Part shown: piece after piece, positions 1-64,000 of the stretch
How positions within the stretch are numbered: the first letter of the stretch is position 1
How the letters are laid out: each line of letters starts with the position of its first letter
Translations under genes and position numbers: made by a program
DNA from: Dactylorhiza incarnata
Taxonomy: Eukaryota; Streptophyta; Magnoliopsida; Asparagales; Orchidaceae
Length of the DNA: 64,000 nucleotides
Direction: 5' to 3'
Assembly (NCBI GenBank): GCA_033032865.1
Contig: JAWHQI010000258.1
Location: 3,968,001-4,032,000 of the forward strand
Notes under the pieces: model-generated
What the model saw: only the letters and a program-made list of their open reading frames with translations
Told to the model about the DNA's origin: nothing
Database searches by the model: none

Positions 1-1130
1 GCTCCGAGTAAAGCCAACCTCCCGAACAGCCTTACTGAACTTATCAAACCATGCCTGTGGGGATTGTTTGAGACCATAGATGGATTTCTTAAGATGACAT
101 ACTCGGGACTCCCCCGTGGTCTCAAACCCGGGAGGTTGCTGCATGTATACTGTTTCTTGTAGATCGCCATTTAAAAAGGCATTCTTGATATCCAGCTGAT
201 GGAGAGGCCATTGGCGATGCACAGCCACTGAGAGAAGGACACGAACGGTGTTGAGCTTGGACACCGGAGAGAACGTTTCCTCATAGTCGAGACCTTGTTG
301 TTGAGTGAAGCCACGAGCCACCAGTCGGGCTTTAAGACGGTCAATTGTCCCATCTGAAGCGTGCTTGATTACAAAGACCCATTTGCAACCAACAGTAGTC
401 TGGCCTGGAGGGAAAGGAACCAGATCTCATGTCTGATTGGCCCAGAGAGCTGTCATTTCGTCGTCCATGGCTGCCCGCCAGCCCGGATGTTGGAGAGCCT
501 CCTGCATGGAGTTAGGGATAGAAATAGAGGATAGAAAAGTAGCAAAGGTGTGTAGCGGTGGTGACAGGCGATGTAAAGATACATAGTTCGCCATGGGATG
601 AGCGGTGGAGGTCGGTGCCGGATCAGCAGGTTGCAGAGTGTCAGAGGTCGAGGCCGACTGCATTGGGGCGACGGAGCGAGGAAGGCGACGAGTATAGACA
701 CGGAGAAGAGGAGGCTTGTTGGGAGCAGGAGCCGGGATAGGAAGGAGGGATGGTGGAGAGGTGACTGGGATTACAGGTCTAGGTAAGAATTGTGGTGGAA
801 GAGGGGGATTTTGGTTGGAGAAGAAAGGTTGATCTTCCCGGAAGGTAACATCAGCCGAGACTGTCACCTTGCGGGTAGTAGGAGAGTAGCAGACATATCC
901 TTTCTGAGTATGGGAGTAACCGACGAACACGTATTTGGCTGCTCGTGGTGCCAACTTGTCTGTCGACGGACCAAGTAAGTGAACGTAGCAGGTACATCCA
1001 AAAATGCGAGGGGTGAGAGAGAGTGGTGGAGTAGAGGGGAAGAGGATACTGAACGGAGTAGCATTATGAAGGACGGAGGAAGGGAGACGGTTGATAAGGT
1101 AGCATGTTGTTGACAACGCAAAGTTCCAAT
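1..1130 (-). pseudogene. copia A integrase C-terminal part and start of reverse transcriptase
   Basis: The minus strand at about 430-1130 encodes the copia integrase C-terminal segment, with motifs AYWNFALSTTCYLINRLPSS and YVFVGYSHTQKGYVCYSP, followed by a proline-rich linker. A stop near 426 replaces a conserved Trp codon after WANQT. Below that, frames shift but the RT start is readable (LHQLDIKNAFLNGDLQE region near 150-200, then a KSIYGLKQSPQAWF region near 50-90). This is the downstream half of the gene whose upstream half lies at 2452-3845. It cannot make a full polyprotein as it stands. Confidence 0.85.
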
Positions 1131-1137
1131 AAGCCTT

Positions 1138-2451
1138 GTGATGCGGAGCATAGGCGAGGACGAGCTTTGGGCCCATTCGGAGCTGATTTGGCGACTTACC
1201 ATATATGGCGTGCCCGGATCGACGATCCGACTCCGTGGATGCGTTCGGATTCGTGTTGCGAGTCGATTCCATATATAACATTTTGTATTTTGAGTATTAT
1301 TTCATGTAGTTATGGCATCGGAACCGCCGGCCAATCATAGCCGTCGATTTTGGTTGCCCTAATATTGTTTTTCTTATAAATAGATCTTTAGGGCTGCTGG
1401 AATTTTCATTGCTGAAATTTGGAGTCTTCTTCCTCATTTCCGGTGATCTCCTCCGCGGTGCCGACTCCATGGAACCCCTTGGTGACGACTCCTTGGGTAA
1501 GTTATCTTCTATATTTGTATTTCCCTCCTCCACCAAACAGCCACCTCCTCCTTCCCTCCCAGCCGCCAACCTCCTGTCAAAGCTCCAGCCACCAGCCCCT
1601 GTTAAGTCTCAGCCACCAGTACCCCCTTCTGTCCAAAGGAATTCCTCTCTATTGATAGCTACTGTAGATTAATGAAATTCACTATTCATTAGCTATGGTT
1701 TTATTCCCCCCAGGTGGACTGACGGCCTGAAAACCTCCCGCAGCCTACTTCTTCCCCTCCAGCCCACCGCCTCCCCCTCAGCCTTGATTCCCTGCAGCCA
1801 CCTCCTCCCTGCTGCCCGCCTACAGCCACCAGCCATCCCGCCTCCTCTACAACCCCAGCCCTATTCTCCCCATGTTCCCTGCTGCCCTCAGCCCCGTTTC
1901 CTCCCCCTTTTTCCACGTGGATCCACCCTCCAACAGCCCCTTCACCCCAGATCGCAGATCTGTCCAGATCTGGACAAAACTGTCCAGATCCAGTCCCGTA
2001 CCCACCGGTCCAGTCCCTAACCATCTATACCCGCAGCCAACACCTCCCCTTCCGTGGAGCCACCTCCCTCTTGCCCGATCTAGTCTTCCACCACCCGAAA
2101 ACCCCATTTCGCCTCCAAAATCCAGATTTATGTTGAATCGCTGCAGCCCTAAATTATTTTCAGACTTCTGCCTTGTGTTTTTGTATTGTTGAAGGTGTTG
2201 AAACATTGTTGCATTGTGGTAATCTTATACCTGTTTGGATGTTCATTTTATTCTAGTTATTTGTGCCTAGATAAATCTCTAACTGCAGGAAGGAATTATT
2301 CGCCATAATTAATTATTGTATCTTGTTGTGAATTTATCTGCGTGGGATATTTTGTGTTTATTATCTAACTGTGGCTAATCCGTCGGGCATTACATAGCAT
2401 ATAGGGTTAGGTTGCGAATTTTCCGCCGCCTATAGATTCGTCCTGCGTCAC
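1138..2451. mobile_element. 1.3-kb insertion in copia A integrase, with short TIRs and CTT duplication
   Basis: Comparison with the same integrase site in element B shows that copia sequence stops at 1137 and resumes at 2452. The inserted segment begins GTGATGCGG and ends CTGCGTCAC, an imperfect 9-bp terminal inverted repeat. CTT is duplicated on both sides (1135-1137 and 2452-2454; CCTT is possible if the end is moved by one base). Inside, the plus strand has a TATA-like ATAAATAG (about 1375), an ATG near 1468, a possible donor GGTAAGT near 1495, and proline-rich open frames that may be non-coding. No transposase is seen, so this is a non-autonomous DNA element of unassigned superfamily; a 3-bp duplication fits CACTA or PIF/Harbinger types but the ends are not CACTA. 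Confidence 0.65.
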
Positions 2452-3845
2452 CTTGGGTACCTGTATTTGAAGCATGATGGAGCGTGCAACATCAAGATGT
2501 CTATTTTTGCGTTCAGCAACACCGTTTTGTTGGGGTGTATAGGCACAGGATGTTTGATGAATAATCCCAAATTCTGAGCAGAGGTTGGCAAATTCATGGC
2601 TAGTGTATTCGCGAGCGTTATCCGTTCGGAGGGTTTTTATTGGTTCGGAAAACTGAGTGCGAATCTCAAGGACAAACGTGTTGAACACACGGGGAAGTTC
2701 GGAGCGATCACGAAGTAAGTATAGCCATGTCATTCGAGAATAATCATCAATAAACGTGATAAAGTAGCGATAACCAGAAACACTTGTAATTTTATACGGG
2801 CCCCTAATATCAGAGTGTACTAAAACAAACAAAAGGAGCAGAGCTCCGAGTACAATGAGGAAGAAATGATGAGCGGTGTTGTTTACCCAGAATAAATGAA
2901 TCACAACTAAAAGAAGGAAGATAAATCTCTAGAAGAGCCTTCTGGAGGACTGGAAGAGGAGCATGTCTGAGACGTCGGTGCCAATCAACTGAGGAGACGG
3001 AAGAGAGGATGGTAGGGGGAGCATCAAGAAGGTAGAGCCCATTTTGCAGTCGTCCTTTACCAATGATACTCTGCGTCCGTCGATCCTGCATAAGAAAGGA
3101 AGAGGAGGTGAATGTCGCTGAGCAATTCAAATTTGTAGTGAGGCGACTGACAGAAAGTAAATTGAACGAGGAGCCCGGAACATGAAGAGCCGAGCGGAGA
3201 GAGAGAGAGAGGAATTGAGAAGAATATCAGCCGAGCCGGAGAGAGTGAAGGAATAGCTGCAGACGAGAGGATCTGAACCCGAATGCTCTGAAGATGAGGT
3301 GGGACACGAGTCATCATCATATCAATACAAACTGTTTCCTTCTGAGCACGTTGGGCAGCGAGATCCGTAGTAGACGGTTGATGTCGGATCCAGGCTTCGG
3401 CCAGAGTCTTGGACTGAGCAACAAATGAGATCATATCGGCAGCACCGCCAGTGTCAAGAGTCTGAAGATCTGTTATGATGTCGTAGAGGTGCTGGAGACT
3501 GTCCTTCTCATCCCACATTGCCTTGTCCATCTCGTGATACATGGTCATTCTGTAAGGTTCGCTGTCAAGGGAGTTGAGAAGTCAAGTCTGAACTCGGCCA
3601 TCGTCACGTAGCCAGTCATCCGGAGGTGTAGAAGGAGCATCCCTAGTGAGATGGTGCAGAAGTCCTTTAGACTGGAGCACCCTACGGACGGAATGCACCC
3701 ATTCAATGAAGTTCTTCTTCCCAGTGAGAGAGATGGTGATGATCCTCAACTCGTCGCGTAGTTCAGGAGTAGAAAGCAGGCGGGCTGCAGGAGAGGTAGT
3801 GGTCTGCCCATCGGGATGCACGGAGTGATCACCGGAGGAACCCAT
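2452..3845 (-). pseudogene. copia A gag, protease tail, pre-integrase and integrase core
   Basis: The gag start codon is at 3845 on the minus strand (MGSSGDHSVHPDG). Gag continues in broken frames to about 3130. Then come the GAG-pre-integrase zinc region (WHRRLRHAPLPVLQKALLE) and the integrase catalytic core with HSDIRGP, FIDDYSRMTWLYLL, LRTDNAREY and QNGVAERKN, so the DD-35-E residues can be seen. Protease and the gag zinc knuckle are degraded or out of frame. The frame ends where the 1138-2451 insertion begins. Confidence 0.85.
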
Positions 3846-4559
3846 TGCAGAGAGAATGACAAGGCTGTTGGAGAGGAGAGGAGACCGCTGCGACTAGAGG
3901 GAGCTGCGGTTAGAAGACCGCTGGAGGGCGCGACTAGAGGGCGCGGTCAGCAAGGGGGGTCTGCGACTAGAGGAGAGCTGCGACTAAAGGAGGGCGCGGC
4001 TAAAGGAGAGCGCAGTTATAGGAGGGCGCAGTCTGTGGTTAGAAGACCGCTGGAGGGGGCGGCTAGAAGAGAGCTGCGACTAGAGGAGAGCTCGACAGAG
4101 CTCGGCAGAGGGCGCGGGCGACTAGAGAAGTGCGCGGTCTGCGGTTAGAAGACCGCTAGAGGGCGCGAGCTGCGACTGGAGGAGAGCTCGGCAGAGCTCG
4201 GCAGAGGGCGCGGGTGGTCTGCGATGTAGAGCGCGGGCGAGAGAGGTCGGAAGTGGCGGGGCCCACTTGTCAGGCTGAGAAAACCTATAAGAGCTCCGAT
4301 GAGAAGCTGGAGAGGGGAGCTCGCAGGAGGGGGGAGGGCTGCAGTCAGAGAAAGGAGAGACCGCAGGGAGAAATAGAGACCGCAGGGGGGGGGGGGGGGG
4401 AACTCGCACGGGAAGGGCGGGGAGGTCTGCGGTCAGAGAAGGAGAGACCGCAGGGAGAAAAAGAGACCGCAGGGGGGTACTCGCACGGGAAGGGCAGGGA
4501 GGTCTGCGGTCACAAATTTTGGAGATCTAGAAAAAATTTTGAACATGTCTATGATACCA
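3846..4559 (-). other. copia A leader with GC-rich degenerate repeats and primer binding site
   Basis: This stretch between the LTR and gag has no protein I recognise. It has many short copies of units such as GCTGCGACTAGAGGAG and GGTCTGCGGTCAGAGAA, a poly-G run near 4386-4400, and the tRNA-Met-type binding site next to the LTR (4549-4559). Long open frames through it result from the repeats and GC content. Confidence 0.7.
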
Positions 4560-4745
4560 TGTAGAAAAGTACAGAACCTTGTATATTCTTTTCTCTATGT
4601 ACCAAATACAATGTATGAATACAAATATATAGGAGGGAGAAAGAGAGGGGAAAACCTTATACACAATGTGAGACTAAAGAGAGAGAGAGAGAAATAAGAA
4701 AATATATGGGCTCCAGAATGGGCCATTACATGGGCTTTTCTAACA
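4560..4745 (-). repeat. 5' LTR of copia A
   Basis: On the plus strand it starts TGTAGAAAAG and ends CTTTTCTAACA, a TG...CA pair with short inverted ends. It is 186 bp and lies next to the primer binding site. It contains a GAGA-rich stretch near 4673-4693. Confidence 0.8.
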
Positions 4746-4777
4746 GCACAGAATAATAATCAGTGATAGTTTTTTTA

Positions 4778-4894
4778 GAGCAATGTTAATAGCACCCCAC
4801 ATTATGCTGATAGCACCCCATAATTATTGTTTAAATTTAATATTATGCGGTTATAATAGCACCCCATTTTTTACATCCGCCCCCTTCCTTTTCC
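4778..4894 (+). repeat. left terminal inverted repeat of the Pack-MULE
   Basis: Starts GAGCAATGTTAATAGCACCC and pairs with 5516-5632 with four mismatches. Confidence 0.85.
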
Positions 4895-5084
4895 GCTTGA
4901 TTTCCGGTGAAAAGCACACGACCTCGCAAGCGGAATCAGGTTTGATTTCCGGTTAATACCGCAAGTTGCCACCATCTCCACTCCCTCCTGCCTGTATTTT
5001 CTTCTCTTCCACCGGAGGCGATAATCCCTCACCAAAAACAGAGGAAACGAAACCGTCCAAGTACAAAAATCACTAGACAGCCGC

Positions 5085-5121
<37 letters not shown>

Positions 5122-5148
5122 TCCCTCTCCATCGTTTGTATAATTCTA

Positions 5149-5502
5149 GACTCCGCGGTTGTCTCGCAGGCCATTGAGTTCTGCGACCGCCTCAAGGCCG
5201 GTCATCCACCATCCCTACTCCGCTTCTGCCTTGATCGCCTCCTCAACTCCCCCATTGTCCATGTCCAGTTCTGGTGCCTCCAATCTCTCCACGACGCCAT
5301 ACGCCTCTCCTACTCCTCCCTCTTCGCCGCCGACGATGACATCCTACCCCTCCTCCGCGCATCCCTTCTGGCTCTCTTCTCGCCGTCGGGTTTACTGGTC
5401 CATCGGGCGGCGGGCGGAAGAGGCGTAGAAGGTCTGGCCTTGGCTCGGGTTGCAGAAGAGGGAGAAGTGGCAGGCGGAAGAGGCGGAAGTTGCAACCATT
5501 AA
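5149..5502 (+). pseudogene. captured gene fragment resembling the exportin-T (PAUSED) N-terminal region
   Basis: An open frame begins just after an acceptor-like TTCTAG and runs 117 codons to a TAA. It reads DSAVVSQAIEFCDRLKAG and then VHVQFWCLQSLHDAIRLSY. The FWCLQ-x-L-x-D-x-x-R-x-x-Y pattern with an upstream SQA-x-x-(Y/F)C helix is what I know from the N-terminal HEAT repeats of plant exportin-T, the tRNA nuclear export karyopherin. Recognition is from memory of the family, not a search. About 80 residues look homologous; the tail (after about 5395) turns Gly- and Arg-rich and is probably not native. The intact protein is close to 1000 residues, so this is a small fragment carried by the mobile element. 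It could still be transcribed as a chimera or an antisense RNA. Confidence 0.6.
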
Positions 5503-5515
5503 TGCTTCAGGCATT

Positions 5516-5632
5516 GGAAAAGGAAGGGGGCGAATGTAAAAAATGGGGTGCTATTATAACCGTATAATATTAAATTTAAATAATAATTATGGGGTGCTAT
5601 CAGCATAATGTAGGGTGCTATTAACATTGCTC
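5516..5632 (-). repeat. right terminal inverted repeat of the Pack-MULE
   Basis: Reverse complement partner of 4778-4894; ends with ...CATTGCTC. Confidence 0.85.
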
Positions 5633-7644
5633 ATAAATGAAGAGAGAGTAATCTACCTTATTCTTAGAAAAATTACAATACATAACAACATGACTATACT
5701 TTTCAAACTAAGCTTTAGGGAATTGTTCAAAGACAATATAAAGCCTTTTGAGATTACATCGAACTCTCCCCATGGCAATTAAAAACATGTGTGGGGGAAG
5801 TGGATGGATTTTTTATGTAGGATGTCATGACTAGCTAAAAAAATCTTAAAAAGACTTGCTAATCCTAAGTATCAGATCTTATTACTTATATAAAGCATTG
5901 AACTGAGTGATTATTTAATTATAAATTTTTTGAAGACACTGAATCATTCGTGAAAAATCTTTCATAAATTCAACAACACTCAAGCCCTTATCCCACCATA
6001 GTGGGGTCGAAAAATCATTCACAGATATTTAAAAAAAAATGAAAGCAAATAACATTAAAAATTCATTAAGGTCCTCACGCATCATATTGAATTAAAGCAA
6101 ATGATTGAGAATTATGTGGAAGATCGTGTGGAGAAAAGAGAGGTATTTTCCAATTCACAGACAGATCATAGACACAATTTTGCTCACGACCGCCACCAAT
6201 CATCTTCTTCATCTTTAAGACTTTAAAAATAGAATGAGTTACATAGATTGTCACAAAGCACTTCAAAGATTTTGTAATTTTGCTGACAGTTAAGAAATAG
6301 GATATTTTGGAGCGAGAAGGATTGAGAATAAAGTAATTTCAGTGGTTAAATAGAGATTCTTAACACAACACGAAAACAGATGGGTCATTAACATTTGTGT
6401 AAGGCAGCATACTTAATAATCGGTGGAGTGAACTTTGGACGAAAGAGCAATACCCAAAGAAGCAAGAGTAGTTCCACTTAATAAAACTTTCATCTTAAAC
6501 ATTTTCGTTTTATTTCCAGCTAGAATTGCATTTTTAAAATTTTTGTTTTAAATATATAAGGCGAGAAATGCCCCCCCGACGCTGTTGTTTTCTGTTGCTC
6601 AGTGACCCTCGGCAGCGGCCTCCATTTTCAAGCATTGTGGATATTCTTAAGAATCTCCTCAAATCACACACGATGCAGGCGTAGAGCTCATGAAGTAAAT
6701 CCCTCCTCATCTTCCTGTTACAAGCAGTTGCGTTGATTCGTATGATTATTTGTGTAATTCCCTCTTTAGCTAACAGTTGATGTTTGATATATCCAAATAG
6801 GATAGCGCACAATTATATTTTAAATTAAATTAAATTTTTTTTAATATTATGTTTGTCGAAATGATGAATAAAATACTATTATTTAGGAGTAATTTTAGTT
6901 TTGTATGCGCCTACAGTTTTTTGTAAATAATTTATAAGATTATTTGAACCTGAAGGAGATCAAGGGGCCTTGGTATTTACTATCTTATAAAATTGTGCTT
7001 ATTCCTCACAGCAATGGAATCATGTGTGCAGTTTGCGAGTGAATTATTATATTATGAAATTGTGCAGACGTTTGTAAGAATTCTGTATTTGTGAAAGATT
7101 GAATCGTATTGATGGGAGATAACGTTGGATCAGCGATGAAAATTTGCTCATAAAATGCTTCCAAGGTCGAGCATTTCCATTTGTCGATGCCAACAAGTTG
7201 GTTATTGTTTGAAGATTTGAGGAAGCTCTAGCTGCTGACAGGGGAAACTACAGCAAAGAGGAGCCTTGTTGAGCTTCTGAAATTGCTATATATCAAAGGG
7301 AATGAAGCGATAAACTGCCCAAATTTCATTTTCTTATATATAAAAACTTGTGCTTTGATGCAAAATTACGAAATAAATATCTTTTCAAAGGAGGATTCTA
7401 TTAAATATGAATAATGTAGTTCTCATAAGTTACTCCGAGCTATATGCTCCACAAATTAGAGCCCAAATAACAATTTTCATATCATCAGTGGGCGGCCACA
7501 AAAAAACATGGATGCTCTGTTAATCAGAATGTAACAATGCAGAGAATCCCAAAAAAACCAGCAAAATCCCCAACAGGATCCCTGATGTATTTCAGCGCCA
7601 TGAAAAAGACCTAAAAAAAAAACTGCTAATCACTAACCCTATAA
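5633..7644. other. AT-rich region downstream of the VIN3-like gene
   Basis: No gene is recognised in these 2 kb. There are short open frames (for example minus 6534-6812, 92 codons) with no domain I know. A 40-bp LINE tail lies at 5971-6010. The part next to 7644 probably holds the 3' untranslated region of the VIN3-like gene, but no poly(A) signal could be fixed. Confidence 0.5.
5971..6010 (-). mobile_element. isolated 3' tail of an RTE-type LINE
   Basis: CAACAACACTCAAGCCCTTA and the following CCCACCATAGTGG-type sequence match the terminal bases of the LINE at 19972 almost base for base. Only about 40 bp is present, as expected of a severely 5'-truncated insertion. Confidence 0.6.
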
Positions 7645-8477
7645 TCAATGCCACAACCTGCTGCAGAACCCCCTTTCCACTCCTGACTTTTTGTTATTGC
7701 AAATCCCATCCATAAAAGCGTCGGCCAACTGCGCCACCAGTCCTCCGGGATCGTCGATCAGGACGTGAATGAACGTGCTCACCACTCTCCGTTCCTGCTG
7801 CGTCGCCTTGAGGCTGAACCACGTCAAGAACTTCACCCTAAACTCCTTCTCCATGTGCCCCTCGCACTCCAGCCACCTGATCACCTTTACGCAATACTCG
7901 TAATCCCTCTCCGCCGATTCCTTCTTGTTCGCCGAGCCGGGAGCATCGAGAACTATGCTCGGCTTGCTCGGCGTTATAAATGCGCCGGCCTCCGGCACCA
8001 GGTGGCTCTCGTTGTTATCGACCTCATGCTTGTAGACTTTGATTGCGAGGTGATCATCGCTGGAGTTCGTCGAACCTCGCTGGGAATCAGTTTGGATGAT
8101 TACAGGCTGCTCGACGATCTCGTGTTCTTTCTTCAGGAACGACGAAATGCAGTTCAGGTCAGGCACCTTGGCGCCCGCGCCGCTATGGTTTTGGGTACAG
8201 CACTTGGACTCCCACCTGCCGAATTCCTTGGTGCTGCTGAATGGAGCTGCTCTGAAGAAATATTCAGTCGAAGGGCGGAGTCCCGATATCATGATCCTCG
8301 TCTCTGGCCGCAGAATGATGCAGGTCGGCTCTTCTGGATACTCAAATTCCTCAGAACCCCGATGCCAGAGTTTGCATCCTATGATATTCTCCTCGAAAAC
8401 TTCGTCTCTGGAACAAAGAGAGACGATGACGGAAGTTGGGGAGAGATCTTCGAATTGGATGCAGAAAACTTGAGAAC
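7645..8477 (-). CDS. VIN3-like (VEL family) protein, last coding exon: FNIII and VEL domains
   Basis: VIN3-like proteins bind Polycomb repressive complex 2 and help place H3K27me3 on target genes such as floral repressors. This 833-bp exon follows a CAG acceptor (8478-8480). It starts in phase with GSQVFCIQFEDLSPTSVIVS, the fibronectin type III domain, which continues through the ISGLRPSTEYFFRA region. After a charged linker comes the VEL (VID) domain: YEYCVKVIRWLECEGHMEKE, then FRVKFLTWFSLKATQQERRV. It ends GFCSRLWH followed by TGA at 7645, the usual ending of the family, so the C-terminus is intact. No frame breaks are seen. Which member of the family it is (VIN3, VIL1, VIL2 and so on) needs a tree. 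Confidence 0.93.
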
Positions 8478-8545
8478 CTGCAGTGACAAACAGTATAGAG
8501 ATCAGGTCGATTTTAGGCTTGAATGAGGCTGCAAAGAAAATGTAC

Positions 8546-8868
8546 CTGGGATATTTAGACCGGCACTGGCCATGAGGTCGAAGGAAGAAGAAAGCATGGA
8601 GTCCAGAGAATCCACGGCATAACCGCAAAGCTTCTGAATCTCGGCGCCGACGGTGAGCCGGTTGACGATGCCACGCGCCATCACGTTGGATACTCTATCG
8701 AGGGTTCCGACCTCTTTCTTGAGCTTCCTCACCGCCGCATTCACAATGTTGTGGAGTTGTTTGAAGCGTTCAGTTCCTTTAAGGATCTTGTCACTTAATG
8801 AGAGCCTCTCGCATAGCACATCAACCCTCCTCGCATCTTTCGCAATTATTAGCTGTTTTCGCCAGCTT
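8546..8868 (-). CDS. VIN3-like protein, middle exon (region between PHD and FNIII)
   Basis: This 323-bp exon lies between an acceptor (ATGCAG, intron side from 8869) and a donor (CCCAG then GTACAT, intron 8478-8545, 68 bp). It encodes WRKQLIIAKDARRVDVLCER, then LSLSDKILKGTERFKQLHN and MARGIVNRLTVGAEIQKLC, the conserved helical linker that follows the PHD finger in VIN3-like proteins. It enters in phase 2 and leaves in phase 1, matching the flanking exons exactly. The 68-bp intron is short but within the plant range. Confidence 0.93.
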
Positions 8869-9057
8869 CTGCATTTTATCCATTCAAATTATGAATTATA
8901 CATTAGACACAGAGACCATGAAATCAAACAGGAAATGAGACAGATATTTGCCTACTTGTAATCATGGGTTTCTGAACAAAGAAAGTTAGAAATTTTAACC
9001 ACAAAATTTTACTTCAAGTTCTCATAATCAATTTGATTTCTTGCTTACAAAAATCTT

Positions 9058-9450
9058 CATATGGTTTCTATTGATAATGAAAAGGCATATAATCGAGTGC
9101 CGCGAAAATTGATTTCACGTGCATTAAGGAAGAAAGGTGAGTTTGAAGTTATTAAAGATATGTATGACTGATGAGCATTAACTAATAGTACTACCTACTT
9201 CTAGAATGGTTAAAAATTTAAATCACAAAAGATTTACGCCAAGGATCGACATATCTAAGTCGTATTACTCATGGAGAAACTTGGAAAGATATCCAAAGTG
9301 AGGTGTCTTAGGGCATTATTTTGCATATGAAATCATTTTAATATGTGCGATGTCTCTTGAGACAAGTGAAAAATTAAAACAATGGAGACACTGTTTGGAA
9401 GATACAAGGTATCAAAATGGTAGAGCAAAGATTGTGTGCATTGTAATGCA
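9058..9450 (+). pseudogene. decayed LINE reverse transcriptase fragment
   Basis: The plus strand reads MVSIDNEKAYNRVPRKLISR and, after a shift, FEVIKDMYD. This matches the palm region FIDLEKAYDRVPRE ... VIKDMYTNS of the LINE at 19972-21256. Stops and shifts follow. It is an old RTE-clade fragment. Confidence 0.7.
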
Positions 9451-9456
9451 ACCTTA

Positions 9457-9679
9457 GGCTCTGTTTGGCGCGGCGTTTTTGCTCCGGTGAGTTTGGACAA
9501 AACACCACCGTCATAGAATGCATGTTTTTGGCATGAGAACGGTTGTAACCGCCACCAAGAAAAGAAAACTAGTTTTAAACATAAAAGTGAACATAGTTCC
9601 TTTGGTGAGGTCGTGCGTTCACGAACGGCGGTTCATAACCACCGCGTTCACGACCGCCACCACAGCGCCAAACAGAGCC
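9457..9679. mobile_element. Tourist-like (PIF/Harbinger) MITE
   Basis: Ends GGCTCTGTTTGGCGC and GCGCCAAACAGAGCC are perfect inverted repeats, flanked by TTA on both sides (9454-9456, 9680-9682). Size 223 bp, no coding capacity. A relative lies at 36122-36352. Confidence 0.85.
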
Positions 9680-10008
9680 TTAGTGGAAGAATTATAAATC
9701 TATCTTATTAGAAAACAAGAGGATCAGGTAGTCATAAAGTCAAGTTTGCTGCAACTAAGCAAGTCTAAAGAATGTGATAGGAGTGTTGATGATAAGGAGA
9801 CTCTATGGTCATAACAGTTTCTCTACTACTCAGAAAACCCTAAATCACCAAGTCAACACAATGAGTAAGGAAATAAAATTTCTTTTAATGAAGATGCCAG
9901 TCTGTGCTAGGAAGTCGTTAAATAACAAGGTGAAGCACAGCATCAGCCCAAAACCACTTGATATAAGGAATATGAAAAAGAATATAATTTCTTTTATTGT
10001 TCTTCTTT

Positions 10009-10187
10009 AGGAGCCTTGGCGCACCGGTTGAGGTGTTGCCGTGTGACCTTGAGGTCACGGTTTTGAGTCCTGGAAGCAGCCTCTTGCAAAAATGCAGGGT
10101 AAGGTTTGCCTACATTTCACCCTTGTGGTGGGATTCTCCGGACCCTCGCTACGCGGGGATGCTTCGTACACCGGGCTGCCCTCTTTT
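10009..10187 (+). mobile_element. Au-type tRNA-derived SINE
   Basis: The sequence GAGCCTTGGCGCACCGGTTG, the B-box region GGTTTTGAGTCCTGG, CAGCCTCTTGCAAAAATGCAG and the 3' part CACCGGGCTGCCCTCTTTT match the Au SINE family as I know it. A perfect 12-bp target duplication TTGTTCTTCTTT flanks it (9997-10008 and 10188-10199). It is close to full length, with several substitutions, for example in the A box. Confidence 0.9.
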
Positions 10188-10199
10188 TTGTTCTTCTTT

Positions 10200-11935
10200 C
10201 CTTCCCCTTGTTACCGTCTCTATTCAGGAAAAAAAATTCTACTAGCAGCCTAGTTTCAGCTTGTCACGGGATTTCTTCAACTTCAAGCATAAGATTACAA
10301 AAGCCCGTCTGAACAAGAACAGCCAATCTGCTCGGTTCCGGCCTTCGATGGCAACGGTCCTCTCCATGGAAGATGTCGTCAGGGTCATGCGGTTGACGAA
10401 GATTGTGGTTGTTCTTCACGATGCTCATGGTTGTTGCTTGAAGTGCGCCAAAATCTGGAACCGTGGATTTCGAGCGGTTTTGTCCGCGAGCCCGAACCAC
10501 GACTGCGGTCCTTCATTCTCACCTCGAGTTATCAACCGGCCTTTAGTCCATCCCTTTTGGTACATGCGTGCCTTTGTCGACCTAGTCTAGTGTTTCCTAG
10601 ACATCCGGTGCATTTTGTCTTCCACTCTGGAGTTCCAACAACTATTTTCGAAGGAAACAATGTGGGGTGGTCCAAAGGTTTGAGATTTTTTTTCCTCCGA
10701 CTCTTTTTACGATGGTTTTCCCTTTTATTTGGGTTGTACTGTTGTGTGTCTCATTTGTAAACTATCATGGATGTGCTAGAGAATTCAGGAAGTTCAAGTC
10801 AAATGGTAATGCCTAATGCTGGACAGGGTAGTTGGACTAATTTGGTCATGAACCCGTTAGGCCTCTGATCCGATTAGACCTGAAAACTAGTTAATCCATG
10901 AAACGCTTTAAAACCGACTAACTGGTTAAGCTGCCAAACCGTGAACCACCGCGGGTTTTTGAAAGCCCCGTGGTACAAACAACAGGTTTAATTTTATTTA
11001 TTTTTATTAAAACAAAGCAGCGTGGCGGACTAGATTCGAACAGGCGAGCAAGATTTTAATAAATTCCCTCATGGTTCCTTGTGCCAAAGCAGCAACTGTG
11101 AAAACTCTTGAGATATTTTACATATTATAATAATACATAGATAAAATATCTCCAAATATACAAACAGAAATCTATATAAATGTATATATGTACATACACA
11201 CACTATTAATAACTCAAACCTCCCGTGGGAGTTCGCATAATTATAGATTGCACCTCTATCTTTTGAAATTACAAAGACCTCTGTAAGTTTACATTTCATA
11301 GCATGTGTACTGCAACGATGAGCATGAAAAGATAAATCGTGTCTTCGAGTTTTAATGTTAAAGTTTAAGACATTATTAGTTTTCCTCCATCTAATTGAAG
11401 ATTTGGGATTTAGCATTGGATGTTATGCTAATTTCTTGCACATTTCGTTTCCCCTTCTTATAGCAGCAATGACTTCATTAGAGAGGCAGCTATTTTTAGT
11501 ATTATGGTAAAAAATGATCGTATTCTTACTCTTCTTATATCATCTTTCTAAAAAACTTTTAGTAATGTTTTTTTGGGGTGATTCCTATGGCTATGCCTTC
11601 TAAGATTCGGTGAAGCCTAATTTACTAAATGTGAAGATTCTCTTTAAATCTTTCTTTCTTTCCTTATTTATTCAAGATTGTGGAATGTCATGTGGTTCCA
11701 TGCGTATTTCCCTCTAAGCGAGTCTATGGATAGCAGTGTTAAAAATTGTTTGGAAAAAAGGAGCTTCATTTAGGTGTTCCTTTACATTTTGGATGAAAGA
11801 ACGTGAAGGGAGCTATTAATTAAAATTAACTCTTATAGCATGAACATGAAATAATGATGTAAAAGAAAACGTTTTAAATAATAAATGGTGCATCAATGCA
11901 TAAGGGCATTGTTAATGATTAACCCTGGAAGGGGG
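10200..11935. other. intron sequence with no recognised feature
   Basis: Open frames at 10261-10590 and on the minus strand at 11069-11416 have no family I recognise and look accidental. The rest is AT-rich. Confidence 0.4.
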
Positions 11936-12327
11936 TGTTACCGATCTGCAGGCGGAAGAGCCGTCGTGGCAAGTTTACACGCGAAGACCGCGGGAGCCGG
12001 AGGTGATTCATGGCGCGGGCGAACCGGGCGGTTCAGCGGAAGTGACTCACGGCACAGGAGGAAGTGAACCGGGCGGTTCAAGCTGAATTTATAATTCTGT
12101 TTATTTTAATTAAGTTTTTTGTTGTTGTATTGACCCCTCACTATAAGAGGGTAAACTTTGGTTTGGTTTGTCATCTTTGGATCAATTAAGTGAAAGGGGG
12201 TTGCTCCCTCTTATCTCCTTCCCTAACCCTAACTCCCTCTCTCTCTTATCTCTCTCTCCCCCCTTCGTTCCCTCCCCGACGGTCGGCTACCTCCCCCTTG
12301 CCGGAATCCGATACCGAGTAGGTATCA
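11936..12327 (+). repeat. 5' LTR of Ty3 element C
   Basis: 392 bp, TGTTACCGATCTG to GTAGGTATCA; contains a CT-rich stretch near 12230-12265. The bases just before it, GGAAGGGGG, look like a polypurine tract. Confidence 0.9.
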
Positions 12328-13740
12328 TTGGTCCGACCTCCGTCTCCGCCTGCACTACCGCCGCCGGACGTTACCTCGTGTGTGTCGATGGCTCCAAATA
12401 CACGACTCCACGCCGCCGAAGGCCTCGACGGGCTGGACGACACCCGCGCCCGACTGGACCACCACGACCACCGACTGCAAAAACTGCAGTCCTCCGTCGA
12501 CGCCCTCCTCGCCAGGCAATCACTCATACTCGGCCGACTCGACGCCCTCACGGCCCCGGCCGCCCACACACCATCGACGGGATTCACATCTTCTACTGAC
12601 ACGGGCTCGATTTTGGGGACACCACCGCAGCTGCTTCCCATCGCCCCCGCACCTACACCCGGGCATGCCGCCCCCACCTTGGACATCCCCTCCTTCTCCG
12701 GCGTCGATCCAATGGGCTGGATCGCGCGGAGCAGTTTTTTGACCTCAACCTCACCCCGTCGGCGGATCGAGTCAGCACGGCCGTGGTCGGTCTCGACGAC
12801 TCGGCTCTGCATTGGGCGTGTTGGCTCCGCCAAGTTCAGCCCGCAATCTCCTGGGGAGAGTTCAAGCAAGAGATGATCAGTCGTTATGATTCGCGCTACA
12901 CCGGCTCCGCCGTCGAGCGCCTCTGCAGTGCCCGCCAAACAACAACCGTGGATAGTTACATTGATGAGTTTGTAGCGCTCGTGACACAAGTTCCGGGCCT
13001 TCCGTCCGACCACTACTTGGGGTTCTTCCTTCAGGGGCTACTGCCCAATATCCGCTCCCGCATCCGACACACCATCCTCGAACGGTATCTGAGGCTTCGG
13101 AGCTTGCTCGTGCGGTGGAAGCAGATCTCGGCCCCCTCCACCTTCAACCCAGCGGCCACACCGCCACCCGCACTCAGGCCAACCGTGACTTGGCCCCACG
13201 GCTACTGTCGGGTGGGGGCGTTCGGCCGGGACGCGCTGCCCCCCCCCCCTTTCTCCAATAACAACTATAATGAACTTCGCCGCAAGGGATTGTGCTTCCG
13301 TTGCGGCCAACCCTATTCGGCGCACCAGGTATGTGCGGTAAAAGAGTTTCACGCCCTTTTCGGCGATTATGATCCCGAAATCACCATAGCGGATTTCGAC
13401 GACCTCGCTATACATGAGGATGCGCTTCCACCGGAGCTCAACGGCGCGGCCCTGCATATACTGGACCTTTCGTTCTATTCCGTGGGCGGCCTTACCGGGC
13501 CCCGGACGATGAAGATGACCGGAGTACTTCTCGCTCGGCCCGTGCTTGTGATGGTCGATAGTGGCGCCAGCCACAATTTTATTTCGGCACAATTGGCGCG
13601 TGACCTCAACCTCCCGATCTCACCGTCCCCAGATTTTTCCGTTTGCTTGGGAGATGGCCGCCGACGGCCGACCTTGGGGCAGTGCTTGGGGGTGACTCTC
13701 CGTCGGGTCGTGCACCCTCACGACGGATTTCTATGTGTTC
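12328..13740 (+). pseudogene. element C gag and protease (frameshifted)
   Basis: The first frame has a likely start at 12390 (MAPNTRLHAAEGLDGLDDT), a coiled N-terminal part and a proline-rich linker ending near LDIPSFSGVDPMGW (about 12725). A frameshift then moves the capsid-like part (WACWLRQVQPAISWGEFKQE, YIDEFVALVTQVPGLPSDHY) to another frame, which continues to the zinc knuckle CFRCGQPYSAHQVC (about 13298) and the aspartic protease motif VMVDSGASHNFIS (about 13552). Another shift near 13730 moves to the frame of VILGVAWLQTLGDVRVNW. Protein production would need at least two repairs. Confidence 0.85.
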
Positions 13741-15517
13741 GAATTGGGCGGCATCGACGTTATCTTGGGGGTGGCGTGGCTTCAAACCTTGGGGGATGTT
13801 CGTGTGAATTGGGTCACTATGACTATGCTCTTTCAGCACGCGGGCCTCCCTTGCCGTCTGGTGGGCGATTCGGCTCTTCTACGGTCACCAGTCTCATTTC
13901 GAGCTCTCACTCGAGTAACGGACGTGAATTTTTCAGCCTGGCTATGGCCCTACAGCCAGAGCACCGCTTACGTACCACTAGCCGCCGATCTTCAGCACCT
14001 CCTCGAGGACTTCCCGGATATTTTTATTGCACCACAGGGCCTTCCACCGGTACGGCCGACAGACCACCTGATTGTGCTTCAGCCAGGTGCGGCGGCAGTT
14101 TCTGTCCACCCCTACCATTACAAGCACGCTCAGAAAGACAAGATCGAACGCCTTGTGCAGGAGATGTTGTTGGGCGGCCTCATTCGACTTAGTGCTAGCC
14201 CGTTCTCCAGCCCGGTCCTATTGGTTCGAAAAAAAGACGGGAGTTGGCGTTTTTGTGTTGACTACCGAGAGCTCAACAAAGTCACGGTTTCGGATAACTA
14301 TCATATTCCGGTAATTCAGGAACTCTTGGATGAACTTCACGACGCCGCCTACTTCACGAAGTTGGACCGTCTCTCGAAGTATGCACACTTCATTCCTCTC
14401 CGCCACCCGTACACGGCCGCTACCGTGGCCGACAGCTTCATCGCCGAGATCGTGCGGCTACATGAATTCCCTCGTTCTATCGTGAGCGACCGCGACCCTC
14501 TATTCCTCAGCAGCTTTTGGACCTGCCTTTTCGGCTATAGGGCATGTGGCTCCGTATGAGTACGGCCTATCACCCGCAGTCAGACGGGCAATCCGAAGTA
14601 CTCAATCGATGTTTAGAGACGTATCTTCGTTGTTTCATCGGCGAGCGGCCAGGCACTTGGGCCAAATGGCTGTGTTTGGTGGACTACTCTTATAACACAG
14701 CCTATCATCATGCGGCAAATACCTCACCTTTGGAGACAGTTTATGGTCGCCCGCCACCGTCGGTGGTCCGCCACCTCCTGGGGGAGTGCCCAGTGGCCAG
14801 TTTGGCCGACCATTTCCAGGATCGCGACATCATCGTCTATAGTTTAAAGCACCATCTTCAACGGGCCCAGGCAAAGATGGTATCCTTTGCCAACCGGAAG
14901 CGTCGGGATCTCTCCTTCCAAGTAGGGGAGAAGGTTTTTCTCAAGCTCCATCCATACCGCCAGCTCACCGTCGCGCGGCGGCCGTGCCCGAAGTTGGCAC
15001 CGTGTTTCTACGGGCCCTTTGAAGTCATAAGGCGCATCGGGGCCGTGGCGTACCGGCTTCGTTTGCCCAGCAGCAGCCGCATCCACCCGGTTTTTCACGT
15101 TTCACAGCATCGACGGGTGGTAGGCGATCACCCCGTCGTAGACCATATTTCGGCCGACCTCGACTATTCAAGTTCCGAACCGTTGTACCCCGAGGCTATC
15201 GTCGGTCGTCGGCATCACTTACCCGGGATGCCCACCCAGAAGAGATCCGCGTCGCATGGCGCCACCGTTCGACCAACGACGCTACATGGTTACTTCAAGA
15301 TTATTTTCGCCGACAGTTCTCGGACTACTGCATTGAGGACAAGACCGATTTTCCAGATGGCGGTATTGTTACAGATCTGCAGGAGGAAGAACTGTCGTGG
15401 CAAGTTTACACGCGAAGACCGCGGGAGCCGGAGGTGATTCATGGCGCGGGCGAACCAGGGGATTCGGCGGAAGTGACTCACAGCGCAGGAGGAAGTGAAC
15501 CGGGCAGTTCAGGCTGA
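13735..15517 (+). pseudogene. element C: RT start fused in frame to integrase, with chromodomain-like tail
   Basis: The frame has the RT N-terminal motifs SPFSSPVLLVRKKDGSWRFC and VDYRELNKVTV, reaches AAYFTKLD near 14370, and then reads RLSKYAHFIPLRHPYTAATV, which is integrase core. The RT catalytic region, RNase H and the integrase zinc domain are absent. Later integrase motifs (SDRDPLF, STAYHPQSDGQSEVLNR) are present, with a frameshift near 14540. A shift near 15235 leads into a tail (TWLLQDYFRRQFSDYCIEDK) that reads through the LTR start to a TGA at 15515-15517. Confidence 0.85.
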
Positions 15518-15758
15518 ATTTATATTTCTGTTTATTTTAATTAAGTTTTTTATTGTTGTATTGACCCCTCACTATAAGAGGGTAAACTTTGGTTTGGTTT
15601 GTCATCTTTGGATCAATTAAGTGAAAGGGGGTTGCTCCCTCTTATCTCCTTCCCTAACCCTAACTCCCTCTCTCTCTTCTCTCTCTCTCTCCCCCTTCGT
15701 TCCCTCCCCGACGGCCGGCTACCACCCCTCGCCGGAATCCGATACCGAGTAGGTATCA
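15367..15758 (+). repeat. 3' LTR of Ty3 element C
   Basis: 392 bp, same length as the left LTR, about 95% identical by eye. The last pol codons overlap its first 150 bases. Confidence 0.9.
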
Positions 15759-16754
15759 TGGTGTGAATTTCCTGTCACTATGAAGAATTTGATTCAAGTG
15801 TTCTGATTGAACTTCGTGCTCGATGATAGCCCTGGAACGAAAAGAATGCGAGCGTGCTAGAAAAGTGTGAAATGGGCTCATAATGAATGAATGAAAAGAT
15901 GAAATGTATCTTTAACATTGTCCGATGAAGAAGATACATCTAATGATAAGTTTAAAAATACTAAATAAAGGAAATGATCAAACGGCCAAACTAATACGTA
16001 AAATCATCCTTATTGGTATATACTCATATGAATATTGTATTATACCCTATAAACAAATATAAAGTAGTTTAATTTTAATGTACTTCATATTAATGGTAGC
16101 AAGAATGAATTTGGTACCCAGAAATCTCAACACTTTAATGAATTAAAGTTGTGACTAGAACTCGAAGACATGATTAAATGCAACCTCTAACATCATGTTG
16201 TGTTTTAGTTAAACACAACATAGTTTTGAACTCTAACGTAGTTTAACTATGTTGTTTCGGTATCACTAAGGAGAAGAGTCTTCCTTACTCATCAATTGGT
16301 TGACCCCGTCTTCGGACTTTTCTTTACAAGAAACATAGGTCGGTAGATCCGTTTAGGATGATCTTACAAAGATTTTGATGCAATCTTACGTTACGTCATG
16401 TCTTTTATTTTCGAACATCATACATGTTCTGGATTTACACTTTGGTAGTTATGTACCAAGTTATGTATCTGACATTGACTTTTAATTTCAGCATTCAATT
16501 TTAATTATGTTTTCCATTTAATTGGCTTTGTGATTCAAATTATTGAGATATTCCTTTATCATTGGCTCCATTTTTTTATTTCTGTTGTGCACTTTTGTCA
16601 CTTTTACTGTCTTTTTGTTACTATACCAATTTTTATATCATTGCTTAGTTTGCTCATATCACGAGTGTCGGTCGAGCTTCTGGTAGTTGATCTCTGAATA
16701 TTCTAAATGTTAATTTTGGCTCTCAAAAGATATTCTTCTTGTACATGTATTACT
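15759..16754. other. AT-rich intron sequence
   Basis: No open frame or repeat that I recognise. It may include unrecognisable 5' parts of element D. Confidence 0.4.
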
Positions 16755-16839
16755 AAGAGAGACATCTCTTAGTGAATCCTAAGAAGATATAGTCGATCAG
16801 AAATGGGTCAAGACCCAAAGCAATTGTTGAAGTCCGCAG

Positions 16840-17431
16840 TTTTCTTAGGTTAGCTGGATATTACAGGAGATTCATTAAGGATTTCTTGAGGATCGCACTA
16901 CCTTTGACTTCACTTACTAGGAAAGGGAAAGCTTTCATTTAGACTGTAGAATGTGAGTTAAGGTTTAAGGAGATAAAATCCAGGTAAATGACTACGCCGG
17001 TATTGTGCTTTACTTCAGGTGTAGAGGACTTTCAGATTTACAGTGATGCTTTAGGTCGAGGTTTAGGTTGCGTCCTTATACAGCATGGAAAAGTTATAGC
17101 ATTCACATCTAGACAATTGAAATATCACAAGAAGAAACTCATACACGACTTGGAGCTAGCTGCAATCAATCATGCATTAAAGATTTGGAGACACTGCCTT
17201 TATAAAACTTATTGCGAGATCTTCACAGATCATAAAAGCCTCAAGTATTTCTTTACGCAACGGGAATTCAATATTAGACAACGTAGGTGGTTGAATTTCT
17301 TGTTAGACTACGATGGGAGTTTTCAGTATCGTCTGAGAAAAGCAAATGTAGTAGCAAATGCGCTTAGTAGAAAGGGTTCAAGTTATTACCACATATCACG
17401 TCAAGAGGAATTGGTGTGGGCACTTGACTAA
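16840..17431 (+). pseudogene. element D RT end and RNase H
   Basis: After a stop-containing RT tail, the frame 16988-17431 gives RNase H: IYSDALGRGLGCVLIQHGKV, then HDLELAAINHALKIWRHCL and FTDHKSLKYFF, ending RKANVVANALSRKG. Ty3 RNase H normally has DAS where this copy has DAL. The part is open but isolated. Confidence 0.8.
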
Positions 17432-17511
17432 TTTGAGATCAGTGTGACTACCCGTGCTAGTGATGGTTCTGAGATCTTAAGTTGGATAGAAATTAAGTGT
17501 GACAAAAACAT

Positions 17512-17859
17512 GTTGTTAAAGACGCGCCTAAGGCTCAAGACTAACGAAACTTAGATGTTTGCGCCGTCGTGCGCCTTTGGAGCATAAATGCACGTCTAGG
17601 TGAGATTTTTGTGGTAATTTTTTTTCAAATCGAGCGTTGAGACTTAGATATGATGCAAGTGACCACATTGAGTCTATTTTTTAAGAGATAAATGATAGTA
17701 ATGAATGATTAATTAATAGAATAGATGAAAAATATGATCAAGAAGATGAATTGATGTTTGATGCTGATTTTTTTAGAATGTCTTTTTTAATAGATGAAGA
17801 ACACGCGACTGGGCTCCAAGACCCCTTTGCGCTTTGGTGCACCTTGCGCCTTTAATAAC
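17512..17859. mobile_element. MITE with GTTRTTAAAGRCGC ends inside element D
   Basis: The left end GTTGTTAAAGACGC and right end GCGCCTTTAATAAC are inverted repeats with two mismatches. The 348-bp segment interrupts the Ty3 pol region between RNase H and integrase. I found no clean target duplication (GACAAAA occurs near both sides but not at the ends). Confidence 0.55.
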
Positions 17860-17963
17860 TAATGACAAAAGATAGAATAAGGCATGCTTTACCACAAGAT
17901 TTGAAATTGTCAAAATTTGGGAGTTGAGAAAAGCAAGGCAAAGGGAGAACTTTACAATTTAGA

Positions 17964-18545
17964 ATGACTTGTCTCTATGCAAAGGAGTTTGCATCTGAGA
18001 TGTTGATCGCCTCTGCGAGGACATTCTTGTTGAGTTCCATAATTACAAGTATCTCATACATCCAGGTAGTACGAACTACGAAGATGTATGAGGACTTAAA
18101 GAAATCAGTCTGGTGGCCAAGATTGAAGAGTGATGTTGTTGAGTATGTGAGCAGATGTGAGACTTGCAAATTAGTTGAAGTAGAATGTCAAAGGACAATA
18201 GGCAAGTTACATTCACTTCTCATTCCAAAATGGAAGTTTGAAAGTATATTGATGGACTTCATGCATGGTCTACTGAGGTCACCAGTGGAAATGATTCTTT
18301 GTAGCCTTATAGATGATAGTGGGCCGTCTAACTGCTCATTCTATTCCAAATAAGAGGACAGATTAAGCTCCAAGACTGACTCAGCTTTATGTGGATGAGA
18401 TAGTCCAACCACATGATGTGACAGACTATTATCTCTGACAGAGATGGTAGATTCACTTCTAAAGATTGGAAATATGTTCAAGAGCATTTTGAGTACAAAA
18501 TTAAAGTTTGCCACAGCCTTTCACCCTCAGACAGATGGACAGACG
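17964..18545 (+). pseudogene. element D integrase, first part
   Basis: Shows WWPRLKSDVVEYVSRCETC, the H2C2 zinc region, then a degraded core (ILMDFMHGLLRSP), and TAFHPQTDGQTE just before the hAT MITE. Stops and shifts occur between these. Confidence 0.8.
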
Positions 18546-18549
18546 GAGC

Positions 18550-19001
18550 TAGGGGTGCAAACGAGTCGAGCTTGGCGAAATTTCCAAGCTCGAGCTAACC
18601 ATTTCGAGCTAAAGCTCGAGCTCGACGAGCTCATTTTGCCTTGGCTCGAGCTCGAGCTCAAGGCTTAATTATCGAGCTCGAGCTCAAGTTTTGAGCTCGC
18701 GAGCTCGAGTCGAGCTCAAGCTGCTCACGAGCTTTTTAGCTCAAGTGCCTTATTTTCTTTATATTTTTAATTTTTTTTAATACAGAAATAACTTGCGAGC
18801 TCATGAACAACAATATGTCAGCTCGAGCTCGACTCATAATCGAGCTCGAGCTCCACAGGCTCGAGCTCGACTCGTAATCGAGCTCGAGCTCCACAGGCTC
18901 GAGCTCTACAGGCTCGAGCTCCACAGACTCGAGCTCGAGTCGAGTTTTTTCGAACCGGCTCATCGAGCTTACGAGTCGGCTTAACTCAACTTGCACCCCT
19001 A
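18550..19001. mobile_element. hAT-type MITE rich in GAGCTC, inserted in element D integrase
   Basis: Ends TAGGGGTGCAAACGAGTC and (reverse) TAGGGGTGCAAGTTGAGTT are terminal inverted repeats. The 8-bp flanks are GACGGAGC (18542-18549) and GACAGAGC (19002-19009), one mismatch, as expected for hAT. The interior of 452 bp is made of repeated CTCGAGCTCGAG words on both strands, with an AT-rich centre near 18745-18790. Removing it restores the integrase reading GQTE followed by an Arg codon. Confidence 0.85.
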
Positions 19002-19009
19002 GACAGAGC

Positions 19010-19955
19010 GTACCAATAGGACCATGGAGGATTTGTTAAGGATGTGTATTCTGGATTTTAGAAGCAAGCTTTAGAATTATGTCACGTTAGTGGAGTTCTC
19101 TTGTAATAATAGCTTCAAAGCATGCATTGATATGACACATTTTGAGGCTCTTTACGGTAGACATTGTCGGACACCACTGTGTTGGGTTGAGAATGAAGAA
19201 AGAACGTCAAATCAGGAACCATGGATTGACAAGACCACGGATTGAGTCAAGCTCAATCAAAAGCGTATGAAGATAGCTCGAGATAGGACAACAAAATATC
19301 ATGATCAGGGGCACGGGTCAATGGAATTCAACATTGGAGACTTCGTAGCATTTTAAGGCTCTTTACGGTAGACATTGTCGGACACCGCTGTGTTGGGTTG
19401 AGAATGAAGAAAGAACGTCAAATTAGGAACCATGGATTGACAAGACCAAGGATTGAGTCAAGCTCAATCAAAATCGTATGAAGATAGCTCGAGATAGGAC
19501 AACAAAATATCATGATCAGGGGCACAGGACAATGGAATTCAACATTGGAGACTTCGTTTATCTCAAAGTCAGGTCTATTAAGGATATTTTTAGACTTAAA
19601 CAGGTGAAGAAATTGAGTCCAAAATTCGTTGTCTCATTCAAGATACTTGAACGCATTGTGAGATTGCATACAAGTTAGGCTTACCTAAGGATTTAGGTAT
19701 TTTACATGATGTGTTTCACGTCTCATATTTGAGGAAAGCAGTTAGAGATCCTAGTTAGGGGGTCAGTAATGAGGATGCGTCAATTGAATATAATCTTGAT
19801 ATTAGTGTTAAGCTAATCAAGATTGTGGACTTAGAACTCAAAAGATGAGAAATGGAGAGATCCATTGTGTGAAAGTTATTTGGATGAATTGTGGTCGACC
19901 AGAATACACTTAAAAGAAAAAAGATGAGTGGCAGAGTCGTGAAGAATATTCCTTC
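19010..19955 (+). pseudogene. element D integrase C-terminal part
   Basis: Continues integrase after the hAT MITE: TMEDLLRMCILDF, FEALYGRHCRTPLCW, then FNIGDFVYLKVRSIKD (19523 on) and a chromatin-binding-like tail in broken frames. It includes a 211-bp tandem duplication. Confidence 0.8.
19138..19559 (+). repeat. 211-bp tandem duplication within element D integrase
   Basis: Copies at about 19138-19348 and 19349-19559 share nearly all bases (GGCTCTTTACGGTAGACATT at 19146 and 19357). Only a few substitutions separate them, fewer than the decay of the gene around them. 211 is not a multiple of three, so it shifts the frame. Confidence 0.85.
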
Positions 19956-19971
19956 TTAGTTGGCCCTGATA

Positions 19972-21256
19972 CAACAACACTCAAGCTTTTATCCCACCAT
20001 AGTGGAGTCGGCTATATGGATCCTCTGTCGCCATTGCGCCCTATCTTTAATCATAGTCTCACTAATGCCTAAATACATCATGTCTTTCCTTATAGTTTCA
20101 TTCCAAGTCTTTTTTGGTCTACCCCTCCACCGTTTGACATGTCTAGTGACTAAACTCTCACAACGCCTAACAGGTGCCTCTAATGGTCTCCTATGTACAT
20201 GTCTGAGTCATCTTAAACGAGCTTCTCGCATCTTCTCTACAACTGGCGCCACTACTGTCTTATCCCTGATACATTCATTCTTAATTTTATCCAGTCTCGT
20301 GTTACCACACATCCACCTAAGCATTCTCATCTCCGCAACTCCCATTTTTTGCTCATGTACACCATTCACTGCCCAACACTCAGAACAGTATCGCATTGCT
20401 GGTCTAATTGCAGTACGATAAAACTTGTCTTGAAGTTTTAATGGTACTTTACGATCACATAAGATCCCAGACGCACCTCTCCACTTCAACCAACCTGCTT
20501 GGATTCTATGTATCACATCTTTATCTACACCTCCATATTTTTTGAATTATCGATCCCAGATATTTAAAGCACTCACTGCGGGAAATATCTTGGTCACCCA
20601 ATTTAATGACGGAGTCATCCGACCTTCTTGCACTACTAAATTTAAGCTCTATATACTCCGTCTTTGTCCTGCTCAACCTAAAACCCTTCTTTTCTAAAGT
20701 GTCTCCCCAAGATTCAAGTTTCACGTTTACACCCTCACGCGTCTCATCGACCAAAACAATATCATTTGCAAATAATAAACACCAAGGTATTGCTTGTTGG
20801 ATATGTCCGGTGAGCTCATCTAAGATAAGGGTAAAGAGATAAGGGCTTAAAGCTGACCCTTGATGTAAGCCATCAGCGATAGGGAATTCCTGTGTTAATC
20901 CTCCAGATGCCCTCACCCTGGTCACTGAATTTGTATACATATCTTTGATTACGTCAATGTATGATACATTTACACCTTTATTTTCTAAGACTCTCCACAA
21001 GACCTCTCTTGGAACCCTATCATAAGCCTTCTCCAGATCGATAAACAGCATATGCAAATCTTTTTGTCTTTCCTGATAGTTGTCAATGAGTCTCCTTAAT
21101 AGATGTATAGCTTCCATGGTTGACCTCCCTAGCATGAATCCAAATTGGTTCTCTGAGATGCTAGTCTCTCGTCTAACTCTTCTCTCTATTACTCGTTCCC
21201 ATAGTTTCATAGTATGACTCATCAATTTAATTCTCATAGTTTCATAGTATGACTCA
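19972..21256 (-). mobile_element. 5'-truncated RTE-type LINE
   Basis: A 16-bp target duplication TTAGTTGGCCCTGATA flanks the element (19956-19971 and 21257-21272), inside element D. The 3' end, read on the minus strand, is ...AGTGTTGTTG, the TTG-type tail of plant RTE LINEs, with no poly(A). The 5' side stops within the reverse transcriptase. A 24-bp word CATAGTTTCATAGTATGACTCAT occurs twice at the 5' junction (near 21206 and 21237). Confidence 0.9.
20208..21237 (-). pseudogene. LINE reverse transcriptase (RTE clade), truncated
   Basis: The minus strand shows RT motifs in order: ENQFGFMLGRSTMEAIHLLR, LFIDLEKAYDRVPREVLWRV, GLHQGSALSPYLFTL, then LLFANDIVLVDE. The catalytic FADD is changed to FAND, so the first Asp is lost. 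After a shift near 20520 the thumb-like tail continues (VPLKLQDKFYRTAIRPAMRY, CWAVNGVHEQKM). The endonuclease domain and RT start are missing. Confidence 0.88.
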
Positions 21257-21330
21257 TTAGTTGGCCCTGATATGATAGTAATTTTCGAGGATGAAAATTT
21301 TGTGAGGGGAGATTTATAAATCCCAAAATC

Positions 21331-22301
21331 TCATGTATCTTCGTTATTTTAATTTCCAGAGATCGATCAAAATCATATTTGACATTATCGACATCCAATC
21401 AAGTTACCATGTCCATTGTCTTTGAATTACGCGTTAAACACTAATTTGAATATCTACAGCTAGTGGGAAATGTTATGAGTTTAATTTAGACACAATCTGG
21501 AAGTTTGTATGAGCATTACATCATAAAATTTAATGTTATTACCTAGGTAATGGCAGTTTTGTAATTTCGGGTGATTGGGCTCCTATTAACTCATAAGTTA
21601 TCCGTCCGCTCATAATTCCATTGTCAATCAACGCCCCAAGCACTATAGAATGGAGCATCTCCCAGGATCTTCGAGCTTCTCAGTTGACTAAACCCAAAAG
21701 AAGGAATTACATATCCAAAATTATAATTACTTGGGACACTAACTCAGATTTGTGTGAATATCATAGGGCTTGTTTGGGTCGGTGGTGGCGGTTGGAGATG
21801 ACAATGTTCTTGAATTGAGCTCTCTCCATGGGGTTAGAATCAAGCATAAAATAGCATTTCGAGAGATTGGTGGTTCCAAATAGAGGGAATTCAAACATGC
21901 AAAAAATAGCAGAGAAAAACGCTCAAACAAACAGAGTCTTAAACACATTTTATAATCATAAAGCCTGAATTTTTTTTACTACTCAGTGTTAAATGGCATG
22001 GGAAAAATTAGATAAAACACAAATGAGCTGCAACTCTTTGTAATGTGCTTTGAAAACACATTTGTGCTTGGGTAAGCAGCGAGAAGAGAAAATAAAGGAG
22101 GTTGCTTAATTTGTATTACAAAATCTGCGGGGCTCGGGAAACAAGAAAACATAGAAGTTGCAAAAGACAAAATAAAGGAGACTAAGATACCCTATGAAGT
22201 TCCAGAAGAAGCCTGAAACTAAAGAAAGACGCATCTAACATGGGATTAGCCAGAAGTAAAACATGGAATCATGTGCGATAACAAAAAGGAACTTAACTAC
22301 A
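21331..22301. other. AT-rich intron sequence with one possible MITE
   Basis: Nothing coding is recognised. A 173-bp segment at 21766-21938 has imperfect ends GGGCTTGTTTGG and (reverse) GACTCTGTTTG and may be an old Tourist-like MITE, flanked by ATA and TTA. Confidence 0.4.
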
Positions 22302-22589
22302 GATCAAATTTTGAAGAAGGTCATGGTTCGGATATGAATTATATATATATAGAATAATATATATATAAGGAGAAATATAATATATGATATCCTTTGGGTT
22401 AAGGTTTTTTAATTATCCCACCATCCGTGAGATATATGTTGAACAGGAGCCGCAAGCCTTTGATTTAAGTAAAGCCACCTGTACATTTCTTTTAAGAACC
22501 GCACAGAACCGTGGAAGTGAGCAACCGCCTGTCTTGGAATTTCGGCCAGGGAGAAGTGCCGCCTGTAGCTTTTGGAAGTGCCGCCCAAC

Positions 22590-22648
<59 letters not shown>

Positions 22649-23121
22649 ACGGAGAGGCCGCCGGCCTCGTGGGGTTCGCCGTAGAGGGAGGTGTTGCCGG
22701 CCTTGGAAGTGAGCCTCCGGCACTGGAGAGGGAGTCGTCGTCGGGCTTGGCAGATCGCCGTTGACGTTGAAGGCTTGCGTGTGTGCAGTTAGCCTTGACG
22801 GCGTTTTGATCTCGGTAGTGGCGTTTTGGTCTCCGGTGGCGGCGTTGGTCTCCGGTGGTGCTTGCGGTTGAACGTCGGACTTCGACGTTGAAGGTTCCGG
22901 TGAACCTTGTGCGTCCGCTAGGCGGATTGCAGTCCAGATCTTCTACTCGCCCGCGGATCGTGCGTGTCCGACGGATCCGCGTATATTTCATCGGACGGTT
23001 AAATTTTCTCCTGTATTTGCATTTATATTTTGATTATATAAATTCTGTGGTTGTTTTTCTGTGTTCTTGTTACCTGCAATTTTATAGCGGTGCCCTGCGG
23101 TTTGCACCTGCTTTCCCAACA
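22302..23121 (+). repeat. 5' LTR of copia F
   Basis: Matches 24732-25520. Carries a (CT)n run at about 22592-22646, a TATATATA region at 22338-22376, and ends CCCAACA before the primer site. Confidence 0.85.
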
Positions 23122-23269
23122 AGTGGTATCAAAGCGAGGTTCGGTAGACGACCGTGATTGGACGTTCTAGGAAGGGTTTGACTGCGGTGGTGAACGACTA
23201 GGTCCTCTTCCCACTCTCTCAGATCCGACCTTTGAACAAATCAGGTCCTCTAGTTTGCTGGGGGAAGCT

Positions 23270-23917
23270 ATGGCAGGGAAGAATTCAGTGTTGGCAAGGT
23301 ATTCAGTGGAGAAGTTTGACGGTAGCGGGAACTTCCGCCTATGGCAGATTCGGGTCAAGGATATGCTGGTTGAGCAGAGGTTGATCCAAGTGAAGGATTC
23401 TGAGTGGACTGAGATGGATGAGCGCGCAACTAGCGTTATTCGGATGTGCGTCGATGATAAGGTGTTGTTCAACATCGGTATTGAAGAGTCCGCTGTCACG
23501 TTGTGGGAGAAGCTCGAGGGACTCTACATGAGCAAGTCGTTGACGGCGAGGCTGTTACTGAAGCAGAGATTGTACGGCCTGAAGATGCAGGAGGGTGGTA
23601 ACCTGCAGGAACACTTCAATGTGTTCAATGGCCTTCTCAACCAACTGCATGTGGTTGGTGTGAAGGTGGAGGAAGAAGACACAGCCCTCTTGCTTCTTAC
23701 CTCGCTCCCAGCGTCATACAAGCACATGGTGACTACGCTCCTGTATGGGAAGGATGCGGTGGGGCTGAAAGAAGTCACGTCGGCGCTGTTATCCAGTCAG
23801 ATGTTAAAGGACCCCACTCCTAGGGGTGACCAGATCTTGGTAGCGCATGGACGCGGGAGGAGTTTTGACAGAGGATCGAGAGTGCACGAGCTCGGTCGGC
23901 GTCGAAGAAGGCAGTGA
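23270..23917 (+). CDS. copia F Gag
   Basis: ATG at 23270 (MAGKNSVLARYSVEKFDG). It has the copia gag (UBN2-type) fold signature: FDGSGNFRLWQIRVKDMLVE, ESAVTLWEKLEGLYMSKSL, LKQRLYGLKMQEGGNLQEH, LLTSLPASYKHMVTTLLYG. Length 215 codons. It ends in an Arg-rich stretch and overlaps the next frame by 4 bases; the natural family has gag and protease in one frame, so a 1-base change near 23900 has probably split them. Confidence 0.85.
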   Translation: MAGKNSVLARYSVEKFDGSGNFRLWQIRVKDMLVEQRLIQVKDSEWTEMDERATSVIRMCVDDKVLFNIGIEESAVTLWEKLEGLYMSKSLTARLLLKQRLYGLKMQEGGNLQEHFNVFNGLLNQLHVVGVKVEEEDTALLLLTSLPASYKHMVTTLLYGKDAVGLKEVTSALLSSQMLKDPTPRGDQILVAHGRGRSFDRGSRVHELGRRRRRQ

Positions 23918-24561
23918 CGTGTTACCACTGCAGACAGGTTGGTCACATTAGGAGAAATTGTCTGCAGCGTGCAGGAAGTTCTGGAACTTCGAAGGATGTC
24001 CAAGATGCGGGCTTAGTGACATTGGACCTGGAAGGAGATGACGGATTCTATTGCGTCACTGAGAGTCAGAGTGACTCTGATAGCTGGATATTGGATTCTG
24101 GTGCTTCGCAGCACATTTGCTCAGATGCGGTGATGTTCAGTTCACTGGAGGTGACGACTGGGTCGGTCTTTCTGGGTGACGGCTCAGCATGCGAGGTCAG
24201 GGGGACAAGGACGGTGGACATCAGGACGCATGACGGAGCAGTGCGTAGGCTCGAGCGGGTACATCAGGTACCCAAGCTACGCAGGAATCTGATATCGTTG
24301 GGCAGATTGGACTCCGGTGGGTGCAATTTTGCATCGAGAGGTGGAGTTCTGACGGTGAGGCGAGGGCGCACTGTGCTCATGCGAGCTGTGCAGCGCAGTA
24401 GTTTGTACTGGCTGATGGGGACCACGATGCGAGGTGGTGTGCCCATGTTTTCTGCGGCCGACAGGGTGGATGGTCGAGGTGGTGCAGGGGATCGCCCTTC
24501 TGGTAGTCTGACTAGGCGAGTCAGATTCAGCGATCCGGTTGCGTCGACATTCAGGGGTTGA
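23914..24561 (+). CDS. copia F zinc knuckle and aspartic protease
   Basis: Begins at the end of gag with the CCHC knuckle CYHCRQVGHIRRNC, then the aspartic protease motif WILDSGASQHIC and a VPKLRRNLISLGRLDSGG segment, typical of copia protease and pre-integrase junction. It ends RRVRFSDPVASTFRG and stop. All downstream pol domains are missing, so the frame joins a protease region to a short tail and then the LTR. Confidence 0.85.
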   Translation: MTCYHCRQVGHIRRNCLQRAGSSGTSKDVQDAGLVTLDLEGDDGFYCVTESQSDSDSWILDSGASQHICSDAVMFSSLEVTTGSVFLGDGSACEVRGTRTVDIRTHDGAVRRLERVHQVPKLRRNLISLGRLDSGGCNFASRGGVLTVRRGRTVLMRAVQRSSLYWLMGTTMRGGVPMFSAADRVDGRGGAGDRPSGSLTRRVRFSDPVASTFRG

Positions 24562-24731
24562 GCCCGAGCAGGGATGAGTCGACTGGAGCAGGTCGGCTGA
24601 CGCCTCAGTTTTTGGGGTGGTGCTTCGAGCAGTGTTGCTTCGCGCAGTCGATGCTTTATGAAGTGTTGCCTTGTGCAGTTGGAGTGCTTCATGCAGGTGG
24701 TGGCTCCAGATCCCGAACCAAGGTGGTGAAT

Positions 24732-25520
24732 TGTTAAATTTTGGTTCGGATATGAATTATATATATATAGAATAATATATATATAAGGAGAAATATAATA
24801 TATGATATCCTTTGGGTTAAGGTTTTTTAATTATCCCACCATCCGTGAGATATATGTTGAACAGGAGCCGCAAGCCTTTGATTTAAATAAAGCCACCTGT
24901 ACATTTCTTTTAAGAACCGCACAGAACCGTGGAAGTGAGCAACCGCCTGTCTTGGAGTTTCGGCCAGGGAGAAGTGCCGCCTGTAGCTTTTGGAAGTGCC
25001 CAACTTCCTCTCTCTCTCCTCCGTTTCTCTCTCTCTCTCTCTCGACGGAGAGGCCGCCGGCCTCGTGGGGTTCGCCGTTGGAGAGGGAGGTGTTGCCGGC
25101 CTTGGAAGTGAGCCTCCGGCACTGGAGAGGGAGTCGTCGTCGGGCTTGGTGGATCGTCGTTGACGTTGAAGGCTTGCGTGTGTGCAGTTAGCCTTGACGG
25201 CGTTTTGATCTCGGTGGTGGTGTTTTGGTCTCCGGTGGCGGCGTTGGTCTCCGGTGGTGGTTGCGATTGAACGTCGGACTTCGACGTTGAAGGTTCCGGT
25301 GAACCTTGTGCGTCCGCTAGGCGGATTGCAGTCCAGATCATCTACTCGCCCGCGGATCGTGCGTGTCCGACGGATCCGCGTATATTTCATCGGACGGTTA
25401 AATTTTCTCCTGTATTTGCATTTATATTTTGATTATATAAATTCTGTGGTTGTTTTTCTGTGTTCTTGTTACCTGCAATTTTATAGCGGTGCCCTGCGGT
25501 TTGCACCTGATTTTCGAACA
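24732..25520 (+). repeat. 3' LTR of copia F
   Basis: TGTTAAATTTTGG to TTTTCGAACA, 789 bp; preceded by GGTGGTGAAT, a weak polypurine tract. Confidence 0.88.
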
Positions 25521-26328
25521 CTAAGCACGTACACATAGGCTATTACTACAATTTGAATTAATAAAAGAATCTAAAAATCAAATAAAATTTGAACTTTTGA
25601 ACCGAACATCATATAATACAAACATTATCTTCAGAAAACTATAAGCTTCAAGATACAAATCAGATTAACCAAGGGAGGAAGAGTATTTAAATACTTTAAT
25701 TTTTATTCTTAATATACATGGATTTCATAAAAGAATTACGGTAGTTATGCAAGTGTTTGATAACAAGAATTGGTGATAATACTTGGTTTTAAGAGAACCA
25801 AGGTTAGATTCGATGGTCTCACAAAACCAGAATATATTTTGGGTATTAAGAAATCGTTGCTTATTTTCTTACTTTTGGAAAATCTTAATTGTTCCTGTCT
25901 ATAGAATTGGTTAAATTAATGCTTATTTATAGATTTTTTGGCTTTTTACAAAAAGAATCAAATTATAAAGTTATACCCTTTACTCACAAATAAATTAGCA
26001 TAAGATAAAGGTACATAATTAAAATGGAGAAGAGAGGCATGAATAATATGTGAAAAAAGAATAGCGTGAAAACCTAAGAAAATTGAGAAAATTGGAATTA
26101 GGTTTTCCATGCTATATGGATTCTAAGTGCCAAGGAATAAATAGGTTATTCACATGCAAATAAAGCATCATGGAAATAAGAAGGTTGTAATGAATGTGTG
26201 ATGAAATTTGGACCAATAAAGTGAAAAATGATTTCATTAGATTGGAGAATGAAATGGACATCTTTAAATTAAAATGGTGGAAAATAGACTTGGGTCATTC
26301 AAGAAATATAATTAGAAGCAAAAGTGTT
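25521..26328. other. AT-rich intron sequence
   Basis: No open frame or repeat recognised. Confidence 0.4.
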
Positions 26329-26521
26329 TGTTAACTAGAGAATAAAATGAGCCAATATTTTATTATTCTCATACAAATATATATTTCATACATTGTACAA
26401 TGGGTATCCTTTCATAGAGAGAGGGAGAGAGAGCTAAGTACAACCCAAGATGTGTGACTAAAGGACGAGCATAAGAGGAGAGAAGTCTTATGGGCCTAAA
26501 TACATGGGCTTTTAATTAACA
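26329..26521 (-). repeat. 3' LTR of copia B
   Basis: 193 bp, TGTTAACTAGAG to TTTTAATTAACA as written on the plus strand; GAGA-rich run near 26417-26432. Confidence 0.9.
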
Positions 26522-29236
26522 CTCCCCCGCAAGTTGGAGTGTACAAATCATAGGCTCCAAGCTTGAAGAGAAATTGCCGATATAGGGGGTGAGACAAGGC
26601 CTTAGTGAGGATATCGGAGATTTGATCGGCAGACCGCACATGTCGTAGAATCAATTTCTGAAGTTGAACATTTTCCCGAACAAAATGGCAATCAACTTCA
26701 ATATGCTTTGTACACTCATGAAACACTGGGTTCTCGGCGATGTGAATAGCAGCTTAACTATCGCAAAAGAGAATAGCTGGTGATGGAAGTTTGACACTAA
26801 AATCAGTGAGGAGACTTTCTAGCCATGTAAGTTCTGAGACGGCGGTTTGAAAATGAGAGACAAGGTGTTGCTTGATTTGAGTGATGTCGGGAAGATCATC
26901 ACCAATAACAAGGATGTCATCAACGTAGACTAGAAGAACCACTGTGCCAAATGAACGTTGTCGAATAAATAGGGAGAAATCTGTCGAGCTTCGGGTGAAG
27001 GCAAACTCACGAACCACCTGACTAAACTTCTCAAACCATGCCTGTGGAGACTGTTTGAGGTCATAGAGAGATTTCTTCAAATGACAGACAAGGGACTCCC
27101 CAGTGGTTGTATAACCAGGAGGTTGTTGCAAATACACAGTCTCCAAAAGATCACCGTTAAGTAAAGCGTTTTTAATGTCAAGCTGATGGAGCGGCCAATG
27201 GAGATGAACGACAAGTAAGAGTCACGAACGGTGTTGAGTTTTGCCAACGGAAAAAAAGTCTCTTCATAATCAAGGTCGTGTTGTTGAGTAAAAACTCTGG
27301 CAACAAGACGGGCCTTGAGGCGATCAACAGTCATTTGAATGATGCTTCACAGTGAATAGTCACTTACAGCTCACAGTATGTTGATTAGGAGGAAGAGGAA
27401 CAAGGTCCCAAGTGTGGTTAGTCCAAAGTGCAGCCATTTCCATCCATTGTCGCACGCCACCCCGAATGTTGAAGGGCTTCCTGCACATAAGAGGGAGTGG
27501 AAATAGATGATAGAGGTCGCAAACCTGCGCAAATCAGAGGAGAGGCGATACAGGGAAACATAATTTGAGAGTGGATGCGCGGTGGAGGGTGTCATCAAAT
27601 CAACAGCTTGCAGAGTATCAGTAGTAGATTGTGGTTGTCGCGGGGTACCAGATCGAGGAGAACGGTGAGAGTAGACACGAAGAGGAGCCAAGGCAGGCGG
27701 TGGTGTTGGTAGTAAAGGTTGTAAAGGAGAATTGGTAGGAACAAGAGGACGTGGGAGATCAGGACGTGACATTGACGTGGTGACGGATTGATGGAAATGA
27801 TGATTTTCCAAGAAAGGTGACATCAGCAGACGTGATCAGCTTCTGAGTGGAGGGAGAGTAACAGACATAGCCCTTCTGGGTGCGTGAATACCCAACGAAC
27901 ATGTAGCGCATGGCACGAGGGGTCAGCTTGTCAACGGGAGGACCCATATGGTGAATGTAGCAAACGCAGCTAAAGACCCGCGGGGTCAGGGGGAAGGGAG
28001 GGCGGTCAGGAAATAGGAGAGAGAAGGAGGTCGCAAATTGGAGGATGGACGAGGGCATGTGGTTGATGAGATAACAAGCAGTGGATACAACAAAATTCCA
28101 ATAGGTAGTGGGGACCTGCATCTGGAATAAGAGAGATCGAGCGACTTCGAGAAGGTGAAGGTTCTTTCGCTCAGCAACGCCATTCTGTTGTGGCATGTAC
28201 GCACAGGAGGTTTGGTGGATGATGCCCAACGAGGTGCAAAATTTCTGGAAAGCATGCCCAGTGTATTCGCGCGCATTATAAGTTCAAAGAATTTTGATAG
28301 CACGAGTAAATTGCGTTTGGGTTTCCACGGTAAAGAAGCGGAAAATTGACAGAAGCTCAGAGCGATCACGCGTCATATATAACCAAGTCATGCGTGAATA
28401 ATCATCAATAAACATAACAAACTAGCGATAATCAGATATACTGACAGTTTTATAGGGACCCCAGATATCATAATGTACTAAATCAAAAGAAGCAGTGCTC
28501 CGAGTACAATGAGGAAAAACAGAGCAATATTATTTCTCATAGATACATGATTCACAATTAAAAGGGGAAAAAGATACATCGGGGAGAGCCTTCGGGAGAA
28601 TGGGAAGAGGAGCATGAACCGATACGTTGATGCCAATCAGCAGAGCTGGCGGAAGAGAGTGGAGGAAGGAAGATCTGAAGTGTAGATCTCATTGCAAAGC
28701 CGCCCCGTACCAATGATATTTCGCGTTTGACGATCCTGCACAACAAAAGAAGAGGAAGAGAAGGTAATTAGGCAATCACGATCATGAGTTAGGTGGCTGA
28801 CAAATAGCAAATTGAATTGAGAGTCAGGGACATGAAGAACAGAGCGGAGAGGTAGAAAAGGGGTGAGCAACGCATCGCCAGAGCCGGCAACGGGAGTGGT
28901 GTCGTCGTTTGCCACTGTAATGAACTTCGAACACGGAGAGTACAAGTACTGAGAGGGCTGTTGTGGAGAGACGTGATTAGTGGCTCCGGAGTCCACAATC
29001 CAGGAGGAGCCAAGAGGAAAGGTAGAGAGGTCGGCATGGGAGGAGGAGGCCACGGGGCCAGAGTTGCGAGCAATCAGTTTCCGCAGGTGGCGGAGTTCGT
29101 CCAGCAGAATGTCGATTTCAGTGCGGGGACAAAGGCGGTTAGTGAATCGACGACTGCAAAAATCATCAAAGGGAGGGCGAGCAGCAACAGAAGACAGACC
29201 GTTGCGCGGGCTAGAAAAAGTCGCAGGTGTTCTCAT
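26522..29236 (-). pseudogene. copia B protease, integrase, RT and RNase H, deleted and frameshifted
   Basis: From 29236 downward: a short gag end, protease (WIVDSGATNHVSPQQ), pre-integrase (ADWHQRIGSCSSSHS, degraded), integrase core with shifts, then QNGVAERKNLHLLEVARSLL and YWNFVVSTACYLINHMPSS, an RS-Pro-rich linker, and RT with YLQQPPGYTTTGES, KKSLYDLKQSPQAWF and the catalytic YVDDILVIG. Near 26844 the frame goes straight from HLVSHFQT (RT) to AVSELTWLESLL (RNase H), skipping roughly 150 residues of the usual protein. RNase H then ends with HECTKHIEVDCHFVRE. Confidence 0.85.
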
Positions 29237-30447
29237 GACTTGTTATTGGTGAGGGAGATCGGCAAGAGGAAGAGCTCGGCAAATGGAGGTCGGCAAATGG
29301 GAGCTGGTCCGAGCACAAACGAGCAGAGGCACGCAAGGAGGTCTCGGACGCGGCGGACTTGGCGAGGAGCAGATACGAGCACAAATGGGAGCTCACAACG
29401 GCGAGCAGAGACACGGCCAGAAGGAAAAGCACTCATGAGAAGGTCTCGCACGAACATGGTTGCGCCCAGGAGAAGGTCTTGCACGAACACAGCTGCGAGC
29501 GAAGGAGGCTGCGGGCATAGGAGGCGCGGCCAGAAGGAAAAACACCCAGGTGAAGGTTCTGCGTGAACATTGCGGGCACGTCACTGCGACATGGCGAGTT
29601 CAGCGAGAGAGGAAGGAGAACACGGTCTTGACGAGCTGAAGAGACATGAAGAGACACGAACATCGTGGATGCGATCACAAACAGAGGGCCATCGAGCACA
29701 GCGGAACGCGAATAGGCGAACTCCGTTGTTGCGAACACCGAGCGAGCACGCTAACATCGTGGCCAGCAAACAGGCGAACTTCGAGCACAGCGAGCAGGCG
29801 CACTCCGTGGATGCGAACTCTGAGCACATCGAGCACGCGAACACCTTGTCCAGCGAACAGGCGAACTTCGAGCACAGCGAACAGGCGAACTCCGTGGACG
29901 CGAGAGTTACAGCGAGCACAGCGGCAAGATCACACGAGAAGGAATCGGTAAGGCTGCGTGAGGAGAGGCGAGCGAACAGGAGAATCTGAAAGGCGAACGG
30001 GAGCAGAGTGTCCGCGATTAGGCATGAATGATGGTAGACAGATGGACGGCGGTGGGACCCACCAGGCAACGACAAAAAACTATAAAAGGAAGCAGAGTGG
30101 GGATGGGGGGCAGGGAGGGAAGAGAGAGACACGTAGAGCTCAGAGGAGAGGTGCGGGTAGAGATTTGAGACCGCAGGAGGGCGCGGGAAAGGCGAGTCTG
30201 CAGGAAGAGGGGCTCAAGCCGAGCGAGAAAAAAAAAACTTCAGGATTCGTGTTGCTCCCACTAGCCGAGCCTATAAAAAGGCAGGGGGTTCATAAATCAC
30301 GGCAGACGGGCGAAAGAGCCATGCGGAGACTGCGAACGCTGCGCGGTTACAAAGGAAGGGGTCGCGGATAGGCCAAATGTAGAAGGGACCTAAGCCACGA
30401 AAGCAAAGGCTCAATTGGGCGCAATCAAGGCGAACGGATCAACCTAG
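29237..30447 (-). other. copia B leader with degenerate GC-rich repeats; gag absent
   Basis: Where gag would lie there is only GC-rich repeat DNA. A repeat of 87 bp is clear (CCAGCRAACAGGCGAACTTC at 29763 and 29850), inside many copies of GCGAACAC- and GAGCACA-type words (29690-29920). Open frames on both strands are by-products of this composition. Similar leaders are found in copia A and at 42780-43342. Confidence 0.65.
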
Positions 30448-30458
30448 CTATGATACCA

Positions 30459-30640
30459 TGTTAACTAGAGAATCAAATGAGCCAATATTTTATTATTCTC
30501 ATAAAACTATATATCTTATACATTGTACAATTGGTATACTTTTATAGAGAGAGGGAGAGAGAGCTAAGTACAACCCAAAATGTGGGACTAAAGGAGGAGC
30601 ATAAGAGGAGAGAGGCCTTATGGGCCTAAAAAATTTAACA
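30459..30640 (-). repeat. 5' LTR of copia B
   Basis: 182 bp; lacks 12 bp found in the other LTR near its end; next to the primer site. Confidence 0.9.
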
Positions 30641-31223
30641 GTGTCAAAGTTAGTGGGTAAAAGCAAATAATGTGGAAGATTAGAAAATGATAACATAAAT
30701 GTAACATGGCAAGGGTTTATGTAGTGTAGTATTTAGCTATAAATACATTTATATATATATAAATATCCTCTTATAGTGTAACGATGTTCACCATTTGTTT
30801 CATCCTGGCTGTCCATTTTAGATCAAAATCAATCCTCTTCAAAGAAAAAAACAATCTTGGTCATTGATTTAAAATAAAAATTACTATCACTCTTATTTTT
30901 GCCCCAGGTCACGGCAATACCTCCACCCCCCACTCTGGTGTAATGGTGTGCACAGGCGGAGGTACTGTCGTGACATGTGTACTGTCGCGGCTGCACGGGG
31001 GTCCCCCGTGCACTGTCACTCGTATATATATAAACGTTATATTCTACGTAACAAAAATCTTAGTTATGTCATCATAATATAAATCACAAAAGTTAAGAAT
31101 ATGGATAGTGAACATAACATGAAAGATAGTGGTTACTAGGGGAAACTAATAATATTGTTATTTGCATATCCTAAAACCTACAAGAAACAATTTGTGTTAT
31201 ATGATCTATTTTATATCACATCT
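30641..31223. other. intron sequence with small inverted repeats
   Basis: Mostly AT-rich. At 30908-30974 GTCACGGCAATACCTCC pairs with GGAGGTACTGTCGTGAC, and at 30990-31009 GCACGGGGGTCCCCCGTGC is a near-perfect palindrome. No gene seen. Confidence 0.45.
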
Positions 31224-31231
31224 ATCTTGAC

Positions 31232-33970
31232 CAAGCTTGTAGATGTTGGACGACATGTTCGACATGTTGTCCGACATGTAATTTCTGAGGAGGAATCGAC
31301 ACGGTTTCGCCACATTTAACATTTCTGACGTTTTCTAGTATGGAGGGCGCCATGTCGGGCGAAACCGCAAATGGCGGCCCAATATTACGGACAATGGCAG
31401 GTTTAGCAGCTGAATTCAAAATTAACGATATATACTCAATTACTTATACTTTATAAGTTTATAGTTTATATAATAGTTACAACTTATAAGTTAATACTTA
31501 TTAGTTATTTCATTACCGCTCTTCGACTCCTCGTTTCACGCATGTGGCTGCCCTAGCTGCGATTTCGACTCTCCTTCAACTCTCCTGCTATCTTCCTCCT
31601 CTCTCGGCTATGGTTCTCTGGTTCTCTGGTGATTCTCGCATTTGGGTTTTGGTTCTCTGGTGGTTCTCTCGTCTCTTTCGTAACTTCATTTGGTCTGGTT
31701 CTACGTTGTCGTCTGCCGCGTCTTCTTCTCGGCACTGGTTCTCGACACAGTTCTTGCTCTCCTAACTCCTCTCATTCTTTGTGGCTCATCCCCTCGGCAC
31801 TTTGAGTTTTTTTTTAAGTTATTAGCTTGGTTTATGCAGCCTTTCACGGTATCTATGGCTGGTTGGTTGCTATGGATCGAGTATGGACGTTTTTTTTGTC
31901 TTTCTGTGGTTGTTGTGGCAATGTGGCTATTGTCGTGTTGTGGCATTGTGACTATTGTAGTGTTATGGCATTGTAGTTGTTGTGGCATTGTGGTTGTTGT
32001 TTCTCTCTTTCTCCCTTCCTTTACTCCTTTATTTCTCTCTTCCCTCTTCCTCTATTTCTCTTTATTTCTCTCTTCCTAATCCTCTCTTTCTCTCTTCCTC
32101 TACTTCTGACTTTGCCGAATATATGATTGTGTTGTGGTATTGTGGTTGCTGTCACTCTCTTCCTCTCTTCCTTCCATTATTTTTCTATTCAAATAGGTAT
32201 CTTAATAGTTAGTATCTAATATTCATGTGTAGTAGTCTAGTACCTATTGATTTATGATTAATTTGTTTCTTATCTATCAATTATCTTGAGTTGTAGGCTA
32301 CAACTACAGTTTTGGGTGGGACTTTTTGACTGAATGTTGAGCTTGTCATTCTTGTATTTGCCCAATTGGTGAAAGTTCTCAGAAGAGCTGATGGGGACAC
32401 AACTTCAATTGGATGGTTGTATGGTAATATGACGAAGGCTAGAGAGAAGGTTGTTGTTGCTCTTGAGTTTAAGGAGAGTAAATATCTTCTCATATGGAAG
32501 TTGATAGATATAAGAGTATAAACTAAGATAAGCAGTCCTCTGCATCTAACAGACTATTTTCTGAATCACTTCTTCTACTACCCAAATAGAGAAGAGATAG
32601 ATGGAGACCCAAAGTTTATGGGTGAATTTATTGACTGCCTCACTAGAATGTACTCTCATGATCCTTTTATGCAAGATGTCATTACTGCTAAGGTTGAAGT
32701 TTATCAGCTAGAACAAGGATTATTTGCCCAGAACATAGCAAAGAGGCAAAGAGTACTCCCAGAATTTAATCCAGTTATATTTTCAATAATATTTTTCACC
32801 AAACAATTGTTGGATTATTTTTTTGTACTGAACTACTAATAATTTGCTATTTTTCTATAAGCACATTGGTGAAAGTTCTATGGAATTGAAACTCCAAATT
32901 TGAGCACTATGGCCATGAGAATTTTGAACTTGACAACTAGTTCCTCCGATTGCGAAAGAAATTGGATCACTTTTGAGATGGTAATTTACTTGTGTGTGTA
33001 TTAAATTTTCAACAATATTTTGAGATGATAACAATTTTTAATGTTTCTATTATATTTAGATTCATTCTAAGAAGAGGAATAGACTAGAAAGCAAAAGATT
33101 GACTGGTCTTGTGTTTGTGAAATTCAATTCTAAGCTGAAGTCGAAATATTCTGATCCATCTCGAGACTCATTGTCTGTAAAGAGTATTGATGAAGGAAAA
33201 GTTGTTGAGCGGTTAGCGGGTCTTGTTGATGATGTTGTTGATGATGATGATAACTAAGTGTTTCCTGGAGAAGGGTTGACTTTGGCTCAGATTGGTGACA
33301 TTGTCGATGCTGATGTGGGTTTTAGGATAAGTGCAAGGCCGGCTTTAAAACAGGCATGTACGGAAAAAGTGAAAGGAAAATGGCCTATGTCGGAGAGGGA
33401 CGAGGATGAGAATTCTGAGGAGGACATTGTTGATGTTAATGTTTTACAATTCCGAGGACTACCCAACAAATCAAGAATCATGATGTTATTTAAGTGAGTT
33501 GTATTTAGTTGATTTTTTTATCATGTTCATTAATCTTTAATATAGTTCTTACTTAAATGTTCGTTCATTGATTTCAGGAAAACAATATTATAGATTTATA
33601 GTAGAGTAGCATATTTTTTGAAGCACTCGCATTTTGGTAATCAGCTGAGGTAAGACGATATTTTCCATTTTAATATGATTTTGTGATGTTATATTATATG
33701 ATTGAAAGTATATAATATTTTTATTTATTATAAATTGGTTACACACTTGTTAGTACTTTAATTTTCTCATATGAATTTTAGTTTACACTTAATTAGACAA
33801 AATAATTACCATCTAATTAATAAATGAAAATATTATGTTGATATTATTTAATATATATATAATTATAATATTACAATCCGACATTTTGAAATGTCCTCGA
33901 TATATCCCCAGCAATTCGACATAAAAAACTCAAACCGACATGAGCCCGACATCCGACATCTGCAACCTTG
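31232..33970 (+). mobile_element. hAT DNA transposon with decayed transposase
   Basis: Ends CAAGCTTGTAGATGTTGGA and (reverse) CAAGGTTGCAGATGTCGGA are terminal inverted repeats. The 8-bp flanks ATCTTGAC (31224-31231) and AACTTGAC (33971-33978) differ at one base. Subterminal copies of the CGACAT/ATGTCG word on both ends are typical of transposase binding regions. The 2.7-kb element holds the C-terminal half of a hAT transposase. Another end of this family is at 63050-63204. Confidence 0.85.
32340..33497 (+). pseudogene. hAT transposase, C-terminal half with dimerisation domain
   Basis: Readable segments are LVKVLRRADGDTTSIGWLYG, then VVVALEFKESKYLLIWKLID, LHLTDYFLNHFFYYPN, GEFIDCLTRMYSHDPFMQD, then KFYGIETPNLSTMAMRILNL and TTSSSDCERNWITFEM, the hAT dimerisation domain. 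An intron (about 32979-33060, GTAATT to TTTAG) follows, then IHSKKRNRLESKRLTGLVFV. A conserved Trp codon is TGA and other stops are present, so the gene is dead. The BED finger and the catalytic N-terminal part are not seen. The 600 bp before it are CT-rich with no recognised coding. Confidence 0.85.
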
Positions 33971-34080
33971 AACTTGACATTCTTATTATATGTCAGTCGG
34001 ACATTATACTTTGATTTTTTTTGTTCAACAATTCATCATAATAGTGGTTTATTTCCATTTCCAAAAATTTAACTTTTAAG

Positions 34081-35340
34081 CCCTTCTGACATTCTTTTAT
34101 CAATAACAACTCGGAGAGGCTTCTCTATTTAAAGTAATTAGTTTTAGTTCTATTAGTTATATCTTCTATATCACTGTACATCATCATTATTTCATTATAT
34201 TGAGCAAAGATAATTAAACTTAAGCTTTTGTATAACTGTCCCTAGGGTTTATAGATTTTCTTAGAAGGATAAAGGTTTGTGTGGTTTGTAATCAGGTCCC
34301 TAAACTTATGAAAATATTGCAAGCAAGGACAAGTATTCCAAAGTTTAGAAAAAAAGAAAAATCCAATATCGTATTCACATAATGGGTTAGGGAAACAGGA
34401 AATTACAGAAATGCTTGGATATTAATATTAAGGCTAATAATCAGTGACTTGATATATATTTCAATTCGCCCCCTCAAGTCGGACAAAAAATAACAATCAT
34501 TCTCAGCTTGAGTATATCGTCAATAAACACATCATAGCCTAGATCTTTGGTGAAAACGTCCGCCAGCTGGTCTTTGGAATGAACAAAAGGAGTAACGACA
34601 TTCACTTTGTCAAGATGTTCTTTGATAAAATGTCTGTCAATTTTTGCATGCTTGGTTCTGTCATGTCGAACAGGATTGTGAGTTATGCTGATGACAGACT
34701 TGTTATCGCAACACAATGAGAAAGGCTTGGGTTCAAGGATCTCTACATCCTATAGAGTAGATGTCAACCACAATCCTTCACAGAAGCCTTGAGACATGAC
34801 CTTATATTTATCCTCCGCAGTAGATCTGGACACCACATTTTCTTTCTTGCTCCTTCAGGTCACCAAGTATCGTCCGCAGTAACCCTTCTGACATTCTTTT
34901 ATCATCCTGACTTCCCGCCCAATCAGTATCAGCGAAGACTTCAATTCTTAAGTGATTGTTTCTGGAAAATAATAGTCTTCGACCAGGAGACTCCTTAAGA
35001 TATCTCAAAACACAATGTATCGCCTCTTGGTGGCGAGCTCTTGGAGCATGCATGTGTCTACTCAAGATCACTACAATGTATGTAATATCAAGACGTATGT
35101 GACAAGTATATAAATCTCTTAACAAAACTATGATAACTAGACATGTCAATCTTATCACCTTGTCTATCATCAATGATCTTGTGAATTTCCTCAATGGGAG
35201 TGTTCATTGGAGCACAACCAAGAATCTTTGTTTCCTTCAGAAGATCCAAAACGTATTTCCTTTTAGAAATGGAGATACCCTTATTGGACCTAGCAAAGTA
35301 CCTAAGTTCCCTTGATCTTTGACCTCGAATTCCTTAGACA
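34081..35340 (-). mobile_element. copia remnant G (RT end, RNase H and 3' LTR)
   Basis: The minus strand from 35340 gives the RT end (SKRKYVLDLLKETKILGCAP region), then YLSHIRLDITYIVVILSRHM and VFADTDWAGSQDD, and RNase H end CCDNKSVISITHNPVRHDRT, KDQLADVFTKDLG. A polypurine tract (minus ACTTGAGGGGGCG, about 34480) is followed by a probable 3' LTR reaching to about 34081, with a TATA-like TTTAAATAGAG near 34120. The rest of the element is missing. Confidence 0.75.
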
Positions 35341-35354
35341 TTCGGGCATTGAGT

Positions 35355-37004
35355 GTCGGGAATAAAGAGAAATGTTTGGGCTCCACAAAGGAGACCTAGA
35401 ATATATATATATATATCCAATATTACAATATTTCTCATACACCATACACGTATTACACAATAATTATAACTCCAATACTCCCCCTCAAGCTGGTGCAAAG
35501 ATGTCAATCATGCCCAGCTTGGAAATGGTCAAATCAGACCGAGTAGGACCAAGAGCTTTAGTGAATGCATCAGCAACCTGGTCAACCGAGGGGACATAAG
35601 CAGGAAGAACAGTCCCAGTACGAACGTGGTCACGCAGAAAATGAAAATCCATCTCGATGTGCTTGGTGCGCTCATGAAGCACTGAATCCTGGGTAAGTAG
35701 GAGAGCTGACTTATTATCACAGTAGAGAGTCGAGCCAGCAACAAGAGATGGGCCAAGTTCAGTCAGCATCGATCAGAGCCAAACCAATTCAGTGACGCTG
35801 TGTGCCATGGCGTGGTACTCTGACTCAGCCGATGAGCGAGATACGATGGTTTTTTTCTTACTCCGCCATGAAACAAGATGATCACCATGGAAAACACAGA
35901 GACCGGACGTGGAGTGTCGATCGGTCAAAGAGCCAGCAAAATCTGCATCAGTGAAGCAGGAGAGAGTAGAGGCATTATCCGCCCGATAGAACAGTCCAAG
36001 ACCAGGAGCGCGCTTAAGATAGCGAAGAACACGTCGAGCAGCCTCAAGGTGAGATGTCCTGGGAGAGTGCATAAACGGGCTCAAAACGCCCACTGAGAAG
36101 CTGATGACGGGCCTAGTATTGGGCTCTGTTTGGCGGAGCGGCTGCGGATCAGGGAGAGATTCCTGATCCGCAGTCGTGGAAAGCTCTCGTTTGGCGGAGC
36201 GGATGCGTAGCGGCGGTTTGCAGCGCCTCCGCTGAATCAGCAGAAAAACGCCGCTCCTTCAACCGCCGCTGCGCCTCCACGGTTGCGGATCACTCCTCCA
36301 ACCGCCGCTCCTCCAATCCGCCGCTCCTCCAACCTCCGCGCCAAACAGAGCCTTAGTCAAGTATATCAAGCGGCCAACCAGACGCTGGTACTGAGAGGGA
36401 TCTGATAAAGGATCACCAGATTCAGCATGAAGGCGATGGTTAGTATCGATAGGAGTACTCGCAGGACGACACCCAAGTAGACAGACCCGTGTCCGAAGAT
36501 CTAAGGTGTACTTGCGCTGCGATATGGAGATACCCTGTCGTGAGCGAGAAATTCAATCCCAAGGAAATAACGGAGGGGTCCAAGGTCTTTCACCTCGAAG
36601 ACAGAGCGTAGCGTAGCTTTCACCTCAGAGATGCCAGAAGGGTCATCACCGGTGAGAATAATATTGTCTATGTAGACCAAGATAATGGCACGACGGCCCT
36701 CTGGAGTGGCACGGATGAAGCAAGTGTGATCTGCACAGCACTGAGTGAAACCGGGCTGAAGGATAACTGAGCTGAACCGTTCAAACCAGGCACGCGGGAA
36801 CTGCTTTAAGCCGTACAGAGATTTGTGCAGTCGGCATACTCTCCCCGAATACTCCCCCTTAAGGGCAAACCCTGGAGGGGGAACCATATAGACCTCCTCC
36901 TATAAATCTCCATGCAGGAAAGCATTTTTGACATCGAGCTGGTAGAGCGGCCACGCCCGAGAGGCCGCAAGAGAGAGCAGAAGGCGGATACTGGTCAACT
37001 TAGC
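35355..37004 (-). mobile_element. copia remnant H (RT, RNase H and 3' LTR)
   Basis: A short 3' LTR (35355-35477, TGTCGGGAATAAAG on the plus strand) is followed on the minus strand by the polypurine tract TTGAGGGGGAG, RNase H (FTDADFAGSLTDRHSTSG, WRSKKKTIVSRSSAESEYHA, YCDNKSALLLTQDSVLHERT) and RT (FALKGEYSGRVCRLHKSLYG, YIDNIILTGDDPSG). The RT catalytic YVDD is YIDN here. A MITE sits in it at 36122-36352. Homology stops abruptly at about 37004, where element I begins in opposite orientation. Confidence 0.85.
36122..36352. mobile_element. Tourist-like (PIF/Harbinger) MITE in copia H
   Basis: Ends GGCTCTGTTTGGCG and CGCCAAACAGAGCC, same as the MITE at 9457. Flanks are TTG and TTA; the copia frame shows the original site was TTA. 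Internal GCGGCGGTT/AACCGCCGC words form a long stem. Confidence 0.85.
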
Positions 37005-37375
37005 CCGCCTCGCTCCTTCTCGTCCTTCCTCCGGCGACCCCTCTCCTGCACGCTCGTCTCCTCCTCGCTCGACTCCTCCTCGCCTGCGTCTGTCGCGCGC
37101 GTTCGCCTGGACTTGTCGCTCCCGCATTGTCCGCGCCCCACCTAGCCACTCGTCGTGCGATCCTTCTTCTCTGTCGCACCCGATCGGGCTGCTGGCTTCT
37201 TTGGCCTAGCTTGTCGCCGGCGCCCGACCTAGCCGCTTCCAGCCGGCCGTTTTGTCATCCATGGGGACTGCCGGAGACACCGCCCTCACATCCTCCGGTG
37301 TTCTCTTCGGCTTTCAGATCTAAGGGGCACCTGTAGGATGTTTCTTTAACTCTTTTGTGATATCTTCGTTCCCCA

Positions 37376-39391
37376 ATGGATGATCCATCCGATGTCTCCC
37401 CTTCCTCTCAATCCGGTTCTCTTCCCGGTTCCTCCGCTCCCCGATCCGGTGCTTTGCCCGGTTCCTCGGGTGATCCTCCTCGGAGTCATGGCCAGTCTGG
37501 CTCATTGAAGATTACTACTGTTGCCTTGGATGGCACAAATTATCTGGAATGGTCACGGGCGGCCCAGCATGCTATTCGCAGCCACCAGTTATATGGACTT
37601 ATTGATGGTACCACTACTGAACCACCACGCACCGATCCCTCATGGCGCAAATGGGATGCGGACAATTCGTTAGTCGTCTCGTGGTTACTTCATTCGATGT
37701 CTCCTCAGGTGTATCGGAGTTATATGATGTTGGACTCCGCCTATGATATTTGGACACGGGCCCGTGATACTTACTCTCAGGCGGGCAGTTCGATGCAAGT
37801 GTACGAGCTCACTCGCCGTGTTCTGGAACTGAAGCAGGGGACTATGACCATTGCCGCCTACTATTCTGAGTTTGAGCGTCTTTATCAAGAGCTCGATTTC
37901 TTCAATACTTTCGCTGCTGCTTGTACGGTTGATGCGGTGGCCCTTCAGAAAGCTAACGATCGATTCCGGGTTCACGTGTTTCTTATGGGGCTCAACATGG
38001 AGTTTGACGTTGTTCGCCTACACGTCCTCCATCGTGAGCCGCTTCCCTCTCTTCGGGAGGCCTTCAGAATGCTCCTCAGTAATGAGAATCGTCGTCGCAC
38101 TCTCGACCCCGCTACTGATCACTCTGCGCTGGCTGGGATGTCGCGCGGACCCCCTCCTGTCTGTAGTTATTGTGGGAAGACTGGCCATATCAAGAACTCT
38201 TGTTTCCGCCTGCATCCGCACCTTGCCCCTGGTGGCCGGGGCTCCAGTACCCGTGGTAGAGGTGGGCACCGTGGTAGTGGTGGTCGTCACTCTGGTGATC
38301 GCTCTCATTCTTCTGCACATTCTACTGAGGTTCTGGAGGACACCTCTGGAGGCATGTCTGCCTGTGAATTGGAGGCCTTTCGACGCATGTTGCGCTCCCA
38401 CGCAGATTCTGCTCCTGCTGCTTCTCATGCTGTTGTTGCCACTTCAGGCCTGTCCAGTGCTAATGCCGTGTCTTCCCCTCCTTCCGAGTGGATTATCGAC
38501 TCAGGTGCAACCGACCACATGACTGGTTCTGCTTCAGGTTTTACCTCCTATACCCCCCTTTCTGGTCGTGATAAGGTTATTGCTGCTAATGGCTCTCTCT
38601 CTTCCATCGCTGGAAAAGGGACTGTCCCTTGTTCTCCTGACCTATCACTGTCCTCAGTTTTGCATGTTCCCTCTTTTCCCCGTAATTTACTTTCTATTAG
38701 TCATTTGACTAACTCTTTACACTGTTCCGTGACATTCTTTCCTGATGTTTGTGTGTTTCAGGATCTGGGTACGAGGCGGACGCTTGGCAGTGGTAGGAAT
38801 GTTGGCGGACTGTACTTGCTGAACCAGTCTTCACCCAGTGCTCTCTCTTCCACCAGATCTCCGACTCTTCATGACATCCGACGCTGGCATCAACGCCTTG
38901 GCCACCCTTCTCCTTTGTATCTTACTAAGTTGTTTCCTGTTTTTCATCCGTTAATTCAGTCATTCTCTTGTGATGCGTGTGAACAGTCTAAACATGTCCG
39001 TCGGAGTACGAGTCATTTATCTGTCCCTAGTCTATGTCCTTTTGATGTTATTCACTCTGATGTTTGGGGCCCGTCCACAGTGTTATCTTTATCTGGCTAT
39101 AAATGGTTTGTTACGTTTATTGATTGTCACTCCCGCACTACGTGGCCTTATTTGCTTAAAAGGAAAAGTGATGTGTTTTCTTGTTTTCAAACGTTTCATA
39201 AGCTGGTGACCCAGCAATTTGGCGGAAAAATCTGTGTGCTTCGTAGTGATAATGGTGGGGAATATGACGACCGGGGTGTTTTTGGGGCCTATCTCGCCGA
39301 CCATGGCATTATACATCAAACCACGTGCGTCCACACTTCCACTCAAAATGGGGTGGCTGAGAGGTGGCCCGGTGTTTACTCCTTGCTATGA
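37376..39391 (+). CDS. copia I Gag, protease and integrase core
   Basis: 671 codons from ATG 37376. Order: copia gag (LDGTNYLEWSRAAQHAIRSH near residue 50; ELKQGTMTIAAYYSEFERLY near 155), zinc knuckle CSYCGKTGHIKNSC (near 262), protease WIIDSGATDHMTGSA (near 370), pre-integrase zinc region WHQRLGHPSP...CDACEQSKH (near 500-545), integrase core with HSDVWGP and LRSDNGGEYDD. A loss of about 20 bases right after QNGVAER shifts the frame and ends the product at LL. It is otherwise free of stops. Confidence 0.9.
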   Translation: MDDPSDVSPSSQSGSLPGSSAPRSGALPGSSGDPPRSHGQSGSLKITTVALDGTNYLEWSRAAQHAIRSHQLYGLIDGTTTEPPRTDPSWRKWDADNSLVVSWLLHSMSPQVYRSYMMLDSAYDIWTRARDTYSQAGSSMQVYELTRRVLELKQGTMTIAAYYSEFERLYQELDFFNTFAAACTVDAVALQKANDRFRVHVFLMGLNMEFDVVRLHVLHREPLPSLREAFRMLLSNENRRRTLDPATDHSALAGMSRGPPPVCSYCGKTGHIKNSCFRLHPHLAPGGRGSSTRGRGGHRGSGGRHSGDRSHSSAHSTEVLEDTSGGMSACELEAFRRMLRSHADSAPAASHAVVATSGLSSANAVSSPPSEWIIDSGATDHMTGSASGFTSYTPLSGRDKVIAANGSLSSIAGKGTVPCSPDLSLSSVLHVPSFPRNLLSISHLTNSLHCSVTFFPDVCVFQDLGTRRTLGSGRNVGGLYLLNQSSPSALSSTRSPTLHDIRRWHQRLGHPSPLYLTKLFPVFHPLIQSFSCDACEQSKHVRRSTSHLSVPSLCPFDVIHSDVWGPSTVLSLSGYKWFVTFIDCHSRTTWPYLLKRKSDVFSCFQTFHKLVTQQFGGKICVLRSDNGGEYDDRGVFGAYLADHGIIHQTTCVHTSTQNGVAERWPGVYSLL

Positions 39392-41664
39392 ACCTTCCTA
39401 AATCCTACTGGGGTGATGCAGTCCTCACTGCTGCTCATCTCATCAACCGCCTTCTGTCTCGTGCTCTCTCTTTTGATACGCCCCTCTCATGTCTTGCCAA
39501 AAACCACATTGTCCATACTTCTCATCTTGCCCCTCGTATATTCGGCTCCGTGTGCTTTGTCCACGTCCATACCCCGCAGCGTGATAAACTCTATGCGCGT
39601 TCCCTGCGGTGTGTTTTTGTTGGTTACTCTCCTACCACCAAAGGGTATCGATGTTATCACCCTCCGACTCGTCGCTACTATTGCACTGTGGATATTACTT
39701 TTTGTGAGGGGGAGTCATACTTTGGTCCTCGTCAGGGGGAGACGACCGGCAATGGTGACGAGACCATCGATTCTCCTCTTCCTATTGTCCATTATCCTCT
39801 TCCTGCCATTGATCCTCCCACTCCTTCCACTTCTCCTATCCCTTCCACTGCTCTTGTTCCTTCCACCTCCGCTCCACCTATACTATACACATACTCCCGT
39901 CGTCCTACGACTGTTGAGCAAGTGCAGACTGAGGATGTTCCGCCAGTGCCAGTGACTGTCCCCGCACCAGATTCTGATGAAGACCTCCATGTTCCTCTTG
40001 CCCGTCTTATAGGTAAAAAGGGTGGCACCAAACACCTAATTGCCAACTACATTTGCTATGATCACCTCTCTCAGGCCCATAAAGCCTTTATCTCTTCTCT
40101 CTCATCTATTGTGATTCCTAAGACTTGGCAGGAGGCTGTTCAAACACCTGAGTGGAAAAAGGCAATGGAGGAGGAACTGTGTGCCTTGGATAAAAATAAG
40201 ACATGGCGGCTTGCTAGTCTTCCCCCTGGGAAGCGAACGGTTGGATCCCGCTGGGTCTTCACAGTTAAACAAAATCAAGATGGAGTGGTGGAGCGGTACA
40301 AGGCTCGTCTGGTGGCTCAGGGATATACCCAAGCTCAGGGCATTGACTACCAGGAGACATTTGCTCCTGTTGCAAAGATGAACTCAATTCGTGTGCTTCT
40401 CTCCTGTGCTGCGAGTCGTAAATGGGAGCTACTACAACTTGATATCAAGAATGCATTCTTGAATGGTGATCTGGAAGAGGAAGTTTACATGGATCTCCCC
40501 CCGGGCTCTGTGATCAAAGGGTCCAAAGGGAAGGTTTGCCACCTTCTTAAATCCCTGTACGGCCTGAAGCAGTCTCCAAGAGCGTGGTTCGGACGCTTTT
40601 ACAAGACCATGCTTCAACTTGGATACACTCAAAGTCAAGCTGATCATACTCTCTTTATCAAGAGGAAGGGTGCTCAGGTTTCTATTCTTATTGTGTATGT
40701 GGATGACATCATCATCACCGGAGACTACTTGGAGGAGATCAATCACTTGAAAAAACAGCTAGGCAAAGAATTTGAAGTCAAGGACTTGGGAAAGCTGAAA
40801 TACTTCTTGGGAATTGAAGTTGCGAGGTCTCAACGTGGGATCTTCATTTCTCAAAGGAAGTATACTCTTGACCTTCTTGAGGAGACTGGGATGCTTGGGT
40901 GTGCCCCCGTGGACACCCCTATTGAGGCTAATCACAAAATTGATGCAGATATTAGTGGGGAGAAAGTGGATGCCTCAAAATACCAACGTCTGGTTGGACG
41001 CCTTATATACTTGTCTCATACCTGTCCTGACATCACATATGTTGTGGGAGTCCTAAGCAGGTATATGCATTCTCCCTCCATACGTCATCAGCAGGCTGCC
41101 TTCAGGGTGTTACGTTACCTCAAGAAGGCACCAGGTCGTGGGATTCTATTCAAAAACAGTCAGTCATTGGAAGTTGAAGTGTTCACAGATGCTGATTGGG
41201 CTGGTAGTCAAGACGATAGAAAGTCTACCACTGGGTACTGCACATTTGTAGGAGGTAACCTGGTCTCATGGAAGAGCAAGAAGCAGAATGTGGTAGCTCG
41301 CTCAAGTGCGGAAGCTGAATATAGGGCTATGGCCCAAGGCGTTTGTGAGGGGCTGTGGTTGAAGACTATCCTTCGTGATATAGGCCTTCAGGGGGACACT
41401 CCTATTATGATCTACTGTGACAACAAGGCGGCTATCAGTATTGCACGCAATCCAGTACAGCATGACAGAACCAAACATGTGGAAGTCGACCGACATTTCT
41501 TCAAGGATCACCTTGACAAGGGGAATATTTGCACTCCTTTTGTGAACTCATTTGATCAGCTTGCTGATGTCTTCACCAAGGGTCTATGCAGCGACAACTT
41601 CAAGGACAATACTGACAAGTTGGGAATGATCAATATATATTCCCAACTTGAGGGGGAGAGTTGA
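39364..41664 (+). CDS. copia I integrase end, reverse transcriptase and RNase H
   Basis: 766 codons open. Starts in the integrase C-terminal part (MNLPKSYWGDAVLTAAHLIN; CVFVGYSPTTKGYRCYHPPT), then a Pro/Thr-rich linker, RT (SRWVFTVKQNQDGVVERYKA; KSLYGLKQSPRAWFGRFYK; catalytic YVDDIIITG near residue 444) and RNase H (FTDADWAGSQDDRKSTTGYC; SSAEAEYRAM; YCDNKAAISIARNPVQHDRT), ending NIYSQLEGES. All catalytic motifs are present, unlike every other copia copy in the window. There is no ATG at its very start; it needs the upstream frame, so it is a broken half of one polyprotein. Confidence 0.9.
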   Translation: MARCLLLAMNLPKSYWGDAVLTAAHLINRLLSRALSFDTPLSCLAKNHIVHTSHLAPRIFGSVCFVHVHTPQRDKLYARSLRCVFVGYSPTTKGYRCYHPPTRRYYCTVDITFCEGESYFGPRQGETTGNGDETIDSPLPIVHYPLPAIDPPTPSTSPIPSTALVPSTSAPPILYTYSRRPTTVEQVQTEDVPPVPVTVPAPDSDEDLHVPLARLIGKKGGTKHLIANYICYDHLSQAHKAFISSLSSIVIPKTWQEAVQTPEWKKAMEEELCALDKNKTWRLASLPPGKRTVGSRWVFTVKQNQDGVVERYKARLVAQGYTQAQGIDYQETFAPVAKMNSIRVLLSCAASRKWELLQLDIKNAFLNGDLEEEVYMDLPPGSVIKGSKGKVCHLLKSLYGLKQSPRAWFGRFYKTMLQLGYTQSQADHTLFIKRKGAQVSILIVYVDDIIITGDYLEEINHLKKQLGKEFEVKDLGKLKYFLGIEVARSQRGIFISQRKYTLDLLEETGMLGCAPVDTPIEANHKIDADISGEKVDASKYQRLVGRLIYLSHTCPDITYVVGVLSRYMHSPSIRHQQAAFRVLRYLKKAPGRGILFKNSQSLEVEVFTDADWAGSQDDRKSTTGYCTFVGGNLVSWKSKKQNVVARSSAEAEYRAMAQGVCEGLWLKTILRDIGLQGDTPIMIYCDNKAAISIARNPVQHDRTKHVEVDRHFFKDHLDKGNICTPFVNSFDQLADVFTKGLCSDNFKDNTDKLGMINIYSQLEGES

Positions 41665-41790
41665 ATATTCGCCTTTTTATCCGCATTTATCTAATACACG
41701 TGATATGTCACGTGTATATCTCCTATATATGTATCTTATTTGCCCGGTTTAGGGCACCAGTTCAATACGATCGATCGCTTTCTACTGGGA

Positions 41791-42779
41791 TTTCGTCAAA
41801 TCTAGGTTCAAGTTATTGGCTCTATCACATTAAAAAAATTCTCCAAGTATGGGCCAAGTTATGGGCTCCATCGCACCAAGAAATTCCACCAATTTGCAGT
41901 CAAGCTGCAGGGTCTGTCGCGTCAGAAAATTGTCAAGTCCAAAGTCGAGCTGCAGGCTCTATCACGTCAAAAAATTCTATTCTAAGGCCAAGTTGCACAA
42001 AATATCGCCCTAAAAATTCCTCTAATATTGTCAAGCCGAAGTTGCAGACTTTGTTATGAAATTACTTCATGTACCCATTTTCTGAGAGTTTTGAATTTCA
42101 CATAAATATAGAATTTTGTCGATGTGCCCAAAGATCCTATAGACTTTCACCCTGATCCTAAACCAGTTTGAATTCACGACATCCAATCTACTATCACAAC
42201 TCCTAAACTAAGAAATTCTCTAGCGCACTCTAAGCCAATTAGGGCGAAAGTAATGAGGGTGAAAACCCCCTTTATTAGTCTAGGGAGGGGATATCATGCT
42301 AAAGTTCACCAACTTTCCTAAGAGAAAGTTCTGACACACTGGCATAGCTGGCCAGTATAATTGGACGAAAGTAATGAGGGTGAAAACCCCCATTATTACT
42401 CTAGGGAGGGGATATCATGCTAAAGTTCACCAACATTCCTGAGCGAAAGTTCCGACACACTGGCATAGCTGGCCAGTATGAGAGGGGGGGCAATTGTGAT
42501 GTGTCATGCTAGAAAAATGAAAGTTCTCTTATCAGGCCAAAACTTTTATGAAATTTTTATCTAGTCTCTGCAAGTCCGATGGTGGTGGTTTATCGATAAA
42601 ATCGGGATTTGAATTTCATCAAGCAGTTGAGAAGAAATTGATTCCGAAAAATTTCAAATTGTACGAACCAAGGAACCTATAGTTTTCCCCTCGAATCAGG
42701 AAATGTGTCCAGGGTGTGCCCATGAATAGTTTTGCCATTATTTATATGGATCATTCCGTTGAAAAACAAGCGCTTGTCA
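41791..42779. other. repeat-rich intron sequence
   Basis: From 41790 to about 42010 there are four or so degenerate copies of a unit near 55 bp (words like GGCTCTATCACRTYAAAAAATT). A 121-bp tandem duplication follows at 42241-42482. No gene is recognised. Confidence 0.55.
42241..42482 (+). repeat. 121-bp tandem duplication
   Basis: CGAAAGTAATGAGGGTGAAA occurs at 42245 and 42366; copies end with ACTGGCATAGCTGGCCAGTA. They differ at few positions. Confidence 0.85.
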
Positions 42780-43563
42780 TCGCAGCAGGCCCGACGAACA
42801 CTGCGAAAACAACACGCGAGCACGAGAGGCCGCAGCAGGCTCGGTGAACACGGCGAACACAGCACGTGAACACGACGAGCTCAGCAGTCACAACACGCGA
42901 ACACAGCGGACAGCGCGCGAGAGGCCGCAGGAGGTGCGGTCGCAGGATGTTGCGGTCTCAGCGAGGAAGCCACAGGAGGAGGAGCTGCAACTGGCGGGGA
43001 GAGCGCAGGTGCGAAAGCGAAGGCCGCAAAGTACACGCGCGCAAGTTCGAAATTAAAGACACAAGCGGGCTCGGGAGGAGAGGCCGCAAGATGGTGGGCG
43101 AGCGCGGGTACGAGAGCAAGGCCGTAAGCGGAACGGAGCTGGCGGTCAGAAAAAAGACAACACGCGAAAAATCCTGCGGAAAATACGCAGGTCAGACAGA
43201 GCATATAAAAGGACTCGAAGGACCACACAATTGAGAGGGGGCGGGAACGAAAAAGGAGAGTTGTGGTCACAAAGAGAGTCCACACGAGGAGATGCGAGAG
43301 CAGGGCTCAATTGCTAAAAAAACGTTCTGCAGAAACGCGTTCCTCTGTTACCATGTAAAAAAACACTAAATGGAAAGGGAAAATAGAAATACTTTATTAT
43401 TCCTTGTCAGGAAGTGTAATTACAACAACAGTACACACAAATATTTTTAGAGAGGATGAGTGGAGACCCAACTTCATCCTATGATGTGGGACTAAATATT
43501 AAACATAAAAAATGGGTCCTTCAATGGGCTATTGGATGGGCCCTTTATACAACTTATTTTAAC
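42780..43563 (-). mobile_element. copia remnant K: 5' LTR, primer site and GC-rich leader
   Basis: A 210-bp LTR (43354-43563, TGTAAAAAAAC to TTATTTTAACA on the plus strand) adjoins a primer site whose minus strand is TGGTAACAGAG (43343-43353). The leader (42780-43342) has repeated GCGAACACAGC- and GGCCGCAGGAG-type words like the leaders of copia A and B. No gag or pol follows; the element stops near 42780. Confidence 0.75.
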
Positions 43564-43581
43564 AAAAATCACTATCTTAAC

Positions 43582-45020
43582 TGATGCGGCACAGGCGTCA
43601 CACCTGCCCGCCACCCAGGAGTCCCACCAGGGGGCCCACCTTGGAGTCCACCAAGGCGACTTTATCAGGGATGCAGCCCATACACCCCAACCCGTCTCCG
43701 CCATGGAGTCACCACCATGCAGCGGGTTGTTGAGGCTCGGGATCGAACACCCGACCTCCTTGATGAGCATTCATCACCAAGTCTCATCACCAACTGATGG
43801 GGTGTATGGATTGCAGCCCTGATAAAGCCGTCTTGGTGGACTCCAAGGTGGGACTCCAGGGTGGCGGGCAGGTGTGACGCTTGTGCCGCATCATAAAAGT
43901 GCACTTTTATGATGCAGGACAGGCGTCACACCTGCCTGCCACCCTGGCATCACCACCAGGGGGCCTCCTTGGCATCCCACCAAGGAGGGTTTCATCAGGG
44001 TTGCAGCCCATACACCCTAACCATCTCTCCGCCTCCCATCACCAGGGAACGGTAGGTTGTTGAGGCCCGGGATCGAACACCTGACTTCCTAGATAAGAGT
44101 CTTTCACCAGAGCTCTCATCACCAGCTACAGCTCAGTTGGTGATGAGAGCTCTGGTGAAAGACACTTATCTAGGAGGTCGGGTGTTCGATCACGGGCCTC
44201 AACAACCTACCGTTTCCTAGTGATGGGAGGCGGAGAGCTGGTTGAGGTGTATGGGTTGCAGCCCTGATGAAAGTCGCCTTGGTGGGATGCCAGGGTGGGC
44301 TCCCTGGTGGTGATGACAGGGTGGCAGGCAGGTGTGACGTCTGTCCGGCATCAGCTCAGTTGTTGATGCGAGTGCTGGTGAAGGCCTCTTATCTAGGAGG
44401 TCGGGTGTTCGATCTCGAGCCTCAACAACCCGCCTCATGGTGGTGACTCCATGGCGGAGACGGGTTGGGGTGTACGGGCTGCAACCCTGATGAAAGCCGC
44501 ACAGGTGGACTCCTGGGTGGGCCCCCTGGTGGGACTCCAGGGTGGCGGGCATGTATGACTTTTATGATGCAGGACAGGCGTCACACCTGCCTGCCACCCT
44601 GGAGTCCCACCAGGGGGCACACCCAGGAGTCCACCTGGGCAGCGGCTTTCATCAGGTTACAGCCCGTACACCCCAACTCGTCTCCGCCATGGAGTCACCA
44701 CCATGCGGTGGATTTTTGAGGTTCGGGATCGAACACCCGACCTCCTAGATAAGAGGCATTCACCAGTACTCTCATCACCAAGTGCAGATCAATTGGTGAT
44801 GAGAACGTTGGTGAAGGCCTCTTATCTAGTAGGTTGGGTGTTCGATCCCGAGCCTCAAGGCCCTCAACAACCTGCCGCATGGTGGTGACTCCATGGCGGA
44901 GGCGGGTTGGGGTGTACGAGCTGCAGCCCTGATTAAAGCCGCCCAGGTGGACTCCTGGGTGGGCCCCTTGGTGGGACTCCAGGGTGGCAGGCAGGTGTGA
45001 CGCATGTCCTGCATCATTAA
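43582..45020. mobile_element. cluster of seven tRNA-derived SINE copies in alternating orientation
   Basis: Units of about 220 bp: minus 43582-43797, plus (3' half only) 43798-43901, minus 43902-44125, plus 44128-44351, plus 44352-44552, minus 44553-44786, plus 44787-45020. Each full plus-strand unit has an A-box-like AGCTCAGTTGGTGATGAGAG, a B-box GGTCGGGTGTTCGATCCCG about 50 bp later, then a tRNA-unrelated body ending GGCAGGTGTGACGCCTGTCC and TGCATCATAAAAGT. The A and B boxes and T-arm-like sequence indicate origin from a tRNA and transcription by RNA polymerase III. I do not recognise the family; it is not the Au type at 10009. Confidence 0.8.
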
Positions 45021-45540
45021 CATTCATGGCTACTGTGATGTGGATTGGACTAGATCTACGTCTAATAGAGAATCTATGAGTGAGTATTCTATCCTTGCTA
45101 GAGGGAATTTAGTCTTCTGGAGGAGTAAAGAAAACATAATATGGTTGTTTGATCTTATGATGAAGTTGAGCATAAGGTCATGGCTATTACTACTTGTGAG
45201 CTAAAATTTTGGATCAAATCCTATCTTGGTAAAAATGGGCTTCTGTGTTGAAGTAACCATGCAATTATATTGTGATAACCATGTTGCTAGTCACATAGCT
45301 ATAATCCAGTGTTTCATGAATGGATCAAACATATAGAAAATAATTGTCACTTTGTGTGAGAGAAAATTCAAAACAAAATTATCTCTACCTCATTTATTTC
45401 CTCTAATGCTCAATTGGAAGATACATACCAAAGTCGTGTATGAAAAAACTCTTTACTTGAGTTCTCTCATGCTTGGAATGGTGGATATCTATGGTGTTCT
45501 CTTGAGGAGGGGTGTTGAAAATCAAGCTCAGTGCTTCCCA
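45021..45540 (+). pseudogene. decayed copia RNase H and element end
   Basis: Starts GYCDVDWTRSTSNRESMSEY and FWRSKENI, then YCDNHVASHIAIIQCFMN, in broken frames; ends near LGMVDIYGVLLRRGV, the end of copia pol. It begins exactly where the SINE cluster stops. Confidence 0.7.
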
Positions 45541-45553
45541 TTCTTCTAGCAGC

Positions 45554-45685
45554 TCTTCATTCATCGAGTGGATCTTCATTCGTCGAGCGGGTCTTCCTTC
45601 ACCAAGTGGGTCTTCACTCGTTAAGCAGGTCTTCATTTGTGGAGCGGTGTTCACTCGTTGAGCAAGTCTTCATTCGTCAAGCAGG
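45554..45685 (+). repeat. 19-bp tandem repeat, seven copies
   Basis: Unit TCTTCATTCGTCGAGCGGG with variation in each copy; 132 bp in total. Confidence 0.75.
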
Positions 45686-46072
45686 ATGATGTTAAAAGTG
45701 GGCAAGCATATCTCCGGTCGGGTTAATCATGCGTGCGCCAGAATATCACCAAAAGGTTAGATCATCCATTAAACAGATTCACCAAACTTGGCTTCTAAGG
45801 TAAATATTGTGTCATTCAATTTCTTCCACATGAAAGCTATATTATAACTTCAAAATAAACACATTTTGTGAGTTTAACTAATTATACAATCATAGCTAGG
45901 TTGCTCAGATTGTTAAAAATAATAAAAACTCACGGTAAGTACATAATGAATATATATATATACAACCCGCCTTCCTAATATTATTTCCCGAGGGCATGTA
46001 TCAAGTATTAAACCAAAGAGGAGGAACAATGCTTATTCACTTCATAAAAATGAGTAAAAAGACGGTTATTAC

Positions 46073-46745
46073 CCTATAAGCCAATTGATCTTCCCACAAT
46101 AAACACAGTAGAAGCTTCCATCTAACTTCTGAGAGCACCCACTCTTCAGAATGCCAGCTTTCTCATGCTTGAGTGCACATTTGAGGTGACAGGACACACC
46201 ACATGAATCACCACAATATGGAGGATCAGAGTTGCAAACCAACCACAGACTAGGATCCTTGTTGTCATCATACTGATAGCAGATGCAGCAAGAACATCGC
46301 TTACAATATGCATCTGGCCGACTCAAAGTCGCACTGCACGCAAGATTTTGACAGACGCGATTATAGGTATTGGCTTCTTTAGCTTCGTTGGACTGATCAG
46401 AGTGCATATCATTTCCAGCTCGTAGTGGTTGCTCTTTTTTTCTCTTCTTTTTAGTTCCATTTTGACATTTCAGTGAGCTAGAAGAAATGCTAGATTTATT
46501 GCTACTATGTTTACTGTTCTTTTGTGATACCAGCCTGAGAAGATGCTCAATCATTTTAGGCTTTGTCACACCGGTATATTTCCTGTCCTTGCCCATCTCT
46601 GCACATATAAGCTGAAGAAGTTCCCGACGGGTCCATGACTGAAGAATTTCAGGGGCATTGTCAGCCCAACGTGAAATTTCATGCACTAGCTCTCGCTTCT
46701 CCTCCAAACTTAGCTCATTGCATTTTGCGGGATCTATCACGAAGC
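46073..46745 (-). CDS. VIN3-like protein, exon with N-terminal region and atypical PHD finger
   Basis: This 673-bp exon follows a CAG acceptor (46746-46748) and opens in phase with [20 protein letters not shown]. Next come [20 protein letters not shown] and [20 protein letters not shown], the conserved N-terminal segment of VIN3-like proteins, and a basic stretch KKKRKKE likely to be a nuclear signal. The Cys/His-rich PHD-type region runs from [20 protein letters not shown] through [19 protein letters not shown] and [17 protein letters not shown] to [10 protein letters not shown]. The exon ends in phase 2 at a GTAATA donor. It joins 8546-8868 across 37.2 kb. No ATG in this frame lies near the start, so a short upstream coding exon must exist. 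Confidence 0.93.
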
Positions 46746-47029
46746 CTGGAGTATGGGAAAAGCATCATGTAGAAGAGTATGAACTCATGAACACCGTGAA
46801 GGGAAGAAAAATTATTTTCATAAGGATTGTTATTAGTTTCAGAAACAGAGATGATACAGCATTATAGAGAGTACAAAATACTCAAATCGTGACATTAGTG
46901 GACAGTATTCACAGTAAGGTACGAAGTTAAAGCACAATATGAGAAAAAAATTAGGTAATATTCTAAAACTATAATCAGATAACTGTGGGCACTGAATGAT
47001 GTCGCATGCTCAAGATTTCAGAGAAGGCC
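46746..47029 (-). other. start of the upstream intron of the VIN3-like gene
   Basis: AT-rich, no exon-like segment or start codon in a fitting frame. It ends at the insertion site of element J (AGGCC, 47025-47029). Confidence 0.6.
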
Positions 47030-48148
47030 TGTACAACCCTCATATTTTCCGAGCCGGTGTGACCCGACTTGAGTAGGGTCGTTGGTTTACCCGTAATTCG
47101 TCGAGACCAAGTCGGAAGTTAAGGTGACCGAGAGAAGCAGGTCAACCTCTCGGAGGCGACCAAGACCGAGCAAAGCTAGGGAATGACCCGAGGGAGGGAA
47201 AATGACTTAGCAAGGTGGGGGAAGTTCCCCCACTCGCGCCATCTTTTGGGCGAGTGGGGGCAGCCCCCCACTCGCCCGTCCCCTCCTTAGGGGGGCGAGT
47301 GGGGGCAGCCCCCCACTAGCCCGTCCCCTCCTTAGGGGGGCGAGTGGGGGCAGCCCCCCACTCGCCCGTCCCCTCCTTAGAGGGGGCGAGTGGGGGCAGT
47401 CCCCCACTCGCCCGTCCCCTCCTTAAGGGGGCGAGTGGGGGCAGCCCCCCACTCGCCCGTCCCCTCCTTAGGGGGGCGAGTGGGGGCAGCCCCCCACTCG
47501 CCCGTCCCCTCCTTAGAGGGGGCGAGTGGGGGCAGCCCCCCACTCGCCCGTCCCCTCCTTAGAGGGGGAGAGTGGGGGCAGCCTCTCTTTTGGGGGAACG
47601 AGTGGGGATAGCCCCCCCCCCCTCTACTCTCTCGACCCCCGGCAAGGGGAGGAGTGGGCACCTCGAGTCCCACTCGCCCCCCCCCCCTCCTGTGTTGTCC
47701 GATCGCAATCAGGTTCAAGCTGCGGATAGCAGGATTTCGGCTATTCGCAGTCCGATTTTGGCTATTCGCAGTCCGTTTTTGGGAAAGTCTATAAATAGAC
47801 CCCCATGGGCACCTTGGGAAGGGTTGGTTCCTACCCCCCTCCCTCGCGTGTGAGCAAGCACTACCCCTCCCCTCCCCCTGTCATTGAAGGTGGACGGTGA
47901 GGTGATCCTTAGTGCCCTCCAAGGTGCCCAGGCTCAGCATTGGCTTGGGAGGGGAAGTTCCATGTGAGCTTCCGGGTATGCGGTGGGACCTCCACGCTGC
48001 AGCTTAAGGGGTCCGTTTGTGGACTTAGATGCTCTTTAAGGGTCAGGTTCTCCAGTTCTTGGTGACTGGTCAAGGATTTAGCTCGGGCCAAGTAAGGGTT
48101 AGGTGCATCCCCCTTGCGAACGTGGAGACCAGTTCTCTGGTTTCAACA
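47030..48148 (+). repeat. 5' LTR of element J
   Basis: 1119 bp. Contains a 45-bp minisatellite (47251-47600) and, near 47790, a TATA-like GTCTATAAATAGACC that probably marks the promoter. Confidence 0.9.
47251..47600 (+). repeat. 45-bp palindromic minisatellite in J 5' LTR, eight copies
   Basis: The unit contains GCGAGTGGGGGCAGCCCCCC and its inverse ACTCGCCC, then GTCCCCTCCTTAGG. Starts of CGAGTG at 47251, 47296, 47341, 47387, 47432, 47477, 47523 and a variant at 47568. Each unit can fold into a G/C-rich hairpin. Confidence 0.88.
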
Positions 48149-48164
48149 TTATGGTGCGGTGAGC

Positions 48165-48848
48165 ATGGAAGCAGCTAGTTCGGAAAGCTCTGGGCAAGTC
48201 TCTTGGCTGGAAGCGATGAGCTGGAGGACTCACCCCCTATCAGCGAGTACCTGAAGAAGGGTGATTTTGACGAGCTCAAGAAGTCGATCTTGGAGCTCTT
48301 GCGGGTCGCACTCCCCCCTCGCGGTGAGTGCTCGACACCACCCACACCCGTGCTCGCCTCGCAATCTCCGATGGAGGTGGAGCAAGCACATCAGCAAGGA
48401 GGGAAGAAGAAGGAGGAAGCGAGAACTCAGGGGGACCAGGGACCCCCCGTTGGGCAGGAGCAAGGCTGGGGGTTTCAACCACCAGTCGCCCTACCGACCT
48501 GGAGGCCGCCAGGAGGACCCCCTCAAGGCCAAGGAAGAGGCCATTTCCAAGGGAGAGGAAACTCTCAGGGGGGAGCAGGGACGGTTCAACCCAGCAGGGT
48601 GGCAGTCGGACACAAGGTCATTGCAACCCCACCCCCTGCAAACCATGACGATTGGCCGAAAAAGAGGAAATAAGAAGAGGGGTTGCGCAGGGAAGGAAGC
48701 AAGGAGGATGGCATTGCCGTACTGTGACTTCCATCAGCAGGAGGGTCACGCGACAGCCACATGCCCAGAGTTTCTGGAGGCAAGGGAAGGAAGAAGAACC
48801 CCGGCAGAGAGGAGACAGTTATACCCGGAAGGACCATGGGGAAGCTGA
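48165..48848 (+). pseudogene. element J gag remnant
   Basis: A start at 48165 (MEAASSESSGQVSWLEAM) is in a different frame from the main part at 48203-48673 (YLKKGDFDELKKSILELLRV, then Gly/Gln/Pro-rich). A further shift near 48650 gives the zinc-knuckle-like end PYCDFHQQEGHATATCPEFL in the third frame, ending at 48848. The C-x-x-H-x(5)-H-x(4)-C pattern followed by LEAREG-type sequence resembles the gag end of Tat-group Ty3 elements. Most of the capsid is missing. Confidence 0.7.
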
Positions 48849-48969
48849 GGAGATGGAGGAAGCGATGAATGAGATGGCCAAGGTGCATGTGACCGAGTAA
48901 GCGCAAGGAAGCGCATTGTAATGGTATGTAATCTATTTATGATATATCAAAAGTAGTTGAAGATAACAT

Positions 48970-49617
48970 CTAGGTCGAGTCCTCGACTGGAGACCACTCG
49001 CCCGAGCTTGTTGATGCCGGTCGCCGGGTGGCTCGTCGGGTGGATTCGTTTTAAGTCGAGTCCTCGACTGGAGACCACTCGCCTGAGCTTGTTGATGTCG
49101 GTCGCTGGGTGGCTCGTCGGGTGGATTCGTTTTAAGTCAAGTCCTCGACTGGAGACCACTCACCCGAGCTTGTTGATGTCGGTCGCTGGGTGGCTCGTCG
49201 GGTGGATTCGTTTTAAGTCGAGTCCTCGACTGGAGACCACTCGCCCGGGCTTGTTAATGTCGGTCGCTGGGTGGCTCGTCGGGTGGATTCGTTTTAATTC
49301 GAGTCCTCGACTGGAGACCACTCGCCCGAGCTTGTTGATGTCGATCGCTGGGTGGCTCGTCGGGTGGATTCGTTTTAAGTCGAGTCCTCGACTGAAGACC
49401 ACTCGCCCGGGCTTGTTGATGTCAGTCGCTGGGTGGCTCGTCGGGTGGATTCATTTTAAGTCGAGTCCTCGACTGGAGACCACTCGCCCGAGCTTGTTGT
49501 TGTCGGTCGCTGGGTGGCTCGTCGGGTTGATTCGTTTTAAGTCGAGTCCTCAACTGGAGACCACTCGCCCGGGCTTGTTGATGTCGGTCGCTGGGTGGCT
49601 CGTCGGGTAGATTCATT
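48970..49617 (+). repeat. 81-bp tandem repeat, eight copies, in element J
   Basis: Unit includes GTCGAGTCCTCGACTGGAGA, CCACTCGCCCGAGCTTGTTG and GGTGGCTCGTCGGGTGGATT. 81 is a multiple of three, so a 27-residue repeat frame (SPRLETTRPSLLMSVAGWLV in each unit) stays open through the array, and the minus strand stays open over much of it. No evidence that it is translated. Confidence 0.9.
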
Positions 49618-49635
49618 AGGGTTGGTAAGGCTCCA

Positions 49636-51330
49636 AGAAGAGAAGCCGGTCTGAGGATGTGTTGAGTTCCTCCACCTTCAGGTGAGCTCGGCTCCCTGTT
49701 AGGTGTTGAGTTCCTCCACCTCCAGGTGAGCTCGGCTCCCTGTTAGGTGTTGAGTTCCTTCACCTCCAGGTGAGCTCAGCTCCCTGTTAGGTGTTGAGCT
49801 CCTCCACCTCCAGGTGAGCTCGGCTCCCTGTTAAGGTGTTGAGTCCCTCCACCTCCAGGTGAGCTCGGCTCCCTGTTAGGTGTTGAGTCCCTCCACCTCC
49901 AGGTGAGCTCGGCTCCCTGTTAGGTGTTGAGTTCCTCCACCTCCCGGTGAGCTCGGCTCCCTGTTAGGTGTTGAGTTCCTCCACCTCCAGGTGAGCTCGG
50001 CTCCCTGTTAGGTGTTGAGTCCCTCCACCTCCAGGTGAGCTCGGCTCCCTGTTAGGTGTTGAGTCCCTCCACCTCCAGGTGAGCTCGGCTCCCTGTTAGG
50101 TGTTGAGTTCCTCCACCTCCAGGTGAGCTCGGCTCCCTGTTAGGTGTTGAGTGCCTCCACCTCCAGGTGAGCTCGGCTCCCTGTTAGGTGTTGAGTGCCT
50201 CCACCTCCAGGTGAGCTCGGCTCCCTGTTAGGTGTTGAGTCCCTCCACCTCCAGGTGAGCTCGGCTCCCTGTTAGGTGTTGAGTCCCTCCACCTCCAGGT
50301 GAGCTCGGCTCCCTGTTAGGTGTTGAGTCCCTCCACCTCCAGGTGAGCTCGGCTCCCTGTTAGGTGTTGAGTCCCTCCACCTCCAGGTGAGCTCGGCTCC
50401 CTGTTAGGTGTTGAGTTCCTTCACCTCCAGGTGAGCTCGGCTCCCTGTTAGGTGTCGAGTCCATCCACCTCCAGGTGAGCTCGGCTCCCTGTTAGGTGTT
50501 GAGTTCCTCCACCTCCAGGTGAGCTCGGCTCCCTGTTAGGTGTTGAGTTCCTCCACCTCCAGGTGAGCTCGACTCCCTGTTAGGTGTTGAGTTCCTCCAC
50601 CTCTAGGTGAGCTCGGCTCCCTGTTAGGTGTTGAGTCCCTCCACCTCCAGGTGAGCTCGGCTCCCTGTTAGGTGTTGAGTCCCTCCACCTCCAGGTGAGC
50701 TCGGCTCCCTGTTAGGTGTTGAGTTCCTCCACCTCCAGGTGAGCTCGGCTCCCTGTTAGGTGTTGAGTTCCTCCACCTCCAGGTGAGCTCGGCTCCCTGT
50801 TAGGTGTTGAGTCCCTCCACCTCCAGGTGAGCTCGACTCCCTGTTAGGTGTTGAGTTCCTGCACCTCCAGGTGAGCTCGGCTCCCTGTTAGGTGTTGAGT
50901 CCCTCCACCTCCAGGTGAGCTCGGCTCCCTGTTAGGTGTTGAGTTCCTCCACCTCCAGGTGAGCTCGGCTCCCTGTTAGGTGTTGAGTTCCTCCACCTCC
51001 AGGTGAGCTCGGCTCCATGTTATGTGTTGAGTTCCTCCACCTCCAGGTGAGCTCGGCTCCCTGTTAGGTGTTGAGTTCCTGCACCTCCAGGTGAGCTCGG
51101 CTCCCTGTTAGGTGTTGAGTCCCTCCACCTCCAGGTGAGCTCGGCTCCCTGTTAGGTGTTGAGTTCCTCCACCTCCAGGTGAGCTCGGCTCCCTGTTAGG
51201 TGTTGAGTTCCTCCACCTCCAGGTGAGCTCGGCTCCCTGTTATGTGTTGAGTTCCTCCACCTCCAGGTGAGCTCGGCTCCCTGTTAGGTGTTGAGTTCCT
51301 CCACCTCCAAGTGAGCTCGGCTCCCCGGTA
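49636..51330 (+). repeat. 44-bp tandem repeat, about 38 copies, in element J
   Basis: Unit GGTGTTGAGTCCCTCCACCT then CCAGGTGAGCTCGGCTCCCT and GTTA. Copies are mostly identical with scattered changes (TCC or CCC after GAGT). About 1.7 kb. Confidence 0.92.
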
Positions 51331-51790
51331 GGTGTCTAGTGGAGAAAGGTCAGTTCCTCACCTCATGTCAAGTTCAGCTCGACTAGAGGTGTTGAGTCTC
51401 CCTCCACCTTCGGTCGAGTTTAGCTCGACCTAAAGGTGTTGAGCTTTCTCCACCTCCTGTTGAGCTCGGCTCACAGGGGGGGTGTCTAGTGGAGAAAGAT
51501 CCGTTCCTCACCTCATGTCATGTTCAGCTCGACTAGAGGTGTTGAGTCTCCCTCCACCTTCGGTCGAGTTTAGCTCGACCTAAAGGTGTTGAGCTTTCTC
51601 CACCTCCTGTTGCGCTCGGCTCACAGGAGGGGTGTCTAGTGGAGAAAGGTTCGTTCCTCACCTCATGTCAAGTTCAGCTCGACTAGAGGTGTTGAGTCTC
51701 CCTCCACCTTCGGTCGAGTTTAGCTCGACCTAAAGGTGTTGAGCTTTCTCCACCTCCTGTTGAGCTCGGCTCACAGGAGGGGTGTTTAGT
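51331..51790 (+). repeat. 150-bp higher-order repeat, three copies and a partial, in element J
   Basis: Starts GGTGTCTAGTGGAGAAAG at 51331, 51481, 51631 and (GGTGTTTAG) 51781. Each 150-bp unit contains three variants related to the 44-bp unit: GGTGTTGAG...CTCCACCT...GAGCTCGGCT and forms with GTCGAGTTTAGCTCGACC. Confidence 0.9.
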
Positions 51791-51959
51791 GGAGAAAGGT
51801 TCGCCTTCCGCCTCAAGTCAGGTTCAGCCGAAGGACTCGGCAGGGGTATCCCGTTGGCAGGTCCCTTCGTGGATCCCCCTCAGGTCACACCTACTCGTCA
51901 AATAGGTGGGTTGGACTTTCTTTCCGAGCTTGAGACAAGCTCGAAAAGAGCGGGGATTG

Positions 51960-51997
51960 TGTACAACCCTCATATTTTCCGAGCCGGTGTGACCCGA
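51960..51997 (+). repeat. 3' LTR of element J, first 38 bp
   Basis: Identical to the start of the left LTR up to the insertion point of element E, CCCGA at 51993-51997. Confidence 0.9.
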
Positions 51998-54023
51998 TGT
52001 AACAACCCCAAATTAGTAATAACATTAATAACAAAAAATAATAATAATAATAATAATAATAAAACGCTATTCTCCATTTGAGATCTAACCGCAGCCCAAC
52101 TCTCCCCCTTTTTACTTCCCTCTCACGATTAAACCCCCCCCCCCCTGGTCCGAGCCTTCTCGCAAAAAAAACAAAAAAAAAACACACGCATTAGGTTTCC
52201 CCGCAGCAGCGATCCGTCTGTCTCCCGCTCTCGATTCCACAGGCCGCCGCCGCTCCCGTCTCCTGCGCACAGCCCCGACGCCTCCGCCTGCTCCTCCTCT
52301 CGTCGGCGTCGCCGCCTGCTCCCTCTCTTACCGTGGCCGACGCCTCCCCCTGCTTCTCCTCCCCAAGCCGGAAGCCTCCTCTCCCTCAGCTAAGGCAGCA
52401 GCTCTCCCCTCTTGTGGCCGTCAGCAACTCTCCTCCTCTTCCTCAAGACCGGCAGCCGCTCCGCTTCCTCCGGCAACTCCTTTTTCTCCGATTCTTCTTC
52501 GTTTTGGTTGGGGATTTGCAAGAGGAAAAGCTAGGGTTTGCTTCCCTCTCCTCCTCGAGCCCGGATCTGAGTTCCTTGGGGTAAATCTCATCTCTTTCTC
52601 CCTTATCCAGAAATTTCCCTTTGAGTATTTGGGATTTTTGCGCTCCAAATTACATTCGGGTTTTGTGCACGTTCTAATCGCTAAATCCTTAGGTATTCGT
52701 GCTTTCCGAGGCCGTTCGTCGCTTCATTTGGCGGAATCTCTTGAAGACCCTTCCGAATTAGGGTTTCCCTAGACTAAAGCGCTGCCAAATCTCTGGCTCC
52801 CGCGTTGTTATTCCTTCTCCCCTCACTTCGAGGGAGGTATTTTGCTAAGCCCTCTCATGTCTAGGTTTTTGTGTTAATATTAACTACTTGTGCTAGCGTG
52901 TAGGGTTTCAATATCACCCTTGTTTATGCTTGACCAGGTTTAAAATAAGACTTTGAAATCTTGTTTGCGCCGCTTAACTGCCACTGTCAGCCTCAGCCTT
53001 CTTAAGGCAAGTTGAGAAACTCCTCACTTGCAAACTCATGTTTTTACTTATGACAAATTCCTATATGGTAAATCTTTTTTCCTGTCAGATACCTGGATCT
53101 TCGATTTGATAACTTGTCTCAGTGCACTAGAATCCATGAAATTCTGCATTTAAGTCATTAATAACGTAAGTTAACATTGAAAGGTAGGGTTTAATTGATG
53201 CAACTCCTTGACTTGGGTTCCCTCTTGAATCCCTAATGGGAACAAAGGACCGGTCATAGCGAGCTTAAATTTTCTGAATCTTCTGAATCCATATTTGAAT
53301 CTGTCTGAATCATGAACCATGTGCATCAAACAAAACGCCTGCACTTTCATTTGTCCCAACTTATGTTATTATTTAGACTTTTATACTCCGGAGTAGATTA
53401 ATGTTTTAGTTCTGTTTCTGCATTTCTTGTATTTACCTGTCTTGCTAGCTTTGTTATTTACCTTGCTTTAACTACATATATCATAGTTCTGAGGCTTTTT
53501 CCTTGTTTACTTTGGAATTTGTCTTAGCGTCCGTGACCGCGCCCCGTGGTACCTGAGCCTGCTCTGCACCCTGTTCCTGCTTCCCTGGAGGTTTCTTTTT
53601 GTTAGTTGCTGTGTCAGGTTTCATGTTATATTTCCTTTACTGTCAGTGTTTCTTATTATGTAATGATTATGGTTAGCCATTTTCTCTTGTATCAAGGGCA
53701 ACTGGTAGGCTATTATATGTACTATCATTTTGTATCAATGCATGTTCATCCTCCCGGAGGTCTATATTACTTGTATCTGTACTAGAAATTTCAAATGGAG
53801 TTTTTCACATTATGCTTGCATGTTTCCTTTTCTTTATTTTTTTTGTGTGTTTTAAAGCTTCTGCAATAAATCAATCTGTTTTACGTAAAAGTAACTATTT
53901 TAAAAACTATTTGTAGTACTTCTGCTTCCGCTTTAGCAGACATGGATTTTTTTTCGCCCATGTCTGTGGCATCACGATCCGCCTCGAAGCGCACTCTGAC
54001 TCTTGTCGAGACGAGTCGTGACA
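51998..54023 (+). repeat. 5' LTR of element E
   Basis: 2026 bp; (ATA)n run at about 52037-52062, poly-C near 52131-52145. The LTRs differ in (ATA)n and poly-C length and at scattered bases. Confidence 0.92.
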
Positions 54024-54025
54024 GT

Positions 54026-54036
54026 TGGTATCAGAG
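54026..54036 (+). promoter_or_regulatory. primer binding site of element E
   Basis: TGGTATCAGAG, complementary to the 3' end of initiator tRNA-Met, two bases after the LTR. Confidence 0.85.
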
Positions 54037-54698
54037 GGAGGTTCAACATTTAAAGATAAAGTATTTTGAAATAACATATATTTTGAAATCCATTATGTAA
54101 GTATATGTACATGCATCATTTCCTCACTCACCGTATCATTATTGTTGTTCTTGGCTGAAACACGCACACACTACACACATAATCATGCGTAGTATGCACA
54201 CGAATGTTAAGGGGTTATGGGCAAACTTAGCATTTATGTGTATATGAATTTCCACTAGGTTATACACCGCTTGCAAATATTAAATGGTTATGGGCAATTT
54301 TAATATTTACAAGTGCGATGGCATTAGCTGCATAGTATGCATGGCATGTTAAGTGATATGGGCACTTAACATGGTATGCGTATCCATTCATAAACATTAT
54401 TAGAGATGCATTTAGGCAGAATTGCATTACATGCATAACATAAATCATTCGCACAAGTGTCAAGCTAGGAACGACAGATAATGATTGTACATACATGGAT
54501 TTGTTCATTGTTACAAATTGCACCTGATTTTTGTTGTATTTGCACGATCATTACAAGCAGTTGTCCAAAGAAAATGCTGTAATTATTACATGATTCACAT
54601 ACCTGACAGTATAAGAAGTGTTTGAACCTCTAGTTTTCCAGTTATCCTATTCTTGCTTGACTCTCGATCTAACCTGATGCTCTCGTATCTCCTTCTAG
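54037..54698 (+). other. leader of element E
   Basis: No coding sequence recognised. It ends in CTCGTATCTCCTTCTAG directly before the gag ATG, an acceptor-like end that may mean a leader intron. Confidence 0.5.
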
Positions 54699-55946
54699 AT
54701 GGCTCCCAAGCGTTCTCAGCGCAAAAAGCCAACCCCTCCCGCAGTGGAAACTTCTGGTGGTGCTACTGCTCAAATTCTGAAGCAGATCCTGGATCGCCTC
54801 ACTCGTCTGGAGGGGGATCGCCAAACTCCTGATCCAGCCTCTGGTTCCGGCCCCTCAGGGACAGCAGGAGTGACTACCACTCCTGAAGCCGCCCCTCTTG
54901 CATCTGAACCTGTAATCAGCCCGCTCGCCGTCAATCTGGTGACTCCGCTTGCATCGATTCCGACTGCTCCTCCTGTGGCGATGGCAGACACTTTGGCGTT
55001 CAAAAGGCTAAAGCCGCCATCTTACGATGGCAACCGTGACTACTTCGTCATTTCCGAGTGGCTCTCTCAAATGGAGAAGCACTTCGAGTACGCTGGAATT
55101 CCAGATGTCCAGAAGGTTCTTCTTGCGGCCTATCAGCTGACCGAGGATGCGTACACCTGGTGGCTTCAGCGTCGCACTCTTCCCGACTCTGCCACCATGA
55201 CTTGGGTTCAGTTCAAAGGAGCTCTTATGGAGAAGTTCCTTTCTTCGGTGGAGCGTGACCGGCTAGCCAAGAAGTTCTTGTCTCTTCAGCAGCCAGGCAG
55301 ATCAGTGACCGAGTACGAAAGAGAGTTCTCCCGCCTGTCACTCCTTGTTGTGGACTTGGTGCCAAGCGAGTCCAAGAAGATCAGCCGTTTCGTGAAAGGG
55401 CTTCGGCATGATTTCCGTCAGCATGTGGTAGCTCATGGCGCCACTACCTATGCCGAGACCGTGGAAGCCGCGTTGCAGGTGGAAGCTATCGAGTTGGAGC
55501 GTTCTTCTAAGAAGGTCCAACATGGATCTAGCAATGCTGCATCGTCTGACCACAAGCGCAAAGGTGCACCATTCCAGGAACAAGGCTCCAAGTCCAAGGA
55601 GGTGTGTGCTTTCTACCACAAGGTGGGTCATGTCGCCCAAGTCTGCCGCACTCTCCTGAAGAAGCAGAAGATGGTTGTTCCTGCACAGCAACCCCAGTTG
55701 ACGCTTGCCACTGTTTCCTCTGACTGCACTTACTGTAAGAGGCCAGGTCATCTGCTGAAGGAATGCCGCCGCAAGCAGAATACGTGTTACCGATGCGGTC
55801 AGGTTGGGCACCATATCCGGGACTGCCCGGTTCCCGCTCAGCCTCCGCAGTCTGTTCCGGGAACTCAGGAACAGGGTAGAGCCGTGCTGAATGTCATTAC
55901 CCAGGGCGAGGCACTTGCATCCACTGACGTCATCTCTGGTATGTAA
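54699..55946 (+). CDS. element E Gag
   Basis: 415 codons from ATG 54699 to TAA. The N-terminal 100 residues are Pro/Ala/Thr-rich after a basic start (MAPKRSQRKKPTPP). The capsid-like region runs from FKRLKPPSYDGNRDYFVISE (about residue 100) to YEREFSRLSLLVVDLVPSES, typical of Ty3 retrotransposon gag. Two zinc knuckles follow: CTYCKRPGHLLKEC (near 345) and CYRCGQVGHHIRDC (near 363), with an earlier CAFYHKVGHVAQVC-like one. The last residues SGM come from reading into the intron-like segment beginning at 55939. No frame damage seen. Confidence 0.9.
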   Translation: MAPKRSQRKKPTPPAVETSGGATAQILKQILDRLTRLEGDRQTPDPASGSGPSGTAGVTTTPEAAPLASEPVISPLAVNLVTPLASIPTAPPVAMADTLAFKRLKPPSYDGNRDYFVISEWLSQMEKHFEYAGIPDVQKVLLAAYQLTEDAYTWWLQRRTLPDSATMTWVQFKGALMEKFLSSVERDRLAKKFLSLQQPGRSVTEYEREFSRLSLLVVDLVPSESKKISRFVKGLRHDFRQHVVAHGATTYAETVEAALQVEAIELERSSKKVQHGSSNAASSDHKRKGAPFQEQGSKSKEVCAFYHKVGHVAQVCRTLLKKQKMVVPAQQPQLTLATVSSDCTYCKRPGHLLKECRRKQNTCYRCGQVGHHIRDCPVPAQPPQSVPGTQEQGRAVLNVITQGEALASTDVISGM

Positions 55947-56037
55947 TGCGCAATTGTTATTTCCTGCAATTTTGTCTTAGCTTATTTGCTTTCGATCCGG
56001 ACAATCATGTTTTTGCGTGCATGTTCTTCTTTCTTAG
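55939..56037 (+). other. 99-bp intron-like segment at the gag-pol boundary of element E
   Basis: Donor TCTG then GTATGT and acceptor TTCTTTCTTAG then GGAGA bound a T-rich 99-bp segment with a stop in the gag frame (TAA at 55944). Removing it joins the last gag codons (DVIS, G) to [20 protein letters not shown] of protease with no frame change. In most relatives gag and pol are one continuous frame here. A second acceptor-like TTAG at 55980 would give a 42-bp intron, too short to splice. Confidence 0.65.
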
Positions 56038-56936
56038 GGAGATTTAGGGTCAACAATAAATGGATGCAGATTCTTTTTGATTCTGGCGCATCTCATTCGT
56101 TCATTGCCCGTCATATTGTGGATCGTTATCGCTGGCCTACTTCGCTTCTTGAGGTCCCTTATGAGATCTCCGTATCTGGTCATCTGCCTCTTTCGTGTAG
56201 TGGCATTCCCAATTGTCCGATCACGCTTGGTGAATTGCAAGTCTCAGCCGATCTCATAGTCCTGGAGATGTCAGAGTTCGAGGTAATCTTGGGAATGAAT
56301 TGGTTGGTTGCGTATAAAGCTAAATTGGATTGCGTGGCAAAGAGGGTCAACCTAAGCATTGATGGCAAGGATTTCAGCGTTCATGTTCAGACCCGCAGTC
56401 ACATGAAGGTAATTTCCGCTGTACGCGCCACTCGCCTTCTTAGTCAAGGATGTTCTGCGTGTTTTGTGTATGCTGCACGTTCGAATTCTGTCTCTCCTTC
56501 TCTTGAATCCATACCTGTTGCTTCTGAATTTCCGGATGTCTTTCCTGCCGAATTGCCTGGGATGCCTCCTGATCGAGATGTGGAGTTTTCTATTGACTTA
56601 GAGTCGGGAACGCGCCCCATATCTAAAGCTCCGTACCGTATGGCCCCGCGCGAGCTAGAGGAGCTTAGATCGCAGTTGGACGAATTGCTTGAGCGTGGAT
56701 ACATTCGTCCCAGCTCGTCACCCTGGGGAGCCCCTGTTCTCTTCGTGAAAAAGAAGGACGGTTCTATGAGGCTCTGCATCGATTATCGGGATTTAAACAA
56801 GGTGACCGTCAAGAATAAGTATCCCCTTCCGCGTGTGGACGACCTTTTCGATCAGCTCAAAGGTAGTTCAGTCTTCTCCAAGATAGATCTCAGATCAGGT
56901 TACCATCAGCTGAAGAATCCGGTATGGTCATTTTGA
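56038..56936 (+). pseudogene. element E protease and RT start
   Basis: Continues from the intron-like segment: aspartic protease [35 protein letters not shown]; the RT start [52 protein letters not shown] deletion of roughly 40 bases near 56915 shifts the frame and ends this part at 56936. The RT catalytic Asp of the first block ([10 protein letters not shown]) is present. Confidence 0.88.
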
Positions 56937-56943
56937 ATTCTTA

Positions 56944-59361
56944 GTGATGTCTTTTGGTCTGACTAACGCTCCTTCTGCTTTTATGGATATGATGAACCGT
57001 GTTTTTCGTGAATACCTGGATAAGTTCATCATCGTGTTCATTGGCGACATTCTGGTTTATTCCAAGACTCATGAGGATCATGCAGCACATCTTAGGCTCA
57101 CTCTCTCCACTCTTCGTCAGCATCAGCTCTATGCCAAGCTGTCAAAATGTGAGTTCTGGCTGGATCGTGTTGCTTTTCTGGGGCATGTTGTTTCTGGTGA
57201 TGGACTCTCTGTTGATCCTGCCAAGATTTCAGCTGTTATGGACTGGAAGCGACCTTCTACCCCTTCTGAGATTCGCAGTTTCCTTGGGCTTGTTGGTTAC
57301 TACCGCCGTTTTGTCAAGGATTTCTCCTCTCTTGCTGCTTCGTTGACAAAGCTAACGCAAAAGCATGTTAGATTCGATTGGTCAGATCAGTGTGAGCAGG
57401 CCTTCTTGGAGCTGAAGCAACGTCTGTGTTCGGCGCCAGTTCTGGCCCTTCCTTCAGAGGGGGCAGATTTTTCAGTTTATACTGATGCTTCCGGAGTCGG
57501 CTTGGGATGTGTCTTGATGCAGGGCGATCGTGTCATTGCTTATGGGTCGAGGCAGTTGAAGACTCACGAGCGTAATTACCCCACTCATGATCTGGAGTTC
57601 GCCGCTGTGGTGTTTGCGTTGAAGCTTTGGCGTCATTATCTCTATGGCGTGAAGTGTCACTTCTTCACTGACCATCAGAGCTTGAGGTATATCTTTGATC
57701 AGAAGGATCTCAACCTTCGTCAAAGGCGGTGGGTCGAATTTGTAGCAGATTATGATTTGGAGCTTTCCTATGTTCCCGGCAAGGCCAATGCGGTAGCCGA
57801 TGCGTTGAGTCGTCAAGTTTCTGTTTCCTCTGGTGCCCCCTTGTCAGCTACTCTTGCAGCTCTGATTGGTGACCTCGAGCGGATGGACATATCCATCTTA
57901 CCAAAGGGTCAAGGTCAGATCTTTGGTCCGTCGTGGGTGGAGCAAGTGAAAGATTTGCAGCCTTTCGACCCCATTCTCCAGCGCATTCGCCGAAGGGTTG
58001 AACTCGAGTCTCTTCCGGATTTCTCAATCTCTGACGATGTTTTGCGTTTCCGAGGCCGTCTTTACATCCCCGATATTCCTGAATTACTTGATGTTATATG
58101 TCGTGAAACTCATGAGTCGCGCACATCTGTTCATCCAGGCAATAATAAGATGTATCATGACTTAAAGCAGATCGTTTGGTGGCCTGGTATGAAGAATCAT
58201 ATAGCTAGCTTCATCTCTCGATGTCTGACGTGCCAGAAGGTGAAAGCTCAGCGTCAGCGTCCTGGTGGTCTTTTGCAGCCTCTGCCCATCCCTGAATGGA
58301 AGTGGGAGGACATTTCTATGGATTTTATCACAGGTTTGCCTCGCACTCCGAGAGGGCACGATGCGATTTGGGTGATAGTGGATCGGTTGACCAAGGTAGC
58401 CCACTTCATCCCTTATAAGGAAGGTCACTCTACTGAGAAGATGGCTCGAATCTATGTGTCGGAGATCGTTAGACTTCACGGGATTCCTCTACGTATTGTG
58501 TCGGATCGTGACTCGAGGTTTGTCTCTCATTTTTGGAAGGGCTTTCAGCAAGCTTTGGGCACGGATCTCAACCTGAGCACCGCTTATCATCCGACAACCG
58601 ATGGTCAGACCGAAAGAGTTAATCAGATTCTCGAAGACATGCTTCGGTGTTACATTTTGGACTACAAGGGAGCTTGGGTGAGCACTTACCTTTGGTCGAG
58701 TTTGCCTACAATAATAGCTATCAGGAGAGCCTCCAGATGGCCCCCTTCGAAGCACTGTATGGGTGGGCGTCGTTGTAGGACCCCTCTCTTTTGGTCAGAA
58801 GTTGGTGAAAAGGTTGTGTTGGGACCTGAGTTGTTCCAGGAAATGGAAGAAGCCACAAAGAAGACTCGACTCCAGCTCAGTCGTGTTATTGAGAGACAGA
58901 TAAGGTATGCTAATCTGCGTCGCCGTCCGCTAGTTTTTGCTGTGGGTGATCAAGTTTTTCTGAAGGTTTCCCCTTCTCCTGGGGTGAAACGGTTTGGTCG
59001 CCATCACAAGCTTAGCCCGAGGTTCATGGGACCTTTTTCTATCTTAGAGCGTGTTGGGGAATCTGCTTACCGCCTTGAGTTACCTGCTTCTTTTGTCGGT
59101 GTTCATAACGTCTTCCATGTCAGCCAGCTTCGGAAGTACATTCATGATCCCAACCGCATTGTTGAAAAGATTTCTGTAGTTCCTGAAGCCAATCTCTCGT
59201 ACACGGTCGAACCTGCTAAGATCGTGGAGTATCAAGAACGCAAACTTCGAAAAAGGACCATTCCTATGGTGAAGGTGCTTTGGATGCATGGCAAGTCTGA
59301 GGAGTTCACTTGGGAGCTTGAAGCTGACATGCGTAGCAAGTATCCGCACCTTTTCTCTTGA
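56944..59361 (+). pseudogene. element E reverse transcriptase, RNase H, integrase and chromodomain-like end
   Basis: 805 codons open. [22 protein letters not shown], then FIGDILVYS where the family has two Asp: the first is Gly, so the RT active site is lost. RNase [51 protein letters not shown]. Integrase: H2C2 zinc region ([32 protein letters not shown]), [35 protein letters not shown]. Between about 58679 and 58763 two opposite 1-base shifts replace about 28 residues. The end [20 protein letters not shown] is chromodomain-like. Product as read would be inactive in RT. Confidence 0.88.
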
Positions 59362-59536
59362 TCATGGTATGCCTCCGCTCTTGTTCCTCTCTCTATTTAA
59401 GTACCTTTTCATTTAGTTTTCTTGACTTGAATTGCAAACTCTGTTGGAATGAATGACCTCGGAGTCGTCGCCATAAGAGACCCCATCCAGAAAATCCTCG
59501 AAAGTTTCGGGACGAAACTTCCTAAGTAGGGGAGAA

Positions 59537-59576
59537 TGTAACAACCTCAAATTAGTAATAACATTAATAACAAAAA

Positions 59577-59610
<34 letters not shown>

Positions 59611-61560
59611 CGTTATTCTCCATTTGAGATCTAACCGCAGCCCAACTCTCCCCCTTTTTACTTCCCTCTCACGATTACCCCCCCCCCCCCCCGGTCCGAG
59701 CCTTCTCGCAAAAAAAAAACACACGCATTAGGTTTCCCCGCAGCAGCGATCCGTCTGTCTCCCGCTCTCGATTCCACAGGCCGACGCCGCTCCCGTCTCC
59801 TGCGCACAGCCCCGACGCCGCCGCCTGCTCCTCCTCCCGCCGGCGCCGCCGCCTGCTCCCTCTCTTACCGTGGCCGACGCCTCCCCCTGCTTCTCCTCCC
59901 CAAGCCGGAAGCCTCCTCTCCCTCAGCTAAGGCAGCAGCTCTCCCCTCTTGTGGCCGTCAGCAACTCTCCTCCTCTTCCTCAAGACCGGCAGCCACTCCG
60001 CTTCCTCCGGCAACTCCTTTTTCTCCGATTCTTCTTCGTTTTGGTTGGGGATTTGCAAGAGGAAAAGCTAGGGTTTGCTTCCCTCTCCTCCTCGAGCCCG
60101 GATCTGAGTTCCTTGGGGTAAATCTCATCTCTTTCTCCCTTATTCCAGAAATTTCCCTTTGAGTATTTGAGATTTTTGCGCTCCAAATTACATTCGGGTT
60201 TTGTGCACGTTCTAATCGCTAAATCCTTAGGTATTCGTGCTTTCTGAGGCCGTTCGTCGCTTCATTTGGCGGAATCTCTTGCAGACCCTTCCGAATTAGG
60301 GTTTCCCTAGACTAAAGCGCCGTTAAGTCTCTGGCTCCCGCGTTGTTATTCCTTCTCCCCTCACTTCGAGGGAGGTATTTTGCTAAGCCCTCTCATGTCT
60401 AGGTTTTTGTGTTAATATTAACTACTTGTGCTAGCGTGTAGGGTTTCAATATCACCCTTGTTTATGCTTGACCAGGTTTAAAATAAGACCTTGAAATCTT
60501 GTTTGCGTCGCTTAACTGCCACTGTCAGCCTCAGCCTTCTTAAGGCAAGTTAGAAACTCCTCACTTGCAAACTCATGTTTTTACTTATGACAAATTCCTA
60601 TATGGTAAATCTTTTTTCCTGTCAGATACCTGGATCTTCGATTTGATAACTTGTCTCAGTGCACTAGAATCCATGAAATTCTGCATTTAAGTCATTAATA
60701 ACGTAAGTTAACATTGAAAGGTAGGGTTTAATTGATGCAACTCCTTGACTTGGGTTCCCTCTTGAATCCCTAATGGGAACAAAGGACCGGTCATAGCGAG
60801 CTTAAATTTTCTGAATCTTCTGAATCCATATTTGAATCTGTCTGAATCATGAACCATGTGCATCAAACAAAACACCTGCACTTTCATTTGTCCCAACTTA
60901 TGTTATTATTTAGACTTTTATACTCCGGAGTAGATTAATGTTTTAGTTCTGTTTCTGCATTTCTTGTATTTACCTGTCTTGCTAGCTTTGTTATTTACCT
61001 TGCTTTAACTACATATATCATAGTTCTGAGGCTTTTTCCTTGTTTACTTTGGAATTTGCCTTAGCGTCCGTGACCGCGCCCTGTGGTACCTGAGCCTGCT
61101 CTGCACCCTGTTCCTGCTTCCCTGGAGGTTTCTTTTTGTTAGTTGTTGTGTCAGGTTCCATGTTGTATTTCCTTTACTGTCAGTGTTTCTTATTATGTAA
61201 TGATTATGGTTAGCCATTTTCTCTTGTATCAAGGACAACTGTTAGGCTATTATATGTACTATCATTTTGTATTAATGCATGTTCATCCTCCCGGAGGTCT
61301 ATATTACTTGTATCTGTACTAGAAATTTCAAATGGAGTTTTTCACATTATGCTTGCATGTTTCCTTTTCTTTATTTTTTTTGTGTGTTTTAAAGCTTCCG
61401 CAATAAATCAATCCGTTTTACGTAAAAGTAACTATTTTAAAAACTATTTGTAGTACTTCTGCTTCCGCCTTAGCAGACATGGATTTCTTTTCGGTCATGC
61501 CTGTGGCATCACGATCCGCCCCGAAGCGCACTCTGACTCTTGTCGAGACGGGTCGTGACA
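59537..61560 (+). repeat. 3' LTR of element E
   Basis: 2024 bp; (ATA)n run longer than in the left LTR (about 59574-59608); preceded by AAGTAGGGGAGAA. Confidence 0.92.
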
Positions 61561-62477
61561 CCCGACGTGAGTAGGGTCGTTGGTTTACTCGTAATTCGTC
61601 GAGACCAAGTCGAAAGTTAAGGTGACCGAGAGAAGCAGGTCAACCTCTCGGAGGCGACCAAGACCGAGCAAAGCTAGGGAATGACCCGAGGGAGGGAAAA
61701 TGACTTAGCAAGGCAAGTGGGGGAAGTTCCCCCACTCGCGCCATCTTTTGGGCGAGTGGGGGCAGCCCCCCACTCGCCCGTCCCCTCCTTAGGGGAGCGA
61801 GTGGGGGCAGCCCCCCACTAGCCCGTCCCCTCCTTAGGGGGGCGAGTGGGGGCAGCCCCCCACTCGCCCGTCCCCTCCTTAGAGGGGGCGAGTGGGGGCA
61901 GCCCCCCACTCGCGTCCCCTCTCTTTTGGGGAAACTAGTGGGGATACCCCCCCCCTCTACTCTCTCGACCCCCGGCAAGGGGAGGAGTGGGCACCTCGAG
62001 TCCCACTCCCCCCCCCTCCTGTGTTGTCCGATCGCAATCAGGTTCAAGTTGCGGATAGCAGGATTTCGGCTATTCGCAGTCCGATTTTGGCTATTCGCAG
62101 TCCGTTTTTGGGAAAGTCTATAAATAGACCCTCATGGGCACCTTGGGAAGGGTTGGTTCCTACCCCCCTCCCTCGTGTGTGAGCAAGCACTACCCCTCCC
62201 CTCCCCCTGTCATTGAAGGTGGACGGTGAGGTGATCCTTAGTGCCCTCCAAGGTGCCCAGGCTCAGCATTGGTTTGGGAGGGGAAGTTCCATGTGAGCTT
62301 TCGGGTATGCGGTGGGACCTCCACGCTGCAGCTTAAGGGGTCCGTTTGTGGACTTAGATGCTCTTTAAGGGTCAGGTTCTCCAGTTCTTGGTGACTGGTC
62401 AAGGGTCTAGCTCGGGCCAAGTAAGGGTTAGTTGCATCCCCCTTGCGAACGTCGAGACCAGTTTTCTGGTTTCAACA
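61561..62477 (+). repeat. 3' LTR of element J, remaining part
   Basis: Continues the LTR after element E, beginning with the second CCCGA. The 45-bp minisatellite has only four copies (61753, 61798, 61843, 61889), against eight in the left LTR, which accounts for the size difference of about 170 bp. Ends TTTCAACA before AGGCC. Confidence 0.9.
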
Positions 62478-62482
62478 AGGCC

Positions 62483-63204
62483 AAATGTCATGGTTTATGC
62501 TAAACTACTTCGGAACAAATTGGTGCAAATGGATGCTTTAGTTGATGCTCAGTATTTTATAATTAGAGACAAATCCACAAATATACTCCGACATAAAGGT
62601 TTTATGGACAAAACAACACGTTTTCGATTTTTTTTACAAAATATCATTTTGGAATATATCATCGGATATATCCGTTATCATCTGATATATTTTCGCCGAT
62701 TTACCAACCAATATACTCCGACGTTATATCGGCTAACCTTTTTCAATTTATTTTATTTAATGTCTATGATCTAATAGATAATAAATCAAAATCGTTTCGT
62801 TGTTAGATTGTTTTGTGTCCTTCCTCTGACTTCTTTCCCTATGTCCGTCCATCATTGACTTCGATTTTACTTGGTCTTCGAATTTTAGACTGAAGGTTTC
62901 TTATCTTCCATCGTTATCGACGACTTTCTGACTTCCTCTTGCTTTCTTCCATGTAATACTGTTATTAATTGTATAACATAAAATGTTTATACTAGTATGA
63001 AAGAATTAAAAGTTCAATAAATGTTAAATTATTAATACATTAATATATAAAAAATAAAAGATGATTACATTTATATATAATTATATATATAATTAAATAT
63101 TAATACCTGACATATGAAATATCTCAGATATATCCCCCGACATATTAAAACCGATATGAAAAACCTAAATCGACGTGTCCCCGACATCTGACATCTACAG
63201 CCTT
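62483..63204. other. flank of element J with a hAT end
   Basis: AT-rich, no exon recognised. From about 63110 to 63204 the sequence (CAGATATATCCCCCGACATA, CCCCGACATCTGACATCTAC, AGCCTTG) matches the right end of the hAT element at 33970. The matching left end was not found. Confidence 0.6.
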
Positions 63205-63945
63205 GTGGAGCATACATGTCATATGAACCAAGCTTGGAAAGAAAAAGAAGACACTGGATGTGATATAGGTTCAGTAACTAATGAGGATGTTGGTGATCTG
63301 AGACAATGGGAGTTGAATTTCTCAAACTTTATCACTGAGACGTCTCTGATGAAGTGAGAATCAACTTTGATATGTTTTCTGCACTCATGAAATATCGGAT
63401 TCTCGGCAATATGAATAAACACATAATTATCACATTAAAGCACCGCAGAAGGAGAGTGGCACGTCAAGGTAAATCGAGAGGCTTGTAAGCCAAATGAGCT
63501 CAGAAGCCGCCAGGGTCATTAATCGGTATTCGGTCTCAGCCGTAGAACGAGTAACAATTGTTAATTATTACTCTTCCAATTTATGAGATTTTCCCAAAAA
63601 TACATTAAAAAGTCACTGTTGGATTGACGGTCATCGATGGATCTAGCAAAATTCCCATTCAGATAAGCTATAAGAGAGAATAGATGAGGGCTGATATATG
63701 AGAACCAAGCCAGCAGCATGCTTTAGATATAGAATAATGTGTTTAACTGTCTCTAAATAAGGAACTCGAAGTATGCATGAACTGACTAACCACACACACA
63801 GCAAAGGAGATAGCGTGCTTGTGACTGCCAAATAGATTAGCTTCACAAAAAAGCGTTGATAGTACTCAGGATTGGGCAATAAAAGATCCAAACAAGAGGC
63901 AATGTAGGAAAGTATTTGCCTCCAAAAGTCACAACATGTGTACAA
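63205..63945 (-). pseudogene. decayed copia RT/RNase H remnant
   Basis: Minus strand: YYQRFFVKLIYLAVTSTLSP, VKHIILYLKHAAGLVLIYQ, later FIHIAENPIFHECRKHIKVD and SHFIRD. These are the copia RT end and RNase H segments, with many stops and shifts between. Confidence 0.75.
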
Positions 63946-64000
63946 CCCCCATATTCGTCGAGCTGGTCTGATCAGCCCGGACTCAGGCAGATCAAGGTGA
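63939..64000 (+). repeat. start of another J-family LTR, cut by window end
   Basis: TGTACAACCCCCATATTCGT then CGAGCTGG is similar to the first 60 bases of the J LTRs (TGTACAACCCTCATATTTTC, CGAGCCGG). Confidence 0.65.

Follow-up and report, generated by a model that had tools for sequence, protein, structure and literature searches.

A VIN3-like gene with retrotransposon-stretched introns in the orchid Dactylorhiza incarnata

Introduction

Does a 37.2-kb intron full of transposons act as an epigenetic switch when it splits a VIN3-like Polycomb gene, or is it a tolerated by-product of genome growth? We analyzed the 64,000-nt stretch of Dactylorhiza incarnata DNA that carries such a gene (here called the window). 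The initial annotation had joined three exons into one gene, in frame at GT-AG sites and with an intact stop codon, and had reported conservation across the gap. It had also proposed that premature polyadenylation in the intron gives a PHD-only protein, creating an epigenetic feedback switch.

Results

Gene structure

The VIN3-like gene lies on the minus strand, and its exons were located where they had first been placed. Exon 2 (46745-46073) encodes residues 1-223 and part of residue 224 of 608, comprising the N-terminal region, the zinc finger and the PHD finger. It is identified by its open phase, its flanking AG and GT, the Pfam PHD_Oberon match and the alignment with 7qce. Exon 3 (8868-8546) encodes the four-helix bundle of the PHD superdomain and is placed by frame, splice sites and the 7qce alignment. 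Exon 4 (8477-7645) encodes the FN3 region, the linker, the VEL domain and the stop codon, as judged by frame, splice sites, Pfam and the 7qce alignment. Both complete introns are GT-AG introns: intron 2 (8869-46072) has 37,204 bp and intron 3 (8478-8545) has 68 bp. For exons 2-4, GT was found at both donors (2/2) and AG at all acceptors (3/3). When joined, these exons are open in one of the three phases: 608 codons run uninterrupted to a stop codon that ends at 7645.

Exon 2 starts in phase 2 and is preceded by AG. Orchid homologues begin with MESIFSG or MESNFSG, and in close relatives exon 1 encodes MESIFS-G. Thus a short exon 1 must exist, and the gene has at least four coding exons. The three exons of the initial annotation are correct, but the model was incomplete, with exon 1 and a large intron 1 overlooked. 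Searching both strands of the window for MESIFS-G followed by GT, as a degenerate pattern with up to 3 mismatches, gave 0 matches compared with 0.30 expected. A wider minus-strand scan looked for ATG followed by five codons ahead of GGT or GGC. It returned 29 candidates across the window, and the 3 upstream of exon 2 all had negative similarity scores. A second scan upstream of exon 2 found no IFS-G-GT-like endings. We assume that exon 1 lies past 64000, unless greater divergence or a different split put it out of reach of these scans. With exon 1 not found in the window, the minus-strand intron 1 (46746-64000 in part) has at least 17,255 bp.

Protein domains

Pfam PHD_Oberon matched residues 131-249 (E 3e-33), which span the junction of the 37.2-kb intron near residue 224. 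The solved VIN3 sequence 7qce aligned over residues 121-321, on both sides of the same junction (E 3e-101). Together with the relative P0001 described below, these matches bear out the conservation noted on either side of the gap. The conserved arginines of the PHD superdomain, a quartet described previously (PMC9640981), are all present (237, 238, 289 and 294, all in exon 3). In the compared 98-residue stretch, 16 of 18 Cys/His residues are kept, and the coconut protein P0006 departs at the remaining two as well. VIN3_C was matched with E 3e-18, and the C-terminal VEL polymerisation domain is matched by five distinct solved VEL-domain sequences. Fn3_VIN3 was matched with E 8e-7 at 30.0 bits, under the curated cut-off of 33.9; full-length VIN3-like proteins from orchids align across the FN3 region. 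From its sequence, the gene appears to be a member of the VEL/VIN3-like family. VEL proteins are reported to act with PRC2 and H3K27me3, and PRC2 association of the orchid protein is predicted from its family.

Relatives and gene tree

One closely related protein, P0001, has 615 residues and lies on a contig of 2,228 bases. It aligns over 608/608 residues with 0 gaps and 96% identity, and 7 + 608 residues give exactly its length. The 26 differences in 608 residues are spread as follows: 1/88 in the VEL domain, 6/201 in the PHD superdomain, 4/120 in the N-terminal region, 6/109 in the FN3 region and 9/90 in the linker. Judged by the size of its contig, P0001 would be the spliced transcript of a close relative, although an intronless copy would look alike. 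P0004, on a 201-Mb contig of Platanthera zijinensis, holds the PHD and VEL parts within a single protein. As deposited, P0004 is without most of FN3 and without the C-terminal part of VEL, which may reflect either a lesion in Platanthera zijinensis or an annotation fault. Users of gene annotations should be warned that the deposited protein of this orthologue is incomplete.

A gene tree was built from 41 rows, the window gene and 40 proteins chosen from 120 returned. A seven-row orchid clade was recovered at 100/100, as was the group of the window gene, P0001 and P0004. Support was weaker at the Vanilla fork (92/87) and for the pairing of the window gene with P0004 (86/54). The end branch of the window gene is only 0.0046. 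Such a short branch inside the orchid clade, next to P0001 and Platanthera zijinensis, makes the gene look like a maintained orthologue of orchid VIN3-like 2.

Transposons in intron 2

As the initial annotation had stated, intron 2 is rich in transposons. The spans assigned to elements and relics sum to 21,760 bp, or to 23,216 bp when an unclassified repeat cluster is counted with them. This cluster holds direct and inverted repeats (43568-45023). Because gaps between relics are counted in these spans and the cluster is unclassified, we give the transposon share as about 58-62%.

Four features lie on the plus strand, antisense to the gene. The Gypsy-type element at 11936-15759 retains gag, protease and the integrase SH3 domain and has an LTR K2P of 0.048. 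Gypsy-type relics at 16988-19557 preserve RNase H and an integrase zinc-binding domain, and this stretch also holds a tandem duplication of 211 bp. In the Copia-type element at 22324-25520 (LTR K2P 0.021), only gag, a zinc knuckle and Pol_BBD were found. A long Copia-type coding region at 37361-41664 encodes gag, integrase and reverse transcriptase, and no LTR pair was found for it.

Three features are on the minus strand, sense to the gene. A non-LTR reverse transcriptase relic at 20208-21330, which we take to be LINE-like, contains RVT_1 in 20524-21330 (E 9e-32). The Copia-type element at 26329-30630 has 172-bp LTRs with K2P 0.080 and might supply poly(A) sites in the sense direction. Copia-type relics at 34460-36899 contain RVT_2 in 36504-36899, and their 34460-35296 part is 66% similar to the Copia coding sequence 41665-40820. 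Among the three intron-2 LTR pairs, target duplications were not found for 11936-15759 and 26329-30630, and none was convincing for 22324-25520.

Six-frame searches of three stretches of intron 2, 8869-11935, 30631-34459 and 41665-43567, revealed no nested host gene at E 0.01. The only hits in these three stretches were Dimer_Tnp_hAT and DUF1751, two overlapping matches in one frame, both under curated cut-offs.

Intron 1 and other features of the window

Transposons have enlarged intron 1 too, where two nested LTR elements were found. The outer element (47030-62477) has LTRs of about 1.1 kb and a candidate 5-bp target duplication, AGGCC. Nested in its 3' LTR is a plus-strand Gypsy-type element (51998-61560) with 2.0-kb LTRs and the target duplication CCCGA.

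Of the 30 window ORFs chosen for Pfam scans, 12 remained unmatched, and Rfam at the gathering score gave no match in the whole window. A small inverted-repeat element at 4774-5637 carries an ORF that may resemble the start of exportin-T/PAUSED. This likeness was not confirmed by Pfam or among 7,989 scored database candidates (E limit 1e-3, with a length limit that excluded full-length exportins). The PDB returned one chance match (E 0.96). A comparison of the element with plasmid records was empty, that collection being uninformative for a plant.

Discussion

The evidence gives good support to one VIN3-like gene across the 37.2-kb intron. Very probably, it is a single orthologous VEL gene with enlarged introns and a full-length product, and the orchid that carries it is close to Platanthera. 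Successive retrotransposon insertions would have enlarged introns 1 and 2, the datable ones within roughly the last few million years. A pre-mRNA of more than 56 kb would be transcribed throughout and spliced to a full-length Polycomb accessory protein, and the big intron would be a tolerated by-product of genome growth. By analogy with other plants, avoiding early polyadenylation probably needs general IBM2/EDM2-type machinery. Expression in Dactylorhiza incarnata and heterochromatin on the intron are likewise what we would expect. The locus offers a clean case in which strong transposon growth of the introns has left a developmental chromatin gene intact. As a test locus, it could help to show how silenced repeats tens of kilobases long are transcribed in plants.

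With two transposon-filled introns, VEL dosage might also come to depend on factors for heterochromatin read-through. In orchids, DNA methylation would then be coupled to Polycomb memory, in that direction only. We regard this as very unlikely. If it were true, a loss of silencing across the genome, as under stress, in tissue culture or after hybridisation, would lower Polycomb accessory activity via early polyadenylation. The locus would link DNA methylation to Polycomb memory only if the intron were proved to control isoforms.

In a heterochromatin-sensing switch, methylation of the 37-kb intron would set the ratio of full-length to early-terminated mRNA, and VEL dosage would report the silencing state as in IBM1. 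There are precedents. Read-through of heterochromatic introns is reported for Arabidopsis and rice, and rice osibm2 is described as showing premature polyadenylation in such introns. A methylated intron sets long versus short isoforms of IBM1, and its methylation is reported in many flowering plants, including a 27.2-kb cacao intron. In our gene, the sense-oriented elements of intron 2 (26.3-30.6, 20.2-21.3 and 34.5-36.9 kb) could supply poly(A) sites. Read-through past the exon 2 donor meets two stop codons immediately in frame, so the PHD-only product is formally possible. This product would end right after the PHD finger, without the four-helix bundle, FN3 and VEL. Since the truncation falls inside the compact ZnF-PHD-four-helix-bundle superdomain and FN3 and VEL are lost, it would most likely be non-functional. 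As a point against instability, a minimal Arabidopsis PHD fragment is reported to be soluble in E. coli; the same fragment is described as not binding the H3 tail. Early termination in intron 1, itself large and transposon-filled, would yield no PHD product. The published IBM1 loop closes because IBM1 removes H3K9me2, the very mark that it senses, whereas the partners described for VEL proteins are PRC2 and H3K27me3, so no direct feedback loop is implied. Moreover, the datable insertions are young, which makes an old conserved switch built on them unlikely, and other orchid genes are described with similar anatomy. We found no sign of the proposed feedback switch in the sequence. It is also weakened by the reported frequency of such introns in orchids and other large plant genomes, by the lack of an implied direct loop, by the nature of the short product and by the size and content of intron 1. 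We consider it very improbable.

Insertions could instead have split the locus into two transcription units, with exon 2 as a PHD-only gene and exons 3 and 4 as a truncated four-helix-bundle/FN3/VEL gene. The 37 kb of transposons in between fit this arrangement, and their LTRs could provide promoters and terminators. However, the splice sites flanking the gap are undamaged, the codon phase is preserved, and the junction falls within a compact domain. Differences from P0001 are few ahead of the big intron (7/224) and beyond it (19/384), and the transcript-sized contig of this close relative encodes the joined protein. We therefore give separate units very little credence. A recently dead gene or an assembly artefact is extremely unlikely: the datable insertions are recent (LTR K2P 0.019-0.080), so decay might not show yet, but the joined frame has no stop or frameshift, the arginines and most Cys/His residues are retained, the window contains zero N, and the same parts stand together in P0004, on a different contig.

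Comparison with known systems

The single gene with enlarged introns resembles the VEL (VIN3/VRN5/VEL1) family of PRC2 accessory proteins, with the ZnF-PHD-four-helix-bundle superdomain, FN3 region and VEL domain in identical order. In the tree it falls among monocot proteins that carry the name VIN3-like protein 2, and nothing in the orchid protein is strikingly different except that the FN3 score is under the Pfam cut-off.

Long introns are a published orchid feature, and transposon-filled ones are reported to occur widely, both in orchids and in other plants with large genomes; 72-73% LTR is reported for Platanthera genomes. In the orchid SPL and PEPC genes, Ginkgo and Chloranthus, as reported, exons are also conserved while introns have grown through transposons. 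The only difference we see is that the host gene here is a Polycomb accessory factor. A literature search, judged on titles and the start of abstracts, found no publication on a VIN3-like intron in orchids. The VIN3-like gene with its retrotransposon-stretched introns is an instance of a common trait of large orchid genomes.

In oil palm, a similar case concerns the gene MANTLED and the transposon Karma. Methylation of the intronic transposon of this fruit gene is reported to affect poly(A) sites (PMC10241880). Both are monocot developmental genes with an intronic transposon, but the methylation change with a known effect is that of oil palm. In the IBM1 sensor of the IBM2/EDM2/AIPP1 pathway, too, an intron that carries repeats separates coding exons of a chromatin regulator. 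In contrast to IBM1, which is described as erasing the mark it senses, VEL proteins are tied to PRC2 and not to H3K9me2.

Results

The exon groups on either side of the 37.2-kb intron form one reading frame. Three exons of the VIN3-like (VEL family) gene were placed on the minus strand of the window (64,000 bases, 0 N) by splice sites and open frame: exon 2 at 46745-46073, exon 3 at 8868-8546 and exon 4 at 8477-7645. All five splice sites visible in the window are canonical (three AG and two GT). The joined exons give 608 stop-free codons in one phase, with many stops in the other two. Intron 2 (8869-46072; 37,204 bp) lies near residue 224 of this frame, and its junction falls inside both the Pfam PHD_Oberon match (residues 131-249) and the alignment to 7qce, a solved VIN3 sequence (residues 121-321, E 3e-101). 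The three-exon arrangement proposed in the initial annotation is thus real, and chance is excluded.

Exon 2 starts in phase 2 immediately after its acceptor, and the orchid homologues P0001-P0005 from the protein database search all begin with MESIFSG or MESNFSG. A short upstream exon 1, ending with the first base of the glycine codon, is therefore required. The 615 residues of P0001 are exactly 7 + 608. No MESIFSG/MESNFSG-like exon was found within the 64,000-base window, so intron 1 spans at least 46746-64000 (17,255 bp). The initial annotation had described a single transposon-filled intron. Intron 2 is such an intron, but exon 1 had been missed and intron 1 is transposon-filled as well; the gene therefore exceeds 56 kb and has two big introns of this kind.

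Intron 1 holds an outer LTR element of 15.4 kb (47030-62477), for which AGGCC is the candidate duplication. A Gypsy-type element of 9.6 kb (51998-61560; duplication CCCGA) is inserted in the 3' LTR of this outer element. Inside the outer element, a 44-bp minisatellite (49659-51335; 38 copies, 96% matches) adjoins an 81-bp minisatellite (48974-49614; 8 copies). A 45-bp G+C-rich tandem repeat occurs in both LTRs of one element, with 7.4 copies (47248-47583) versus 3.8 (61750-61921).

Assigned spans, which take in short gaps between relics, cover 23,216 of the 37,204 bp of intron 2 (62%), or 21,760 bp (58%) without an unclassified cluster at 43568-45023, whose direct and inverted repeats are 72-94% alike. 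A Copia element (26.3-30.6 kb), a non-LTR reverse transcriptase relic (20.2-21.3 kb) and Copia relics (34.5-36.9 kb) lie in gene sense. All others are antisense to the gene or were assigned no orientation; they include a Gypsy element (11.9-15.8 kb), Gypsy relics (17.0-19.6 kb), a reduced Copia element (22.3-25.5 kb) and a long Copia coding region (37.4-41.7 kb). A convincing target duplication was sought for the three LTR pairs of intron 2 and not found. One LTR of the reduced Copia element carries a perfect (CT) run of 27.5 units (22593-22647); the tandem repeat search listed none in its partner.

Downstream of the gene, Copia-type relics occur on the minus strand at 1-3893 too (integrase core, SH3 domain and a reverse-transcriptase-like stretch), so the neighbourhood as a whole is transposon-rich. 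Inverted repeats of 122 bp, 96% alike (4774-4894 and 5516-5637), enclose roughly 620 bases, in which an ORF lies on the plus strand (5077-5502), and 4774-5637 resembles a small TIR element with a captured gene piece. A possible likeness of the ORF to exportin-T received no confirmation from Pfam, the protein database or PDB.

The protein database search with the window protein returned 1,044 proteins, of which 120 were listed. The best match among these 120, P0001 (615 residues, 96% identity, full coverage), lies on a 2,228-base contig. Because 1,848 coding bases on this contig leave no space for such introns, we infer that P0001 is the spliced transcript of a close relative; the contig could alternatively be an intronless copy. 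The window frame aligns with this presumed transcript over 608 of 608 residues with no gaps. The 26 differences comprise 1 of 88 residues in the C-terminal VEL domain, 6/201 in the PHD superdomain (zinc finger, PHD and four-helix bundle), 4/120 in the N-terminal part, 6/109 in the FN3 region and 9/90 in the linker.

P0004, VIN3-like protein 2 of Platanthera zijinensis, lies on a 201-Mb contig. The multiple alignment puts its identity to the window protein at 95.7% across 490 aligned residues, and the database search at 97% across 55% of the query. In its deposited form P0004 is missing most of FN3 as well as the C-terminal part of VEL, and its last residues are EVIR; this may be either an annotation fault or a true lesion in Platanthera zijinensis.

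A tree was made of 41 proteins, the window protein and 40 chosen from the 120 listed matches. The window protein, P0001 and P0004 are grouped (100/100) within a seven-row orchid clade (100/100), and the pairing of the window protein with P0004 is weak (86/54). Apostasia branches first, then Vanilla (92/87), then Dendrobium plus Phalaenopsis beside the window's group, an order that matches orchid relationships. The source of the window is a Platanthera-like orchid. The window's end branch is 0.0046 and thus gives no sign of relaxed constraint.

Discussion

Most likely, transcription runs through both introns and splicing yields a normal VEL protein. In rice, 5,809 heterochromatic introns are reported in 4,227 gene models (~11% of rice gene models), and loss of OsIBM2 leads to premature polyadenylation in such introns (PMC7145194). 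In Arabidopsis, IBM2 and EDM2 are described as suppressing cryptic poly(A) sites within intragenic transposons (PMC10241880). By analogy, OsIBM2/IBM2/EDM2-type machinery would be expected to act at this gene. The three sense elements of intron 2 are the likeliest candidate origins of early poly(A) sites.

Reading on from exon 2 into intron 2 gives a stop directly after the last PHD codons. A product terminated there would lack the four-helix bundle, whose four conserved arginines are encoded by exon 3, together with FN3 and VEL. Zinc finger, PHD and four-helix bundle are described as a single compact superdomain that does not bind histone H3, and a fragment without the last two helices was suspected to be partly unfolded; the minimal Arabidopsis PHD fragment was soluble, yet bound no H3 tail (PMC9640981). 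For VRN5, PRC2 association is reported to be enhanced by superdomain, FN3 and linker, VEL being dispensable for it (PMC7615239). By these findings, the PHD-only product would most likely be non-functional, not necessarily unstable.

Long introns are an already described orchid feature, of which this gene is a further example. A three-column table gives mean orchid intron lengths of 2.6-2.9 kb (PMC6230949), and for P. equestris and D. catenatum, gene length has been attributed to long introns (PMC7416622). Longer introns are reported for orchid PEPC genes (PMC10888551); half of the orchid SPL genes have introns >10 kb, and for one subfamily that paper gives an "intron length" of more than 40 kb (PMC10298685). 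The two sequenced Platanthera genomes are reported to measure ~4.2 Gb; repeats make up 77-82% of them and LTR elements 72-73% (PMC9023349). Beyond orchids, 16,939 introns over 20 kb are reported in Ginkgo (PMC5118899), and Chloranthus genes with LTR-filled long introns are described as more highly expressed until the introns exceed 40 kb (PMC8626473).

The epigenetic feedback switch proposed in the initial annotation is a conjecture with a low prior. The model intronic epigenetic switch is IBM1, in which the mark sensed is the mark removed; in cacao, the IBM1 intron is as long as 27.2 kb (PMC11265718). Repeats within an intron are the one feature that IBM1 and the VIN3-like gene are shown to have in common.
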